Positions 1 to 64,000 of a stretch of DNA of 64,000 nucleotides are shown piece by piece. The stretch covers positions 3,968,001 to 4,032,000 of the forward strand of contig NZ_CP011451.1 in assembly GCF_001007935.1 (NCBI RefSeq). Reading direction: 5' to 3'. The notes under the pieces were generated by a model. That model ran no database searches. It was not told the origin of the DNA and was given only the letters and a program-made list of their open reading frames with translations. The stretch is from Nitrosomonas communis. Lineage in GTDB: Bacteria; Pseudomonadota; Gammaproteobacteria; Burkholderiales; Nitrosomonadaceae. The position numbers were made by a program, and so were the translations under genes. Positions within the stretch are counted from its first letter, which is position 1. The number at the start of each line of letters is the position of its first letter.

Positions 1-21
1 GTTTTGATTTAAAAATGGAAT
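1..21 (+). repeat. Right terminal piece of the MITE-like repeat, cut by window edge
   Basis: The first 21 bases match the right terminal inverted repeat of the dispersed ~105-bp element found at 6291, 16990, 42540 and elsewhere (TTTTGATTT-A-AAATGGAAT). The rest of this copy would lie before the window. It sits downstream of nrdJ, between genes like the other copies. Confidence 0.7.
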
Positions 22-111
22 TACCTTGCGTAGCGAAACGGATCGCAAAGCTTACTAATAACTCCATTTTATATCCCAGCACTACAGAAACATCCAGCAC
101 TTATTCTTAGC

Positions 112-1929
112 TTAATCTGCTTCACGCTCTAAATTACAACAATGCGGTGCTGTTTGTTCTTGTTCTATCTTGCTGAGAATAGTGCCCGTCACCGGATTAG
201 GACGAAAAGCCGTGCAGCCTTTCAGACCAAGCTCATAAGCCTGTTGATAGAGATTACGAAATGCTACAAAATCATAATCTGTCGGCACATTGATCGTTTT
301 GGAAATGGCCTGGTCCACATAGGGCTGAATAGCTGCCTGCATTTGCAAGTGATCAGTGGGTGAAAGCTGGTAGGCATTGATAAATGCCGGAGGTAAGGAT
401 TTACTTACTTCCCTGCTGCGCCAAAAAGCCACGGCATAATCGACTACCTGATATTCTGAATAATTCCCATCCAGCCCCAATACGCGTCGCGTGTAGTCAC
501 TATCAAAAACAGGCTCCAGACCACTTGAAATATTATTGGCAAGAAGACTGATCGTGCCGGCCGGCGCAATCGCTGTCAGATGGCTGTTTCGTATACCATA
601 TCGCGCAATATCCTGCCGAACAGAGCAGGGTAAGGAGCGCACAAAAGTACCGGCAAGATATTTTTCCTGATCGAAGGAGGGAAACGGTCCTTTCTCCCGA
701 GCGATATCAATCGAAGCTTGGTAGGCAGTATGACAAATTGTCTGCATGACTGATTGCGCCATCTGCAGGGACGCTTTGCTGCCATAAGGTATATTCAGCA
801 TTATGAGCACATCGGCCAGACCAGTAATCCCTAACCCGATCCGTCGCGAAGAATGCACTTGCATAGCCTGACTGGGTAATGGGAAATTCGAAACATCTAT
901 GACATTATCCAGCAAGCGCACTGCAATTCTTGTCGCTGCGCTAATCCCTTTCATATCCAGATGCGCTTGCTCTGAAAAGGGCGCACAAATGAATTGCGTG
1001 AGATTAATAGAACCAAGATTGCACGCACCACACGGAGGCAACGGGACCTCACCGCAAGGGTTGGTTGCATGAATCCTCTCACAATAATAGAGATTATTAA
1101 GTTGGTTGATACGATCAATAAACAATACCCCTGGTTCAGCATAATCAAAGGTAGCACGCATGATTTTTTCCCATAGCTCACGTGCACGAACACGCTTGTA
1201 TACCTTGCACGGAACAGGTTGTCCGCAACTTGACCAATCTCGCATCAGCACTTCACCATCCATTACCTGTTCACCCACTGGAAAAACCAGCAACCAGTTT
1301 TCATCCTTATTGACTGCGGTCATAAGATCATCGCTAACCAATACCGAAATATTGAAGTGCCGTAACTGAGTTCGATCCTGTTTAGCGGCTATGAATTCCT
1401 CAATATCAGGATGGTCGCAGCGTAATGCCCCCATCATGGCACCGCGCCGTGCCCCGGTTGAAAGAACAGTGGCACACATACTGTCCCAGACATGCATGAA
1501 AGAAACGGGGCCAGATGCAATGGAACCAACCCCATACGCCTGCGTGCCCCGCGGGCGTAGTGTGGAAAAATCATAACCGACGCCGCCCCCTTGCTGCATC
1601 GTTAACGCACCCTCCTTAAGCGCATCGAAGATTCCTTCCATCGCATCGGGAATGGTACCCATCACAAAACAGTTAAAGAGTGTGACCTTGTGTGCAGTCC
1701 CTACACCCGCCTGGATACGACCTCCTGGTAAGAATTTAAAATTGTGTAGAATGTCGTAAAAGCGTGCTTGCCAATCCTCCCGATTACTTTCTCCCGCAGC
1801 CAAAGTAGAGGCAATGCGCCGCCAGCTATCGCTAATCGTGGCATCATAAACTACACTATCTTTACGATAGCGGTATTTAGTTTCCCAAACATGCCGGGCA
1901 ATCGGTGTGGTGAAATAGAGATCGTTCAT
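112..1929 (-). CDS. nrdJ: Adenosylcobalamin-dependent (class II) ribonucleotide reductase
   Basis: Reduces ribonucleotides to deoxyribonucleotides using a cobalamin-generated thiyl radical, so it works with or without oxygen. The 605-aa protein carries the expected catalytic pieces: redox cysteine C87 in FNCFV, the thiyl cysteine C292 in NPCGE (290-294) and the second redox cysteine C303 before NLGSINL. The glycine-rich QQGGGVGYDFS stretch (112-122) belongs to the nucleotide pocket. A C-terminal Cys-Cys pair (597-598) would re-reduce the active site. There is no adjacent small subunit gene, which fits class II. The N-terminal ATP cone typical of class I is absent. Function is confident from motifs; the class II label rests on family similarity and the missing partner. 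Confidence 0.9.
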   Translation of the reverse strand: MNDLYFTTPIARHVWETKYRYRKDSVVYDATISDSWRRIASTLAAGESNREDWQARFYDILHNFKFLPGGRIQAGVGTAHKVTLFNCFVMGTIPDAMEGIFDALKEGALTMQQGGGVGYDFSTLRPRGTQAYGVGSIASGPVSFMHVWDSMCATVLSTGARRGAMMGALRCDHPDIEEFIAAKQDRTQLRHFNISVLVSDDLMTAVNKDENWLLVFPVGEQVMDGEVLMRDWSSCGQPVPCKVYKRVRARELWEKIMRATFDYAEPGVLFIDRINQLNNLYYCERIHATNPCGEVPLPPCGACNLGSINLTQFICAPFSEQAHLDMKGISAATRIAVRLLDNVIDVSNFPLPSQAMQVHSSRRIGLGITGLADVLIMLNIPYGSKASLQMAQSVMQTICHTAYQASIDIAREKGPFPSFDQEKYLAGTFVRSLPCSVRQDIARYGIRNSHLTAIAPAGTISLLANNISSGLEPVFDSDYTRRVLGLDGNYSEYQVVDYAVAFWRSREVSKSLPPAFINAYQLSPTDHLQMQAAIQPYVDQAISKTINVPTDYDFVAFRNLYQQAYELGLKGCTAFRPNPVTGTILSKIEQEQTAPHCCNLEREAD

Positions 1930-2109
1930 GGTTTTGAGTTAACATCTATTTGGTTTATCAGATAGGTAAAGAGATGAACAGCACGATCAAAATCAATGCG
2001 TACAGCACAAAATTATTTAATTCACATTGACAGACACTCGCACAACAAAAATGCCACTACCGAACCATAAAACCTTAACTATGAATTTGACAACATTACT
2101 GAAATTTTG

Positions 2110-2137
2110 TTGAATCGATATTGCTCTAGGCTATGAT
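2110..2137 (+). promoter_or_regulatory. Candidate sigma-70 promoter
   Basis: TTGAAT at 2110-2115 and TATGAT at 2132-2137 are separated by 16 bases. It precedes only an open frame with no start codon, so it may be a leftover of a lost gene or a chance match. Confidence 0.3.
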
Positions 2138-2305
2138 AATGTTCACGGGCTCAGGCAAGGGCACACAAATGGCCAGGATGGTGAAGCAACCGGGTTGCTA
2201 GAGAAACTCAATGCAGCAGATCCCGTTTTAAAGTTGAATATTGAGAAAGAAATGCAGAAAATCCACGCTCGATTTGATCTAAAAGAAATCGACCAACTGC
2301 AATAA
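2114..2305 (+). pseudogene. Unrecognised open-frame remnant in the nrdJ-pncB gap
   Basis: The 520-base space between nrdJ and pncB holds one protein-like frame. It runs from the codon after a TGA at 2111-2113 to a TAA at 2303-2305 and ends in a charged helix-like tail (EKLNAADPVLKLNIEKEMQK, then IHARFDLKEIDQLQ). No in-frame ATG lies near its beginning, so it looks like the 3' part of a broken gene. I cannot assign a family. The rest of 1930-2452 shows nothing else I can support. Confidence 0.3.
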
Positions 2306-2452
2306 GAGACGTGAGTCCGACATAAATATTAGGCTCACTCAGGCTCTTCCCGCCGTGGTGTGGCAATGCTTACGTTGAACTCACATTAATGAATAACTGA
2401 TTTTCATGAAATCCCTGCAGGCACTTAAGCCACGATAAAAATATTAATTTGG

Positions 2453-3802
2453 CTACAAATGAGTCACCATTTCTGCATCAAGTTGTTTTGCCAGATCCTG
2501 TAAAGCGGTAGAGATCGTCACCGGATAAGCAGGAGTTGCTTCCAAGGTTGTCATGACTTTTGGTAAATGAGTATAGTTTGCCAAAGTCTGCTGGCGGAGG
2601 TCGTGTAACGATATTTTCGAATGGATGCGCTGCCCTGCCAGCATCATCGGCTCAAGCAGCGGCTGCCCTTCATGAGGATCATTTTCTGCTAGCGCCACAA
2701 TGTCATGACTCATTTCATCCTCAGCAGTGTAATAACGGTATACCTGCTTTCTTCCCGGCCAGGTTGCCTTACCTTCTGAGCGCTTACGGCGTGGCTTGCC
2801 GGCATATTCCTGCAACTTATAAACACAATCAAAGGCAGGCGCATCGATGGAAATATCCAGTGCGGTGCCAATGCCAAAACCATCTATCGGTGCCTTGGCT
2901 GACAGCAAGGTTTGAAGTTTGTATTCGTCCAGGTTACCGCTGGCAAATATGGTCGTGCTTTGCAAACCTCCTTGATCAAGAATCTGGCGTACATTGAAGG
3001 CATGAGCCGCTAAATCGCCGCTATCCAGGCGAACACCTTGGATATTGATACGATCTGCAGCAAGTATCGGCGCTAAAGTGACTACTTTTCTGGCCGCGGC
3101 TTCGGTGTCATAGGTATCAATCAGCAACACAACGTTATCCGGGCTGGAGTAAGCAAAGTGCGCAAAAGCCGTCAACTCATCTGCATGCGCCTGAATATAG
3201 GAATGCGCCATAGTGCCAAATAAAGGAATGCCGTACAATGCTCCAGCCAGCACAGTTGCTGTGCCGGAAAATCCTGCCAGATAACTTGCGCGCGCTGCCA
3301 GTAAAGCAGCTTCGGCGCCATGCGCCCGACGCATACCAAAATCGACCAATAACTTATCCGGTGCGAGCAGCACTGAGCGTGCAGCCTTCGAGGCGATCAA
3401 TGTTCCGAAATGAAAAAGATTGATAAGGCGCGATTCGATCAATTGTGCTTGGGGCAGCGGCGCAGTGACGCGCAAGACAGGTTCGTTAGGAAAAAACAAG
3501 GTACCTTCAGGCATAGCATGCACATCTCCGCTGAAATGGAACTGTTCAAAATAATCGATGAGCGAGGGGTGGAAGCGTGCAGCAAGCCAGTCGAGCTCCT
3601 CAGATGAAAATTTTAAATTTTCAAGAAAATTCAGCACCTGTTCTAACCCAGCCGCAACCATGAAATTTCGACCAGGCGGCAGCTTACGGATAAACAATTC
3701 AAAGACAGCCGTTTCTTGCATGTCTTGCTCAAGATAACTTTGCAGCATCGTAAACTGATATAGATCAGAAAGCAGCGGGCTGGAAAGTGGATTCATGCTC
3801 AT
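2453..3802 (-). CDS. pncB: Nicotinate phosphoribosyltransferase
   Basis: Converts nicotinate and PRPP to nicotinate mononucleotide, the entry step of NAD salvage. The 449-aa protein starts with the family signature LLSDLYQFTM (10-19) and carries the RLDSGDL motif from R258, where substrate is bound; SYIQAHADE also matches the family. It overlaps the upstream pncA stop by four bases (ATGA at 3799-3802), so the two are translationally coupled. With pncA it forms a deamidating salvage route: nicotinamide to nicotinate to NaMN. Assignment is confident. Confidence 0.93.
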   Translation of the reverse strand: MSMNPLSSPLLSDLYQFTMLQSYLEQDMQETAVFELFIRKLPPGRNFMVAAGLEQVLNFLENLKFSSEELDWLAARFHPSLIDYFEQFHFSGDVHAMPEGTLFFPNEPVLRVTAPLPQAQLIESRLINLFHFGTLIASKAARSVLLAPDKLLVDFGMRRAHGAEAALLAARASYLAGFSGTATVLAGALYGIPLFGTMAHSYIQAHADELTAFAHFAYSSPDNVVLLIDTYDTEAAARKVVTLAPILAADRINIQGVRLDSGDLAAHAFNVRQILDQGGLQSTTIFASGNLDEYKLQTLLSAKAPIDGFGIGTALDISIDAPAFDCVYKLQEYAGKPRRKRSEGKATWPGRKQVYRYYTAEDEMSHDIVALAENDPHEGQPLLEPMMLAGQRIHSKISLHDLRQQTLANYTHLPKVMTTLEATPAYPVTISTALQDLAKQLDAEMVTHL

Positions 3803-4383
3803 GCAGTAACAGCCTCAAATTGGGTAAGCGTTGCGCCGAGATGCTCCATTTCTTCGCGTGCACGTAAGCCATCATCTGGCTTCAGATCAATGGCACCAAT
3901 CGCATCCTCAAGAACAAATGTAGCATAACGATGTTGTAGGGCATCCTTCACAGTATTGAACACGCAGTATTCAGTCGCAACCCCCCCGATAAACAGGCGG
4001 CGAATACCTAATTCTTGCAGTAGCGCATGGAGCTGAGTACCTGTAAAAGCTGAGTAAGCATCTCTCTCTACCGTTGTCGCTTTGGAAATAACCTGCGTAT
4101 TGATAGGAAATTCTATCTCCGGGTGAAATGCTGCCCCTGCTGTCGTGGCGATGCAGTGCGGCGGCCATGGACCGCCTTGTTGCCGGAAAGAACAGTGATC
4201 AGGAGGATGCCAATCGCGAGTGGCAAAAATCAGCAGGCCATCCTCATGAAAAAGCTTGAGATAGCGATTGATCACAGGAATAAGGGTATCAGCCATCGGC
4301 ACAGCGAGGCTGCCGCCAGGCAGAAAATCATTCTGCATATCAATGATCACGAGCGCATCTCCGCTATTTAGTTTCACTTCCAT
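3799..4383 (-). CDS. pncA: Nicotinamidase
   Basis: Hydrolyses nicotinamide to nicotinate and ammonia. The 194-aa cysteine-hydrolase fold shows the triad D15 (IIDMQNDF), K101 and C140 (GGVATEYC), plus metal ligands D57 and H59 in TRDWHPPDH, with H63 nearby. These residues separate nicotinamidase from general isochorismatase-like hydrolases. The gene overlaps uspA upstream by 20 bases and pncB downstream by four, so the three form a tight minus-strand unit. Confidence 0.92.
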   Translation of the reverse strand: MEVKLNSGDALVIIDMQNDFLPGGSLAVPMADTLIPVINRYLKLFHEDGLLIFATRDWHPPDHCSFRQQGGPWPPHCIATTAGAAFHPEIEFPINTQVISKATTVERDAYSAFTGTQLHALLQELGIRRLFIGGVATEYCVFNTVKDALQHRYATFVLEDAIGAIDLKPDDGLRAREEMEHLGATLTQFEAVTA

Positions 4384-4825
4384 GTGAATGACCTCGTATC
4401 AATAAAACGGGTATAGCTGCCGTACGCACTACGCCTTCAGCCACACTTCCCAATAGCAGGCGACTGAAGCCAGTTCGACCATGGGTGCCGATCACAATCA
4501 AATCGGCTTGCCAGCGTTCAGCCTCTGCCACAATAACATTGGCAGTGCGTTGGCCTTTTGCCTCGAGTAATTTTATTCCAGTGGCCAATCCTCCTTGCTG
4601 CACTAACGCTTGCGCTTCAATCAGTATTTTTTCACTACTTTCTCTGGCAGTTTCTTGCAGTTCGGCGTAATTGATATAACGTTCGTCTACCCAATAAAGA
4701 ATATCTTCAAACACATGCACAAGCTCCAGCTGTGCACGATGCTGCTGTGCTAGTTTAATCGCTTCCTGCAGCGCACAATTTGATGTAGTACTACCGTCAA
4801 CTGGAACCAGGATTCTTCGATACAT
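4364..4825 (-). CDS. Universal stress protein, UspA family (ATP-binding type)
   Basis: A 153-aa single-domain Usp protein. It has the N-terminal VPVDGSTTS strand-loop with D10 and the nucleotide-binding pattern G-2x-G-9x-G-S at G113, G116, G126-S127 (GTHGRTGFSRLLLGS), so it belongs to the ATP-binding subgroup. Usp proteins are cytoplasmic stress regulators; the specific role cannot be read from sequence. It overlaps pncA by 20 bases and follows rtcB by only 18 bases, so rtcB, usp, pncA and pncB may share transcripts. Confidence 0.88.
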   Translation of the reverse strand: MYRRILVPVDGSTTSNCALQEAIKLAQQHRAQLELVHVFEDILYWVDERYINYAELQETARESSEKILIEAQALVQQGGLATGIKLLEAKGQRTANVIVAEAERWQADLIVIGTHGRTGFSRLLLGSVAEGVVRTAAIPVLLIRGHSHGSETK

Positions 4826-4843
4826 GGCATCTCCCGTGTAAAA

Positions 4844-6271
4844 TCATCCTTTTATACATGCCAGAGGTTTAAGAAAAGCAACTCTCCGAGCAAGCCTGGC
4901 CTGCTCTGTCGTTTCCGCGACCAAATCAATATCTTTATAGGCACCCGGTGCTTCCTCAGCTACTCCGCGCATTGAGCGGGAACGGATCAAGATACCCTGC
5001 TGGGCTAGCTCGCCGATTACCTGTTTTCCATGCCAACGAGCTAACGCCTGATGACGACTCAATGCTCGACCTGCCCCATGACTGGCTGAGGCGAATGCGG
5101 GATTATCCCGATTACCCGCAAGAATGTAAGAGCCTGTCCCCATACTCCCACCCACAATCACCGGCTGACCTAATGCACGGTAACGTTCAGGCAAGGAGGC
5201 ATGCCCTGCACCAAATGCACGGGTAGCCCCTTTGCGATGCACATGCAGCATTCGAGATTTGCCCTCGACTTCATGTTTTTCTAGCTTGCATGTATTGTGC
5301 GAAACATCAAACAGCGTCTCCAGCTCACTATTTGGGAAAACTTCCATAAATGTTTCACGGGTCAGATGAGTCAAAATTTGTCGATTAGCTAAGGCGCAAT
5401 TGATACCTGCATTCATTGCGCCAATATATTGCTGTCCTTCTGGAGATTTAATCGGGGCACAAGCCAGTTCACGGTCAGGTAAATGAATGCCGCAGCGCGC
5501 TGCCGCCTTGGCCATTGAGACAAGATACTCTGTTCCAATTTGATGTCCCAGGCCACGCGAACCACAGTGTATCGAAATGATAATTTGTGCTTCCTGCAAC
5601 CCGAAAGCTTGCGCCGTCACAGTGTCAAAAATACGCTCAACTACTTGGACTTCGAGATAATGATTGCCTGAGCCAAGGGTACCCATTTCACCGCGTTGAC
5701 GCTTCTTGGCTAATTCGGAAACGTTTGCTGGAACCGCGCCTGACATACAGCCTCGCTCTTCGATAAACTCCAGATCTGCCTCGCTGCCATAACCTTGCTG
5801 GACTGCCCAGCGTGCTCCACCGAGCAGTACTTGATCAAGCTGTTTCGTATCCAGCTTTAGAAAACCCTCCTCACCTACACCAGCCGGAATGACCCTGAAT
5901 AGCCTTTCAGCAAGGGTCGAAAGGTGTGGTTCCACATCCTGCAAATTCAAGTTGCTACGCAAGCAGCGAATGCCACAGGAGATATCAAAACCAACGCCAC
6001 CAGCAGAAATAACCCCCCCCTGCTCAGCATCAAATGCTGCAACTCCACCAATCGGAAACCCATAACCCCAATGCGCATCTGGCATCGTCATGGCAGCACC
6101 GACCAAACCGGGTAGTGATGCGACATGAGTGATTTGCTCGAGCACCTTATCGTCCATGCTCTCCAGTAAAGCCCTCCCACCATATAGCAATACTTCCTTC
6201 CGACTCTCGCCTGATTTGAGCGGGAATGTCCATAGATAAGGCTGAATTTGATGTAATTGCTGTAAATCCAT
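4844..6271 (-). CDS. rtcB: RNA-splicing ligase RtcB
   Basis: GTP- and Mn-dependent ligase that joins RNA 2',3'-cyclic phosphate or 3'-phosphate ends to 5'-OH ends; used in tRNA splicing or RNA repair. The 475-aa protein carries the metal-site region GGVGFDISCGIRC (D96, C99), GSGNHYLEVQ, and the SHGAGRALSR segment with the histidine expected to be guanylylated. The archease cofactor gene lies just upstream on the same strand, separated only by a copy of the dispersed repeat. No RtcR-type sigma-54 activator is next to it, unlike the enterobacterial rtcBA locus. Confidence 0.93.
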   Translation of the reverse strand: MDLQQLHQIQPYLWTFPLKSGESRKEVLLYGGRALLESMDDKVLEQITHVASLPGLVGAAMTMPDAHWGYGFPIGGVAAFDAEQGGVISAGGVGFDISCGIRCLRSNLNLQDVEPHLSTLAERLFRVIPAGVGEEGFLKLDTKQLDQVLLGGARWAVQQGYGSEADLEFIEERGCMSGAVPANVSELAKKRQRGEMGTLGSGNHYLEVQVVERIFDTVTAQAFGLQEAQIIISIHCGSRGLGHQIGTEYLVSMAKAAARCGIHLPDRELACAPIKSPEGQQYIGAMNAGINCALANRQILTHLTRETFMEVFPNSELETLFDVSHNTCKLEKHEVEGKSRMLHVHRKGATRAFGAGHASLPERYRALGQPVIVGGSMGTGSYILAGNRDNPAFASASHGAGRALSRHQALARWHGKQVIGELAQQGILIRSRSMRGVAEEAPGAYKDIDLVAETTEQARLARRVAFLKPLACIKG

Positions 6272-6290
6272 CTGATACCCCCTCTTTCTT

Positions 6291-6393
6291 ATTCCATTTC
6301 CAAATCAAAAATGAAGCAAAGGCGAGCCGCAGACAGTATCAATCATACGGTAAGGTGAAGCCGACAAAGTCAGTTTTAATTTAGAAATGGAAT
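6291..6393 (+). repeat. MITE-like repeat, copy A
   Basis: A 103-bp element with imperfect terminal inverted repeats of about 20 bp (ATTCCATTTCCAAATCAAAA at the left, its complement at the right). The core contains GCCGCAGACAGTATCAAT and the GCCGACAAAGTCAG block. It lies between archease and rtcB; the TAA stop of archease (6393-6395) overlaps its right end. Confidence 0.85.
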
Positions 6394-6833
6394 TATACGT
6401 CCACTACACAACGCGCTTCCCATATTGTGCCGATTTGCTTTACTGAAAGCATCGTTAAAGTCGCACCTTTAACCTCGACACCGTGTTCTAAATCCGCATG
6501 CCATTTTCCACCTAGCGCTTCAGCCTGCCATAAATTGCCCTGCCGGTGAATGCGAAAACGGCAAAAAACCATGCCTAGCTCACGTGCTTTTCCCAGCAGC
6601 AAATTTAACCAGGTTACCAGTGCGAATTCGAGATCTTCTTCTTCAAACTCAAAAGCCACAGAAATATCAGGCTGGACCGCTTCAAGATTGGTTACAATAG
6701 CAAATACTGCCTCAGCAGCTGACTCAAATGCTTGTTCGATCGTTGATCCACGTCCAATAATGCCGACATCGGCATCATGTTCAAAATAGTGTGAAATCAT
6801 TTTTATATTTTTGGACCAGACGCATTCATCCAT
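6393..6833 (-). CDS. Archease, activator of RtcB
   Basis: A small acidic protein that helps RtcB load GMP and turn over. Recognised from YFEHDADVGIIGRGST (EHxADxG metal site) and the C-terminal GATLTMLSVKQ-WEARCVVDV. The frame gives 146 aa, but family members usually begin close to the EHDADVG motif, so the true start may be the internal ATG at 6800 (135 aa); neither start has a clear ribosome site. Pairing with rtcB supports the call. Copies of the repeat in opposite orientation lie on either side, and the downstream copy supplies the stop codon. Confidence 0.85.
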   Translation of the reverse strand: MDECVWSKNIKMISHYFEHDADVGIIGRGSTIEQAFESAAEAVFAIVTNLEAVQPDISVAFEFEEEDLEFALVTWLNLLLGKARELGMVFCRFRIHRQGNLWQAEALGGKWHADLEHGVEVKGATLTMLSVKQIGTIWEARCVVDV

Positions 6834-6884
6834 CTAAATAATGCAGCCTGAAGAACATACGTCATAAATTAAAAATAGTGTCTA

Positions 6885-6991
6885 ATTCCATTTATTCCTA
6901 AATCAAAACTGACTTTGTCGGCTTCACCTTGCCGTATGATTGATACTGTCTGCGGCTCGCCTTTGCTTCATTTCTGATTTAGAAATGAAAT
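6885..6991 (-). repeat. MITE-like repeat, copy B (inverted relative to copy A)
   Basis: About 107 bp, reading in the opposite orientation to copy A: the GTCGGCTTCACC block comes first and CTGCGGCTCGCC later. The left arm contains a small duplication (ATTCCATTTATTCCTAAATC). It occupies part of the 450-base gap between archease and aroF; the rest (6992-7283) is A+T-rich and should hold the aroF promoter, but I cannot place it. Confidence 0.85.
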
Positions 6992-7283
6992 GACAAAAAA
7001 TATTTTAATACGGGCTATATAACCGAATGTGTGGAAGAATATAGCCAACCTGGCGGATAAAATACAATATTTACAATATTTTGACGCACGTCAAGCCGCA
7101 TCGATAAATTACTAAAAATAAATGGGAATAAAAAATCCCACAAGATTCGAGAACAGAGCCTTAACATTAGATAATCTAGCTAGACGTATAGTTGCATAAG
7201 CAATGACAATCCCTTCCGATTTCAGTTAGAATCGGTATCGAATCACTGTTATTTCATCTTGTAGAACTATATCAGGCATTTTT

Positions 7284-8405
7284 ATGATTCTTATTCTGAA
7301 ACCAGGCACTCTTCCCGAGAGCCATGAATATAAGCAGTTATTTGCACACCTTGCTAATCTTGCAGGTATCACCGTTCGCGTACACACGGAAGTCGGCATT
7401 GAGCAAACGTTAACTGAAGTCTATTTGATCGGTAATACGAAAGCATTATCGGTTGAAGACATGCAGAGTCTGTCGTGTGTTGACCGAGTCGTACGTATCT
7501 CAGAGGAATATCGGGTTCTCGGTCGACATGAAAATGATGATCGCCCGACTTATTTCGACTACAACGGTGTGCGTTTTGGTCAAGATACATTAAATATCTT
7601 TGCTGGGTTATGCGCTGTCGATACGCTAGAGCATGTGGAATTAATGCTAAAAGCATTGCGTGATCATGGTCAGGTTTGTACACGCATGGGCGCCTATAAG
7701 CCTCGCACGAGCCCATATTCATTCCAAGGGCATGGTAAAGCCTGCTTGCCCTATGTATTCGATCTTGCTGGTAAGTATGAGATCAAAGTGATTGCGATGG
7801 AAGTAACTCACGAATCCCACGTGGAAGAGATTCGGGAAGCGCTCTACCAAACTGGCACTTCAACGGGTGTGATGCTGCAGATTGGCACGCGTAATACCCA
7901 GAATTTTGAGTTATTGAAGATCGTTGGCCGCCAGCAGGATTTCCCCGTACTCATTAAGCGTGGTTTTGGTATTACCCTGGATGAATCTCTTAATGCAGCA
8001 GAATATCTGGCCTCTGAAGGCAATCGAAAAGTAGTTTTTGGCTTGCGTGGAATGAAAACCAATATGGGGGATCCTCATCGCAATTTTGTAGATTTTGCAC
8101 ATGTGCCTGTGGTCAAGCGTATGACACGTATGCCGGTTTGTATTGATCCTTCACACTCGATTGGTACTCGATCAAGCACACCGGATGGCATTCCTGATAT
8201 CATGCATGCAACTGCCCAGGGAATTATTGCAGGTGCCAATATGGTGCTGGTTGATTTTCATCCTGTACCTAGTAAAGCGCTGGTTGATGGCCCTCAAGCA
8301 TTATTACTCAAAGAATTACCCCTTTTTCTAGAAGATGTTCGTATCGCGCGCGAGGCTTATGAAAAGCGAGCAGATCTAGCCAAGCGATATCAGGAAGCCA
8401 GTTAG
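7284..8405 (+). CDS. aroF: 3-deoxy-D-arabino-heptulosonate 7-phosphate synthase (type I-beta)
   Basis: First step of the shikimate pathway, condensing PEP with erythrose 4-phosphate. The 373-aa protein has an N-terminal ferredoxin-like regulatory domain (about 1-75, MILILKPGT...) followed by a TIM barrel with GAYKPRTSPYSFQG, LIKRGFG, GLRGM and the metal site region CIDPSHSIGTR. That architecture is the type I-beta form rather than the E. coli AroFGH type. It stands alone on the plus strand, so coregulation with other aromatic genes is not visible here. Confidence 0.9.
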   Translation: MILILKPGTLPESHEYKQLFAHLANLAGITVRVHTEVGIEQTLTEVYLIGNTKALSVEDMQSLSCVDRVVRISEEYRVLGRHENDDRPTYFDYNGVRFGQDTLNIFAGLCAVDTLEHVELMLKALRDHGQVCTRMGAYKPRTSPYSFQGHGKACLPYVFDLAGKYEIKVIAMEVTHESHVEEIREALYQTGTSTGVMLQIGTRNTQNFELLKIVGRQQDFPVLIKRGFGITLDESLNAAEYLASEGNRKVVFGLRGMKTNMGDPHRNFVDFAHVPVVKRMTRMPVCIDPSHSIGTRSSTPDGIPDIMHATAQGIIAGANMVLVDFHPVPSKALVDGPQALLLKELPLFLEDVRIAREAYEKRADLAKRYQEAS

Positions 8406-8609
8406 GTTGTTCACGTATCAATAACTCATTTAAACGCTCATAATCAAGCTTGCGTGTATTTATGACTGAAGCGCGTACGCAATGATTGCAGAATTATTTT
8501 ACATAAATATCTTATAATCTCACCCTAAAGTATGTTAGGCCAAATTATTATAGATAGACGAAGGTATATTATCGGTGATACCAGGTATCGTCTTCATGGA
8601 GAATAACCA

Positions 8610-9593
8610 ATGATCAAAGTTTTGCTTGCAAACCCAAGAGGCTTTTGTGCGGGTGTCGATCGTGCCATCGAAATTGTTGAACGGGCATTAGCCATGCATG
8701 GCGCCCCCATTTATGTGCGACATGAAGTAGTGCACAATCGTTTTGTCGTGGAGGATCTGGAAAAAAAGGGAGCTGTATTTGTTGAGAACCTGGAAGAGGT
8801 TCCGCAAGAAAGTATTCTGATTTTCAGCGCCCATGGTGTTTCGCATGCGGTGCGACGAGAAGCAGCAGCACGCAAACTCAAGATATTCGATGCAACCTGC
8901 CCACTAGTAACGAAAGTGCATGTCGAAGTCGCAAAAATGCGCAAAGAAGGAAAAGAGATCATCATGATTGGCCATCAGGGCCATCCTGAAGTTGAAGGCA
9001 CGATGGGTCAAGTAGAAGGACATGATAGCGGTATGTATTTGGTAGAAACAGAAGAAGATGCTGCGAATTTACAAATTAAGAATGAGCATAATCTGACTTA
9101 TGTCACCCAAACGACCTTATCTGTCGATGATGCTGCACGCGTAATCGATGCATTAAAACGACGTTTTCCCAAAATCATAGGCCCGAAAAAGGACGATATC
9201 TGTTACGCCACACAAAACCGTCAGGATGCAGTTAAAAAGATGGTTAAACACTGCGATTTGGTCATAGTGGTGGGTTCTCCCAATAGCTCAAATTCCAATC
9301 GCTTATGTGAAGTAGCACGTAATGCCAATGTTGAAGCTTATATGGTTGACCGTGCTGAGCAATTACGGGAACAATGGTTAATTGGAAAAAGTTGCATTGG
9401 GATCACTGCCGGTGCCTCAGCGCCAGAAATATTAGTACAGCAGGTTTTAGACAGACTTAAGCAGATTGGCGCTGCACAAACCGGGCACGATGTCGTCATT
9501 GAGGAATTAAGTGGAGTTGTTGAGTCTGTAGTATTTCCCCTTCCTAAAGCAGAAGCGATTTCCATGGATAAATATGTGCGCGAAGCAAACTAA
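8610..9593 (+). CDS. ispH: 4-hydroxy-3-methylbut-2-enyl diphosphate reductase
   Basis: Last step of the MEP isoprenoid pathway, giving IPP and DMAPP; an iron-sulfur enzyme of the cytoplasm. Its three cluster cysteines are C13 ([13 protein letters not shown]), C97 (DATCPLV) and C198 ([11 protein letters not shown]); the catalytic glutamate is E127 in GHPEVEG. The GSPNSSNS loop binds the diphosphate. Length of 327 aa is normal. It converges with thiO so closely that the two stop codons overlap in the four bases at 9590-9593. Confidence 0.96.
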
Positions 9594-10702
9594 TCGACTC
9601 CCCATCCTTTCTGATAAGGACTGATATCAAAGGGTTGTGCTCTGCCCATAATTTCATTTAATAACATTTTGGCGCTACCTGGCGCCATGGTTACCCCATA
9701 GCGAAACTGCCCGCTATTGATAAATAGATTATTCAATAATGGATGACGTCCGATTGCGGGAATATTATGCGGCGAACCTGGTCTGAGACCCGCCCAATGC
9801 TTTATCAGGGGTCTCCCCTTTAACTGGGGCAACAATTTTTGTGCGCGTCCAGATAAATGCTCGTGTGCGGCCAGTGTCGTTTGCTTGTTAAAGCCAACAT
9901 CTTCCAGGGTGCTACCGACCAGTAAATGTCCATCGCGTCGAGGAATCAAATACACATCCCCCTGAAGCAAAATCGACCTGAGCGGTGATTCTTCAAACTT
10001 GTATAACAACATTTGCCCACGAATCGGCTTTATTTCGAGGCTGAGCGCATGCTTCCCTAACACTTGTTTGCTCCATGCACCTGCAGTGATGACAAAGTCA
10101 GCAGCACAATATTTGCCACAAGAGGTCCTAAGCGAGTGAACCCGATGATGCTGCGCTATGATTTCTTGTACTTCACAATGCTCAATGATGCGTCCACCGA
10201 GTTGTCCAACTTGCTGATATAACGCTCTTAATAAGCGAGGGTTACGCACCTGCGCGATATGGGGCAGAAACAGTGAATGTTCCATGGTTAAATGAAGAGG
10301 ATCGATTTGCTCGCTCAATGGAACAGATTGGGTGAGCGCATCCGCTTCCGCATTTACCCGATGTGATCTCTCCCATCTTTGTGCAGCCTCGATATGATAG
10401 GGTGGCAATACCAGCATCCCACTTACCACATATTCAGCATCAATACCGGTTGATGCGTACAGCTCTGCTACCCATGCTGAAAACATGGCTGCACTATATT
10501 CCGTTAGCTGTGTCACGCTATCGGGATAGTCCCACGGGCAGAGCGCCGACAAAATACCGCCCCCTGCCCAAGATGATTCCTGCCCAACCTTAGCTCGCTC
10601 CAAAATAGTGACCGTTGCACCTTCTTTCAGCAACTGAGCTGCAGTAGCAAGCCCCATCACGCCAGCACCAACAACAATAAAATCTTGAGTCACTTCATTC
10701 AT
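9590..10702 (-). CDS. thiO: FAD-dependent glycine oxidase, ThiO type
   Basis: An FAD-dependent amine oxidase of 370 aa, likely making iminoglycine for the thiazole half of thiamine. The Rossmann fingerprint GAGVMG lies at 12-17, with ATVTILER closing the second strand. Other family segments are SSWAGGGIL near the flavin, PIRGQML, and the C-terminal [15 protein letters not shown]. No thiS or thiG is adjacent, so the thiamine role is inferred from the family; a more general D-amino-acid oxidase remains possible. Confidence 0.82.
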
Positions 10703-10731
10703 ATCTCAATCGCGGCATCGCATGCAATTCA

Positions 10732-10845
10732 CTCCATTTTTAAATCTAATTCCAAATCAAAACTGACGAGAAGGTGAGCCAGGAACAGTATCAATAATAC
10801 GGCAAAGAGAGTCGACAAAATCAATTTTGATTTAGAAATCGAATA
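10732..10845 (+). repeat. MITE-like repeat, copy C
   Basis: About 114 bp in the orientation of copy A, with a diverged core (CAGTATCAATAATACGGC is kept). Its left arm looks partly duplicated: an ATTTTTAAATCT stretch precedes ATTCCAAATCAAAACTGACG. It lies between thiO and the divergent fimT; the remaining 10846-10993 should hold the pilin promoter. Confidence 0.8.
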
Positions 10846-10993
10846 GCCCATGCTTATCTATACTAGATACGGCTCGTCTCGGACTGACCGCTAAAATTAC
10901 TCTCACACGCTTAATGACCCATCAATGCAGGCTAAAGTTGATTAAAAATCATCCGTTACCTCTAGAGGAGAAAATAGGGAATAAAAATTTTAT

Positions 10994-11512
10994 ATGCTTG
11001 TTAATAGTGGTTTTACAATGTTAGAGCTTATGATTGCGCTGAGCATTGGCGCTATTTTAGCCACCATTGCAGTGCCGAGTTACCAATCGATGATGGTGCA
11101 ATCACGCCTTGCTACACAGGCGAATGAGTTTCTCACAGCACTTCATTTCAGCCGTTCTGAAGCAGTGAAACGCGGTATACGAATAACCATGTGTAAAAGC
11201 AGCAGTGGCACAACCTGTACAGCTGGTAGTAACTGGCAAGATGGCTGGATAGTATACAGCGATAGCGGGACAGCAGGGACAATGGATGGCAGCGATCAAA
11301 TTTTAAGAGTTTTTCCTGCATTGAAAGGCAGCACAATGGATGGTGGCTCAAAGTTTGCAGATTGGATTGCTTACTTACCTAATGGAAGTAGTCGAGGTGC
11401 GGGTGGCTTAGTAGGCACCGGCACTTTCACACTATGCAATAGCACAAAAGGACGCAAGATTACTATAAACGGTACAGGTCGACCATATACTGAGACGATG
11501 TCATCATGTTAA
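10994..11512 (+). CDS. fimT: Minor pseudopilin FimT/GspH family
   Basis: A type IV pilin-like protein of 172 aa that opens the minor pilin cluster. A very short leader ends at G6 before FTMLELMIALSIGAILATIAVPSYQSM, so PilD would cleave G6-F7 and methylate F7; E11 is the conserved Glu5 of mature pilins. The remainder is a GspH/FimT globular domain (SRSEAVKRG, DGWIVY, paired cysteines). Its stop overlaps the pilV start by seven bases. Minor pilins prime pilus assembly; FimT homologues have also been linked to DNA binding in competence. Confidence 0.87.
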   Translation: MLVNSGFTMLELMIALSIGAILATIAVPSYQSMMVQSRLATQANEFLTALHFSRSEAVKRGIRITMCKSSSGTTCTAGSNWQDGWIVYSDSGTAGTMDGSDQILRVFPALKGSTMDGGSKFADWIAYLPNGSSRGAGGLVGTGTFTLCNSTKGRKITINGTGRPYTETMSSC

Positions 11513-11946
11513 TCCTCAAAAGAAATTCTCAATTGCCACATCAGAAGGGTGTCACCATGATTGAAGTGTTAGTGGCAATCATTGTGCTATCCATTGGTTT
11601 GCTTGGCTTGGCAGGTCTGCAGTCTGCCGGGCTTACTTATAACCAGAGTGCAAGTTTTCGCTCTACTGCCACGATGATGACTTACAGTATTCTGGACAGC
11701 ATGCGTGCTAATCGTACTGCAGCAATTAATGGTAGTTATAACATCGCTATAGGCGCCTCCATCCCTTCCGGTAGCACCATTCCAGAGCAGGATCTTAACA
11801 ATTGGTTTAATGAATTGGCCTTGCGCTTACCCGCTGGCACAGGCGCCATTAATGTCGCCGGTAATGTCATTACCGTTACCATTCAGTGGGATGATAGCCG
11901 TGGTACTTTAGCTGCTCAGCAATTTATTCTGACTACCCAGCTATAG
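11506..11946 (+). CDS. pilV: Type IV pilus minor pilin PilV
   Basis: 146 aa with a prepilin leader ending at G15 and mature start VTMIEVLVAIIVLSIGLLGLAGLQ. This LSIGLLGLAGLQ motif is characteristic of PilV. The C-terminal part resembles the PilV soluble domain (ITVTIQWDDSRG). It overlaps fimT and is followed one base later by pilW, so it sits inside one operon. Confidence 0.88.
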   Translation: MLILKRNSQLPHQKGVTMIEVLVAIIVLSIGLLGLAGLQSAGLTYNQSASFRSTATMMTYSILDSMRANRTAAINGSYNIAIGASIPSGSTIPEQDLNNWFNELALRLPAGTGAINVAGNVITVTIQWDDSRGTLAAQQFILTTQL

Positions 11947-11947
11947 C

Positions 11948-12976
11948 ATGAAGAGAATAGCTATAACACAGCATGGTTTTACATTAGTTGAGGTGATGGT
12001 TGCCATGACCATTGGACTTTTGTTAATGAGTGGTGTCATCACCATTCTAACCTCCAGTCACCAAACCTATCGAGTCAACGATGCCCTAGCCAGAGTACAG
12101 GAAAATGCGCGCTATGCCTTCCACATACTTTCAAAAGATATCCGTATGGCTGGCTATTCGGGTTGCGCAGGCAATGGTGTGCCGACAGTGAATACCTTAA
12201 ATAACTCCGCAGATTTTTTATGGCGAATCGGGCAAGCTTTGGAGGGGTTCGAGGCGACCAGCGCAACGGGATGGACACCAGCTCTGCCTCCTTCAGGGGC
12301 TATTCCCAGTCCGCTAGGAGGACGAGATATTATCGTAGTGCGCGGAGTCGATGACAGTCCCACCAAGGTTACTCAACAACCTGGTGGAAATCCACCCGAC
12401 TCCGCTGATCTTAAAGTGACAGCTGGTAGCGGATTCAAAGAAAATGATATCGTCTTGGTTACTGATTGCATGGCATCAGCTATCTTTCAAATTACCCATA
12501 TCAATACTTCACAAGGAATGGACAATTTGGTGCATAACACTGGTAACCCAACCACAGACACGCCAGGAAATTATACAAAAGCCTTGGGTAAGGACTTTAC
12601 TAAAGGAGGCGAGCTCGTCAAGATTTCTACCCGCTCTTATTTTATTCGCATGGCAGAGGAATGGCCGGCACTTTATCGCAAGGTTGGAACAAACCCGGCG
12701 GAAGAGATGGTGAGAGGCATAGAAAACATGCAGATCGAATATGGCGAAGATCTCGATGAAAACTGGACAGTGGATAGCTATCGTACCGCCGATGCGGTGA
12801 CCAATTGGGGGAAAGTCGTCAGCGTCCGAATTAGTTTATTGATGCAATCGATAGAAGATAGTATCACCAGCCAACCCCAACCCTACACCTTTAACGGCAC
12901 GACAACCACCCCTACTGATCGGCGACTACGCCAGGCTTTTACCACTGTGGTAACATTGCGCAACCGAGTATCTTAA
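11948..12976 (+). CDS. pilW: Type IV pilus assembly protein PilW
   Basis: 342 aa with leader MKRIAITQHG cut before FTLVEVMVAMTIGLLLMSGVI, the prepilin helix. The following ARVQENARYAFHILSKDIRMAGYSGC is the PilW signature. It acts with PilV, PilX and PilY1 in the tip/priming complex of the pilus. It begins one base after the pilV stop and is followed 25 bases later by pilX. Confidence 0.9.
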   Translation: MKRIAITQHGFTLVEVMVAMTIGLLLMSGVITILTSSHQTYRVNDALARVQENARYAFHILSKDIRMAGYSGCAGNGVPTVNTLNNSADFLWRIGQALEGFEATSATGWTPALPPSGAIPSPLGGRDIIVVRGVDDSPTKVTQQPGGNPPDSADLKVTAGSGFKENDIVLVTDCMASAIFQITHINTSQGMDNLVHNTGNPTTDTPGNYTKALGKDFTKGGELVKISTRSYFIRMAEEWPALYRKVGTNPAEEMVRGIENMQIEYGEDLDENWTVDSYRTADAVTNWGKVVSVRISLLMQSIEDSITSQPQPYTFNGTTTTPTDRRLRQAFTTVVTLRNRVS

Positions 12977-13001
12977 TAAGTTCCAGTAAAAATGATGAGA
13001 C

Positions 13002-13523
13002 ATGATTTATCAGGAAGCTAAGTTTGGATCAAGACAACAGGGGGTCGTTCTTGCTACCGGATTAATCTTTCTCGTCATGATGACGCTGCTGGGGGTAACA
13101 GCTATGCAAACTACCCTACTAGAAGAAAAAATGGCAGGTAATTTGCGTGACGAGATTCTGGCTTTCCAAGCGGCTGAAGCAGCTCTCAGAGAGGGAGAAA
13201 TGTTTCTGCAGCAGATTACCTTACCCGAATTTGACGGTTCAAATGGGCTTTATGATTATGCTCAGATTGAAACTCAAGCACCAGACCCTGTGACCTGGTC
13301 TGGATGGGCTACCTCTGGCAGAACAATAGCTACCACAATGTCAGGTGTAGCAAGCCAACCACGCTATATCATTGAACAGCTCATCACTGTCCCTGCAGAA
13401 AAAGGAGGCAGCGTGCAGCAATCAGCCACAACGATGACATCCAATATATACAGGGTCACTGCCAGAGGAGTGGGCGGCACTGAGTCAGCAGTAGTGATAT
13501 TACAAAGCGATTACCGAAGATGA
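13002..13523 (+). CDS. pilX: Type IV pilus assembly protein PilX
   Basis: 173 aa. The leader ends QQG before VVLATGLIFLVMMTLLGVTAMQTT, a hydrophobic helix typical of PilX, then LLEEKMAGNLRDEILAFQAAEAALREGE, the family's best conserved block. Helps assemble the pilus-tip complex with PilY1. Spacing to pilY1 is 12 bases and includes that gene's ribosome-binding site. Confidence 0.88.
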   Translation: MIYQEAKFGSRQQGVVLATGLIFLVMMTLLGVTAMQTTLLEEKMAGNLRDEILAFQAAEAALREGEMFLQQITLPEFDGSNGLYDYAQIETQAPDPVTWSGWATSGRTIATTMSGVASQPRYIIEQLITVPAEKGGSVQQSATTMTSNIYRVTARGVGGTESAVVILQSDYRR

Positions 13524-13535
13524 AGGGAGATAAAA

Positions 13536-16500
13536 TTGAAAAAACTGGGTTTTGCCAGGATATGGATAATTGCTGCTCTTATCACTAGCATTCCCATTCA
13601 CACGCAAGCAACGCTTGCCCTATCAGATGTTCCTCTCTATCTGACTACCGCCGTTGACCCTAATGTGATGTTTACGCTGGATGACTCAGGTTCCATGCAG
13701 TTTGAAATCTTGCCGGAGGATTGGATTTTTCACGAGGTTTACTACGTGTTTCCTCGGGCGAACAATGTTTATGGTGGGGGCGACTACGAGAACCGGGTCG
13801 TCGATTTCGATCCGGATAATCCTTACTCCGCAGCTTCACGTTCCAGCTACGTTAACAAAATTTATTACAACCCTACTGTAAGATACCAGCCCTGGAGCAA
13901 TGCGGATGGCTCTCTGATGAACAATGCTTCGCCTACCTGTGCGTCTCATAACCCCATGAATACAAGTGCTGGCTGCCGGAATCTTACTGTCGATATCACT
14001 CAAACTGCTTTCTGGTTAGATCACGATGGTGGTTTATCGAATGCTGAATCAAGAACATTCTATCCTGCTGTTTATTTCACTTACCACGGTGGTGAGATTC
14101 TGTCCATAAGCAGTTATTCCAGGATTGAGATTAAACCCACGATCTCTTCCTATATTGGCGGAGCAGATCGGACAGATTGTGCTGCAGCCCCTGTTTGCAC
14201 TTATAATGAAGAAATTCAGAATTTTGCCAACTGGTACACTTATTATCGTTCACGTATCCTGTTATCCCGTGCCGGCGTAGGTAGGGCGTTTGCTGTCCCA
14301 GGAAGTAGCGTACGAGTCGGATTTGGCGCCATCAACCAGAGAAATACTAACATCGATGGTGTTGCAACCGCTACCATTATCAGTGGGGTGAGGCAATTTA
14401 GCGGGACAAATAGAACAGTTTTTTTTGATAAGCTTTATAATCACCCTATCCCGGCAGCAGGCACCCCGCTCCGCATGGCAATAGACAACGTAGGTCGCTA
14501 TTTTATGCGTACCGATGATCAGGGCCCGTGGGGCCAAACGCCTGGTTCAACGGGGGGCACTCAATATGCATGTCGACAAAATTATCATATTTTGGTAACA
14601 GATGGTTATTGGAGTGATGCTTACTCTGGAGTAGGAAATTCAGATAATACAGCGGGGAATACCATTAGCAACCACCTCCCTTATGCCATTCCTGCTGCTT
14701 ATAAATATACGCCCACACTTCCTTATTCTGACAACTACAGCAATACACTTGCCGATGTAGCAATGCAATATTGGAAGAATGACTTGCGCACCGATCTTGA
14801 CAATAAAGTACCCACAAACCCGGAAAATCCCGCCTTCTGGCAACATATGGTGAATTTCACAGTGGGTCTAGGTGTGCAGGGCACACTATCCTCATTACCG
14901 GCTGGATCAGAATCATGGCCAGATCCAACGTCCGGTAATGCTGCCAAAATTGATGATTTATGGCATGCCGCCGTGAACAGCAGAGGTAAGTTCTTCAGTG
15001 TACAAGACTCGACCACTATTGCCAGCAATTTGAGCAACCTCTTCAGTACTATTACCTCAAGGGTAAGCTCCTCAGCGTCGATGACCTCGAATACCAGCAG
15101 AATGAGTACCGGCACTCATATTTATCAGGCAAAGTTTAATAGCAATGACTGGAGTGGGCAGTTGTTTGCATACCAATTGAGCTCGGATGGATCGTTGGAT
15201 ACGATGCTATGGGAAGCTTCCTCCGTGCTGCCATCACATGATAGTCGTGCCATTTTTACCCATAATGGAACGAGCGGACTTGCGTTTACTTCCGAAAATT
15301 TTTCACTTTTATCGAGCGAACAAAAAACTGTCCTGAACACCAATATGGGAGGTATTAACGATGGGCTGGGTGCCAATAGAATTTCCTGGCTGCGAGGTGA
15401 CAAAACCACTGAATTGGCACAAGGCGGGAAATTCCGTAATCGCAACAATGGTTTGCTAGGAGATATTGTCAATTCAGATCTTTTATTCGTCCAGGCGCTA
15501 GATTTTGGCTATGATGCACTACCTAGCGGGACAGCAGGACAAAACTCTTATTCTAGTTATGCTCAATCCAATGCGAGCAGAACACCGGTGATTTATACCG
15601 GAGCAAACGATGGTATGCTTCATGCCTTTAATGCTGAAACAGGTATTGAACTATTCGGTTATATCCCTGGTGCCGCTTATCCCAAACTAAGCTGGCTAAC
15701 TTCACCCGATTACACGCATCGTTATTTTGTAGATGGGAATGCTTATGCCGGTGATGCTTATATCGGTGCGACTCCCAGCTGGCGAACTATTTTGCTGGGT
15801 TCGTTGGGCAATGGCGGGAAAGGTATTTTTGCACTTGATATCACCGATCCAACTAATTTTTCTGCCTCAAGTGTCCTCTGGGAATTTTCTGATGCTGACT
15901 TGGGTTTTGTGCCAGGTCAAGCAAAAATTGCGCTATTGAACAACAATATCTGGGTTGCCATTGTCTGCAACGGGTACAACAGCAGCAATGATCGTGCCTA
16001 CCTTTACATCATTGATCTGCAAACAGGTACGCTGATAAAGAAAATCGCAACCAATAGCAGTACCAGCAATGGCCTTTCCAGCCCGGCCTTGGTTGATACG
16101 AATGGCGACAGAATCATCGATATCGTTTATGCGGGCGATCTGCAAGGCAATATCTGGAAATTTGATCTATCACACAGCAATACAAATCAATGGGACATTG
16201 CTTACAAGGCAGGCAATACAATGGTCCCCCTCTTTACAGCTAGGAATGCCAGCAATCAGGTACAGCCCATCACTTCCCCCCTGGAAATCGGACTTCATCC
16301 CAGCGGTGGATACCTCGTTTATTTTGGCACGGGTCAGTATATTGCATCGGGGGATAATGCCAACACTCACATACAATCTCTCTATGGCATCCGGGATAAT
16401 GGCAGCCCCATATCAGTAACAGATCGAAGCACGCTCCAACAGCAAACGATCCTGACTGAAACAGTGCTGCCTCCTTTTGAACGCACGGTATCAAACAATC

Positions 16501-16925
16501 CAGTAAACTGGTCGATTAAACAAGGATGGTATCTCGATCTTTTGCCACCGGCAGGCGGGCATCCCCAAGGGGAACGCTCCGTCATTATGCCCCAGCTCAG
16601 TTTTGGACGGATTGTCTTTACTACGCTCGTTCCTTCCACTGATCCCTGTGTTTCTGGCGGCCAGAACTGGTTAATGCTGTTAAACTCGGAAACAGGGGGA
16701 ATGCTGACCACTTTGCAATTTGATACTGATAATAATGGCATGCTCAATAACGAAGATCGGCTAATCGCGGCTATTGGCTCCGACGGAGTACGCAGCGAAT
16801 CAGTCACTATCAGTGCAGGTAATCTCACCCACCTGATTGCTGGTTCAACCTCTGGTTTAATTGAAGCCAATACGATTAAAGGAAGCTCACTTAATCCACG
16901 TCGCTCCTGGAGGCAGATACAATAA
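13536..16925 (+). CDS. pilY1: Type IV pilus tip adhesin/assembly factor PilY1
   Basis: A 1129-aa secreted protein with a signal peptide (about 1-26). An N-terminal von Willebrand-like region holds DDSGSM (49-54), a MIDAS-type metal site. The C-terminal half is a beta-propeller with the PilY1 calcium loop D854-x-N-x-D858-xxx-D862 followed by YAGDLQGNIWKFDL; a second DTDNNGMLNNED loop starts near 1063. PilY1 sits at the pilus tip and controls extension/retraction and surface contact. The start codon is TTG, supported by AGGGAG a few bases upstream. A weak hairpin follows the stop, then a repeat element separates it from pilE. Confidence 0.92.
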   Translation: MKKLGFARIWIIAALITSIPIHTQATLALSDVPLYLTTAVDPNVMFTLDDSGSMQFEILPEDWIFHEVYYVFPRANNVYGGGDYENRVVDFDPDNPYSAASRSSYVNKIYYNPTVRYQPWSNADGSLMNNASPTCASHNPMNTSAGCRNLTVDITQTAFWLDHDGGLSNAESRTFYPAVYFTYHGGEILSISSYSRIEIKPTISSYIGGADRTDCAAAPVCTYNEEIQNFANWYTYYRSRILLSRAGVGRAFAVPGSSVRVGFGAINQRNTNIDGVATATIISGVRQFSGTNRTVFFDKLYNHPIPAAGTPLRMAIDNVGRYFMRTDDQGPWGQTPGSTGGTQYACRQNYHILVTDGYWSDAYSGVGNSDNTAGNTISNHLPYAIPAAYKYTPTLPYSDNYSNTLADVAMQYWKNDLRTDLDNKVPTNPENPAFWQHMVNFTVGLGVQGTLSSLPAGSESWPDPTSGNAAKIDDLWHAAVNSRGKFFSVQDSTTIASNLSNLFSTITSRVSSSASMTSNTSRMSTGTHIYQAKFNSNDWSGQLFAYQLSSDGSLDTMLWEASSVLPSHDSRAIFTHNGTSGLAFTSENFSLLSSEQKTVLNTNMGGINDGLGANRISWLRGDKTTELAQGGKFRNRNNGLLGDIVNSDLLFVQALDFGYDALPSGTAGQNSYSSYAQSNASRTPVIYTGANDGMLHAFNAETGIELFGYIPGAAYPKLSWLTSPDYTHRYFVDGNAYAGDAYIGATPSWRTILLGSLGNGGKGIFALDITDPTNFSASSVLWEFSDADLGFVPGQAKIALLNNNIWVAIVCNGYNSSNDRAYLYIIDLQTGTLIKKIATNSSTSNGLSSPALVDTNGDRIIDIVYAGDLQGNIWKFDLSHSNTNQWDIAYKAGNTMVPLFTARNASNQVQPITSPLEIGLHPSGGYLVYFGTGQYIASGDNANTHIQSLYGIRDNGSPISVTDRSTLQQQTILTETVLPPFERTVSNNPVNWSIKQGWYLDLLPPAGGHPQGERSVIMPQLSFGRIVFTTLVPSTDPCVSGGQNWLMLLNSETGGMLTTLQFDTDNNGMLNNEDRLIAAIGSDGVRSESVTISAGNLTHLIAGSTSGLIEANTIKGSSLNPRRSWRQIQ

Positions 16926-16945
16926 CAATAGAAGAATTTAAACAA

Positions 16946-16968
16946 TTAAACAGGCACTCCTGTTTATT
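16946..16968 (+). terminator. Weak hairpin after pilY1
   Basis: AAACAGG-CACT-CCTGTTT, a 7-bp stem with a 4-base loop, followed by a short A+T stretch rather than a clean T-run. It could attenuate transcription into pilE. Confidence 0.35.
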
Positions 16969-16989
16969 CATAGAATCTAATATCATTTA

Positions 16990-17091
16990 ATTCCATTTCC
17001 AAATCAAAAATGACGCGAAGGCAAGCCGCAGAAGTATCAATCATACGGCAAGGTGAAGCCAACCAAGTCAGTTTTGATTTGGAAATAGAAT
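16990..17091 (+). repeat. MITE-like repeat, copy D
   Basis: 102 bp, same orientation as copy A, with good terminal repeats (ATTCCATTTCCAAATCAAAA / TTTTGATTTGGAAATAGAAT). It splits the pilin cluster between pilY1 and pilE. Confidence 0.85.
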
Positions 17092-17113
17092 AACATCTGA
17101 TTAGGATACAGGA

Positions 17114-17575
17114 ATGGGACAAATGACTAGCACAATCCAGCCGAGAAAAAGATTATTGGGTTTTACCTTGATCGAAATAATGATCGTTATAGCAGTGATT
17201 GGTATTCTGGCGGCAATTGCACTGCCTTCCTATCAAGAGCATGTTCGTCGTACCAATCGTGCAGAAGCCAAAGGTATTCTGCTGGAGATGGCGCAGTTAC
17301 TGGAACGTAATTTTACTGAGGCGAATCGGTATGACCTGAAAAGCGACACAACCAGTTTTACTTTACCCGTTACCCAGTCTCCCAAGACTGGTACAGCAAA
17401 ATATACCATCCGGTTTTCACCAGACACCTTGACACAAAATAGCTATACACTGGAAGCTGTTCCAACAGGTTCGATGGCTAATGATGCCTGTGCCACGCTG
17501 ACATTAACGCATACGGGCATCAAAGGCGTCAGCGGTAATCCATCATTAACCGCATCAGATTGTTGGCAACGTTAA
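17114..17575 (+). CDS. pilE: Type IV pilin PilE (minor/major pilin)
   Basis: 153 aa with a prepilin leader ending at G16 before [27 protein letters not shown], then [25 protein letters not shown]. This is the PilE class found last in fimT-pilVWXY1E clusters; the paired cysteines near the C-terminus (DACATL, SDCWQR) form the D-region loop. Whether it is the structural subunit or a minor pilin cannot be decided from this locus. The inserted repeat means it may be transcribed separately from pilY1. Confidence 0.85.
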
Positions 17576-17603
17576 TTGTGCTCAGCATCCTCTCTAAAAA
17601 GAC

Positions 17604-19124
17604 TCAAACAAAGTCCTCCTTTGCGGAAGTACCTTGAATACAAAAATTAATTTTCAGCGCTGCCCAAGCATCAATTTCTGCATTGAGTAAAGTTTCAGTT
17701 AACGGATTGCGCTCTAACCATGCTTGCGAAATAAATAGCTTACAGATTCCACTGCCTGCTTGTATTCTCATGGGAGGTAATTCAATATTCATGCGGCTGC
17801 GGTAGAAAATGGTCGCTAAGCGCAGCGCTATCGATTGAGCCAGACTAATAAAATTGCTCAGAAATTCACTGACTTTGGTCAGAGATCCCTGATGAGCGAG
17901 TACAAGCTGACTGAGCTGCATCTGCTCCATTTTGGAAAAACCCGGTATATCTGCATTCCCAAGGATATAAGCAGAATGTTTATGATAGCCAGAATGGGCG
18001 ACCGAAATGCCAACCTCATGCAGGCGTGCTGCCCAGGACAATAAATGCAAGGCATCTTCTACTGTTTCCTCATCAGGATAATTAGCCAGGAGTTGCTTCC
18101 CCAGCGCTAAAGACAGCGATTCTATGCGTGCGGCTTGGACAGAATCAATACGGTAACGTTGCATAAATTGCCGCACGGACACTTCTCGCATATCTTCATT
18201 ATGAACGCGGCCAAGCATATCGTAGAGCACGCCCTGCCGCAGTGCGCCTGTCGCAAGCAGCATACGTGGAATGCCCAATTCCTTGAAGGCAGCAAACATG
18301 ATGGCAAAGCCACCTGCAATTACAGGTGCACGATCGGGATGTAAACCGGCAATGGCAATCTTTCTGATATCACCCACTTTTAGAAGGTATTCACGAAATG
18401 CTTCCAAACCTGCCAGTGTAATCCCTTCTCTTTTATCACCATTAAAGTTATTCAATCTAAGAATACGGTCTAATGCACGCGCTGTTCCAGAAGAACCATA
18501 CACTTCTTGCCATTGATCAGCTGAGAATTCTGTTGTAATACTCTGTATCTCAGTTTGCGCTGCAAGCTCAGCCCTTTTCATGATACCCTTACTAATCTTC
18601 CCATCCGGGAAAAAGCGCAAACTATGGCTGACACAGCCCATATAAAGGCTTTCCAGTTTATTGGGTTCCAGGCGCGTGCCAATAATAAATTCGGTGGAGC
18701 CACCGCCGATATCGATGATCAGCCGGTTATTATCGGAAGCTGGCAGGCTGTGTGCGACCCCCAGATAAATAAGACGTGCTTCTTCATGGCCGCCAATGAT
18801 CTCGATGGGAAATCCCAATACAGCCTCTGCTCTTACCAGGAACTCTGCAGCATTTTTGGCAACACGAAGTGAGTTTGTACCCACCACACGCACAGCATGA
18901 GTTGGAAAACCTCTTAGACGCTCACTAAAGCGTTTTAAACAATCCAGGGCACGCAGCTGGCATGCTTCGTCCAGCTTTCTGTCATGCGCCAGTCCGGCAG
19001 CCAGCCGAACCATTTCCTTTAAGCTATCTAATGGATAAAGCTGTTTGCCCACCACACGCGCCACTTGAAGGTGGAAGCTGTTGGAGCCAAGATCAACTGC
19101 AGCAAGCGTTGGATATTCGCGCAT
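17604..19124 (-). CDS. ppx: Exopolyphosphatase / pppGpp phosphohydrolase
   Basis: 506-aa Ppx/GppA enzyme that releases phosphate from polyphosphate or converts pppGpp to ppGpp. The ASKHA-fold phosphate motifs are AVDLGSNSFHLQVAR (9-23) and DIGGGSTEFI, and the C-terminal HD-type helical domain (WAARLHEVGISVAHSGYHKHSAYIL) is complete. It is 45 bases downstream of phoU on the same strand, a phosphate-metabolism pairing common in proteobacteria. Sequence alone cannot separate Ppx from GppA. Confidence 0.88.
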   Translation of the reverse strand: MREYPTLAAVDLGSNSFHLQVARVVGKQLYPLDSLKEMVRLAAGLAHDRKLDEACQLRALDCLKRFSERLRGFPTHAVRVVGTNSLRVAKNAAEFLVRAEAVLGFPIEIIGGHEEARLIYLGVAHSLPASDNNRLIIDIGGGSTEFIIGTRLEPNKLESLYMGCVSHSLRFFPDGKISKGIMKRAELAAQTEIQSITTEFSADQWQEVYGSSGTARALDRILRLNNFNGDKREGITLAGLEAFREYLLKVGDIRKIAIAGLHPDRAPVIAGGFAIMFAAFKELGIPRMLLATGALRQGVLYDMLGRVHNEDMREVSVRQFMQRYRIDSVQAARIESLSLALGKQLLANYPDEETVEDALHLLSWAARLHEVGISVAHSGYHKHSAYILGNADIPGFSKMEQMQLSQLVLAHQGSLTKVSEFLSNFISLAQSIALRLATIFYRSRMNIELPPMRIQAGSGICKLFISQAWLERNPLTETLLNAEIDAWAALKINFCIQGTSAKEDFV

Positions 19125-19169
19125 AACCCTCTGCCTAAATGTTAGGCATGGCTAAATTACACAAATGAT

Positions 19170-19877
19170 TTACCCTCTTACTTCGCGTTCAATTTCCTCA
19201 ACAGTAACATGGCGAACATCCTTGCCTTTGACCATATAAACCACATACTCAGACATGTTTTTTGCATGATCACCAATACGTTCGATCGCTTTTGCCACAA
19301 AAAGAATTTCCAGTGAGGTAGAAATTTTACGCGGATCTTCCATCATAAACGTGATGAGCTGCCGAAGAATAGCACGAAATTCTTCATCAACCAGCTCGTC
19401 CTGGCGTACTATGCGTGCAGCAGCGTTCAGATCCAAGCGGGCAAAAGCATCCAGCGCTTGGTGCAACATACCCGAAGCAATTTGAGCAACGTGTTTAACT
19501 TCCACAAAACGTGGCGCATGTAAGCGATCAGTTGAATAAATGAGCCGCGCCATGCGAGCGATTTTTGCAGCTTCATCACCGATTCGTTCCAAGTCAGTGA
19601 TGGTCTTGATTACCGTCATAATCATACGTAAATCACTCGCTGTGGGTTGTCTAAGGGCAATAATCTGACTACATATCTCATCAATGGATACTTCCATGGC
19701 ATTGACACGGTGGTCATTGTCAATGACCTGGTCAATGATAGTTTCATTGCCTTCTGTTAAGGCATCTATTGCCCGTTCAATTTGTTCTTCAACAAATCCA
19801 CCCATTTGTAACACACGGGTTCGCACTTCTTCCAGATCTGCATCAAACCGTTTTGAAATATGTTCTTTAATAGCCAT
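19170..19877 (-). CDS. phoU: Phosphate signalling protein PhoU
   Basis: 235 aa, two tandem three-helix bundles. Each repeat has its metal-binding signature: LERIGDEAAKIARMA in the first and IERIGDHAKNMSEYVVYMVKG in the second. PhoU represses the Pho regulon through PhoR and the Pst transporter. Here it stands without pstSCAB but is followed by ppx, tying it to polyphosphate balance. Confidence 0.93.
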   Translation of the reverse strand: MAIKEHISKRFDADLEEVRTRVLQMGGFVEEQIERAIDALTEGNETIIDQVIDNDHRVNAMEVSIDEICSQIIALRQPTASDLRMIMTVIKTITDLERIGDEAAKIARMARLIYSTDRLHAPRFVEVKHVAQIASGMLHQALDAFARLDLNAAARIVRQDELVDEEFRAILRQLITFMMEDPRKISTSLEILFVAKAIERIGDHAKNMSEYVVYMVKGKDVRHVTVEEIEREVRG

Positions 19878-19948
19878 ATTGCACCCTCAGCCAAGTCAGA
19901 TGAAACTATTATTTATGTCATCAATAATATTTTTATTATAGGTCTCAA

Positions 19949-20611
19949 CTAGCCAACAGTAATTGTTTCAACACCAGCATCTGTGCCTAGCAACAAAACA
20001 TTGGCACCTTTTCTGGCAAACAATCCGTTAGTGATCACTCCTGTTATTTGGTTAAGCGTCGTTTCCAGCTCAACCGGGTTCAGGATTTGTAGACCATGTA
20101 TATCCAAAATAACGTTACCATTATCGGTAGTAAACCCCTGACGCAGCGCTGGATGACCACCCAGCAAGGTAATTTCACGAGCCACATAACTGCGCGCCAT
20201 TGGAATAACTTCTACTGGAAGTGGAAAACTACCCAAGATATTGACTAATTTACTCTGGTCAGTGATGCATATGAATTTTCTGGCTACCGCTGCAACAATT
20301 TTTTCTCTGGTCAAAGCGCCGCCGCCACCTTTGATCATATGCAAATGCTTAGTAATTTCATCTGCACCATCGACATAAACAGGCAAATCTGCAACTGTGT
20401 TAAGATCTAATACATCTATTCCATGCTTGTGCAAACGTTGTGCAGTTGCCTCGGAGCTGGCAACTGCACCTTCAATTTTATGTTTGATTTTAGCAAGCTC
20501 ATCGATAAAATAATTTGCAGTAGAACCGGTTCCAACCCCGATTACAGCCCCAATCGGGACATATTGAATGGCGGCCTGTGCAGCCGCACGCTTTTGCTCA
20601 TCTTGTGTCAT
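19949..20611 (-). CDS. rpiA: Ribose-5-phosphate isomerase A
   Basis: Interconverts ribose 5-phosphate and ribulose 5-phosphate; in an autotroph also part of the Calvin cycle. The 220-aa protein shows [15 protein letters not shown] (phosphate loop), YVDGADEIT and [14 protein letters not shown], with the catalytic Asp/Glu/Lys expected in these loops. Length is normal. Spacing to phoU (71 bases) suggests separate or loosely linked transcription. Confidence 0.95.
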
Positions 20612-20735
20612 GGTGCTCCTATGTCGATATCAAGTAATAGTCAACCATCAGAATAGTATTAACTGAATATTTAGACAATAACTACATTGTTTCCTGAGTA
20701 GCACTTAACAGTTCTGGCTATAACTCCCATTTCTC

Positions 20736-20773
20736 AATAGAAGATTGCACGATTAATAGAAGATTGCACGATT
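20736..20773 (+). repeat. Exact 19-bp tandem duplication
   Basis: AATAGAAGATTGCACGATT occurs twice back to back (20736-20754 and 20755-20773) in the divergent rpiA/mutL spacer. It may be a replication-slippage duplication or a pair of binding sites. Confidence 0.8.
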
Positions 20774-20894
20774 TCAACCTAGAACCAGAAATTTTTGCCT
20801 TTTCGATTTCAGTAAAATTAGTATGTGATACCCTCGCAAGAGTATCATAACTTTAAGGCAAAATAATGGCTATGAATACTCATTTTATTTTTAT

Positions 20895-22673
20895 ATGAAT
20901 GTAATCAAGTTGCTTCCGGATGTGCTCATCAATCAGATCGCTGCAGGAGAAGTCATCGAGCGGCCCGCCTCGGTACTGAAAGAAATACTAGAAAACAGTA
21001 TAGATGCTGGTGCAACAGAAATTACTGTCCAAATTATGCAAGGCGGCCTTAACCTGATCCGCGTAGCTGATAATGGAAAAGGAATTTCCGGAATGGACCT
21101 GCCTCTTGCGTTAGCACGCCATGCCACCAGCAAAATCAGCGCCCAGGAAGATTTACACAAAATAGCCAGTTTAGGTTTTCGTGGCGAAGCACTCGCAAGT
21201 ATCGGAGCTGTCTCTCGATTATTGTTAATGAGTTATCAATCAGGCGACAAACATGCCTGGCATATTCAGGCTGAAGGAGGGCAAGTTACCCGTCCAGAAC
21301 CGACAGCGCGTGACATTGGCACTACTCTGGAAGTGCGTGATCTTTTTTTTAATTTGCCAGCACGTCGTAAATTTCTGAAAACAGAAGCTACTGAATTTGC
21401 ACATTGTGAAGAAGTATTCCGGCGTATCGCTCTTTCCCATGCCCATATTGCATTCAATTTGCAACACAACAATAAGACACGACATCACTTATATGCGGTC
21501 GATATCCTTCAGCGTATTACAGCTGTTCTAGGAAAAGAATTTAGTCAAAGTGCCGTACTGGTTTCTGAGCAGGCAAATGATATCAGCTTGCAAGGCATGG
21601 TCGCATTGCCAACTTATTCGCGTTCAGCTCGTGACTTGCAATATTTTTATGTCAACGGCCGCTACGTGAGGGACAAGCTGATTTCCCATGCTTTACGTGA
21701 AGCCTATCGCGATGTGCTCCATCTGGATCGGCACCCCGCTTTTGTGCTCTATCTTCAAATCAATCCTCAAAATGTAGATGTTAACGTGCATCCAGCCAAA
21801 GCAGAAGTGCGTTTCCGTGATGCGCGCGCTATCCATCAATTTGTTTTCCACAGTATCAACAAAGTATTGGCCTCACCTCACCGTCAAGCAGATTCTCAAA
21901 TACCTCCTGCTATCGTTACCCAAGTAACCGATAACCCTAAGCGTCTTCCAATAACCTATTCACGACAAATAAATTTACCGCTTACAAGCGTTGCACAATC
22001 CTCAACTTTTTATCCAACCTTATATGGTGACAAACCGGATTTGCTGAAAATGGATCCTGGTAATCCACCTATTCAGCCCACGCAGCCAATTCCACCGTTA
22101 GGCTTTGCATTAGGACAATTGCTCGGGGTTTATATTCTGGCACAAAATGAGCAAGGTCTTATCATTGTAGATATGCATGCTGCTCACGAGCGCGTGGTTT
22201 ATGAAAAACTCAAATCAGCGCTTGATCAACGATCATTATCCATGCAACCGCTGCTAATTCCAGTTACCTTTCAGGCTGATCGATTAGATGTCGCTACAGT
22301 TGAAGACAACTATACTGTTTTAAATGAGCTAGGTTTTGAAATAGCTATTCTTTCTCCCACCTCGTTAATTATACGAGCAGTATCAGCAGTGCTGAAAGAT
22401 GCCGATATAGTCAAGCTTACACGCGATGTATTAGCTGAAATTCGTGAGTTTGGAGGCAGTCAGATATTAACCAGTAGACGTAACGAACTCTTGGCTACCA
22501 TGGCTTGCCATGGCTCTGTCCGTGCCAATCGACAATTAACAATTCCAGAAATGAATGCACTGCTGCGCGAAATGGAAGCAACCGAACGCTCAGATCAATG
22601 CAATCATGGCAGACCCACCTGGTTCGCACTTAGTCTGGCAGAGCTTGACAAGATGTTCATGCGAGGGAATTAA
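20895..22673 (+). CDS. mutL: DNA mismatch repair protein MutL (endonuclease type)
   Basis: 592 aa. The N-terminal GHKL ATPase has IAAGEVIERPASVLKE, DNGKGI and GFRGEALASI. The C-terminal dimerisation half contains D426-M-H-A-A-H-E-R-V-V-Y-E, fitting the DQHA(x)2E(x)4E metal site of nicking MutL proteins, and ACHGSVRANR. This suggests it cuts DNA itself, as in species lacking MutH; that is inference from motifs. The linker (about 340-395) is proline-rich. The usual neighbour miaA is not present downstream. Confidence 0.93.
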   Translation: MNVIKLLPDVLINQIAAGEVIERPASVLKEILENSIDAGATEITVQIMQGGLNLIRVADNGKGISGMDLPLALARHATSKISAQEDLHKIASLGFRGEALASIGAVSRLLLMSYQSGDKHAWHIQAEGGQVTRPEPTARDIGTTLEVRDLFFNLPARRKFLKTEATEFAHCEEVFRRIALSHAHIAFNLQHNNKTRHHLYAVDILQRITAVLGKEFSQSAVLVSEQANDISLQGMVALPTYSRSARDLQYFYVNGRYVRDKLISHALREAYRDVLHLDRHPAFVLYLQINPQNVDVNVHPAKAEVRFRDARAIHQFVFHSINKVLASPHRQADSQIPPAIVTQVTDNPKRLPITYSRQINLPLTSVAQSSTFYPTLYGDKPDLLKMDPGNPPIQPTQPIPPLGFALGQLLGVYILAQNEQGLIIVDMHAAHERVVYEKLKSALDQRSLSMQPLLIPVTFQADRLDVATVEDNYTVLNELGFEIAILSPTSLIIRAVSAVLKDADIVKLTRDVLAEIREFGGSQILTSRRNELLATMACHGSVRANRQLTIPEMNALLREMEATERSDQCNHGRPTWFALSLAELDKMFMRGN

Positions 22674-22700
22674 CTGCAATAGCCAAGCAAACAACAACTG

Positions 22701-22745
22701 TGTTCTATAGCTTCAGTCTCGCACAAGACCTGAAACTATAGAACA
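22701..22745. terminator. Long hairpin between convergent mutL and lipoprotein genes
   Basis: TGTTCTATAG-CTTCAG pairs with CTGAAACTATAGAACA over about 16 bp around a TCTCGCACAAGAC loop that itself pairs. Both flanking genes end toward it, so a bidirectional transcription stop is likely, although there is no T-run. Confidence 0.55.
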
Positions 22746-22768
22746 CTCATGAATCCACTCATGAATCT

Positions 22769-22957
22769 TTAGTAATTTGATTTCTCTTCTGTGGATCTGG
22801 CTTTACCTCCACCTTCCTGAGCATCTGTTGGTATTTGATGGAAAGGCTGAATAGTTTTCCCGTACGCCGAAGGATCAGGTGTCTCTGGTGCTGATGGTTT
22901 GCCGCAACCAACTAACATTAGTATTGTTATCATTGCAGCTATGTATTGAACTCTCAT
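22769..22957 (-). CDS. Small lipoprotein, LptM/LppL-like
   Basis: Starting at the ATG at 22957 (after an upstream in-frame ATG at 22981) gives 62 aa. A lipoprotein signal MRVQYIAAMITILMLVGCGKP has the lipobox LVGC, so the mature protein is a lipidated peptide of about 44 residues with a proline/serine-rich start and a polar tail. Small lipoproteins of this look are common in proteobacteria near lysA/dapF or lone. No function can be assigned. Confidence 0.6.
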   Translation of the reverse strand: MRVQYIAAMITILMLVGCGKPSAPETPDPSAYGKTIQPFHQIPTDAQEGGGKARSTEEKSNY

Positions 22958-23059
22958 GTTAAATTCCTTTAACGTAAGCAAATAATTAAATTGTTTCTTA
23001 AACTACGATGAGGATAGTACCCGTTATAACTATGCACAACATTGATCTTAGTCAAACAT

Positions 23060-23440
23060 TAAAAATAAAAGACTCCTGTATACCTTTCCCGTTAACTAAG
23101 TAAACGACTGAAGAGACGATAGGTAAATGACGGTTAGGGAAGAAGATGCGGTCGAAATAGGCAAGAATGCCTGACCAATGAGCATCAATGCTGTTAAAGA
23201 ATTGCTTGGAACATATTCATATTAGAAGCAGCTGCTTTTTTACCCACTCATCAAGTGCTTTCTGAGCCGAGGTTTAATTCGGCTGGGGCCAGATATTGCG
23301 TAATTTTTCTTTCATGTAATAGGTCTTTGCCAAGGATTTATTGAGCTTGAGTGCCTCATCCAGATGTTGATGCTCATTGTGCATGTTATCCAGATTGTCA
23401 GGATTCTTGAGCAACAACCAAAGCATCCCTATCAAAAGGG
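23060..23440 (-). pseudogene. ISL3-type transposase relic
   Basis: On the minus strand the frames give LLKNPDNLDN, HLDEALKLNKSLAKTYYMKE and KLRNIWPQ, then after a stop ALDEWVKK, and HWSGILAYFDR. These are in the order of the C-terminal part of ISL3-family transposases (LKNPENL...LDEALELNKPLATAYYLKE...HRSGILAYYD). Stops and frame changes show it is dead. No inverted ends were found. Confidence 0.7.
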
Positions 23441-23459
23441 TTTATCCAGCCTATTTTTT

Positions 23460-23580
23460 TGCCTCTCATTGCAGATCGAGACGCAGTTTTGTCAGTTTTT
23501 CATTGAACAACTAACCGTTGAGATGCTCTTCAAATTCTATATATTCTGAATCATTCTTATCTGGTTATGCTATATTGGTA
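23460..23580 (+). mobile_element. Relic of an IS 3' end (family not assigned)
   Basis: The tail TVEMLFKFYIF-stop (ending 23549) and the following bases (GAATCATTCTTATCTGGTTATGCTATATT) closely match the minus-strand sequence at 57880-57990, where the frame ends TVEMLFKFYTL-stop and continues to an IS-like end. The two sites are therefore copies of one element. It lies against the ISL3 relic. Confidence 0.5.
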
Positions 23581-23621
23581 TCGTTCGAATGCGCCGAACA
23601 CTCCTCTCGACAGTATACGTT

Positions 23622-23722
23622 ATTCCATTTTTAAATCTAAAGTGTATTTATTGAATTTTTTATCGATGTAATTTCAATTACTTGACACAATTAATAATTA
23701 ACTTTTGATTTAGAAATGGAAT
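23622..23722 (+). repeat. MITE-like repeat, variant copy E
   Basis: About 101 bp with the family's terminal inverted repeats (ATTCCATTTTTAAATCTAAA at left, TTTTGATTTAGAAATGGAAT at right) but an unrelated, very A+T-rich interior. Same ends with a different core suggests ends recognised by the same enzyme. Confidence 0.65.
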
Positions 23723-23915
23723 TACAACATTGACAAACTGGTCATCTCAGATGTCAATGATCTTCTTGTATCGCAACCACGTCTGCTACCGAATAGATGA
23801 CGACCTTATTGATTTGTAATTTTATGAAGGAGAATCGACGCAGACCTCTTCTTTATGCCACTTTGGTCTGGGTGTTAATTCTTGTGGGTTTCAGGGTATA
23901 TTGTGCCCCTCTGGG

Positions 23916-24641
23916 CTATGGATATGGCAGTTCAACATTATCCATGCGATCGAGGATGAATTGCTGGCGACGCAACAATCTTTTCGATGGATTGGCAGGG
24001 AGTCTTGAATTGGCGATAGCTGCGGCTAGCAAAGCCGCCTGCTCTCGGTTTAGTTTCGAGGCAGGGATTCTGAAATACATCCTGGCTGCTGCTTCTGCGC
24101 CCCAAATACCGTCGCCCCATTCGATCACATTCAGGTAGATCTCAAAAATACGATGCTTGCTAAGCTCAGTTTCGAGCTGCTGGACGATGAAGAGCTCACG
24201 CAACTTGAAGAACTGATTTTCCGAAGGCGAAGAATAAAGGTTCTTGGCTAACTGCTGTGTAAGGGTCGTACCCCCTGGTTCGTCAGTTCCTTTTTCTTCC
24301 AGTTCATTTCAACGTAATTAAGCAGCTTACCGAAATCGACACCTTCACGCGAAAAAAAAGTGGCATCCTGCGCCGCAAGTACCGCATGTTTCAGATGAGG
24401 AGATATCTGTTCGTACGGAACCCCGTACTGAATGTGTCGCTTTATTATGCCCTTATGCTGCGCCTCAGCGGCACGCATATCGATAAATGCGGTCGACGCA
24501 GGATTTGTTAGTCCGAAGGGAACGAATATCGGGTAGGGTGAAAAACACTTGTGCGACATAACAGGCAATGCCCACAACGACTACCATGATTACCCACCAC
24601 TAGCGTGAAGGCAACAGGGCATAAGAAGCATAAGCAGACAT
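23916..24641 (-). pseudogene. mtgA: Broken monofunctional peptidoglycan glycosyltransferase (mtgA)
   Basis: Reading from the ATG at 24641: an in-frame TAG at 24602-24600; a membrane anchor WWVIMVVVVGIACYVAQVFF; then a frame change to FIDMRAAEAQHKGIIKRHIQ; and a second frame change inside the run of G at about 24278-24284, before GTTLTQQLAKNLYSS and RIFEIYLNVIEWGDGIWGAEAAARMYF. These are the GT51 motifs in order. The catalytic motif EDxxFxxHxG reads QDATFFSREG, so the catalytic glutamate and the histidine are both changed. Three lesions plus an active-site loss argue for real decay, not one sequencing error. MtgA would polymerise lipid II in the periplasm. Confidence 0.82.
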
Positions 24642-24849
24642 ATCCTTTCCATATAAAAAATATTTTGCTGAGTGTTGTAATAACAAGAAGAGATTTTTTT
24701 CTAGCTTAGACTGAGAAGCTGTTTGGAAACTCTGAGCTTTAGCGTGAATATAGCGGTATTATGCTGTTAATATGCATTCACTATTGCCCACTTAAGCAAA
24801 ATCAAGATCAAGCTGTCGTAATGATAATGGAATGGATATCTGCTATCTA

Positions 24850-25060
24850 GATGGCATCGAATTGCCAGAGTAGAGGTATTCTACTATTCCTGCCGGGGAT
24901 GTATTCACCTGGTTTAAATCCGCCGGAACACCTTTAGGATGAACTGAGAGAAGAATGCTTTCGCCCCCCAAAAAAAGTAAATCTGTCATGTGGAAAGTTC
25001 CTCCCACAACAGCAAAATTTCAGGGTTATGCAGATGCCTTAACAATCTTCAGTATCATTT
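24850..25060 (+). pseudogene. IS630-type transposase relic
   Basis: The plus-strand frame reads ILLFLPGMYSPGLNPPEHL-stop-DELREECF. This is the end of the IS630/Tc1-type DDE domain (LPPYSPELNPxEHLWDELRE), with the Trp codon turned into TAG. Only about 70 codons remain. The rest of 24642-25214 shows nothing else recognisable. Confidence 0.7.
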
Positions 25061-25214
25061 CAGATAAAGCAAACAAAAGTACTTCACTAACTCAGAAAAT
25101 ATGAACTATATTGAAGCAGATCCTGCGGTAAAAGTCCCTGCTTTTCTCGGCTAGCAGTTACTGCAAACTGCTCATAATTTCCGTTCAACCGGATCGATTA
25201 GAGTCGCGATAAAA

Positions 25215-25367
25215 TCATTGTTTAGCTTTGGCAATAGCAATACGGATTGAACGATCCTCCTCCATCCCGTCCGCCAATAGAGCATTGGCAATATCGATGG
25301 CTTTCAGCCGGACTGACAGCGGTAAATTTTGCATAGCTGGCGGGCAATGCTCAGCAGTCCAAGGCAT
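25215..25367 (-). CDS. Small conserved cytoplasmic protein (50 aa)
   Basis: An intact frame starting MPWTAEHCPPAMQNLPLSVR and ending AIRIAIAKAKQ-like (RIAIAKAKQ-stop). It resembles the short bacterial proteins with MPWTxxxYPxxMKNLPxxVRxKAIEIANALLxEG...AIxIAxxxA, which I know as a conserved family of unknown function. It lies 36 bases past the lon stop on the same strand and survives intact amid gene debris, which suggests it is real. Confidence 0.6.
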   Translation of the reverse strand: MPWTAEHCPPAMQNLPLSVRLKAIDIANALLADGMEEDRSIRIAIAKAKQ

Positions 25368-25403
25368 GAATTACTTTCATTCAAACTAAAATTGGCTTCA
25401 GGT

Positions 25404-27791
25404 TCAAACAAGTTTGAATTCTGGCACAGTGGAATAGTTCGGCTGACATAATGCTGCCTGAACCGCGTCATCAACTGTTTCTAAATAAATATACTGCATA
25501 GCTGATTTCGCTGTTTCTGGCACATCATGCAAATCTTTCTGATTACGTACCGGCAGCAGTACTGTTTGCAAACCTGCTCTTTGTGCAGCCAGCACTTTCT
25601 CCTTAATGCCCCCAACGGGCAACACCAATCCACGCAAGCTAATTTCACCTGTCATCGCCACTTCATGATGTACCGGTCGATTGGTAAACAATGAGGCAAG
25701 CGCAATAAACATGGCTACTCCCGCACTCGGCCCATCCTTTGGAATAGCTCCTGCCGGGACGTGTAGGTGCACATCGATCCCTTCAAACATGGATACGGGA
25801 ATATCCAGTTCATTAGCGCGCGCTTTTACGAGCGTTAGTGCTGCTTGGGCACTTTCCTTCATGACATCACCCAGTTGCCCTGTCAGAATTAGCCGCCCGC
25901 TGCCACTTACTCGGGTAGCTTCAATAAACAGGATATCACCCCCTACTGGTGTCCATGCTAGCCCAGTAGACACGCCCGGTAAACTGGTACGTGCCGCAGT
26001 TTCATGTTCATATTTAGCCGGCCCGAGTATGGTATCCAAATCAGATGCATCGACACGCACTTGAAGTTGCGCATCTTCTGCAATACGTAAAGCAGTATAA
26101 CGCATGATTCGGCCAATCTCACGTTCGAGCTGGCGTACCCCCGCTTCGCGCGTATAGTTGGCAATGAGGCTATCCAACGCTGCAACTGTTAGCTCACATT
26201 GATGTGGGTGCAAACCATTGGCTTCTTGCTGGCGGTGTAGCAAATAACGTAATGCGATTTGAAGTTTTTCCTCCCGCGTGTAACCGGGCAGATCAATAAT
26301 CTCCATGCGGTCACGTACCGGTGGAGAAACCTGATCGATTACATTGGCAGTAGCAATAAAAATCACGCGACTTAAATCAAATGGAACGCCAAGATAATTA
26401 TCCCGGAAAGTTGAGTTTTGCTCTGGATCCAGGATCTCAAGCAGTGCTGCCGCTGGATCTCCATGTATGCTCACAGTCATCTTATCGATTTCGTCGAGCA
26501 TCATGACACAATTGCGCGCTCCTGCCTTACGTATGCCCTGCACGATATTACCTGGCATTGCCCCCACATAAGTACGCCGGTGACCACGCATTTCTGCTTC
26601 ATCATGAATACCTCCGAGCGACACTCGAACGAACGATCGCTGTAGAGCACGGGCAATACTTTGACCGAGCGAAGTTTTTCCCACCCCAGGTGGGCCTACA
26701 AAGCAAAGAATCGGCGCTCGGCCGTGCGGTTTTAATTTCTGAACGGCCAGAAACTCGATTATACGTTGCTTGACGCGCTCCAACCCAAAATGATCAGCTT
26801 CTAAAATTTCCCGAGCAAGATTGAGATCAATCGGCGCTTCTTCCGGTAATCGCCAAGGTAACTCAGTCATCCATTCCAAATAAGTATGGAGCATTGAGTA
26901 TTCGCTTGAGGCAGTTGGCATACGCTGCAACCGGTTAAGCTCTTTGCGAGTCTGCACTTCGATCTCAGGAGGCATCCCCGCTTTTGTGATCGCTTCATCG
27001 AGTTGGGCAATTTCCTGCCCATGATCCCCATCCTCACCCAATTCTTTCTGAATCGCTTTTAATTGCTCCCGCAATAAAAACTTGCGTTCGCGATCTTCCA
27101 TTTGCTCCTTGGTACGCTCGCTAATTTCTCTCGATAACCTTAATACCTCAATCCGGTGTGCCAAAAGTTTAAGAACTTTTTGTAACCGTTCTTCGATATC
27201 AATCGTTTCAAGCAGCATTTGCTTTTCACTAATTTCTGTATCAAGCAAACTGGCTATAATGTCGGCAAGTTGTGCAGGCGCACGAGTTGTCTGCAGAGCA
27301 TGCCCAAGCTCTGCAGGAATTCCTGGTAATAACGACAAAATTTCGGTTGCGCGCTCGCGCAGTTGCACAGCGAGTGCTTCAGTTTGAGTAGATGGTTGAG
27401 AAATTTCTTCGATACGGCTAATCCGAGCAGCTAGAAAAGGATACTCCTCAATTAATTCCTTGATTTGGAAACGCTCCATTCCCTGACACACAATATGCTG
27501 CATACCATCAGTCGCAGAGATATGGCGTACAATCTTGGCAATAGTACCAACCAGACATAGATCATTTAACTCAGGATTATCCACTGAAGCATCTCGTTGT
27601 AATACGATACCGATCGGGGCATTCGTTTGCAATGCATACTCGATTGTGGCGATTGACTTGTCGCGCCCGACAGCAATCGGCATGAGAACATGTGGAAATA
27701 ACACCACGTTGCGCATGGGGATCAGCGCAATAACGTTATCAGGTAATTCGAACTTTAATTCGGCTGGCTGCTCCATGATCGGTTTCTCCAT
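25404..27791 (-). CDS. lon: ATP-dependent protease Lon (LonA)
   Basis: 795 aa with the full LonA layout: N-terminal substrate-binding domain ([18 protein letters not shown]), coiled region, AAA+ module with Walker A GPPGVGKT at 366-373 and Walker [10 protein letters not shown], and the protease domain with catalytic S689 in [11 protein letters not shown] and the dyad lysine in [10 protein letters not shown]. It degrades misfolded and short-lived regulatory proteins. Usually lon follows clpX; here clpPX is absent. No sigma-32 promoter was recognised in the 228-base upstream gap. Confidence 0.96.
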
Positions 27792-27922
27792 GAATGAGTG
27801 GTTTTAATCTGGATAAAAACATCCATTTGCACCATTCTTTCCGCATCTAAATAAAATGTACTGAATGCCCTCTATGTTATCAATTACATCTAGAACATAT
27901 TGACAACCATTGAGCCAGCCAA

Positions 27923-27988
27923 ATTCCCGTAATAAGTAAAAATGAACGTTTAACGGTCTCATTTTTTATTTTGATTTGGAAATGGAAT
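27923..27988 (+). repeat. MITE-like repeat, short copy J
   Basis: A clear right end (TTTTGATTTGGAAATGGAAT, ending 27988) with a possible degenerate left end (ATTCCCGTAATAAGTAAAAATG) 65 bases before. The usual core is missing, so this is a deletion derivative or a solo end. Confidence 0.5.
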
Positions 27989-28019
27989 GATAAGGAGGAC
28001 GAACAATAAGAAGCAGAAT

Positions 28020-28481
28020 TCATAGCCACCTGCGCACATTCTTCGCATAAGCAATATATTCAGCCCCAAACTTAGCAATCAACGCCTGCTCTTCCGGAAT
28101 GATCTGAAAACGATTCATATACCAAACAAAAACAGGTAATCCTGCAAAAGAAACTATATTCGACAGTAACAAAGCCCATGATAAAAGTAGCAGTAAAAAA
28201 CCAGCATACATTGGATTTCGGCTTATTTTATAGATGCCTCTAGTCACAATAGACGATGTGTTACTCGGCTGCATCGGATTAACGGTTGTTCCTGCTAATC
28301 TAAACGCTATAGCACCTGCCAGAATTAACGCAATGCTGGTAAAGCCAGCAATAGCGGCTAAGATGAATTGCCCAGGAATTACTAGTACTAACTGAGGAAC
28401 AAGAGTGGCAACGAACCACATAATGACCCCAATAAGCGCCATTATGATGATGGGTGGAATTTTGAGTTCTAACACTTTCAT
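28020..28481 (-). CDS. Membrane methyltransferase-like protein (ICMT/PEMT fold)
   Basis: 153 aa with about four membrane helices. The C-terminal pattern RGIYKISRNPMYAGF...EEQALIAKFGAEYIAYAKNVRRW is the hallmark of isoprenylcysteine/phospholipid methyltransferase-like proteins, where the NP-Y and EE-L-FG-Y-Y residues bind S-adenosylmethionine. The substrate in bacteria is generally unknown. It stands alone downstream of the two DUF4124 genes. Confidence 0.78.
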   Translation of the reverse strand: MKVLELKIPPIIIMALIGVIMWFVATLVPQLVLVIPGQFILAAIAGFTSIALILAGAIAFRLAGTTVNPMQPSNTSSIVTRGIYKISRNPMYAGFLLLLLSWALLLSNIVSFAGLPVFVWYMNRFQIIPEEQALIAKFGAEYIAYAKNVRRWL

Positions 28482-28593
28482 AGACTTTGATCAGGTATTA
28501 TTCCAAAACAGAACAATATCGAATCAAAAATAAACGAAGCAATACTAAACACAGATCGTTCTATCTTTAAACATTCTCCATCCTATATGATTC

Positions 28594-29025
28594 TTAATAT
28601 TCTTGTTTTAAATTATAAAGTTCAACCTCAAGCGCTTCGATACTCTCTTCGTAAAGAGCAATTTCTTCATTGACTTGGTGCAACCGTTCCTGATTACTCA
28701 GTTGACTCACATTTTTATCAGAAGAATCTTGATGAGCGGTCTCAGTCATAGATGCTTGTTTTACTCCTTGATTGCTCTTTTTATCGGTAGTTTTATTGGG
28801 CTCGGGCAAAGATGCACCTTTTTTTATAGCTAAATTTACTGGGCTATAACGACTTGCTGGCAATACTATTATTTCGGGCAAGTCAATCTCGTTAGCCCCT
28901 CTCATTTTAGTATTAGAATAGAGGGTCTGACCGTCTTGATTTACATGCTTGTATATTCCTGACTGAGCCATACACAGCAAGCTATAAGTAGAAAGCAATA
29001 CCAATAAAAAATTTGCAATTTTCAT
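28594..29025 (-). CDS. DUF4124-domain secreted protein
   Basis: 143 aa: signal peptide (about 1-20, IANFLLVLLSTYSLLCMAQS), then a short DUF4124 domain beginning GIYKHVNQDGQTLYSNTKM, a low-complexity polar linker, and a C-terminal coiled coil (LHQVNEEIALYEESIEALEVELYNLKQEY). DUF4124 proteins are periplasmic and of unknown function. It is a paralogue of the next gene upstream, 28 bases away, with the same layout. Confidence 0.75.
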   Translation of the reverse strand: MKIANFLLVLLSTYSLLCMAQSGIYKHVNQDGQTLYSNTKMRGANEIDLPEIIVLPASRYSPVNLAIKKGASLPEPNKTTDKKSNQGVKQASMTETAHQDSSDKNVSQLSNQERLHQVNEEIALYEESIEALEVELYNLKQEY

Positions 29026-29053
29026 GAAAACAACATCTACGTTCTATCAATAG

Positions 29054-29545
29054 TTAGAGATTTCCTAGCTCAGCTCGTAGTGCCATGATATTTCTTTCAT
29101 GCAAGCTAATTTGATTACGTAGCTTCTTTATATTTTCATTTTCTGAAATATGGGTATCAGACAACAATTGGGTATGATGAGGCTCAGCTGACCTCATATT
29201 TTTTATAGCTTCATTTAAAGCTTGCTGTATCTCTACCAAATGTTTGGTTTCTGAAGCCAATTCACTCTCAAGAATTTGACGACGATGAACATCTCGCTTT
29301 TTCTGTTGACTATCCGTTACTTTTGGAAACCCTCCTATAGTCAAAGGCGCCCTTGTCATGGCTTTGGCGACGATTCTCGTTTCTGATGAGTTAGTCTGGA
29401 GCTTCTGTCCACCTTTAACTGGTGTATTGGTATAGGTTATATGACCATTTTCATCTACAAGTTTATAAATACCTGCTACTGCATGAGTCGTAATAGTGAA
29501 TAAAACTGCCAACAATGAAGCAATGACAAAATTTTTTTGCCGCAT
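29054..29545 (-). CDS. DUF4124-domain secreted protein, paralogue
   Basis: The frame is open from 29608, but the ATG at 29545 is preferred: GGGAG sits six bases before it and the product then begins MRQKNFVIASLLAVLFTITTHAVA, a clean signal peptide. The mature part starts GIYKLVDENGHITYTNTPVKGGQKL (DUF4124) and ends in a coiled coil (KLRNQISLHERNIMALRAELGNL). It lies 96 bases downstream of glnA; DUF4124 genes commonly accompany glnA in betaproteobacteria, often followed by ntrBC, which is missing here. Confidence 0.75.
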   Translation of the reverse strand: MRQKNFVIASLLAVLFTITTHAVAGIYKLVDENGHITYTNTPVKGGQKLQTNSSETRIVAKAMTRAPLTIGGFPKVTDSQQKKRDVHRRQILESELASETKHLVEIQQALNEAIKNMRSAEPHHTQLLSDTHISENENIKKLRNQISLHERNIMALRAELGNL

Positions 29546-29641
29546 AGCCATCTCCCGACTGAAAAAATTAAAATTAATTAAATTTTCAATCAAATGATGC
29601 TTAGGCAATAAATTAATAAACGCCTCAAATTCGACTTTTAT

Positions 29642-31051
29642 TTACAAACTGTAATACATTGAGAACTCAACAGGATGCGTATTAATCCGATAAAGCATCG
29701 CCTCTTCTATTTTTAATGTAATGTATGCATCAATCATATCATTGGAGAATACACCACCTCGAGTAAGAAATTCACGGTCCTTATCCAGATTCTCCAGCGC
29801 TTCCTCTAAGGAATTACAAGTCCCCGGAACTTTAGAGGCTTCTTCGGGAGGGAGGTCATAAAGATTTTTATCCATGGGGTCGCCAGGATGAATTTTATTC
29901 TGAATACCATCAAGCCCAGCCATCAACAATGCAGTAAATGCTAAATAGGGATTGGCGATTGGATCAGGAAAACGGATTTCAATACGTCGCTGCTTAGGAT
30001 TGCTGGCATGAGGAATACGCACAGCAGCAGAACGATTACTAGCAGAATAGGCAATATTGACAGGTGCTTCAAAACCAGCAACGAGCCTTTTGTACGAATT
30101 GGTGCCAGGATTGGTAATCGCATTCAGTGCCTTTGCATGCTTGATAACACCCCCAATATAATATAGCGCTGTTTCAGACATTCCAGCATAACCATTTCCA
30201 GAGAACAGGTTCTTTCCATCTTTCCAGATTGATTGATGAACATGCATACCAGAACCATTATCACCCACGATAGGTTTTGGCATAAATGTAGCCGTTTTAC
30301 CATAGGAATGGGCAACATTGTGCACGACGTATTTGAGCATCTGGTTCCAGTCTGCACGCTTGACTAAACTATTAAATCGAGTACCAATTTCACATTGGCC
30401 TGCATTAGCGACTTCATGATGATGAACCTCAACGCTAATGCCCATCTCTTCCAGAACGAGACACATCGCAGAACGAATATCATGGAGCGAATCAACTGGC
30501 GGTACAGGAAAATATCCGCCTTTGACAGTAGGCCGATGTCCAATATTGCCATTTTCATATTTCTTCTTCGAACTCCAGGCAGCTTCCTCTGATTCGATTT
30601 CTAGAAAACACCCTGCCATATTAGTATGCCAACGTACAGAATCAAAAATAAAAAACTCGAGCTCTGGGCCAAAATAAGCAATATCACCGATCCCTGTAGA
30701 TTTAAGGTAGACTTCACCACGCTTTGCTAATGAACGGGGATCACGGATATAACCTTGCCCGTCAGAAGGATCAACCACATCACAGGCAAGGAACAAAGTC
30801 GCTTCATCCATAAACGGATCCATCGTAGCTGTGTCAGGATCAGGCATGAGTAACATATCCGAAGCATGAATTCCCTTCCAGCCCCCAATAGAAGAGCCAT
30901 CAAATGCATGCCCATCCTCAAATTTGTCTGCAGTAAAAGCATGAGCAGGAACGGTTACATGATGTTCCTTACCGTTAGTATCAGTAAAACGCAGATCAAC
31001 AAATTTAACTTCATGGTCTTGAATTTTCTTTAAAACATCAGCTACTGCCAT
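29642..31051 (-). CDS. glnA: Glutamine synthetase, type I
   Basis: Makes glutamine from glutamate, ammonium and ATP; the main entry of ammonium into biomass. 469 aa, as expected for the dodecameric GSI-beta form. It shows [23 protein letters not shown], the ATP loop [25 protein letters not shown] and the adenylylation tyrosine Y398 in NLYDLPPEE, so activity should be controlled by GlnE. No sigma-54 promoter was recognised in the upstream 430 bases. Confidence 0.97.
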
Positions 31052-31472
31052 TTTAATCTCCAGAGAGGCATTATGGTTTTGTAAAAGCTATAAAAAATCG
31101 CATAAGTATATGCAGCGTGAAATAGGAAATAAAAATACTATTCTTTTGATACGTAACAAATAACAGATCCCTATAGTCATTAAGTTTACTGCTTAAAATC
31201 ATACTCAGAAATATTATTCTGGAATATTTGTATCACGCAGGATAGTAGAAATGGAAAATCCAGCACAGACATTTAATTAGCAAGCTGCAAGCATTCGTTC
31301 TGGAATTTAAACCATTTATTAATTATATAATAATCCTGTAATTTTGCCTTCTTTACCAATTGCTATTCAAATATTGTCACCCTATCCTTATTCATGCTCA
31401 TCTAGGATATTTATTTATCGGTATACCAGCATGAAATTAAGGCCAGAATTTAATCATTTGCAATTGGGAAGC
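31052..31472. other. Non-coding gap upstream of glnA
   Basis: About 420 A+T-rich bases between glnA and the transporter relic. I see short open frames without family resemblance or ribosome sites, and no repeat copy. It presumably holds the glnA promoter. Confidence 0.5.
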
Positions 31473-31770
31473 GGCATGGATGTTCATCATCCCACCAAGG
31501 CAGCATGCAAGAAAAATCAGCAATTTTACTGACTTGGGAAAGTGCAAATAAAATTGCTTATGATGCTTTTGTTATTTGGTGCTGGCTTAAGCCTTGAGAC
31601 TACAATTAAAAAAACTGGTGTTGCGAGATGGTTAAGTGTCAGTGTATGGAATCCAAACAATCTCTGGGTTGATATTTTCATATCGCGATTGATTGTATTT
31701 GCAATTTTTTGACAAAATTTGCGCCCGATATTGCTACTATTATGATTTTATTGCCTAGATTCGATGTACT
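31473..31770 (+). pseudogene. SLC13/DASS-type anion transporter relic
   Basis: Three successive frames give pieces in the right order: AWMFIIPPRQHARK, then AILLTWESANKIAYD, then LLLFGAGLSLETTIKKTGVARWLS, then LTKFAPDIATIMILLP. This matches the SLC13 pattern W-x-A-x-K-I-PW-x-LLLFGGGLSLA...TGLAxWL and T-x-x-x-S-NTATxxxLLP. Frame changes and stops make it non-functional, and both ends of the gene are missing. Confidence 0.65.
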
Positions 31771-31950
31771 AGTGATCACTTATAGCAACTACAACGTCGA
31801 ACGCAATCGTATACCCTAGTTTCGTAACCATTTACCAAATGATAGATACCAGCTTAAAGCTCAATCTGATTGGAATTACCGTTTTGACGAGCTTTTCTTA
31901 TTGTGCGGGTACTTTTCAGATAATTGCCAATTGGTTGAGATAACAAAACA

Positions 31951-32346
31951 ATGATGCCACAAAATGATGTCGAAAAATTCCGCATTGATAAATGGCTATA
32001 TGCTGCCCGTTTTTTTAAGACACGCTCTTTAGCAGCAGAAGCAATAGAACGCGGGAAAGTATACATTAATGGTGCGCGGGTCAAACCAGCCAAGATTGTA
32101 GCAATAGGCGATATGCTCACTATTCGGATTGCGCATTATCAATACGAAATCAAAGTGCTAGCATTATCGAATAGACGGGGGCCAGCATCAGAGGCGCAAC
32201 AACTCTATCAGGAAACTGAGGCAAGCCGTAAAGCACGCGAAGTGCTGGCTGAGCAAACTAAAATCCAGTCACAGCAATTTTATACCAAAGGCAGGCCCAC
32301 CAAACGTGATCGGCGTGAAATAGACCGTTTCAAAAACCGGCAATAG
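31951..32346 (+). CDS. hslR: Heat shock protein 15, S4 RNA-binding protein
   Basis: 131 aa. The S4 domain spans about 8-66 (KFRIDKWLYAARFFKTRSLA, GKVYINGARVKPAKIV), followed by a basic C-terminal tail (RPTKRDRREIDRFK). Hsp15 recycles 50S subunits that carry a stalled nascent chain. Length and tail match the family. The gene is monocistronic here. Confidence 0.9.
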   Translation: MMPQNDVEKFRIDKWLYAARFFKTRSLAAEAIERGKVYINGARVKPAKIVAIGDMLTIRIAHYQYEIKVLALSNRRGPASEAQQLYQETEASRKAREVLAEQTKIQSQQFYTKGRPTKRDRREIDRFKNRQ

Positions 32347-32408
32347 TATTCACACATGTATCGTTTGGTAATTCAATTTTGTTCAAGTTAGCAGGATTTT
32401 TCAAAGGG

Positions 32409-32511
32409 ATTCCATTGCTAAATCAAAACTAACTTTGTCGGCTTCACCTTGCCGTATTATTGATATTGTCTGCGGTGCACCTTCGCGTCATGTTTGATTT
32501 GGAAATGGAGT
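32409..32511 (-). repeat. MITE-like repeat, copy F (inverted)
   Basis: 103 bp in the orientation of copy B: ACTTTGTCGGCTTCACCTTG, then the TATTATTGATATTGTCTGCGG core, then the right arm TTTGATTTGGAAATGGAGT. It lies between hslR and the porin gene. Confidence 0.85.
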
Positions 32512-32773
32512 AACTTTCGGTTTTACACAGAATATTTCCGAATCTTCCAACCTTGCACCGCCAGCTACAGCGTACTCCATAATATGTACAGAAATCATTT
32601 AACAACTTAATATTGGTCATGCACAACTTTTTGTTTCGAGTTTCGAGCACCAAAATGTTCATTACTGCATCGATTGGATAAAGGTACTATTTGGTGCAAT
32701 AAACAAGCAAATAAAGTTGTTTTTAAATATTTTTTTTAAAACAATTTTACAAAATAATTTCTCTGTTGTACAA

Positions 32774-32792
32774 AAGCAACATAATGTTGCTT
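32774..32792. promoter_or_regulatory. Perfect 19-bp palindrome upstream of the porin
   Basis: AAGCAACAT-A-ATGTTGCTT: two perfect 9-bp arms around one base, 171 bases before the porin ATG in an otherwise A+T-rich 450-base leader region. It looks like a dimer-protein operator. It shares the GCAAC half-site with the Fur/Zur-type palindromes at 59139 and 59653 but with wider spacing (5 instead of 3 bases between GCAAC and GTTGC). Confidence 0.55.
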
Positions 32793-32963
32793 AAAATCGA
32801 AAATTTAATTGTTTTTAGTTGCGCCCCTAATTTATGTTGGGCACAATTTACCTAACCTTTCCAGTTCGGAAGGTCTGGATAATGAGAAGTTAAATAAAAA
32901 CAAAGTTTAATAGGTTTTCAGCATAACAACCCCCGTCTTTTTAATTTTAAAGGAGAGTTTCAC

Positions 32964-34223
32964 ATGAAAAAGAAACTAATTGCGCTGGGAGTGGCTGGTG
33001 CACTTGCAGCTCCACTGATGGCCTCAGCACAAGGCACCCATGTCACCATTTTTGGTCGAGTGCAAGCTGAGTATGCCACAGTTGATACCAAGGGCAATGG
33101 CGCTCAAACAGGCGTACTTGATGATGCAGCCCAATCACGCTGGGGTCTGCAAGTAGCAGAAGATCTTGGAATGGGCTTCAGAGCAATGGGCCGCGTAGAG
33201 TTCTCTTTTAACCCTGGTTCCGGCAGATCTGATAGCGCTCGTGAACAATGGGTCGGTCTTGGCAGCAATCAGTGGGGTGAAGTGAAATTCGGTCGAGTTC
33301 AATCACCCTTCAAGGATTTTGCCGGCGGTCACACGATTGATCCTTTCTCCTACACCAGCCTCCATGCTAATGGTAGCGGTGGTCTGATGGTTGCCTCACA
33401 AAATGGTTTAGGATCAGGTGACAACAGCTTTGTCAACAGTGCAGCACGCTACGATTCACCTGTAGTTGAAGGGTTTCAAATGTCAGCTATGTTGATGCCG
33501 GGTGATGCCAGAAAACTGGATCCGTCCAGATCGGATCCAACCTCAGCAGGATTTACTCCTGGCGTTCTTGATCCACTCGCTATTGGCCAACCATTCACTG
33601 GTGCCAATTCTGGTGGTGAAGATGGTGAATGGGACTTCCAGGTTGCAGGTAAATATAGTAACCAGTTCGATGCACTTGGTCTCGACATCTTCGGTGGTTA
33701 TTCACGTGACAATGTCAGCAATCGGATGAAAAGTTTAGGCGGTGTACTCAATGACGAAGAAATCTGGCGTGGTGGTGCACTGATTTCTTTTGCCGATCTG
33801 CGTGTCCGTGGTCAATATGAATATGTTAACAATGCTAATCCGTTAGGCGGTGCTGCCACTTGTACTACCGCTGCTGCTTTCGGGAATGCTGTCGGCTCAC
33901 TGAGCCTTGATGGCCGCGGGCAATGTAACTCCGCCATGAATGCTAATGGCGATGGTTATCTCTGGTTCGCAGGTGTCGATTACACAATCGGTAATACCAT
34001 GCTTATCGCACAAGGTGGTATGGCTCATGCCTACAGCCTTAGTGGTGGAGCTGGTTCAAAAGATGTGGAAAACATTACCGCAGGTGTCATTCATAGCCTG
34101 AGCAGACGCTCCAGTCTGTTTGGTGGTTATCAGCGTGTCTGGGTAAAAGACAGAAATCTTGCCGCGATTGGACAAGATGGGGATCGTAATGTTTATTCAG
34201 TAGGTCTACGCCACGACTTCTAA
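32964..34223 (+). CDS. General outer-membrane porin (Gram-negative porin family)
   Basis: 419 aa with signal peptide MKKKLIALGVAGALAAPLMASA, then THVTIFGRVQAEYATVD, the first strand of betaproteobacterial trimeric porins. DDAAQSRWGLQVAEDLGMG and WVGLGSNQWGEVKFGR follow, and the protein ends ...YSVGLRHDF with the terminal phenylalanine needed for BAM insertion. A strong ribosome site (AGGAGAG) precedes the ATG, and a clean terminator follows, so it is a highly expressed single-gene unit. Selectivity cannot be judged. Confidence 0.92.
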   Translation: MKKKLIALGVAGALAAPLMASAQGTHVTIFGRVQAEYATVDTKGNGAQTGVLDDAAQSRWGLQVAEDLGMGFRAMGRVEFSFNPGSGRSDSAREQWVGLGSNQWGEVKFGRVQSPFKDFAGGHTIDPFSYTSLHANGSGGLMVASQNGLGSGDNSFVNSAARYDSPVVEGFQMSAMLMPGDARKLDPSRSDPTSAGFTPGVLDPLAIGQPFTGANSGGEDGEWDFQVAGKYSNQFDALGLDIFGGYSRDNVSNRMKSLGGVLNDEEIWRGGALISFADLRVRGQYEYVNNANPLGGAATCTTAAAFGNAVGSLSLDGRGQCNSAMNANGDGYLWFAGVDYTIGNTMLIAQGGMAHAYSLSGGAGSKDVENITAGVIHSLSRRSSLFGGYQRVWVKDRNLAAIGQDGDRNVYSVGLRHDF

Positions 34224-34241
34224 ACAAGTCTATAGCAAAAC

Positions 34242-34270
34242 AAAAAGGGCGTCAGTAGATGCCCTTTTTT
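34242..34270 (+). terminator. Rho-independent terminator of the porin gene
   Basis: AAAGGGCGTC-AGTA-GATGCCCTTT forms a stem of about 9-10 bp followed by a T-run, 18 bases after the porin stop. Confidence 0.9.
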
Positions 34271-34360
34271 ATTCGAAGAAAACAATTACAGTAGAAAAAT
34301 ATATTATTAATCATCCTAATCCGTTGGGAAGCTCTCCATCACACAAGACATGTTTTGTAA

Positions 34361-35854
34361 TCAGCGACGGGTCTTACCCAGTATGGAGCCAAGTATGCCG
34401 CGCATGATCTGTCGACCGATCTCAGTGCCTACGGTTCGGGCAGCACTTCTCGCCATTGATTCTATGATTCCCTGAGGTTGGCGTCCAGAACGTTTGCTGA
34501 CCTCTTTCTTGCCGAGTATGTCACGCCAGTCAAATCCAGGATCGCCTTCTGGCTGCATTTCCTTGCCAGTTTTCTTTTCGACTTGATCTTTCAGAATTTC
34601 ATAGGCTGACTCACGATCAATAATTTCCTCATAGTATCCAGAAATGCTTGACTTACGAATTATTTTTTGCCGCTCCAGATCTGTTACAGGGCCGAGACGA
34701 CTCATGGGTGGAAAAATTTTACCTATTTCAACTGGCTGAGGGCGCCCTTTCTCATCCAGAAAAGAAATCAAGGCATCACCTACGGCCAGCTCTGTAATCG
34801 CTGCTTCAACATCGATTTGCGGGTTAGGACGAAATGTTTGTGCAGCCGATTTGACTGCTTTTTGATCTTTAGGAGTAAATGCCCGCAATGCATGCTGAAC
34901 ACGATTCCCAAGCTGTCCAAGTATGACGTCAGGAATATCCAGTGGATTTTGACTAACAAAATAAATACCCACTGCTTTCGAGCGAATTAATCGCACCACC
35001 TGCTCGATTTTGTTTAACAACACTCTAGGCGCATCATTAAATAATAAATGGGCTTCATCGAAAAAAAATACCAGCTTGGGTTTATCCAGATCTCCCACCT
35101 CAGGGAGATTCTCATATAACTCTGAAAGCAGCCAGAGCAATAAAGTGGCATAAAGACGTGGCGTATTATGCAGAGTCTCGGCTGACAAAATACTGATCAC
35201 TCCTCTTCCATCTGCATTCGTTTGCAAGAGATCTGCAAAATTCAGCATCGGCTCTCCAAAGAGATGCTCGCCCCCTTCATGCTCCAATTGCAATAATCCT
35301 CGCTGGATCGCACCCACAGATGCGGCTGAGATATTGCCATATTGAGCTGCAAGCTTTTGAGCATTCTGCGAAGCATACTGCAACATAGCACGCAAATCCT
35401 TCAGATCGAGTAATAACCAACCCTGATCATCCGCAACTTTAAAGACCGCTGTTAATACCCCAGTTTGGGTATCATTGAGGTTAAGTATGCGCGCAAGTAG
35501 CACAGGTCCCACATCTGAAATCGTAGCGCGCAAGGGATGCCCTTTCTGACCAAAAACATCCCAATAAATCACTGGATTGTCAGCATATTCGATGGATGCT
35601 AAACCGAGCTCCTTAGCTCGCGCTTCTACTTTTATGTTACCTCCGCCAGGCTGACTCAGTCCTGATAGATCTCCTTTGATATCTGCCATGAACACAGGAA
35701 TACCTACGCGGGAGAATTGTTCTGCCAGAACCTGTAAAGTCACCGTCTTACCTGTGCCAGTCGCCCCAGCAATAAGACCATGCCGATTAGCCATTGGAAG
35801 CAAAAGATCCAGTGTTGACCTTCTCGACTGCGCTATGATTAATTTATCGCTCAT
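34361..35854 (-). CDS. HerA-like ATPase, DUF853/YjgR family
   Basis: 497 aa with Walker A GATGTGKT (30-37) near the N-terminus and Walker [13 protein letters not shown], plus arginine-rich [20 protein letters not shown]. This is the DUF853 family related to the HerA/FtsK group of hexameric DNA translocases; cellular function is not settled. The C-terminal domain ends in a basic tail. No NurA-like nuclease is adjacent, so an HerA-NurA role is not supported. It is transcribed away from the ABC transporter genes. Confidence 0.85.
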
Positions 35855-36076
35855 ATTTTAAAATTAAGTATGAATTAAAAATCAATTTCCTATTCTCTGA
35901 ATAATTTGCGAATCCTATACCAGACTCAATCTTATCAGCTCTGATATTTGCAGCCTCCTAACCTAACTTTACTCTAGTAGAAATAGTTATTATGCCTGTA
36001 ATGTAAAACTTACAAGCAAATTACACTACAATATTTATTCAACTCCTTTTGATAATCATAGCAAATTTAAATTATT

Positions 36077-37612
36077 ATGCCCTTTGACCCGGTTATTCTT
36101 TGGACTGATGCGCTAGTTTACTTGCTTGTAGCTACTGTGCTCGCTATGGGGTGGCACATGCAGCGCCACACTCACTTGTTAATGCCATGGCGACGGGTAA
36201 CCCATAGTGCAAGTGGTATGGCTGCTCTGACTGTTCTGTTTTTTTTCATCCTGATCGGGCTACTCGATACCATCCATTTTCGCCCTGCTTTAGATAAAGT
36301 CAGCGATAATTTGGGTGAAAAGGTCTACAGTGTTGAAGTATTGAGTCTTTTTGATATCATTGCGACGCCGTTACGTATTCGTGTGGAAAAAACTTATTCA
36401 GCGCCTCTTTCAGCCTATCTGTATACAAAAGAAACTGTGGAATTACCTAATGGCAGTCAAGCACGGGAGTTTACCAGGCTGACGTTCGGTGGTGCCCACC
36501 TAGAGGATCCGGAAGTACAGAGGATAAGCGATATTACTGAGCGATCTATCAGAGGTGCGGCATGGGGATTATTGACCTGGAGTTTAATGGTGATTAGCTT
36601 GGGTATGCTATTGGCCAGGTGGCATAAGATAAATTTTCTACAAATGCAGTCCAAAATTTGGGGTGGCGCTACCGAAACACCGTGGCACGTCATCATGATT
36701 ACGCTTGGGTTAGTTCTCATTTTGCTGGGTATAGTTGTTACTCTATCAACCCACTACCATGTGCTGGGTACCGACAAGGTAGGACAGGATGTGCTGTATC
36801 AATCGCTCAAGAGCATTCGCACTGGGCTCGTAATTGGCACATTGACTACGCTCATCATGCTCCCTTTCGCACTGTTATTAGGGATCGCTGCCGGCTACTT
36901 CCGCGGTTGGGTAGATGATATTATCCAGTATACCTACACGACGTTAAGCTCGATTCCCAGCGTTCTACTCATTGCTGCCGCAGTTTTGATGATGCAGGTA
37001 TACATCGAAACTCACCCGGAAATGTTTGAGACTATTTTAGCGCGCGCTGATCTACGTTTATTATTTCTTTGTATCATACTTGGCATCACCAGTTGGACAG
37101 GCTTATGCCGACTATTGCGAGGAGAGACCCTGAAATTGCGTGAAATGGAATACATTCAGGCTGCACATGCATTTGCTATTTCACATTGGCGGATTATCAG
37201 CCGGCATATTCTCCCCAACGTCATGCATATCGTCTTGATCGCTATTGTGATGGATTTCAGTAGCCTAGTGTTGGCAGAAGCTGTACTTTCATATGTAGGC
37301 GTCGGTGTTGACCCTTCCATGATCAGTTTTGGTACCATGATTAATGCAGCCAGGCTAGAAATGGCGCGGGAGCCAATGGTATGGTGGACACTGCTCGCAG
37401 CATTTGGATTCATGTTTGTACTCGTGTTAAGTATCAACCTTTTTGCCGATGCAATTCAGAATGCATTTAACCCACGCATTAGAACATTATCAGAAAGAGC
37501 CAGCAGGTCATCTCATCGACCAGATAAAATGTTGCCATCCAATCCGTCTCCATCCCGACCAGCTTCTGCTGCCCTCCCTCCCGAAGCAAAAAACAACAAA
37601 GTACACTCATGA
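36077..37612 (+). CDS. Peptide-type ABC transporter permease (DppC/OppC-like)
   Basis: 511 aa, larger than usual DppC proteins (about 300). The N-terminal half has several extra membrane helices and a long periplasmic segment (about 75-170). The C-terminal half is the binding-protein-dependent transport domain with the EAA-type loop EYIQAAHAFAISHWRIISRHILPNV and AEAVLSYVGVGVDPSMISFG. It overlaps the ATPase gene by four bases (ATGA). No DppB-type second permease or binding protein is adjacent, so the complete importer must draw them from elsewhere or the extended protein works alone. Confidence 0.82.
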   Translation: MPFDPVILWTDALVYLLVATVLAMGWHMQRHTHLLMPWRRVTHSASGMAALTVLFFFILIGLLDTIHFRPALDKVSDNLGEKVYSVEVLSLFDIIATPLRIRVEKTYSAPLSAYLYTKETVELPNGSQAREFTRLTFGGAHLEDPEVQRISDITERSIRGAAWGLLTWSLMVISLGMLLARWHKINFLQMQSKIWGGATETPWHVIMITLGLVLILLGIVVTLSTHYHVLGTDKVGQDVLYQSLKSIRTGLVIGTLTTLIMLPFALLLGIAAGYFRGWVDDIIQYTYTTLSSIPSVLLIAAAVLMMQVYIETHPEMFETILARADLRLLFLCIILGITSWTGLCRLLRGETLKLREMEYIQAAHAFAISHWRIISRHILPNVMHIVLIAIVMDFSSLVLAEAVLSYVGVGVDPSMISFGTMINAARLEMAREPMVWWTLLAAFGFMFVLVLSINLFADAIQNAFNPRIRTLSERASRSSHRPDKMLPSNPSPSRPASAALPPEAKNNKVHS

Positions 37613-39675
37613 TGCCACTGCTGGAAATTGCGAAACTCAAAACCGTTCTAAATACTGGTTCAGCACCCATTCATGCAGTAGATGGGCTGGAATTAAAAAT
37701 TTTCAAAGGCGAAACATTTGCTTTACTGGGAGAATCCGGTTGCGGGAAATCCATGACGGCTCTTTCCATCATGCGCCTGTTACCGGAAATAGCTGAAATT
37801 ATTGAAGGCCATATCAAGCTTGACGGCAATGATTTATTGCTTTTACCAGAAACTGACATGCGGAAAGTGCGGGGTAAGCGCATCAGCATGATTTTCCAGG
37901 AACCCATGCTCAGCCTGAATCCAGTCATGACTATTGCCTCACAAATTAAAGAAGTATTGAAACAACATTTTATTTTGCATCACACTCACCTGCACAAACG
38001 TATCCTGGAGCTATTGCAGCAAGTTGGCATCCCGGATGCCCCGCGCCGCATGACTGAATTCCCATTTCAGTTTTCTGGTGGAATGAAGCAGCGCGTGATG
38101 ATCGCCATGGCACTCGCAGGTGAACCTGAGCTACTTATCGCAGATGAACCGACTACTGCATTGGATGTCACGATTCAAGCTCAGGTACTTGATCTCATGC
38201 GCGATCTCCAGCAACGTACCCATATGGCGATCCTGCTGATAACCCATGACTTAGGCGTTGTTGCTGAAATAGCGCATCGTATTGCCGTCATGTATGCGGG
38301 AGAAATTATCGAGACTGCAACCTGTAAAGATTTTTTTCAGCAGCCTGCCCATCCTTATTCACAAAAATTATTTGCCGCTTTACCAGAAAGAGCCAAACGT
38401 AATCAAGGTCTTGCTGTGATAAGCGGCAATGTCCCTCTCCTGTCACAAGCATTTCAAGGTTGTCGTTTTGCAGAACGCTGTGATCATGCTTGGGAACTAT
38501 GCCGCCAGACAGTACCCGAGTGGATCGAAATAACACCTGGCCATCGGGTTAAGTGTCACCTCTTCAGTAAAGAAAAAAGATCTGAATACCAAGTGAATAG
38601 GACGGAAAAACAAACAACTTCATCTGTTGAGACTTATCAGCCAACACATCATCAGGACTCAGCGTTATTGAATGTTACTAATCTCAAAATTCATTTCCCT
38701 ATCTACCAAGGCTTATTAAGACATACTGCTGGATATGTTAAAGCTGTCGATGGTATTTCGCTTACGATTACTTCAGGAAAAACGCTTGCGTTAGTAGGTG
38801 AATCAGGCTGTGGCAAAACCACAGTGGGCAAAGGTATTTGCCTACTTATACCAGTTACAGAAGGAAGTGTACAGTTTAATGGATCCGAGCTTACTGGATT
38901 ACCACGTCATCAGCTGCGTAAGAAGCGAACTGAATTTCAGATTATTTTTCAGGATCCTTACTCATCCTTGAATCCTAGAATGCGCATTATTGATATTCTT
39001 GAAGAAGGGATGAATGCATTAACCCCTGATGATCCTCACCGAATAAAACCTGAGCAACCGTTATCCTCATATCAAAAAGAAAATAGGATAGACGAGCTCC
39101 TCCAACGCGTAGGTTTGCCACCTGAAGCGAAATGGCGCTATCCGCATGAATTTTCTGGCGGTCAGCGACAGCGGATAGCCATTGCTCGTGCTTTGGCGGT
39201 TAATCCTAAGCTATTGATTTGTGATGAACCCACGAGTGCTCTGGATGTTTCCGTACAAGCACAAATCCTAAATTTGCTCAGAACTTTACAGCAGAACTTA
39301 GGTCTTGCTTATTTGTTCATTACGCACAATATATCGGTAGTAGAATACCTGGCTGATGAAGTAGCTGTCATGTATCTGGGGAGAATTGTTGAAAAAGGCT
39401 ATGTGGATGAGATACTAAATACTCCCAAACATCCTTACACACAAGCACTTCTTTCGTCAGTGCCAGCGATCGAAGCAACCTCCAAGCGCCCAAATAGGAC
39501 TCACCTGAAAGGGGAATTACCTTCTCCTGCCAATACACCATCAGGTTGCTACTTTCACCCTCGGTGTCCTTATGTCATGCCAATTTGCCGGAAAATCTAT
39601 CCGGAAAAAAGTACATTTAGCCCGACACATAGTGCACATTGCTACCTTTATTCACAGAATCAGAATTCAGCTTAA
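37609..39675 (+). CDS. Fused double-ATPase of a peptide/nickel-type ABC transporter (DppDF-like)
   Basis: 688 aa carrying two complete ABC domains: Walker A GESGCGKS at 41-48 with signature FSGGMKQR, and Walker A GESGCGKT at 397-404 with signature FSGGQRQR. Each half ends in the oligopeptide-transporter C-terminal motif with clustered cysteines (GCRFAERCDHAWELC, GCYFHPRCPYVMPIC). This equals DppD plus DppF, or YejF-type fusions. Coupled translation with the upstream permease supports one transporter. Confidence 0.9.
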   Translation: MMPLLEIAKLKTVLNTGSAPIHAVDGLELKIFKGETFALLGESGCGKSMTALSIMRLLPEIAEIIEGHIKLDGNDLLLLPETDMRKVRGKRISMIFQEPMLSLNPVMTIASQIKEVLKQHFILHHTHLHKRILELLQQVGIPDAPRRMTEFPFQFSGGMKQRVMIAMALAGEPELLIADEPTTALDVTIQAQVLDLMRDLQQRTHMAILLITHDLGVVAEIAHRIAVMYAGEIIETATCKDFFQQPAHPYSQKLFAALPERAKRNQGLAVISGNVPLLSQAFQGCRFAERCDHAWELCRQTVPEWIEITPGHRVKCHLFSKEKRSEYQVNRTEKQTTSSVETYQPTHHQDSALLNVTNLKIHFPIYQGLLRHTAGYVKAVDGISLTITSGKTLALVGESGCGKTTVGKGICLLIPVTEGSVQFNGSELTGLPRHQLRKKRTEFQIIFQDPYSSLNPRMRIIDILEEGMNALTPDDPHRIKPEQPLSSYQKENRIDELLQRVGLPPEAKWRYPHEFSGGQRQRIAIARALAVNPKLLICDEPTSALDVSVQAQILNLLRTLQQNLGLAYLFITHNISVVEYLADEVAVMYLGRIVEKGYVDEILNTPKHPYTQALLSSVPAIEATSKRPNRTHLKGELPSPANTPSGCYFHPRCPYVMPICRKIYPEKSTFSPTHSAHCYLYSQNQNSA

Positions 39676-39707
39676 CCAAATAATAAAGTATTTAAGGATT
39701 TTTAATA

Positions 39708-41318
39708 ATGATTGATCAAGAAGTAAAACGACGCCGCACATTCGCTATTATTTCTCACCCGGATGCAGGCAAGACAACATTAACTGAGAAATTGCTTATG
39801 TTTGCGGGAGCAATCCATATCGCGGGTAGTGTCAAGGCCCGTAAAGCAAGTCGTTATGCAACTTCTGACTGGATGGAGATCGAAAAACAACGGGGTATTT
39901 CGGTCGCAAGCTCGGTAATGCAAATGGAATATCGGGATCATGTCATCAATTTGCTTGATACCCCAGGGCACCAAGACTTTTCCGAAGACACCTATCGTGT
40001 GCTTACAGCGGTAGATGCTGCTTTGATGGTCATTGATGCTGCTAATGGTGTGGAAGCACAAACCCTGCGCTTACTGGAGGTATGTCGTGCGCGCAATACA
40101 CCCATTCTCACTTTCATTAATAAAATGGATCGTGAAGTTCGTAATCCACTTGACCTGATTGATGAAATCGAGCGCACGCTCGGTATGGCAACGATCCCCT
40201 TTACCTGGCCAATAGGGATGGGCAAGCAATTTCATGGCGTATTTGACCTTCAACATCACTGCGTGCGCGTATTCCACCCAGGCGCTGACCGTGTAGAAAA
40301 TGAAAATGAAATGGTCATCAATAAGCTAGAGAATAAAGCGCTGATTGAACGTTTTGGTGAAAACTTCATTGAAGCGCGCCAGGAAATGGATTTGGTTCGT
40401 GGTGTATCGCCGGAATTCGATCATACTGCCTTTCTTGCTGGGAAGCAAACGCCAGTATTTTTTGGTTCAGCAATCAATAATTTTGGTGTACGCGAAATTC
40501 TTGATGCACTTATTGAACTCGCCCCTCCTCCTAAATCACGCCAATCCATTCAGCGTGAAGTTCCGCCCGTGGAACCTAAATTCTCAGGTGTCGTTTTCAA
40601 AATCCAGGCCAACATGAATCCTGCGCATCGCGATCGTATTGCATTTGTCCGTATCTGCTCGGGAGAATTCAAACGCGGCATGAATCTCAAAATTGTCCGG
40701 AGTGGCAAAGAAGTACGTACTAATACAGTTGTTTCATTCTTGTCGCAGCGACGGGAACTGCTTGAAGTTGCGTATGCTGGTGATATTATCGGCATTCCTA
40801 ATCATGGCACATTGCAACTAGGCGACACTCTTACTGAAGGGGAAACACTGCATTTCACCGGACTTCCTTTTTTTGCGCCCGAAATATTCCAGACAGTCGA
40901 AATTGCTGATCCAATGCGAAGCAAACAGCTCAAACTAGGCCTAACACAATTAGGTGAAGAAGGCGCGATCCAGGTTTTTCGCCCCCACATAGGCAGTAGC
41001 CTATTACTAGGAGCAGTAGGAAATTTGCAGTTTGAGGTCGTGACACATAGGCTGCAGCACGAATATGGGGTAGATGCTCGCATTGCTGCTGCCAAATATC
41101 AATTAGCACGCTGGATTACTGCTAATGATCCCCAGGAACTGCAACGCTTCATCGACTCGAACGCACACCGGATTGCTTATGATGCGGTCGATGCGCCTAC
41201 ATTTCTTGCTTCATTCGCTGCGGAAATTAGTGTAGCGAAGGAGAATTGGCCTGCTATCAGCTTTCACAAAATGCGCGAACATGCGGGATTAGTATTTCAA
41301 ACCCAGGCGGATCATTGA
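39708..41318 (+). CDS. prfC: Peptide chain release factor 3
   Basis: GTPase that removes RF1/RF2 from the ribosome after termination. 536 aa, usual length about 530. G1 motif SHPDAGKT (16-23), switch II DTPGHQDFSEDTYR and G4 NKMD are intact; the C-terminal half matches RF3 domains II/III (LLLGAVGNLQFEVVTHRL). It begins 32 bases after the ABC ATPase, so it may be read from the same transcript. Confidence 0.95.
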   Translation: MIDQEVKRRRTFAIISHPDAGKTTLTEKLLMFAGAIHIAGSVKARKASRYATSDWMEIEKQRGISVASSVMQMEYRDHVINLLDTPGHQDFSEDTYRVLTAVDAALMVIDAANGVEAQTLRLLEVCRARNTPILTFINKMDREVRNPLDLIDEIERTLGMATIPFTWPIGMGKQFHGVFDLQHHCVRVFHPGADRVENENEMVINKLENKALIERFGENFIEARQEMDLVRGVSPEFDHTAFLAGKQTPVFFGSAINNFGVREILDALIELAPPPKSRQSIQREVPPVEPKFSGVVFKIQANMNPAHRDRIAFVRICSGEFKRGMNLKIVRSGKEVRTNTVVSFLSQRRELLEVAYAGDIIGIPNHGTLQLGDTLTEGETLHFTGLPFFAPEIFQTVEIADPMRSKQLKLGLTQLGEEGAIQVFRPHIGSSLLLGAVGNLQFEVVTHRLQHEYGVDARIAAAKYQLARWITANDPQELQRFIDSNAHRIAYDAVDAPTFLASFAAEISVAKENWPAISFHKMREHAGLVFQTQADH

Positions 41319-41540
41319 AAAAAATTAATCTTCTGACTACGCATTTTAATTATCACTTTCGAATCAACAAAAGTCTCAAAAATATACCATTCTTTGAGTT
41401 TCAAATATATTTGCCATTTTTCTTTAGTCTTTACAATGTCATGAAACTTTAATGAAGCCAATCCCTCCAATTTTGATCCAAATAAAAATAGCTTACTGGA
41501 GTAGAGTTAAGTTATTTGTAAGAAGAGAATGGAGATTTTC

Positions 41541-42005
41541 ATGAGAAAGACCAGCTTTCTATACTTAGCGACCGCTTGTATGGTAATGATATTGAATGAG
41601 GCGGCATGGGGATACAATGGTTATTACTATGGACAAGGTTTCTACTCTAATGGATATAGTTTTGGATTAGGATTAGGTTACGGTTCACCGGCGTTTGGCT
41701 ACCCTTACTATTATGGTTATGGAGCTCCACGTTATGGGGGTTATTCTCCGTATTATTACAGACCTTATTACAGACCCTATTATTACGGCTCTTACTATGG
41801 AGGTTATACACCATTTTATTACCCTCCCATTTACGTTGTTCCAACAACACCCCCGGTTTATATTCAACAACCAAGCACTGTGCAACCTTCCCCATCTCCA
41901 GAAGCTAATTACTGGCATTATTGTGAAAACCCAGCAGGTTATTATCCTTATGTCAAGAAATGCCCAGGTGGGTGGATAAAAGTTCCTCCCCAGCCTCAAG
42001 AATAA
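41541..42005 (+). CDS. Secreted Tyr/Gly/Pro-rich protein with CxxxGxYYPYVxxCPGGW tail
   Basis: The frame opens at 41529 but GGAG six bases before 41541 favours that ATG (154 aa). A signal peptide (MRKTSFLYLATACMVMILNE) precedes a long tyrosine/glycine-rich repeat region (YYRPYYRPYYYGSYYGGY), a proline-rich segment and a conserved end, YWHYCENPAGYYPYVKKC then PGGWIKV. This tail occurs in small betaproteobacterial secreted proteins of unknown function. The cysteine pair probably closes a loop. The next gene follows by 15 bases and is likely co-transcribed. Confidence 0.72.
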   Translation: MRKTSFLYLATACMVMILNEAAWGYNGYYYGQGFYSNGYSFGLGLGYGSPAFGYPYYYGYGAPRYGGYSPYYYRPYYRPYYYGSYYGGYTPFYYPPIYVVPTTPPVYIQQPSTVQPSPSPEANYWHYCENPAGYYPYVKKCPGGWIKVPPQPQE

Positions 42006-42020
42006 TTTAAGGAGCTATCC

Positions 42021-42485
42021 ATGCAAAAGATTTTAAGATTCATTTATCTTTTACCAGCTCTTTTGTGCATCGCATGCGTGCAGATACCTAATGGTCCAAG
42101 CGTTATGGTTCTGCCAGGTGCAGATAAAAGTTTTGATCAATTTCGTAGCGATGATCATCTTTGCAAACAATATGCTAGTCAGCAAGACGGTAGTCAGACT
42201 ACCGGACAAGCTTCCATTGCCAGTGGAGTGGAAAGTGCGGCAGTGGGTAGCGCCCTTGGTGCAGCTGCAGGTGCAGCGATTGGAGGTGGACGTGGGGCGG
42301 CAATAGGTACTGGCAGCGGCTTGCTGGCAGGGAGTTTAACTGGCAGCGAAGCAGCTCAAACCTCTAGAAATCTCAGTCAAGAGCGTTATGATATTACTTA
42401 TATTCAGTGTATGTATGCAAATGGTCATCGTATTCCAGTAGCAGGCCAATTTTTGGATGAGTCTTACGTCAACCAGCCCTATTAA
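42021..42485 (+). CDS. Glycine-zipper outer-membrane lipoprotein (YmgG-like)
   Basis: 154 aa. Signal peptide with a probable lipobox around LLCIAC-V (cysteine near 18), a soluble segment, and a glycine-zipper helix pair (about 72-108: AVGSALGAAAGAAIGG, GRGAAIGTGSGLLAGSLTG). The C-terminal ERYDITYIQCMYANGHRIPV is typical of this family. Such proteins associate with the outer membrane. A ribosome site AAGGAG precedes the ATG; the upstream partner is the Tyr-rich secreted protein. Confidence 0.75.
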   Translation: MQKILRFIYLLPALLCIACVQIPNGPSVMVLPGADKSFDQFRSDDHLCKQYASQQDGSQTTGQASIASGVESAAVGSALGAAAGAAIGGGRGAAIGTGSGLLAGSLTGSEAAQTSRNLSQERYDITYIQCMYANGHRIPVAGQFLDESYVNQPY

Positions 42486-42539
42486 TGCTGCTATTCCACC
42501 TGCGGAAAAAATATTCCACCAATTGGCGATCCTCCTCTA

Positions 42540-42642
42540 ATTCCATTTCCAAATCAAAACTGGCGCCAAGGCGGGCCGCAGACAGTATCAATAATACGGC
42601 AAGGTGAAGCCGACAAAGTCGGTTTTGATTTAGAAATAGTAT
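42540..42642 (+). repeat. MITE-like repeat, copy G
   Basis: 103 bp, orientation as copy A, one of the best kept copies: GCGGGCCGCAGACAGTATCA, ATAATACGGCAAGGTGAAGC, CGACAAAGTCGGTTTTGAT. It sits 55 bases after the lipoprotein stop and about 100 before the redox protein gene. Confidence 0.88.
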
Positions 42643-42748
42643 AACTAGTTAAGATTGGAAAACAATCTTAATGAGCATTATCTTATCAATTATATGTTAG
42701 AATTCGAAAGCTATTGATGTGATTAATAATAAAAGGAGTCTACTATAT

Positions 42749-42985
42749 ATGGCAGCGAAAGCTATTTTTTATCATGCAGGTTGCCCCGTATGCGTTGCAG
42801 CGGAACACGCTGTGGCCGATGCAATTGATCATTCAAAATATCAGGTTGAAATTGTGCATCTAGGTACTGATAAATCTCGAATCGGCGAAGCGGAAGCTGC
42901 CGGGGTTAAATCAGTTCCAGCGCTTGTAATAGATGGCGCAGCGTTCCACATCAACTTTGGCGCTAGTATTGACGATCTGAAATAA
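42749..42985 (+). CDS. Small thioredoxin-fold redox protein
   Basis: Start chosen at 42749, where AGGAG lies about nine bases upstream (an in-frame ATG at 42719 lacks one), giving 78 aa. A glutaredoxin/thioredoxin-like fold with CPVC at 12-15 (FYHAGCPVCVAAEHAV), and the cis-proline region KSVPALVIDGAAFHINFG. It probably acts as a cytoplasmic disulfide reductase; no partner gene is adjacent. It is a single-gene unit closed by a strong terminator. Confidence 0.8.
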   Translation: MAAKAIFYHAGCPVCVAAEHAVADAIDHSKYQVEIVHLGTDKSRIGEAEAAGVKSVPALVIDGAAFHINFGASIDDLK

Positions 42986-43025
42986 TACTTTCATCTTTAT
43001 TAGTCTGATCGTTAACTTACTAGCA

Positions 43026-43047
43026 CCCCCAGCGATGGGGGTTTTTT
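43026..43047 (+). terminator. Rho-independent terminator after the redox protein
   Basis: CCCCC-AGCGAT-GGGGG followed by six T, 41 bases after the stop codon. Confidence 0.88.
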
Positions 43048-43126
43048 ATTTGGAAAAAACTTGGGGAATACTCAAGCAATTTAGCCCAAATTAACATTCG
43101 TTATAAAATATAGGATAATCAAAAAA

Positions 43127-43378
43127 TTAACACAAACTAATAATTTTTGTTATTAGCTTATCCTGATTTACAATATGGGTTGTATTAATACCCCCTACTC
43201 CATAATACTTTTGATCCGGACTGGAATATTTCTGAGATCGCGTAGTGCTACTATATACAGTCGTTAAATCATACTGATAATCATCAAATGCCTGATCAAC
43301 TCGTTCTACTGCTGCCTTCAAAATTCCAGAATAGGCTAAAAATTCAATAATTAGGTTCATACATAAGAGTACGAACAT
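43127..43378 (-). CDS. Unrecognised short frame overlapping the end of the malic enzyme gene
   Basis: An 83-aa frame beginning inside the last 35 bases of the malic enzyme gene. It includes VERVDQAFDDYQYDLTTVYS and GINTTHIVNQ, which look protein-like, but I recognise no family. The first residues derive from malic enzyme sequence in another frame. It may be a translationally coupled small gene or the 3' remnant of something lost. Confidence 0.3.
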   Translation of the reverse strand: MFVLLCMNLIIEFLAYSGILKAAVERVDQAFDDYQYDLTTVYSSTTRSQKYSSPDQKYYGVGGINTTHIVNQDKLITKIISLC

Positions 43379-44954
43379 ATGTTGTTAGATCTTGAGGAAG
43401 AGCGTCATCCACGAGTCCTTCCTGCTGAGCAACCTGGCAAATTGCTACAGCAATAGCATGAGAAACACTACGAATACGGCTAAGTGATGGATAAATTGCA
43501 CCCACCTCAATTTCCTCTGGTAAAACCATATTTGCAAGCACTCTGGCTGCAATCAAGAACATACTGTCTGTGATCAACCGCGCTCTACTAGCTATCACAC
43601 CGAGCCCAACACCTGGAAAGATATAAGCATTATTTCCCTGAGCGGGTTTGAATAGTTTCTCGCCCAATCTGAAAGACGGGAATGGACTACCGCTGGCAAA
43701 AATAGCGCGCCCGTCTGTCCATCGATAGGCTTCTTCAGCCGTACACTCTGTGTGAGAAGTAGGATTAGACAATGCAATGATGACTGGCCGTTCATTGAAT
43801 TGCGCCATTTTTCTAATAGCCGTCTCACTAAAGGCGCCAGCCACACCCGTCGCTCCAATCAAGACATCGGGCTGAATACTTTCGATCGCCTCCAGAAAAT
43901 TGACTGAAGCATGATCGTGAGCAAAAGGTCGGATACGCGGCTTAAAGTGCTCACGACTTGATACCACTAACCCTTGCCTGTCCACAAAAGAAATCCTTGA
44001 TCTGGCAACATCTTCACTGAGGCCGGCCGCACAAAATGCTGGCATCATCAATTCAGCAATACCGGTCGCTGCTGAACCCGTCCCAAGTAACATAATTTTT
44101 AAATCAGTAAACGATTTGCGCGTTATCCGGGAAGAAGTATAAATACCCGCAAGCGTGACGGCTGCGGTACCTTGAATATCATCATTAAAACAGCGCACCT
44201 GTTTTCGATAACGATCAAGCAGATCAAAAGCATTCTGACTTTGAAAATCTTCGAATTGAATTAGTGCATTGGGAAATTTCGTCTGAATGGCTTGGACAAA
44301 TTCATCAACTAATGATAAATAAGCATGTTCTGTTAATCGTGGATGAGGGCAGCCCAAGTAAAGCAAATCTTCCCGCAATGTTTGATTATTCGTTCCAACA
44401 TCGAGCATCACTGGCAAGCATTGTGTCGGATGAATACCTCCGCAGGCCACATACAAAGCGGTCTTGCCTATCGAGATTCCCATACCATTAGCGCCTAAAT
44501 CGCCAAGTCCCAATATCCTCTCCCCATCAGTGACTACCACGATACGTACGTCCGTTTCATACCAGTTATCAAGTATCGAGGCGATCTCGCCGCGATCCTC
44601 CGGGTTAATATAAAAACCCTGTGGCTTTCTGTAGATATGAGCAAATTGCTTACAAGCTTCACCTACAGTAGGCGTATAAACTAGAGGCATGATCTCATCG
44701 AGATGATCGATCATAGTCCGGTAAAATAATCGCTGATTCCGCTCCAGTAAGCTATTCAGAAAAATATATTTTTCAATATCGCTACTTTTCCGGCGCAGAT
44801 TACCTAACGCTCTTTCTTGCTGCGTTTTGATATCCGTTACTTTATAAGGTAGTAGCCCTCGCAAGCCAAATTGATTGCGCTCTTCGCGTGAAAAAGCGGT
44901 TGATTTATTTTGAGCTGGATCATCCAACAACGACTTTCCTCGCAATAACTTCAT
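43344..44954 (-). CDS. maeA: NAD(P)-dependent malic enzyme (decarboxylating)
   Basis: Converts malate to pyruvate and CO2 with reduction of NAD(P). 536 aa, single-domain large type as in E. coli MaeA and eukaryotic enzymes, without the C-terminal phosphotransacetylase domain. Y93 in PLVYTPTVGEAC, FEDFQSQNAFDLLDRY (metal site) and the Rossmann loop LGTGSAATGIAELM are present; ALSNPTSHTECTAEEAY follows. Cofactor preference cannot be decided here. It is transcribed away from the truncated haemoglobin gene. Confidence 0.92.
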   Translation of the reverse strand: MKLLRGKSLLDDPAQNKSTAFSREERNQFGLRGLLPYKVTDIKTQQERALGNLRRKSSDIEKYIFLNSLLERNQRLFYRTMIDHLDEIMPLVYTPTVGEACKQFAHIYRKPQGFYINPEDRGEIASILDNWYETDVRIVVVTDGERILGLGDLGANGMGISIGKTALYVACGGIHPTQCLPVMLDVGTNNQTLREDLLYLGCPHPRLTEHAYLSLVDEFVQAIQTKFPNALIQFEDFQSQNAFDLLDRYRKQVRCFNDDIQGTAAVTLAGIYTSSRITRKSFTDLKIMLLGTGSAATGIAELMMPAFCAAGLSEDVARSRISFVDRQGLVVSSREHFKPRIRPFAHDHASVNFLEAIESIQPDVLIGATGVAGAFSETAIRKMAQFNERPVIIALSNPTSHTECTAEEAYRWTDGRAIFASGSPFPSFRLGEKLFKPAQGNNAYIFPGVGLGVIASRARLITDSMFLIAARVLANMVLPEEIEVGAIYPSLSRIRSVSHAIAVAICQVAQQEGLVDDALPQDLTTYVRTLMYEPNY

Positions 44955-45297
44955 CTCGATCGCCTTATTAAATAAATATATCGGGTTAAAGCGTTTAAAA
45001 TTGCTTTATGCTATTTTGTTATAATTATTCTGTTGCAGTCATTTTCTACACATAATGATATTTTCAGCGAAAAACACATGACACCTCCCTTTAAATACTT
45101 TTGGATTAGTTGTTCTAATCTTAATCCCCTAATTAGACAATCCATACTGTAACCGATAAACTAGCAAGAAAATTCAAAAAGAAACTATAGACTTATCATC
45201 ACATGTATTACAACGTACGTCGAGACCAAAAGAATTAGTTTCGCACCGTTGCAAGATAATTTTTAATCAAAAATATAATTACAAAGATATAATAATT
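44955..45297. other. Divergent promoter region, malic enzyme / truncated haemoglobin
   Basis: About 340 A+T-rich bases between two divergent genes. No gene, repeat copy or clear operator is visible; promoters for both genes must lie here but none could be placed with confidence. Confidence 0.5.
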
Positions 45298-45729
45298 ATG
45301 ACAGCACATTCCATACCTACACCTCATCCGGATCTCTATACTGAAGAAGAAGTTTCACGGTTAGTTCATAATTTTTACGCAAAAGCGAGAAAAGATCCTG
45401 GTCTTGGGCCAATTTTTGAAGAGCACGTGATTGACTGGGACGCGCATTTCGTTCAAATGACTAATTTCTGGTCGGCGCAGCTGCGTGGTACTAGCCGCTT
45501 CCGAGGCGCTCCCATGCCTAAACATATTGCTCTTCCAGAACTCAATGCAGCTCTCTTTAAACAGTGGCTGCGGTTATTTAAAGAAACCACACTTGAATTG
45601 GGCAACCCCGTATTGAAGCAGCATGCAGATACGGTGGCTACTTTTATTGCAGGCAGATTATGGCTCGGTTATCAAATGAGTAATTTTCCAGATCAACAAC
45701 CGACCGAGCTTTTTGCTGAAACGTGTTGA
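45298..45729 (+). CDS. Group III truncated haemoglobin
   Basis: 143-aa 2-on-2 globin. The group III pattern is visible: LVHNFYAKARKDPGLGPIF at helices A-B, DWDAHFVQMTNFWSAQLRGTSRF at C-E, and the proximal histidine H76 in PKHIALPELNAALFKQWLRLF. The C-terminus ends AGRLWLGYQMSNFPD. These globins bind O2/NO with high affinity; in an ammonia oxidiser that makes NO, a detoxifying or sensing role is plausible but inferred. It has no reductase partner nearby. Confidence 0.87.
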   Translation: MTAHSIPTPHPDLYTEEEVSRLVHNFYAKARKDPGLGPIFEEHVIDWDAHFVQMTNFWSAQLRGTSRFRGAPMPKHIALPELNAALFKQWLRLFKETTLELGNPVLKQHADTVATFIAGRLWLGYQMSNFPDQQPTELFAETC

Positions 45730-45803
45730 TTTAATTAAATAAAATCACCCTGATCGTTTGAAGCAATCACTACGACATCTTTTCCATTAATCAACGTCAT
45801 ATC

Positions 45804-46763
45804 ATGCAAGTTTGCCGAAGGGCTTCACCTAGATCAGAAGCACCGGTAGCATTGACCATAGGTAATTTTGATGGGGTGCATTTAGGTCACCAGGCCATGC
45901 TGGTGCGTCTGAAACAAGCGGCTAATCAATTGAACATTGCTGCCTGTGTTATGACGTTTGAGCTTCATCCGCGTGAATTTCTGGCTCCTCAGCAGGCACC
46001 GACACGTCTTACCAGCTTACGTGAAAAATTGGAACTCTTGGCAGAATCAGGCATAGATCGTGTTTATGTTTACCGCTTCAGCCATGATTTTGCAAAAATT
46101 GATGCAGAATCTTTCATAACACATATTCTTCAACAGGAGCTTGCTGTTCGTTGGCTCCTAGTTGGAGAAGATTTTCGTTTCGGTGCTCAACGTGCTGGAA
46201 ATGTTGAGATGCTAAAAACATTTTCTCAAAGATCGGGCAGTTTTGAAGTAGAAATCATGCCCAACTTTAGCGTGAATGGCTTACGCGTATCGAGTACCGC
46301 TATACGGCAAGCATTGGCTTGCGGCAATCTAGATCTTGCTAAACAATTATTAGGGCGTCCTTATAGCATAAGCGGACGTGTCGTGAACGGTGACAAATTA
46401 GGAAAACAAATTGGATTTCCCACAGCTAATATCCAGCTAAAACATAATCGCCCTCCTCTGATGGGTATTTTCGTCGTTGAAATCAGTAGCGAAGCTAACT
46501 CACCTTTTTCTGCAACGATGCGTGGGGTAGCCAGTCTGGGAATACGACCGACCACTCATGCAAAGAGTGAACCCATTCTCGAAGTTCATTTATTCGATTT
46601 CCATAAAGAGATTTATGGCTATCATTTACGCGTACATTTTCTGCACAAACTCAGAGATGAGGAAAAATATCCTGATTTAGTTACGCTTACCAGGCAAATA
46701 GCACGAGATGTCGAGGATGCAAAAGACTATTTTTTAACTCAGGAAAACCTCGTTTCACAATAA
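45804..46763 (+). CDS. ribF: Bifunctional riboflavin kinase / FAD synthetase
   Basis: Turns riboflavin into FMN and FAD. 319 aa in two parts: N-terminal FAD synthetase with GNFDGVHLGH (20-29) and RVSSTAIRQAL, and C-terminal riboflavin kinase with GRPYSISGRVVNGDKLGKQIGFPTANI. Followed 19 bases later by ileS and then lspA, the widespread ribF-ileS-lspA arrangement. Confidence 0.95.
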   Translation: MQVCRRASPRSEAPVALTIGNFDGVHLGHQAMLVRLKQAANQLNIAACVMTFELHPREFLAPQQAPTRLTSLREKLELLAESGIDRVYVYRFSHDFAKIDAESFITHILQQELAVRWLLVGEDFRFGAQRAGNVEMLKTFSQRSGSFEVEIMPNFSVNGLRVSSTAIRQALACGNLDLAKQLLGRPYSISGRVVNGDKLGKQIGFPTANIQLKHNRPPLMGIFVVEISSEANSPFSATMRGVASLGIRPTTHAKSEPILEVHLFDFHKEIYGYHLRVHFLHKLRDEEKYPDLVTLTRQIARDVEDAKDYFLTQENLVSQ

Positions 46764-46782
46764 AAAACCACATTAACCCTCC

Positions 46783-49602
46783 ATGACTGACTACAAAAAA
46801 ACACTCAATCTACCCGATACTCCTTTTCCGATGCGTGGTGATCTTGCCAAGCGGGAACCACATATGCTCAAAGCTTGGCAAGAGAGACAGCTTTATCAGA
46901 AAATTCGCGCTGCTAGTCAAGGGCGCCCTAAATTTATTCTGCACGATGGCCCACCCTATGCCAATGGAGATATTCATATCGGCCATGCTGTTAACAAAAT
47001 CCTCAAGGACATCATTATTAAAAGCAAAACACTGGCAGGCTTTGATGCCCCTTATGTTCCAGGCTGGGATTGTCATGGCTTACCCATTGAGCACCAGATC
47101 GAAAAAAAGCATAGCAAACACCTTCCCCCTGACCAAGTGCGTGCACTCTGCCGTACGTTTGCTCAAGAGCAAGTCGAACGACAAAAGGTTGATTTCATTC
47201 GGTTGGGCGTATTAGGGGATTGGGAACATCCTTATCTCACCATGAATTACCAGACTGAAGCAGGTATCATCCGGGCGCTCGGTAAGATTTATGAAAATGG
47301 TTACCTCTATCAAGGACAAAAACCGGTTAATTGGTGTATTGATTGCGGTTCTGCGCTAGCCGAAGCAGAAGTCGATTATGAAAATAAAACCTCACCTGCA
47401 ATTGATGTCGGCTTTGAAATCGTTTGCAATAATGCGGCTAATCATCCGCTTGCTCAACCCTTCGGCGTTTTGATACCACCCGATAAGAAAGCCTATGCTG
47501 TCATTTGGACCACTACTCCTTGGACATTGCCTGCCAATCAAGCCGTTTGCGTGCATCCAGATTTTGAGTATGAATTGATTGATACGCCGCGAGGGTTCTT
47601 GATTTTGGCGACTGGACTCAAGCAAGCCTGTTTAACGCGCTATCAATTCGAAGGTAAAACGCTGGCTATCTGCAAAGGACGTGACCTGGAGCATCTACCA
47701 TTGCTCCATCCATTCGATGCGCGCACTGTCATGATTATTTGTGGCAAACACGTCACGCAGGAAGCTGGCACAGGCTTAGTTCATACTGCGCCCGCGCATG
47801 GCCTGGATGACTACTTTATTGGTCAGCAATATGGATTATCCAGTGACAGCCCTGTCGGTGGCGATGGTAAATTCAATAGTACGACGCCACTGGTGGGTGG
47901 TCTGTTTGTCTGGAAAGCCAACGATGTCATCATCGATGCTTTGCGAGTTAACCATTGTTTGTTACATAGTGAAAAGATAGACCATAGCTACCCGCATTGC
48001 TGGCGGCACAAAACACCCATTATTTTTCGCTCAACACCGCAGTGGTTTATTGGCATGAATGTAACACAACACACTAGCTCTTCCTCGGCAGGAGAATCGC
48101 TGCGTGAACTTGCCAAGAAAGCGGTCGATGAAACCACTTTCTTTCCAGCATGGGGTCGTGCTCGTTTGGAAGCAATGATCAGAAACCGCCCGGATTGGTG
48201 TATTTCGCGTCAGCGGAACTGGGGCGTTCCGATGACATTCTTCGTACACAAAGAAACGCATGCTTTGCATCCCCGCACGCCTGAATTATTGGAAATCGTC
48301 GCACAAGAAGTAGAAAAGCATGGCATCGAAGCATGGTTTAAACTTGACGCCGCAACGTTATTAGGTGATGAAGCCAAGGATTACCATAAATTGAGTGATA
48401 CGCTGGATGTGTGGTTTGATTCCGGTACCACGCATGATACGGTACTGAGACATAATCCGCAGCTCAATCATCCGGCTGATCTTTATCTAGAGGGCTCAGA
48501 TCAGCATCGCGGCTGGTTCCAGTCCTCATTGCTGACAGGTTGTGCCATAGATGGGCGTGCCCCTTATCGCGCTTTACTGACACACGGCTTCGTCGTGGAT
48601 GGTCTGGGCCACAAAATGAGCAAATCCAAGGGGAATGTCATCGCGCCACAAAAAATTGCAGATACCTTAGGCGCGGATATTCTACGTCTGTGGGTGGCTT
48701 CGGCCGATTACTCGGGCGAGTTATTCATTTCTGATGAAATTCTTAAGCGTACTGTTGAAACCTATCGGCGTATCCGTAACACCTTGCGTTTTTTGTTAGC
48801 TAATCTTGCCGATTTTGATGCGGCTACAGATAGCTTGCCAATCGAAAATTGGCTGGAAATTGATCATTATATGCTAGCCTATACCGAAGCGTTGCAAAAC
48901 GAGCTGACCGCACTCTACCAGCGTTATGAGTTTCACCAGATCGTGCACACATTGCATAATTTCTGCTCAGAAGATTTAGGTGGATTTTATCTGGATATCT
49001 TGAAAGATCGATTATATACTGCCGCGGTCAAGAGCGTGTCACGCCGCTCTGCGCAGAATACGCTGTATCATATTGCTCATAGCCTCGTACGCTTGTTTGC
49101 TCCGATTTTAAGTTTCACTGCTGAAGAAGTTTGGGAACGGCTGACAACCTCAGCGGGAGATAGTGTGTTTTTACATACTTGGCACAGCTTTCCTACCTAC
49201 TCGCAATCGCCAGCAGAAACAGACAGACTCCTTCAGCGCTGGGAACGACTGCGGCTACTACGATCGCAAGTACAGAAAAAACTGGAAGAAGCACGGACAC
49301 AAGGAACGATTGGCTCATCTTTGGCCGCCATGGTCATAATCCATGCAACGGAAGAAGATTTTGCGCTGCTCAGCTCACTTGGAAACGATTTACGCTTCGT
49401 CATGATCACTTCTGAAGTACAACTGTATCAAGCATCCAGCAACGAGAAAGAAAATATCACGGTGACAGCCAGCCCGTACGCTAAATGTGAACGCTGTTGG
49501 CATTATCGCCAGGATGTCGGTCACAACACGGAGCATCCTACTTTGTGTGATCGGTGCTTATCCAATCTTTTTGGGTCAGGAGAGCAACGTCACCATGCCT
49601 AA
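46783..49602 (+). CDS. ileS: Isoleucyl-tRNA synthetase
   Basis: 939-aa class I synthetase. Signatures: [15 protein letters not shown] with H65-I-G-H68, the editing (CP1) domain containing [22 protein letters not shown] at 611-615, and a C-terminal zinc finger with C902, C905, C922 and C925. This bacterial-type zinc finger indicates the mupirocin-sensitive IleS class, though that is inference. The TAA stop at 49600-49602 lies on the edge of a degenerate repeat copy, so the last residues may have been set by the insertion. Confidence 0.97.
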
Positions 49603-49706
49603 TTCCAATTCTCCCCGTTCATACATAACGCGACGACGGGCTCTCAACACTATCAATAATAGCGCAAGAAGAAAACGACGAAGCAGGTTTGATTTAGAAC
49701 TGGCAA
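49602..49706 (+). repeat. MITE-like repeat, degenerate copy I
   Basis: A decayed 105-bp copy between ileS and lspA: left end ATTCCAATTCTCC, core ACTATCAATAATAGCGC, then GAAAACGACGAAGCAGG and right end TTTGATTTAGAACTGGCAA. Orientation as copy A. Being diverged, it appears older than the others. The A of the ileS stop codon is its first base. Confidence 0.65.
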
Positions 49707-49741
49707 ACATCTTTAATCCTCGTCCATCATAACTTTCACCA

Positions 49742-50206
49742 ATGAAACTCTATTATAGTCTGACAATTACATTTGTCGTGTTAGTCCTGGATTTAGCCAC
49801 GAAGTATTGGGTGGAAGCCAGGTTACTTTATGGTCAACCGATCCCAGTGACTTCTTTTTTTAATTTATCGCTAGCTTATAACCCAGGCGCAGCCTTCAGT
49901 TTTCTGAGCGATGCTTCCGGCTGGCAACGCTGGCTCTTGAGTGGTATTGCACTGATTACCTCAATCGTGATCATCTTTCTACTGCATAAACACGCAACCA
50001 GTAAGCTGTTTTGTCTTGCCTTAAGCCTGGTATTAGGCGGTGCGCTCGGAAATCTTTGGGATCGCATCACATTGGGACACGTCATTGATTTTCTTGATTT
50101 CTACATTGGCAACTATCACTGGCCTGCATTTAATATTGCGGATTCGGCAATTTTTGTTGGAGCGGTATTACTCATTTATGATAGCTTCCAGTCAAAAAAT
50201 CCGTAG
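49742..50206 (+). CDS. lspA: Lipoprotein signal peptidase
   Basis: Inner-membrane aspartyl peptidase that cuts prolipoproteins after lipid attachment. 154 aa with four membrane helices; conserved NPGAAFSFL, GGALGNLWDRI, the first catalytic region VIDFLDFY (D116) and the second FNIADSAI (D134). Last gene of the ribF-ileS-lspA unit; the usual ispH neighbour is instead at 8.6 kb. Confidence 0.95.
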   Translation: MKLYYSLTITFVVLVLDLATKYWVEARLLYGQPIPVTSFFNLSLAYNPGAAFSFLSDASGWQRWLLSGIALITSIVIIFLLHKHATSKLFCLALSLVLGGALGNLWDRITLGHVIDFLDFYIGNYHWPAFNIADSAIFVGAVLLIYDSFQSKNP

Positions 50207-50334
50207 AAAAGATCAAAAATAACATAGAAGGTTTAATATCAATGTGGGTTGCCAACAAATTATTCCATTTTGATTTCCAATAAAAAATACATAATTTAAT
50301 ATAAACGATTAGAATTTAATTTTATTCTTATGAT

Positions 50335-50670
50335 ATGAAAAAGCTCTATTCTGCCAGCAATCTGATCGAAGCACAGATGATCCTTTGCTTGCTAGAACAT
50401 GCTTATATACCAGCAAAGCTATTTAATACCCATGCACAGGGTGGAGTAGGAGAAATTCCTTTTACCCATACGTACCCTGAGGTATGGATCATTCAAGATA
50501 ATGATTTTGAAAAAGCACGAGCGATTATTGATATATATGAAAACACGCCAGTTGAAGAAGGGTGTGTGGTTTGCCCAGCATGCCATGAGCAAAATCCACG
50601 AAATTTTCAGTTATGTTGGCAATGCGGTGAAGGGTTGGAAATTGTGCATTTGCAATTAAACAATACTTAA
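50335..50670 (+). CDS. DUF2007-type protein with C-terminal zinc ribbon
   Basis: 111 aa. The N-terminal DUF2007 domain (MKKLYSASNLIEAQMILCLLEHAYIPA, then EVWIIQDNDFEKARAIID) resembles the ligand-binding fold of PII-like proteins, hence its description as a putative signal-transducing protein. The C-terminus adds a rubredoxin-like zinc ribbon CPACHEQNPRNFQLCWQCGEG. Role unknown. Its stop codon directly abuts that of the convergent rhlE, with no base between. Confidence 0.8.
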   Translation: MKKLYSASNLIEAQMILCLLEHAYIPAKLFNTHAQGGVGEIPFTHTYPEVWIIQDNDFEKARAIIDIYENTPVEEGCVVCPACHEQNPRNFQLCWQCGEGLEIVHLQLNNT

Positions 50671-52137
50671 TTAATCTTGCTTGCGCTTATCAATAAGGAA
50701 CGGCGTAAAGAGTGCCGGAATAACCTTTTTATTCGGTTGACTAATAGAATGAGAAACTTTATCGCTGGTATCTGATTTCTTTACCAGCGCCATAGGTACA
50801 TATGGTTGAGTAAAGATCGGATCAACTGGAATGGGTCGAGATGGTTTATTTCTTCCATAAGAAGCTGGTTGCTGCTTACCCCCACTATGTTTACTCCTTT
50901 CTAAGCCAGTCTTATGATGCATTAGCTTGCCATTATGCCCTTGATGATGCGTAGTTTGTGGAAAAACAGAATAATGACTCTTCCCAGTTTCAAACCCATT
51001 CGTTTTCGTCACAGCCAGTTTCGTTTGGAGCAGCTTCTCAATACCTACCAGATATTCCTTTTCATTTTCACTTACTAACGAAATGGCATTACCTTTACTC
51101 CCCGCACGGCCTGTTCGTCCAATGCGATGGATATAATCTTCTGGAACAGTTGGTAACTCGAAGTTAATTACATAAGTAAGACTCTCAATATCCAATCCCC
51201 GTGCGGCTACATCAGTTGCCACCAATGCCTGAATTTTTCCTTCTCTGAAATCATTAAGTGCTTGGGTACGTTGCTGCTGATTTTTATCGCCATGAATCGC
51301 TGTTGTTATTACATCATACTGCAAAAGTAGCTTGGCCAGACGATCTGCACCTTGTTTGGTTCTAACAAAAATCAAGACCTGTTTAAGATCATTTTGCTTA
51401 ATTAACTGCACCAATAATTCATGCTTGCGTTCAAGGTTAACTAAATGAACCCTGTGCGAGATGGATTGATTAATCGCATTGCGTTTTGCCACCTCAATTA
51501 AAATTGGCTGCTTCAGCAGCTTGTCAGCAAGTTGCTTGATTTCCTCAGAAAAAGTGGCAGAAAAAATCAAGCTCTGCCGCTGCTGAGGAAGCAACATAAG
51601 AATACGCTTGATATCTGGCAGGAAGCCCATATCGAGCATACGATCAGCTTCATCCAGGACTAAAATGGTTACGTTAGATAGATTGATGGTTTTCTGCTCA
51701 ATGTGATCTAATAGACGGCCGGGTGTTGCGACCAGAATTTCTACTCCAGCTTGCAGTTCCTTAATTTGAGGATCGATACTCGTACCGCCGAAAATTACCG
51801 TGCTTCGTAATTGTGTATATTTTCCGTAGTTTTTGACATTATCATGTATCTGCGTAGCAAGTTCACGTGTAGGTGCAAGTATCAATGCTCGAATAGGATG
51901 CTTGGCTGGTGAGGCACTCGAATTCGCATGAGATTGCAATCGATGCAACATGGGTAAGGTAAAGCTAGCTGTTTTTCCTGTGCCTGTTTCGGCACTACCC
52001 ATTATGTCTTTGCCTTCAAGGATATGTGGTATAACCTGAGCTTGTATTGGGGTCGGTTTGACATACCCGTGATCTGAGATTGCTCTCAGAAGCTCACTTG
52101 ATAAATTTAATTGATCAAATGCTGTGGGATTACTCAT
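50671..52137 (-). CDS. rhlE: DEAD-box ATP-dependent RNA helicase, RhlE type
   Basis: 488 aa: Q motif (FDQLNLSSELLRAISDHGYVKPTPIQ), Walker A AETGTGKT (49-56), DEAD at 162-165, SAT in FSATFSEEIK, and motif VI HRIGRTGRAGSKG. The core ends near 375; a basic, low-complexity tail of about 110 residues (RSKHSGGKQQPASYGRNKPS) would bind RNA. RhlE/CsdA-type helicases act in ribosome assembly and RNA decay, often in the cold. Exact subfamily is less sure than the helicase call. Confidence 0.9.
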   Translation of the reverse strand: MSNPTAFDQLNLSSELLRAISDHGYVKPTPIQAQVIPHILEGKDIMGSAETGTGKTASFTLPMLHRLQSHANSSASPAKHPIRALILAPTRELATQIHDNVKNYGKYTQLRSTVIFGGTSIDPQIKELQAGVEILVATPGRLLDHIEQKTINLSNVTILVLDEADRMLDMGFLPDIKRILMLLPQQRQSLIFSATFSEEIKQLADKLLKQPILIEVAKRNAINQSISHRVHLVNLERKHELLVQLIKQNDLKQVLIFVRTKQGADRLAKLLLQYDVITTAIHGDKNQQQRTQALNDFREGKIQALVATDVAARGLDIESLTYVINFELPTVPEDYIHRIGRTGRAGSKGNAISLVSENEKEYLVGIEKLLQTKLAVTKTNGFETGKSHYSVFPQTTHHQGHNGKLMHHKTGLERSKHSGGKQQPASYGRNKPSRPIPVDPIFTQPYVPMALVKKSDTSDKVSHSISQPNKKVIPALFTPFLIDKRKQD

Positions 52138-52179
52138 AAATCTGTTCAGTCTTTGTGACTGTATTTAAAAATTGTTTGA

Positions 52180-52959
52180 TTATTCTGTCTCCTGTTGAAT
52201 ACTACGTTTAGATTTATCGGTTCTTAGCCACTGATTAAATTTATTCATGATATTTTGGACAAGGGGTGCACCACCAATAGCCACTGCATCAACGAGACAG
52301 TACCAGGCAGCAACACCACTGGGAGGATTTCCTTGCGATAAGTTAAAAATGGGCTCAAGCTTTGCCCAATACCATGTTCCAGCAGCTGTACCAATCAACT
52401 CTAACCAGGTGGTGATAAAAAAAGCAGCCAGATAAACCATGGGAGATCTACCTTTGAATAGATAGATGAGAAACACACAAAATAATATTGCTCCTACCTG
52501 ATCTCCCTGTTCGGGGATGCCACTAACTCCCCAAAACGACCAGATGCCGCATACGACTACAACGAATGCAGCAATTTTCCTCGCATATTTAAGGAAAAAA
52601 CCTGAACGAGCCAGCGCGACTGCCGTTAAATAAACCATTCCATGTCCTGGAGGTACATATAAAGGTACATTTTCAAACCTGTAAGTATACCCCCCCATAT
52701 AAACAGAGGCAAAATGCTCACCTGCTGTCGCAAATGCCACGGCAATCACTACTTGTATTCTTATTTCCTTATTTTCACCTGCTAATAAACCAATTAAAAA
52801 TACCCATGCTATGATCCCCAGCAGATTCTGAATGATCAAATTTGCATGCGCATCGATAATCAGGCTTACCGCCACACAAAAAAATGTAAAAGCAGCGATG
52901 AAGTAATCTCGCTTCTTGTGAATACAAACCACATCAGGTGCGGGGAAATAACGAAGCAT
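52180..52959 (-). CDS. Unassigned polytopic membrane protein next to the hao cluster
   Basis: 259 aa with about seven hydrophobic helices. Distinct conserved-looking segments between helices are EHFASVYMGGYTYRFENVP, LYVPPGHGMVYLTAV, and WAKLEPIFNLSQGNPPSGV then AWYCLVDAV. The tyrosine/proline/histidine-rich loops recall membrane enzymes, but I cannot place the family. The N-terminus (MLRYFPAPDV) has no signal peptide. It lies downstream of cycA on the same strand, separated by about 240 bases including a probable terminator, so a link with HAO is only positional. Confidence 0.7.
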   Translation of the reverse strand: MLRYFPAPDVVCIHKKRDYFIAAFTFFCVAVSLIIDAHANLIIQNLLGIIAWVFLIGLLAGENKEIRIQVVIAVAFATAGEHFASVYMGGYTYRFENVPLYVPPGHGMVYLTAVALARSGFFLKYARKIAAFVVVVCGIWSFWGVSGIPEQGDQVGAILFCVFLIYLFKGRSPMVYLAAFFITTWLELIGTAAGTWYWAKLEPIFNLSQGNPPSGVAAWYCLVDAVAIGGAPLVQNIMNKFNQWLRTDKSKRSIQQETE

Positions 52960-53112
52960 TTATTACCTTAATGGAATAAAAAAATAAAGAGCTCATCATA
53001 TCCGACGAGCACATGTAATCTTGGTACTTTATATTTGCATTAAGGACCATTAAGCAAAGTAAGCACACTATTATCTTCATTTAAAAAAGATAATAGCGGG
53101 CCATAAGAAAAC

Positions 53113-53145
53113 TAGCTGGGAGATACCACTTTATTCTTCCCAGCA
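53113..53145 (-). terminator. Probable terminator of the hao operon
   Basis: On the minus strand GCTGGGA pairs with TCCCAGC around a long loop, followed by TAGTTTTC. It lies about 60-90 bases past the cycA stop. Confidence 0.55.
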
Positions 53146-53201
53146 TAAGATGGGTACTGATGAAATTTTACCAAAAACAAACGTTTTTATTCTTTACTTT
53201 T

Positions 53202-53918
53202 TTACTCTTCTTTTCCTTTTTCACCTTCTTTGGCATTGGCCTGGAATTCATCGTGATACTTGAATTTAGGTTCACCCACAAACACACCATCGAGTTTGAA
53301 GTGCTCGTGCATGGCTTTCACATCTTTGACCATTTTATCAAAGTCAAAGGCGTATTTCGGATCCACGTCCGGAGTAAAGGGGGTGTAAGGCGGTTTCGCA
53401 TCTTTCCAGGGCGAACCTTCATAGTTCAGGTGACAGGCATTGCAGCTTTCTTCAAACGCAAAGTCTTGTCCTTTGTCTGCCAGGGTTTTACGCGGCGTGG
53501 TCTTGTTTGATTTCTCAAAAGCTTGCCCGGCCTTGCGGTGATCGCCACGGTAATTTTTGCCCGGTCCATGACAGGATTCACAGCCTACTCCTGTCAGCGG
53601 TTTTTTCGGGGCATCAATGCTATAGCCGCCTGTTTTGCCAAATCCGTCGACATGACAGCCGACGCAGTCTTTGTCCTGGGTATAGTCTTTCTCAGGATCC
53701 AGCTTGGCTTTGACTTTGGCTTCCTTTTTGGTATTGGGCTTGAGCGATTCCATCGCTTTGGCATGGGCGGTGTCTTTCCAGGATTTGGCTTGCGATTTGT
53801 GACAGTTGCTGCATTTGGTGCGACCTTCAAATGGGGCGTCTGAGGCGGCGATAGCAGCGCCTGTCATGAATGCAAACATGGCTGCGATAGCAACGGCATA
53901 GGCTGTAATGTACTTCAT
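53202..53918 (-). CDS. cycA: Cytochrome c554 (tetrahaem)
   Basis: Periplasmic electron acceptor of HAO, taking two electrons per turnover toward cytochrome cM552/quinone. 238 aa with signal peptide (about 1-25) and four CxxCH sites at 36-40, 85-89, 113-117 and 159-163 (KCSNCHK, DCVGCHV, GCESCHG, SCNACHL). The C-terminal lysine/glutamate-rich tail (QANAKEGEKGKEE) is polar. Its ATG overlaps the haoB stop by four bases. The usual next gene, cycB, is missing. Confidence 0.94.
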   Translation of the reverse strand: MKYITAYAVAIAAMFAFMTGAAIAASDAPFEGRTKCSNCHKSQAKSWKDTAHAKAMESLKPNTKKEAKVKAKLDPEKDYTQDKDCVGCHVDGFGKTGGYSIDAPKKPLTGVGCESCHGPGKNYRGDHRKAGQAFEKSNKTTPRKTLADKGQDFAFEESCNACHLNYEGSPWKDAKPPYTPFTPDVDPKYAFDFDKMVKDVKAMHEHFKLDGVFVGEPKFKYHDEFQANAKEGEKGKEE

Positions 53919-55066
53919 GTTCTCTCCTCTCTTTTAATTTGGGTCTTGATTATCATCCGGCTAAGCCTCAATTGTACGCGATCATCGGATTGTGTAAATG
54001 GTTTTGATGCGATCAGGGGTATTGGTTGGCGGCTCGCTTCATGGCAGCTTGTATACCCAGTATCCCCTTGTTGATAAACGAGTTGCACCGCCTGGAGGTT
54101 CAGTGGCGGCTCTTTCTCAGTAAAAGGCAGCAGACGCGCCATGAGGGTCTGCGTGCTGGGCTCGTCGGCAAGAAAGAATGCCCGGATGTCGCGATCAGAC
54201 AGGGATTGCAGGGTATAGGTGTTGTAATCATGTTCTTTCATCTCGACTTTCATGTGGTTGATCAGCCCATGGATATTGCCGGTCAGCATGAAGTTTTTGT
54301 AGGCAACGCCAAATTTGTCCGGGTGCAGCAGTCCTAATTTGTATAAGTCAGAGACATGGATCACGAGGTAGGCTTCCTGGTTGGGGCCAATCAGGTCACG
54401 CAGTTTGGCTGCGCCTGCTTCGGGCGGTTGCAGCAGGGCTTCAGTAAAGCGCTGGAACTGGTCTCGTTCTTGTGCGGTGGGCACACTGTGTGAAAGGTCG
54501 CTTTCATAGGTACGGATGGTGTCGGCATGCTGCTGCCAGCGCGCCGGAATGATGAGCGGTTCATTTAAGTGTGCGTTAAACAGGGTGTTGCGTTCGGACA
54601 GCAGGTGTATTTGACGCGAGGTATCCCACCAGGCCAGGATAAGGGCGTCCGGCGAGACGTATTTGCCGATGGCGCTGGCTAATGCGCTCAGCTCCGAGGG
54701 TTTGCGCTCCAGGGCAAGCAGCGGTTCTCCCGTTTGATTTTCCCAGTTGAGCAGTACCGGCCCTTCTTTTTCCTTTTGCCCGAAATAGGCCAGCGCAATG
54801 GGCTGGTCTTTTTCTGCTATGTGTATTTCATATTTGCTGACCTTGAGCGTCGGCCAGGCTTCCAGTTCGAGTTCCGGAAATTGGTTCGCTTCCCCTTCTG
54901 CGATCAGCTGGTAGTGATAGGGGGCTGTCTGCGGTGTCAGCCAGAGATAAGCAAACCAGCTAAGTAAAATGAAACCTCCCGTTACGAGCGTGATGCCTAG
55001 TAACGGGAGGAGCTTGTCTTGCCAGCGCCCCCCGGGGGGGCGCTGTTTGTCATTGGCAGTACTCAA
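53915..55066 (-). CDS. haoB: HaoB, HAO-cluster membrane-anchored partner
   Basis: 383 aa, the 'orf2' that always sits between haoA and cycA in Nitrosomonas-type clusters. One N-terminal membrane helix (about 17-40, [22 protein letters not shown]) and a large soluble, presumably periplasmic, domain without CxxCH motifs. Its start codon is TTG, which overlaps the haoA stop (TTGA at 55063-55066), so translation depends on haoA. A role in HAO maturation or anchoring is often suggested but not proven. The identification rests mainly on context. Confidence 0.88.
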
Positions 55067-56775
55067 GCTTTGTTTTGCTTACGTTTACGCCAGCCGATCA
55101 GCGCGAGCGTGCCAGCCAGCAGCAGGCCACCGCCGAGTCCGCCCAGTGAGATTTTTTCACTGTTGCTGTTCAGGTCAAGCAGACTGGTTTTGCTTCCTTC
55201 CAGTTTGTTGACGCGTTCCTGCAGGGTGAGCATTTCGCGCAGTCGGGTGTGTTCGTCCTGAATTTCGACATAGGCGCGATTCATTGGACCCCATCCTTCC
55301 GTATAGGTCCAGCCACCGGGGTTGACGTGGGCAAAGCCTACGTGCATTTTAGCAAGGTCGTTCTCAGCCATTTCGAGTACTTTGAGTTCCATCGAGGCCG
55401 GGTTGTTGCCTTTTGACCAGAACAGCTGGGTGAATTGGCCAAAGCCCGGTTTGTCAGGAGCAGGCGGGGCCGGACGGTTGGTTTTTTGTCCGGTCAGCAG
55501 GCCTTCATCGTAGAGCTTCTTGACGATGTCATGGGCTTCCTGATATTTGGCCAGGCCTTCGAGCGTGCCTTTGTCCATGAGTTCCAGGTAGGTGCGCGCA
55601 AAACGCTCGGAGTGACATTGACTACAGGTGGCTGCCCAGGAGTCGAGTCGTTTTTCTGACCATTCGCTGGTGATGTTTTCAGCCACACCGGGTACAAACG
55701 GATAGTTGGCCCAGCGTACTTTTCGTACCATGTTGTGCGCGTATTCGCCTTCATATTCCATGTGGCAGCTGGCACAGGTGGGGGCGCTTTGGCCGCCTTT
55801 TTCAAAGGCGTCTTTCAAGGGCACGTCCCAGTTCCATTTGTCGCCCATCATGGCGGTGACTTTGCCGTGTTTGGACATGGAGTAGGCTTCCCAGTTGTTG
55901 TGGTCTACCCCGCTGTGGCAGGTGGCGCAGGCTTCCGGTTTACGGGATTCTGCCGCAGAAAATTCATGCCGGGTATGACAGCCGTCACATTTGTTCTGGT
56001 TGTAGTGGCACATGGAGCAGCCTTCAGCCACTTCGCGCTGCGGCATAGCAGCCCAGACGGTGGTTTCGATGTTGGCTTTCCAGTCCAGTGCATGCGAGGG
56101 GCGTCCTTCCGGCCATTGTCCATTCGGGAAAATCATGGTGTCGCGTTCCGATTCACGCTCGGCAAATTCGCGCAGGTGACAGGTGCCGCAGGCGTCAGCG
56201 GTCGGCATGCGGATGTCTTTGGTGTGATCCGCTTTCTTCTTGGTGTTTATTTCGACGTGGCAGTCGATACAGCCTACTTCCTTCAGATTCTCCTTGGCAC
56301 CCAGTTTACCGAGAGAACGCAGGTTATTTTCGACTTCCTCCAGCTTTTCCTTTTTGTAATATTTCGCATCTTCCGGTTTCAGTTTACGTACTTCGTCCAG
56401 GTTAGCATGGGTGCTGCGTTTCCAGGCTTGTACCCAGACCGGTGATTCGTCGGAGTGACATTCGACGCATTCTTGACGCGTGACGACTTCCTTGACCGAT
56501 GAAGGGGATTTGTAAAAGGTGGTCGGGTCCAAATACATGCTATAGGGAATCGGCTCCCAGTATTCAGCCATCGTGCCACGTCCTGCTCCCTGAGCAGGAT
56601 CCTTGTAGCGCTTGACCAGCGCGTCGTAGGTCTCCTTCGGCGTTGCCTTGCTACGATCCAGATTCAGTGCCTTGTATGTCTCATCCGGCACGGTCGACAG
56701 GTTCGCATGCACTGCTCCCGCCATCATTACTCCACAGGCTATCGCTAGCCCTTTCAGCCATTTTCTGGCATCCAT
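55063..56775 (-). CDS. haoA: Hydroxylamine oxidoreductase
   Basis: Periplasmic enzyme that oxidises hydroxylamine from ammonia monooxygenase, the energy-yielding step of ammonia oxidation. The start at 56775 is preferred over the ATG at 56808: GGAGAGAGGA directly precedes it and it gives a 570-aa precursor with a clean 24-aa signal peptide. Eight CxxCH motifs begin at residues 103, 169, 196, 253, 263, 283, 334 and 384. Y491 (GGWTYTEGW) aligns by spacing with the P460-crosslinking tyrosine of the N. europaea trimer. A C-terminal membrane helix (about 542-562) ends in a basic tail. Base composition is richer in G+C than the neighbours. Confidence 0.97.
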
Positions 56776-56904
56776 TCCTCTCTCCTTCTTTCTTATGTTG
56801 TTATCCATTCATGCCCATCTAAAAATGCCTATCCATTTCTTCCGATAGCTTGAGCATAAAGTCAATACTAACCCATACTTCTTTTTCTTTACTTGTAACT
56901 CCCA

Positions 56905-56934
56905 AGCCTACTTCTTTGACCATATCTGTGTCAA
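56905..56934 (-). promoter_or_regulatory. Candidate promoter of haoA
   Basis: On the minus strand TTGACA (56934-56929) is followed after 18 bases by TAGGCT (56910-56905). The -35 box is perfect and the -10 box poor; it lies about 130 bases before the haoA start. Confidence 0.3.
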
Positions 56935-56971
56935 GGATTTTGGGTGATAAATTATTATCCAGCTAATTAAA

Positions 56972-57742
56972 TTATGATTTCTCAGTAATTTCTTTGGCTG
57001 AATTTTTTTTAGACCGCAAGAAAAAGTACGCGACTCCGCCTGCTAAACCGAGCAAGAGCATGATCTCCAGCATGCCAATACCACCACCATGGCCCCCATG
57101 CCCACCCTCTCCACCAACATGCAGCGGAACACGAACAGCAGTACGCACAGTATCACCTTCTACTTTTTCCAGTAGTATTGCATATTGACCAAGCTCCTTA
57201 AGCTCTGTCGCCACAACAACAATTCCAGAAGGATAGGTTGTGGGCGCCATATAAAAGCCATCATGTGCTTTATCTTTATGCTCTTCATTTTTATTCACTT
57301 GATGCCCAGCATGAGCATCATGATTAGCGTGACCTTTATGCTCATTATGGTTCATTTCATGATCTTGCTCTTTATTGTCGCTGTTATTCGCCGCTGTGTT
57401 GCCCTTAACTTCTCCCCCATGCCCCTCATGCCCCTCTTTTACAAGGCGTACGGCAAGCGGTATCTCACGCGCTTCAGTAGGCAGCTCAATCGTCACATTT
57501 ACTTTTCCAATATTTGGCACATGATCACAATAGGAATGCATGGGAGGAATATCACCTTCCGGCACTTCATATATGCTGACAGTTACCGGAAACTCTCCCT
57601 CTTTAACTTGACATCCACCATGCCCAGCATGATGTCCCTCATGCGCAAGCATCAACTGTGCATGAAGGGAAAAAGCTGCTAATGAAAATATTGCTGCTAC
57701 GCATAATTGCACAACCCATCTATTACGTGAAGCCTTTCTCAT
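56972..57742 (-). CDS. Histidine-rich periplasmic protein with C-terminal membrane anchor
   Basis: GGAG five bases before the ATG at 57742 favours that start (256 aa) over 57772. A signal peptide (about 1-33) leads to HEGHHAGHGGC, a domain with MHSYCDHVPNIGKVNVTIEL and APTTYPSGIVVVATELKELG resembling small beta-sandwich metallochaperone-type domains, interrupted by a very His/Asn/Glu-rich stretch (HEMNHNEHKGHANHDAHAG). A GEGGHGGHGGG linker precedes a membrane helix (LEIMLLLGLAGGVAYFFL) and basic tail. Metal binding on the periplasmic side is strongly suggested; the metal is unknown. It lies immediately upstream of haoA and near a Zur/TonB unit. Confidence 0.72.
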   Translation of the reverse strand: MRKASRNRWVVQLCVAAIFSLAAFSLHAQLMLAHEGHHAGHGGCQVKEGEFPVTVSIYEVPEGDIPPMHSYCDHVPNIGKVNVTIELPTEAREIPLAVRLVKEGHEGHGGEVKGNTAANNSDNKEQDHEMNHNEHKGHANHDAHAGHQVNKNEEHKDKAHDGFYMAPTTYPSGIVVVATELKELGQYAILLEKVEGDTVRTAVRVPLHVGGEGGHGGHGGGIGMLEIMLLLGLAGGVAYFFLRSKKNSAKEITEKS

Positions 57743-57850
57743 ACATTCTCCAAAATCTTTAATCTTAAACAACTTGTAATTGTAACTTACTCAGCAATAT
57801 TGAATATTGCCCAGCATATTTGCTCTGATGGATTGTATAACAAAATTTAA

Positions 57851-58016
57851 GGAAGGTCTGAATAAGTATGCCATGAAAACAATGTAGAGAATTTAATCAG
57901 AAAAATTCAAATATAGCTTAACCAGCTAAGAATGATTCATAATGTATAGAATTTGAAGAGCATCTCAACGGTTTGGCAATGTTGTTTACGCAGTACTTTG
58001 GCGTATGCCCATTTAT
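57851..58016 (-). mobile_element. Relic of an IS 3' end
   Basis: The minus strand encodes WAYAKVLRKQHCQTVEMLFKFYTL-like text ending at a TGA (57939-57937), in transposase style, then runs to an end reading GGAAGGTCTGAATAAG on the plus strand at 57851, which looks like an IS terminal repeat. The tail and flank are shared with 23510-23580. The family is not assigned. Confidence 0.5.
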
Positions 58017-58243
58017 GCCTGATGTGTCAACACTTTTCTGGACACAAAGTTAAGCAGCATTTTGCTGCAACTCGAAGTCAACGGGCGATATATATCCATT
58101 AGCTGAATGCAATCGCTCTCGGTTGTAAAACACTTCGATATATTCAAACACAGCCTGTTTACCTTCTTCCCGAGAAGAAACGTTTGATGATGGATCAATT
58201 CTGTTTTTAAGGTATGGAAGAAGCTTTCCGATACGGGTCGAGT
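58016..58243 (-). pseudogene. IS3-family transposase OrfB, 3' remnant
   Basis: Minus strand reads VSESFFHTLKTELIHHQTF, then after a one-base frame change SSREEGKQAVFEYIEVFYNR and ERLHSANGYISPVDFELQQN, AA-stop (58052-58050). This is the end of the integrase catalytic domain of IS3-group OrfB. The bases beyond it (TGTGTCAACACTTTTC...) are probably the IS end. The 5' part is replaced by group II intron sequence. Confidence 0.8.
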
Positions 58244-58310
58244 CACCTGAAGGGAGCCGCTCCCTTCAGGTGCTCGTAACCGTACGTGAACCTCTCGATT
58301 CATACGGCTC
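58244..58310 (-). ncRNA. Group II intron 3' end (domains V and VI)
   Basis: On the minus strand GAGCCGTATGAATCGAGAGG with TTCACGTACGGTT (58310-58278) forms the 33-34 nt domain V hairpin, followed by CACCTGAAGGGAG-CGGC-CTCCCTTCAGGTG-type pairing (58272-58244), a domain VI stem. It lies directly against the IS3 OrfB text, so an intron inserted in that transposase gene. The upstream intron body is gone. Confidence 0.7.
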
Positions 58311-58393
58311 TTGTTATTCGTTATTCAGCCGCCCAATGCCAAACACACCAATGTGCAAATAATGTTGGATATTGCCGATATCGTTGCCGCAAC

Positions 58394-58576
58394 CATTGGC
58401 TGGCTTTATGGGCGAGGAGGAAATACAAAAAGCTCAAGCATCACAGAAGACGTGCGGAATACCGACTTGGCTGCATTGCTAAAATGCATCCTGGTATGTT
58501 TCCGCATTGGAAGATGGGTGTGAGACCAATGGTTGTATAATGGGAGCCCAGTGAGTTGAGAGGCTCACGCTGGGTT
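58394..58576 (+). mobile_element. Second group II intron remnant: maturase C-terminus plus domain V
   Basis: The plus frame WLALWARRKYKKLKHHRRRA...LGCIAKMHPGMFPHWKMGVRP ending at a stop at 58540 matches the C-terminal end of group II intron reverse transcriptase/maturases. Immediately after, GAGCCCAGTGAGTTGAG with AGGCTCACGCTGGGTT (58544-58576) folds as domain V. It faces the other intron remnant head to head, and no domain VI is visible. The region 58577-58667 shows nothing recognisable. Confidence 0.65.
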
Positions 58577-58667
58577 AACGGGGCAAACAGGCACTCAGCA
58601 AAGCGGATGCGCGCAAATATGAATTTTTAAAGGCTCCTTAAAGTCAATAAACCTAACTTTATGATGC

Positions 58668-58775
58668 TTTCCATTTCTAAATCAAAACTGAGTTTGTCGG
58701 CTTCACCTTACCGCATTATTTTATTTATACTGTCTGCGGTTCGCCTTCGCGTTATTTTTGATTTAGAAATGGAAA
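58668..58775 (-). repeat. MITE-like repeat, copy H (inverted)
   Basis: 108 bp in the orientation of copy B (GAGTTTGTCGGCTTCACCTT ... ACTGTCTGCGGTTCGCCTTC), with a few extra bases in the centre (TTATTTTATTTATAC). It separates the group II intron relic from the IS481-type relic. Confidence 0.85.
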
Positions 58776-58799
58776 AAGTAGAATTTTGTAAGGTACAGC

Positions 58800-59101
58800 T
58801 TTAGGCAGGGTACGTAAAGAACCTGCCGCGACCCTCTGGTGAAACGCTCATGCAGCTCGGTGCGGACATATTTTGGCGTGCGTCAATGCGGCAAACAGAG
58901 ACAGCCTGCCTCCTCCGTTTGAATTTCTGCGATATCGGTATGAAAGTAGCCGATAGGATAATTTCTAAATTTCTTCTTGGGTTTATCGCCTTCAATCTCC
59001 GGCAAGCGGGATATGCCGTGGTATTGCAAGCAGTAATGCAGCTTTAACCGAATCAGGCCGAGGACGGCTGGCTGCTTCTTCCACTCATCCTTTTTGATCA
59101 A
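58800..59101 (-). pseudogene. IS481-type transposase relic
   Basis: The minus strand reads MIKKDEWKKQPAVLGLIRLK, HGISRLPEIEGDKPKKKFRN and YPIGYFHTDIAEIQTEE, then after frame damage RTPKYVRTELHER. This follows the IS481/integrase-core pattern GISRLPEVEGDKPAKKKFKxYPIGYFHIDIAEVxTEEGKLYLFVAIDRTSK. Internal stop and missing ends show a dead copy. Confidence 0.72.
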
Positions 59102-59138
59102 TAAAGTATCTTTTTAGAAATTTATTTACTATAATTAA

Positions 59139-59155
59139 ATGCAACTAAGTTGCAT
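59139..59155. promoter_or_regulatory. Operator-like palindrome upstream of the Fur/Zur-type gene
   Basis: ATGCAACT-A-AGTTGCAT, a perfect 8+1+8 palindrome 12 bases before the regulator's ATG. The same core (TGCAACT/GCAACT-n-AGTTGC) recurs before the TonB receptor gene, so it is the likely binding site of this regulator and implies self-regulation. Confidence 0.75.
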
Positions 59156-59166
59156 ATTATTTTTCT

Positions 59167-59589
59167 ATGCCAAATGACTTCTATGAAAAAGCCAAAGAGC
59201 TGATTAGACATACTGGGTATCGCGTCACTCATAATAGACTTCGAACGCTTGCCATACTATTAGCAGAGCAATATGCACTTACCCATCGTGAGATTGAAGA
59301 ACGATTAAACGTGAAAGAACATCTGGATCGCGTAACGCTTTACCGCGTTCTTGAATGGTTGAGCAAGAATAATTTAGTACATAAAATCGCAGGAGATGAT
59401 CGAGTATGGCGCTTTCGCGTCAATATGGAATTACATTCACATCAACACGCGCATTTTATATGTACACGATGCACCAAAGTCATATGTCTGAATAACTTCA
59501 GGATTAAATCCAATCCTTCCTTACCACTTGGTTATTTATTTCATGAAGTTGAATTAACGGTTAAAGGGGTATGTGCTGAATGCGCTTGA
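59167..59589 (+). CDS. Fur-family metal-responsive repressor, Zur-like
   Basis: 140 aa. Winged-helix DNA-binding domain (about 15-85; LTHREIEERLNVKEHLDRVTLYRVLEWL) and the metal/dimer domain with HSHQHAHFICTRCTKVIC. Structural zinc cysteines are C99, C102, C136 and C139, and H90, H92, H94, H96 form the sensor cluster. The ZnuD-like receptor next door and the shared palindrome suggest zinc rather than iron, but this is inference. Length is slightly short of the usual 150. Confidence 0.85.
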   Translation: MPNDFYEKAKELIRHTGYRVTHNRLRTLAILLAEQYALTHREIEERLNVKEHLDRVTLYRVLEWLSKNNLVHKIAGDDRVWRFRVNMELHSHQHAHFICTRCTKVICLNNFRIKSNPSLPLGYLFHEVELTVKGVCAECA

Positions 59590-59652
59590 TGGAGCAGCCA
59601 TTCAGAAAAAGGGAATAGTAACCATTTTCTACAAAATAATTACCCTTTATTT

Positions 59653-59685
59653 CCCATAAAACGCAACTCAGTTGCATTTTATGGG
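59653..59685. promoter_or_regulatory. 33-bp operator-like palindrome upstream of the TonB receptor
   Basis: CCCATAAAACGCAACT-C-AGTTGCATTTTATGGG: 16-base arms with 15 matches around one base. Its core matches the palindrome at 59139. It lies 45 bases before the receptor's ATG and 63 after the regulator's stop, so it could be both an operator and a hairpin in the regulator transcript. Confidence 0.75.
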
Positions 59686-59730
59686 ACGACAGCTCCCCCA
59701 ACTCTTAACTATAAAGTACTACTCATCGGC

Positions 59731-61797
59731 ATGACGCATCATAGAATCATAAAAAATACAACCAGGTACCATCAAAAAGAACGATTAAGGCTAACTGCCA
59801 TAAGTCTAATCCTCTTTGTTTTCAATACTAACGCTCAAGCTGAAGAAGCCAACACAACAATTAAGCTTCCCGAGGTCACCATCACTTCGACGCCATTTCA
59901 AGACCGGAGTGAGCTCAATATGACTCAACCTACTAGTGTTTTACATGGAGACAACCTTCGCAGAAAGCGTGAGATAAGTCTTGGTGATACGTTATCTAGT
60001 GAACTTGGCGTAGCCTCGAGCTCATTTGGACCTGGAGCCGGCCGTCCTATCATCCGCGCTTTGGATGGGCCACGTATTCAGGTACTGGAGAACGGCATCA
60101 GCACACTTGATATTTCTTCTCTCAGCCCAGATCACGCCGTCACTATTGAGACGCTTAATACTTCGCAAATTGAAATTCTGCGGGGCCCAGCAACCCTGCT
60201 TTATGGTGGAGGGGCAACAGGTGGAATAGTGAATGCTGTAACTGGGCGCATCCCTAATCAAGTGTTTAAATCATTAAAAGGTAATTTTGAAGTACGGGGG
60301 AATACTGCAACTGAAGAAAGAACTGGGGCGCTTAATGTAAATGGCAGTTTTGGTCAAACCTCATGGAGCGTCGGCGGCTTCAAGCGTAAAACGAGCGATT
60401 ACGATATTCCCGGTCATGCCAATATTAATCAGGAAGTTAACAATGAAAAGAATGTAGTCAAAAACAGTGCGGTTGATTCTCAAGGTTTGTCTGTTGGCAG
60501 CTCCTATATAGGTGAAAGAGGATTCTTCGGTGGCTCTATCGCATTACAGGAGAGCAAATATGGCATCCCCACTCCTGAAAGGCCTACTATTGAGTTGACC
60601 CAAGCTCGTTACAACTTGACTGGGGAGCTGGACACCCCCCTTACCGGCCTTGAAAAACTCAAAGTACGCGTGGGCTACAATGACTATAAACATAATGAAC
60701 TTGAAAGTAATGGGGAAATCGCGACTCGTTTTAAAAACCGGGAACTGGAAACGCGGGCTGAGTTTTTGCATTCGCCTATTGCTGATTTAAAAGGTTTATT
60801 CGGCATACAGTTTCAGGATCGAACATTTTCTGCTTTAGGTGAAGAGGCGATAATACCCGTGACAAAATCACGTTCTACCGGGCTGTTCCTTATCGAAGAA
60901 CGCAGCTGGGGTAATTTTCGATTTGAATTTGGTAGTCGCTATGAGTATGCAACACGTAATCCACAAAACAACATTGACCGGTCTCGCGCATTCGGTCTGT
61001 TCAATGGTTCCGCTGGCACTTTCTGGAATTTTATAAAAGACTATAATTTAGGATTAACAGCAACGCATGGCCAACGCGCGCCAGCGATAGAAGAGCTCTA
61101 TATAAATGGCCCTCATCATGCCACAGGCACCTTCCAAATTGGCGATAATGCGCTACATAAAGAAGCCACCAATAATCTTGATTTGTCCCTTAGCAAAACT
61201 ACTGGATCCATGAGATGGAAGGTGAATGCTTTTTATAACCGATTTAACAACTATATTTTTTTAAGAAATGTGGATACGAATGGAGATGGCATTGCGGATC
61301 GTGTTGATGAAGATGGAACATTAAATCCACAAGGTGAATTTCAGTTACTGAATATGGCTCAAACAGACGCCACCTTCTATGGAGCAGAAGCGGAAGTTAT
61401 TTTTACGCTTAACCCGGATAATTTAGAGTTGCGTTTATTCACAGATTATGTACGCGGCAAATTAAACCACAATGATGGAAATGTCCCACGCACTACCCCA
61501 CAACGTTTTGGATTGGAACTAAACTACCAGCAGGGCTCCTGGGCAGCGAACCTCACGACGATACACGTACTCCGCCAGAATAAACGAGCTGAACTTGAAA
61601 CCAGCACTCCCGGTTATACGCTACTCAATCTAGAAGCTAGCTACCGCATAAAAGAAACTCGATCAAATGGTATCCGGCTCTTTGTTCAAGGAAAAAATTT
61701 GCTTGATGAGGAAATACGTGTTCATACCTCTTTTTTGAAGAATTTTGCACCTTTACCTGGAAGAGCTTTAGTAGCAGGAATAAGAGGTGATTTCTAA
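59731..61797 (+). CDS. TonB-dependent outer-membrane receptor, ZnuD-like
   Basis: 688 aa. Signal region (about 1-38), a TonB-box-like EVTITS at 48-53, plug domain with FGPGAGRPIIRALDGPRIQV, LSPDHAVTIETL and QIEILRGPATLLYGGGATGG, then a 22-strand-type barrel ending FVQGKNLLDEEIRVHTSFLK, NFAPLPGRALVAGIRGDF with the terminal phenylalanine. The plug text (SxFGPGAxxPIIR, SPDHA, EILRGPxTLLY) is close to the Neisseria zinc receptor ZnuD. The palindrome upstream and the Fur/Zur gene beside it support metal import, most likely zinc; a siderophore or copper substrate cannot be excluded. Confidence 0.85.
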   Translation: MTHHRIIKNTTRYHQKERLRLTAISLILFVFNTNAQAEEANTTIKLPEVTITSTPFQDRSELNMTQPTSVLHGDNLRRKREISLGDTLSSELGVASSSFGPGAGRPIIRALDGPRIQVLENGISTLDISSLSPDHAVTIETLNTSQIEILRGPATLLYGGGATGGIVNAVTGRIPNQVFKSLKGNFEVRGNTATEERTGALNVNGSFGQTSWSVGGFKRKTSDYDIPGHANINQEVNNEKNVVKNSAVDSQGLSVGSSYIGERGFFGGSIALQESKYGIPTPERPTIELTQARYNLTGELDTPLTGLEKLKVRVGYNDYKHNELESNGEIATRFKNRELETRAEFLHSPIADLKGLFGIQFQDRTFSALGEEAIIPVTKSRSTGLFLIEERSWGNFRFEFGSRYEYATRNPQNNIDRSRAFGLFNGSAGTFWNFIKDYNLGLTATHGQRAPAIEELYINGPHHATGTFQIGDNALHKEATNNLDLSLSKTTGSMRWKVNAFYNRFNNYIFLRNVDTNGDGIADRVDEDGTLNPQGEFQLLNMAQTDATFYGAEAEVIFTLNPDNLELRLFTDYVRGKLNHNDGNVPRTTPQRFGLELNYQQGSWAANLTTIHVLRQNKRAELETSTPGYTLLNLEASYRIKETRSNGIRLFVQGKNLLDEEIRVHTSFLKNFAPLPGRALVAGIRGDF

Positions 61798-61830
61798 ACC
61801 TGCTCAATAAGAGAACCTTTACTCAAAGAT

Positions 61831-61860
61831 TTAAGTTATCTCACTTATAACTTAATTTAT
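61831..61860. terminator. Hairpin between the convergent TonB receptor and SirB2-like genes
   Basis: TTAAGTTAT-CTCACTT-ATAACTTAA followed by TTTAT; a 9-bp A+T stem in the convergent gap that could stop transcription from either side. Confidence 0.5.
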
Positions 61861-62240
61861 AAGAATATTGCAGGATTTTTAGTCAGCGCAACTAATACAA
61901 TATAAAAGAACACTATCTGAGCCATAATCCAGGCGCCAACTTTTATTGGGTAGGTCTTGCCGAATCTGAATGCTGTTATGCCCAAACCAATATAAAGAAG
62001 CAGTCCCGCGACCTTTGCAGTCAGCCAAGCATCTGCGAGCGGGTATTGTTGTATCAGGACTGTCAGCGTGATTGCGCTGGTTAGCAACACTGTATCAATT
62101 ACGTGTGGCATTATTTTTACCCACCGTTGCTGTAATTGAGCTGATGAATGTATCATCCAAATACCCCGTGTTAGAAACAGCAAATAACTTAGTATGACAC
62201 TGGATATATGAATGAATTTTAATACCGTATAGCTCATCAT
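61857..62240 (-). CDS. SirB2-family small membrane protein
   Basis: 127 aa with four membrane helices: YTVLKFIHISSVILSYLLFLTRGIW, MPHVIDTVLLTSAITL, LTAKVAGLLLYIGLGITAFR and the C-terminal IMAQIVFFYIVLVAL. The pattern KxxHxxxVxLSxxLFxxRG...PHxxDTxLL is the SirB2 (invasion-gene expression up-regulator) family, whose biochemistry is unknown. It overlaps the next gene upstream by four bases and would be coupled to it. Confidence 0.8.
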   Translation of the reverse strand: MMSYTVLKFIHISSVILSYLLFLTRGIWMIHSSAQLQQRWVKIMPHVIDTVLLTSAITLTVLIQQYPLADAWLTAKVAGLLLYIGLGITAFRFGKTYPIKVGAWIMAQIVFFYIVLVALTKNPAIFL

Positions 62241-62722
62241 CCTTCCCCAAACAAAACCCAGCCATGACTACCCGCAACCGCACCCGCAACTGTAACCAAG
62301 CTGATACTCAATAAAAACCAGTGCAGACGCTGAATCAACACAAATGTTTGTTCTGGCTTATTTAGCGCTCTAGTCTTAAACCATTTATGGAGCACCCATG
62401 GCTCCAGCACAAAAAGCATTAGCGTGAAAACACTCCACACGAACACCATGGCATGCATCCACCAGAAATGGGGCTCAACAAAACGGCTCCATCCATCTAG
62501 AATATGTACCATGTAAAAACCGCTCAATCCTACTAACAATGTGGTATAGCGCGCTTGAGTAGCAAAGCAGCTTTCAATAAGCTCAAAGAACTCGACCCGC
62601 TCTTCAGCTAATTTTATTTTCGCTACGGCAGGAAGCAGGACTGTTGTTACCATGGCCACCCCACCAATCCAAAGGACTACACCCAATACATGCAATACCC
62701 GAGCTAAAACAAACTCATCCAT
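62237..62722 (-). CDS. CopD-like integral membrane protein
   Basis: 161 aa, four predicted membrane helices. RVLHVLGVVLWIGGVAMVTTVLLPAV resembles the HxxGxxxWxGG start of CopD/haem-related membrane proteins, and histidines recur at helix ends (HILDGWSRFVEPHFWWMHAMVFVW, LQRLHWFLL). It may bind haem or copper, which would suit its pairing with SirB2-like and metal-uptake genes, but no function is established. Confidence 0.65.
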   Translation of the reverse strand: MDEFVLARVLHVLGVVLWIGGVAMVTTVLLPAVAKIKLAEERVEFFELIESCFATQARYTTLLVGLSGFYMVHILDGWSRFVEPHFWWMHAMVFVWSVFTLMLFVLEPWVLHKWFKTRALNKPEQTFVLIQRLHWFLLSISLVTVAGAVAGSHGWVLFGEG

Positions 62723-62776
62723 GCTGAATTATGCTTGAATTTTTTTACATGAATACGCCAAAAGCTTAGCATCTAT

Positions 62777-63121
62777 TTACAAGGAAACCCATTCCTTTGC
62801 TTCCTCATAATCAGAGAAAACCACTACATCCGCATCGATAAACAAATTTGATACCCATGCACTCCATGCCTGCCATTGATTATCAGTAACGACCGCGACC
62901 CGATTGAATTCACTACCATGCTCACGCATAAATTTGATCTCTTCCCAAGCGACATCAACCGTATAATCGACCATATCACGCCAATCAAACAATAAATTTA
63001 TCTTATCTTCAGGATGTGATCGATATAACACCTTGTCTTCAAATTCTTTAAAATCACTGAGAGTAAATTCCCCAATTACAGCTAAAATGATCAGGTTATT
63101 GATTTTTTGAATAGTAATCAT
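62777..63121 (-). CDS. SpoIIAA-like (STAS-related) protein
   Basis: 114 aa of the SpoIIAA-like family: VIGEFTLSDFKEFEDKVL, INLLFDWRDMVDYTVDVAWEEIKF, RVAVVTDNQWQAWSAWVSN and VVFSDYEEAKEWV. These proteins have a STAS/lipid-binding-like fold and no known catalytic residues; role unknown. It stands alone between the CopD-like and EamA genes. Confidence 0.8.
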   Translation of the reverse strand: MITIQKINNLIILAVIGEFTLSDFKEFEDKVLYRSHPEDKINLLFDWRDMVDYTVDVAWEEIKFMREHGSEFNRVAVVTDNQWQAWSAWVSNLFIDADVVVFSDYEEAKEWVSL

Positions 63122-63187
63122 GCGCGTACTCCCAGATATAATGTATTCATTCTAAATAATTAATTCACCAGGTAAATATGATTGAAT

Positions 63188-64000
63188 CTAGTGCCTGCTA
63201 ACACTTATTGGAGCACTTCTCAGGCTTAATGCCCCTCCTAATACAATCATCCCCATCCCTACCCAGGCAGAAATGGGCAAAGTCTCATGCCATAAAAGAA
63301 CATCCCATAATCCTGCAAATAATACTGTACTGTATGCAAGTGCACTAACTACGATAGTTTTACCGACGCGATAAGCCCTGGTAAGCGCTAGCTGTGCAAG
63401 AGTAGCCGTTACACCAATCCCAACCAATATCCATAAATTATTCGAATTAATAGCACTGAATGCAGTTAACCACAGCCATATACCGGTTATTACCGTACAG
63501 ATCAAGGTAAAATAGAAAACCACTACCCATTCAGATTCACCCAGTTTACCGAGCTGTTTCAGATTAAGATGGGCGAGGCTTGCAAGAATCCCCGAGATCA
63601 GACCAATTAATCCAGCCTGCCACTGATCTTCATGTAAAGTGGGCCGTAATAACAAAACTACGCCTATAAACCCGAGTACGACTGTCATAACCAACATCCA
63701 GTGGAAACGCTCTTTTAAAATAATTGTCGTCAACAATGCTAGAAATAGCGGCCAGGTATTATTCAGGGATACGGCGGTTGCTAATGGAAGTTGTGTAATG
63801 CAATAAAAAAATAGCAACAGTCCGCCGAGACCAAACAGTCCACGCCAGCAATGAATTTTCCAGTGTTCAGTAATCAATGACACTCGACGAGTACGCATGG
63901 TCAGATAGGTTAAAAATAGACCAATTAAGGAACGGTAAAACACCAACTCGATACTAGAAAAATAGACTGCACCTAGCTTTACCAACATTCCCATACAGGC
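63188..64000 (-). CDS. EamA/DMT-family transporter, 5' end outside the window
   Basis: At least 270 codons of a ten-helix drug/metabolite transporter. Visible text runs from ACMGMLVKLGAVYFSSIELVFYRSLIGL, inside helix 1-2 of the first EamA repeat, to the final GMGMIVLGGALSLR of the second. The frame stays open to the last base, and family members have about 15-20 residues before this point, so the true start lies beyond 64000. An exporter of small metabolites is the usual role; the substrate is unknown. Confidence 0.83.
   Translation of the reverse strand, partial: ACMGMLVKLGAVYFSSIELVFYRSLIGLFLTYLTMRTRRVSLITEHWKIHCWRGLFGLGGLLLFFYCITQLPLATAVSLNNTWPLFLALLTTIILKERFHWMLVMTVVLGFIGVVLLLRPTLHEDQWQAGLIGLISGILASLAHLNLKQLGKLGESEWVVVFYFTLICTVITGIWLWLTAFSAINSNNLWILVGIGVTATLAQLALTRAYRVGKTIVVSALAYSTVLFAGLWDVLLWHETLPISAWVGMGMIVLGGALSLRSAPISVSRH

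Follow-up and report, generated by a model that had tools for sequence, protein, structure and literature searches.

The question raised by this locus is what kind of element the short repeats in a 64-kb window (the whole stretch of Nitrosomonas communis DNA that was analyzed) represent, how they are moved, and why their middle portion is conserved. With a profile built from the other copies in the genome, eight copies were found in the window, seven of them complete and one degenerate. Every place at which the initial annotation had listed a repeat was found to hold one, and the end sequences quoted there were borne out. Copy A (6292..6392, plus strand) is complete and is bounded by TTA duplications at 6289-6291 and 6393-6395; its conserved apical core, as matched by the covariance model R1 described below, lies at 6318..6364 (plus; E 1.2e-10). 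Copy B (6886..6990, minus strand) is also complete, with a 4-bp insertion in its low-coordinate end (profile match 6894-6990) and its core at 6918..6964 (minus; E 1.3e-12). Copies D (16991..17089, plus; core 17017..17062, plus, E 6.6e-10) and F (42541..42639, plus; core 42567..42613, plus, E 3.3e-11) were located by the profile and have TAA/TAA flanks. Copies C, E, and G were recognized by the profile together with R1: the diverged copy C at 10744..10843 (plus; core 10770..10816, plus, E 1.2e-4), copy E at 32410..32509 (minus; core 32438..32484, minus, E 5.1e-12), and copy G, with an enlarged apical loop, at 58669..58774 (minus; core 58697..58748, minus, E 6e-7). The degenerate copy H (49615..49703, plus) was detected by the profile (E 2.5e-8) and has no match to R1. 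A "core-swapped" copy reported near 23622 is real; it occupies 23623-23721 and belongs to a second subfamily that has the ends and length of the others and a different, AT-rich core. The end reported at base 1 was recovered as a solitary end at 2-20, at the window edge, and the "shortened" copy reported near 27923 proved to be a truncated copy reduced to a single end at 27969-27987.

The repeats are abundant in this genome. In an 804-kb sample, 75 copies were found, compared with 0 in the reversed control, which extrapolates to approximately 380 copies genome-wide, or roughly 1% of the DNA. Allowing up to 2 mismatches, the end pattern occurs 247 + 240 times in the 4.07-Mb genome and the core pattern 172 times; chance is excluded because both patterns score 0 in the backwards control. 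The second subfamily accounts for four elements in the 804 kb, the one in the window and three others in the remaining 740 kb. Nearly all of the near-full copies in the sample (58 of 59) lie outside called ORFs, with no bias in orientation relative to the strand of the neighboring gene (16 same, 14 opposite). Across the genus, the number of core-pattern matches per genome ranges from 0 to 172, and 51 of 61 genomes have none.

The inverted ends, of an ATTCC class, are 19-20 bp in length and read TTCCATTTCYAAATC. The target duplication, which the initial annotation could not fix by eye, was determined to be 3 bp with the sequence TWA (TTA or TAA); identical flanks were found for 29 of 56 copies, versus a shuffle mean of 15.4. 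It had also been proposed that copies fixed at the same sites in all relatives would argue against mobility. Copies A-D are in place in the nearest relative (G018), but the site of copy A is empty in relatives G051 and G011, where it is precise and carries a single TTA. For the site of copy D, alignment with the relatives gave no clean empty site. The repeats are short, non-coding, and present in many copies, with terminal inverted repeats, a target duplication, and an empty site: they are MITEs. The inverted ends, the TWA duplication, and the precise empty site support the original description of MITE-like sequences moved in trans. Since these ends also flank the AT-rich core in elements of this same genome, one end class is combined with two cores, and the ends and the core are separable modules. 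The existence of elements with the MITE ends and another core further indicates that movement does not strictly require the conserved core.

The conserved core folds into an apical motif, GCC-[GCAGACA]-GUAY-N5-RUAC-[GGCAA]-GGC, in which a long stem carries a 7x5 internal loop (GCAGACA/GGCAA) that hardly varies, topped by a 4-bp hairpin. A structure in which GCC pairs across a 7-nt bulge with the GGC that comes first was considered and, after folding, given up in favor of this internal loop. The identical minimum free energy motif was obtained for all six chosen elements from five lineages (z -3.9 to -9.8). Of another 47 loci, 4 were dropped for a poor core match, and folding of the other 43 yielded the exact apical motif in 21, only the hairpin in 10, and neither in 12. 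In 55 sequences, 77.4% of the proposed pairs are formed, versus 68.5% after shuffling, with 69 double-change cells (37.6 shuffled) and a covariation score of 0.252 (0.140 shuffled); for each measure, 0 of 500 shuffles reached the observed value. Versions of the pairing that were slid along the alignment gave at most 39.1% paired and a score of 0.148. There is no excess of further pair types (22 versus 22.6 in shuffles), and the inner pairs (columns 7-8/40-41) are each unpaired in 34 of the 55 rows. When 16 sequences with insertions or more changes were left out, the remaining 39 gave 80.8% paired and 53 double-change cells (26.2 shuffled); R1 was built from these 39. Among 38 copies, 51 of 66 mismatches are confined to 4 loop positions. 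The sequence of the long stem varies between lineages and its self-complementarity is retained: for 48 elements in 13 arm clusters, the median complementarity of the arms is 13 within an element and 6 between elements, although only 30 of the 48 exceed the 95th percentile of the cross-element scores. A known Rfam RNA family was considered as an identity for the core and rejected, because the window gave 0 Rfam matches and eight element-bearing loci gave none at the gathering score and none over the core.

The exact core was found in at least 116 stretches, and all 116 of the listed titles are betaproteobacterial; the hosts listed include Nitrosomonas, Neisseria (N. gonorrhoeae among them), Cupriavidus, Pseudogulbenkiania, Chromobacterium, Conchiformibius, and others. 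R1 matched 89 of 399 genomes of the betaproteobacterial order (47 of the 158 genera sampled), compared with 2 of 365 other genomes of the class. In Neisseria, Cupriavidus, Pseudogulbenkiania, Chromobacterium, Eleftheria, and others, the core recurs with unrelated ends. The core itself, or a related sequence, is also present on a Pseudomonas aeruginosa plasmid and on 11 viral contigs.

The core-bearing elements of Neisseria are those that we take to be Correia elements (CREE, NEMIS), long regarded as peculiar to Neisseria and of unknown parentage. They are approximately 105 bp in length with inverted ends, they have the core GCCGCAGACAGTA-N-GTACGGCAAGGC as in the Nitrosomonas MITE, and the one copy that was folded has the same apical fold. 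N. gonorrhoeae copies are among the core matches, and the blastn match is weak (E 2e-3). By the sequence and fold of the core, the Nitrosomonas repeats fall within the Correia family. The ends differ, however (TATAGTGGATTAA in Correia elements, TTATTCCATTTC in the Nitrosomonas MITE), and with ends of TTCCATTTCYAAATC the latter are not Correia elements in the strict sense. The target duplication of Correia elements is TA, rather than TWA. The initial annotation had not remarked on the shared core. The nearly identical folded core suggests that both belong to one large family of bacterial mini-transposons, and it ties the Correia elements to a widespread group. A MITE is normally recognized by its ends, and its middle is considered expendable; here the pattern is reversed, and the ends vary while the middle is structurally conserved across an order. 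The apical motif provides a concrete handle for finding a protein that reads it.

We consider it probable (roughly 0.7) that the repeats are non-autonomous MITEs, mobilized in trans by a DDE transposase, of a single family that includes the Correia elements and carries a structured core on varied ends. The copies, their ends, the duplication, one empty site, the shared core, its covariation, and the separability of ends and core are observed; the mobilizing enzyme and the role of the core are inferred. The transposase would act on the inverted ends to generate the 3-bp TWA duplication. The core, folded as single-stranded DNA or as RNA, would be retained in a form that aids the spread or the tolerance of the element, and it would have been joined to different transposase ends in different hosts, giving one family made up of the Nitrosomonas MITEs, the Correia elements, and many elements across the order. 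A more specific version is tentative: one structured module may have spread through the order by recombining into different pairs of transposase ends, with Correia elements as one branch, and its folded single strand may be read by a conserved factor, either of the host or of transposition.

The initial annotation had suggested an IS630-type relic at 24850 as the source family, and a Tc1/mariner-like transposase acting at TA sites would be compatible with the Neisseria members, which start with TATAGT, and with the 59 PF13358 matches in this genome. This suggestion was not supported, and we regard it as highly improbable. The flanks are TTA/TTA and TAA/TAA, not TA; the resident IS630-type elements with settable ends terminate in TATAGCAGATCCC / TATAGCATGTCCCC, unlike the MITEs; and Pfam, applied to 6 of the 30 frames listed near 24850, revealed no transposase, IS630 or otherwise, a pair of the 6 being a split transglycosylase. 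At 60 transposase loci, 26 matches to the MITE end (up to 4 mismatches) were found, 19 of them inside MITE copies and 7 single, and none were paired as in an IS. The 804-kb sample contained no autonomous element with these ends. In G011, the analysis covered the ends with no more than 2 mismatches, of which there are 45 (a further 7 have 3 mismatches), and MITE copies and fragments account for all 45; the unpaired ones turned out to be truncated MITEs. The enzyme most likely to move the MITEs is IS5-family-like, given the TWA target and the ends of sister elements. IS5-family MITEs of the IS427/IS1031-like kind, a subgroup with a TNA target rule, share with those of Nitrosomonas a 3-bp duplication of the TNA type, to which TWA conforms. 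An 863-bp IS4/5-family element of Chromobacterium sphagni has the ends GACCCGCTAACRAAACCT, to be compared with the MITE end GAGCCGCTAACAAAACCC. The GAG...CTC-ended sister elements match this IS at 16 of 18 end bases, the ATTCC class has no such match, and none of the searches above turned up an IS with the Nitrosomonas ends; the link to IS5 is drawn by analogy from a sister class of ends. On either side of the C. sphagni IS stand TTA and TAA, an imperfect duplication. Identical flanks in the GAG-ended elements (9 of 29, shuffle mean 4.8, maximum 10) constitute a weak test; TTA/TTA flanks occur in three Eleftheria and C. metallidurans copies. What looked like a 1.7-kb IS in C. sphagni was in fact a MITE split by a different element.

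Three other explanations were weighed. The core might derive from the 3' end of an IS5-type transposase gene and have persisted as MITEs arose from IS ends again and again; the C. sphagni IS does carry CGCAGACAG, which follows the 28 nt at one end and is antisense to the C-terminal ICLR codons. This observation is post hoc, the match is just 9 nt, and the covarying apical pair and the GGCAA strand are left unexplained, so this origin is very unlikely. That a functionless core was conserved merely through recent horizontal spread would fit its presence on the plasmid and viral contigs, and the exact-pattern searches are biased toward recent copies. Recency would, however, spare every position equally, and within the 47 nt the loop and arms vary freely while the internal loop is fixed and the pairs are compensated; we therefore consider recent spread unlikely. 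It is quite unlikely that the repeats are instead REP-like domesticated hairpins, kept by the host in untranslated regions for regulation or RNA processing. The intergenic location of the copies is what such a role would predict, and RNase III cleaves Correia transcripts; against it are the absence of orientation bias, the empty copy A site in two relatives, and the uneven counts across the genus. REP/BIME palindromes, which are associated with RAYT transposases, are likewise short, intergenic, hairpin-forming, and multicopy, but the Nitrosomonas MITE is longer and has a target duplication and terminal inverted repeats.

The initial annotation described a family of repeats lying in both orientations, and this was borne out: a MITE of ~101 bp is present in the window as seven complete copies and an eighth, degenerate one, together with two solitary ends and one copy with the same ends and a different core. 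The window spans positions 3968001–4032000 of the source genome, a single contig of 4,067,838 bp, in which the pattern for the MITE ends (≤2 mismatches) was found 487 times and the core pattern 172 times, versus 0 for the backwards end pattern and 0 for the core control. A nucleotide profile made from 27 copies was used to search 37 stretches of the genome together with the window, 804 kb in all, and returned 75 matches, 59 of which are near-full, versus 0 in the reversed sequence. By extrapolation, there are approximately 380 copies genome-wide. The core (≤2 mismatches) was present in 10 of the 61 genomes sampled from the genus, including the source genome, with 1 to 172 copies in each.

The MITE has moved. 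Copy A (6292–6392), the first complete copy in the window, is absent from the related genomes G051 and G011, where its flanks are kept with a single TTA. The nearest relative, G018, is colinear across the first four complete copies, A–D, with 95% identity over 13 kb; comparison of the copy D site with the relatives gave no clean alignment. The three bases flanking each side are identical in 29 of 56 full copies, versus a mean of 15.4 and a maximum of 25 for shuffled pairs (2000 shuffles), and 26 of these 29 pairs are TAA/TAA or TTA/TTA. Flank identity of four or more bases was found in none of the 56. In the 804-kb sample, 76% of which is called coding, 58 of the 59 near-full copies lie outside called ORFs.

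No autonomous partner of the MITE was found in the 804 kb of the source genome, among the G011 ends with ≤2 mismatches, or in 60 transposase loci. Of 145 end matches in the 804 kb, 24 fall outside the profile hits; at spacings of up to 3000 bp, these 24 form inverted pairs only in four elements of 98–99 bp belonging to a second subfamily. G011 has 52 end matches with ≤3 mismatches (control, 2); inspection covered the 45 with ≤2 mismatches, all of which lie in MITE copies or fragments. The 60 loci were fetched from among the 101 PF01609 and 59 PF13358 matches of the source genome. Whole or partial MITEs account for 12 profile hits in these loci, which also contain 26 matches to a single end with ≤4 mismatches (versus 2 in the reversed control); seven of the end matches lie outside MITEs, and none is paired. 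The ends of the three resident IS groups for which ends were set are not like those of the MITE. Our best guess for the likeliest mover is an IS5-like enzyme, because the sister end class GAGCCGCTAACAAAACCC is similar to the ends of an 863-bp Chromobacterium sphagni element with matches to DUF4096 and DDE_Tnp_1 (IS4/5 families) in its reading frames.

A piece of the MITE core, CGCAGACAG, lies 28 nt inside one end of the C. sphagni IS, antisense to the C-terminal codons of the transposase. In the stretch 3142428–3145928 of the source genome (locus L292), a PF01609 element of 307 aa with ends TAACGTGAGTTCGACATAAGAA is inserted within a MITE core. A 45-bp element in G011 (C92, 27602–27646) has next to nothing between its two ends, which are placed back to back.

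An exact scan of a genome collection described as comprising 84,980 species genomes with the pattern GCCGCAGACAGTAYMAATNRTACGGC gave at least 116 stretches, and among the matches listed all 116 have betaproteobacterial titles, including N. gonorrhoeae and other Neisseria; we take the Neisseria copies to be Correia elements. The arms beside the core are TATAGTGGATTAA in Neisseria, ATTCCATTTC in Nitrosomonas, and GAGCCGCTAACAAAAC in Pseudogulbenkiania, and are private to each copy in Cupriavidus. There, the within-copy complementarities are 15, 13, 5, 9, 4, 6, 5, and 12 versus a cross-copy maximum of 7, with four of the eight clear. For 48 elements (49 with one dropped), the median arm complementarity is 13 within and 6 across elements, 30 exceed the 95th percentile of the cross-element scores, and the left arms group into 13 clusters, including large ones of 18, 11, and 8 members. 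Some Pseudogulbenkiania copies (L363, L365, L382, and others) carry extra sequence with GAATC...GATTC hairpins directly past the apical motif. A likely family member lies between two genes near a mer operon on P. aeruginosa plasmid NZ_CP017294.1; its apical stem is GCGCTG-CAA-CAGCGC, and the GCAGACA strand is retained (blastn E 0.08).

The apical motif GCC-7-GUAY-5-RUAC-5-GGC was the minimum-energy fold in all six elements chosen from five lineages (z from −3.9 to −9.8). Among 43 folded of 47 further loci, the motif was reproduced exactly by 21, another 10 formed just the hairpin, and 12 formed neither. In 55 diverse apical sequences, whose collection by the core pattern (≤4 mismatches) partly builds in the constancy of both the apical stem and GCC/GGC, paired cells amounted to 77.4% versus 68.5% when shuffled, double-change cells to 69 versus 37.6, and the covariation score to 0.252 versus 0.140, with none of 500 shuffles as high in any of the three. 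Nine pairs had a double change, versus 6.4 (reached by 5 of 500 shuffles), and further pair types showed no excess (22 versus 22.6). The pairs at alignment columns 4–8 with 40–44 lay outside the search pattern. With the partner slid by 1–3 columns, pairing reached no more than 39.1% and the score no more than 0.148. In 38 copies, with ≤3 mismatches allowed anywhere, 51 of 66 mismatches fall in four loop positions. The Y-R closing pair in 95 copies is TA in 61, CG in 32, CA in 2, and TG in 0, and columns 7–8/40–41 form a tandem G.A/A.G step in many copies and Watson–Crick pairs in others.

A covariance model of the apical core, R1, was trained on 39 of the 55 sequences and applied at E ≤0.001 with up to 15 candidates scored per genome. 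It matched 89 of 399 genomes and 47 of 158 genera of the order. In the class sample it matched 5 of 369 genomes, three of which belong to the order by kinship, leaving 2 of 365 outside it. R1 recovered seven of the eight window copies, and none of its 39 training sequences occurs verbatim in the window.

The ends and the core are separable. Four second-subfamily elements in the 804 kb match the MITE in ends and length but have an AT-rich core unrelated to it, and across the order the same core carries unrelated ends; the core is thus not required by the local mover. It is nonetheless kept by something. A role in host transcripts is disfavored, since orientation relative to genes is unbiased (16 to 14). 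The favored reading is that the core, folded as a single strand, would act on behalf of the element itself.

A 74-nt inverted-repeat pair, 89% complementary and distinct from the MITE, occupies 23513–23586 and 57900–57973; these are perhaps IS3 remnants, as suggested by a nearby ORF (58013–58303, minus strand) with a weak, below-cutoff match to an integrase core. The PF00912 transglycosylase gene at 23916–24580 (minus strand) is a probable pseudogene, because it is split across two reading frames.
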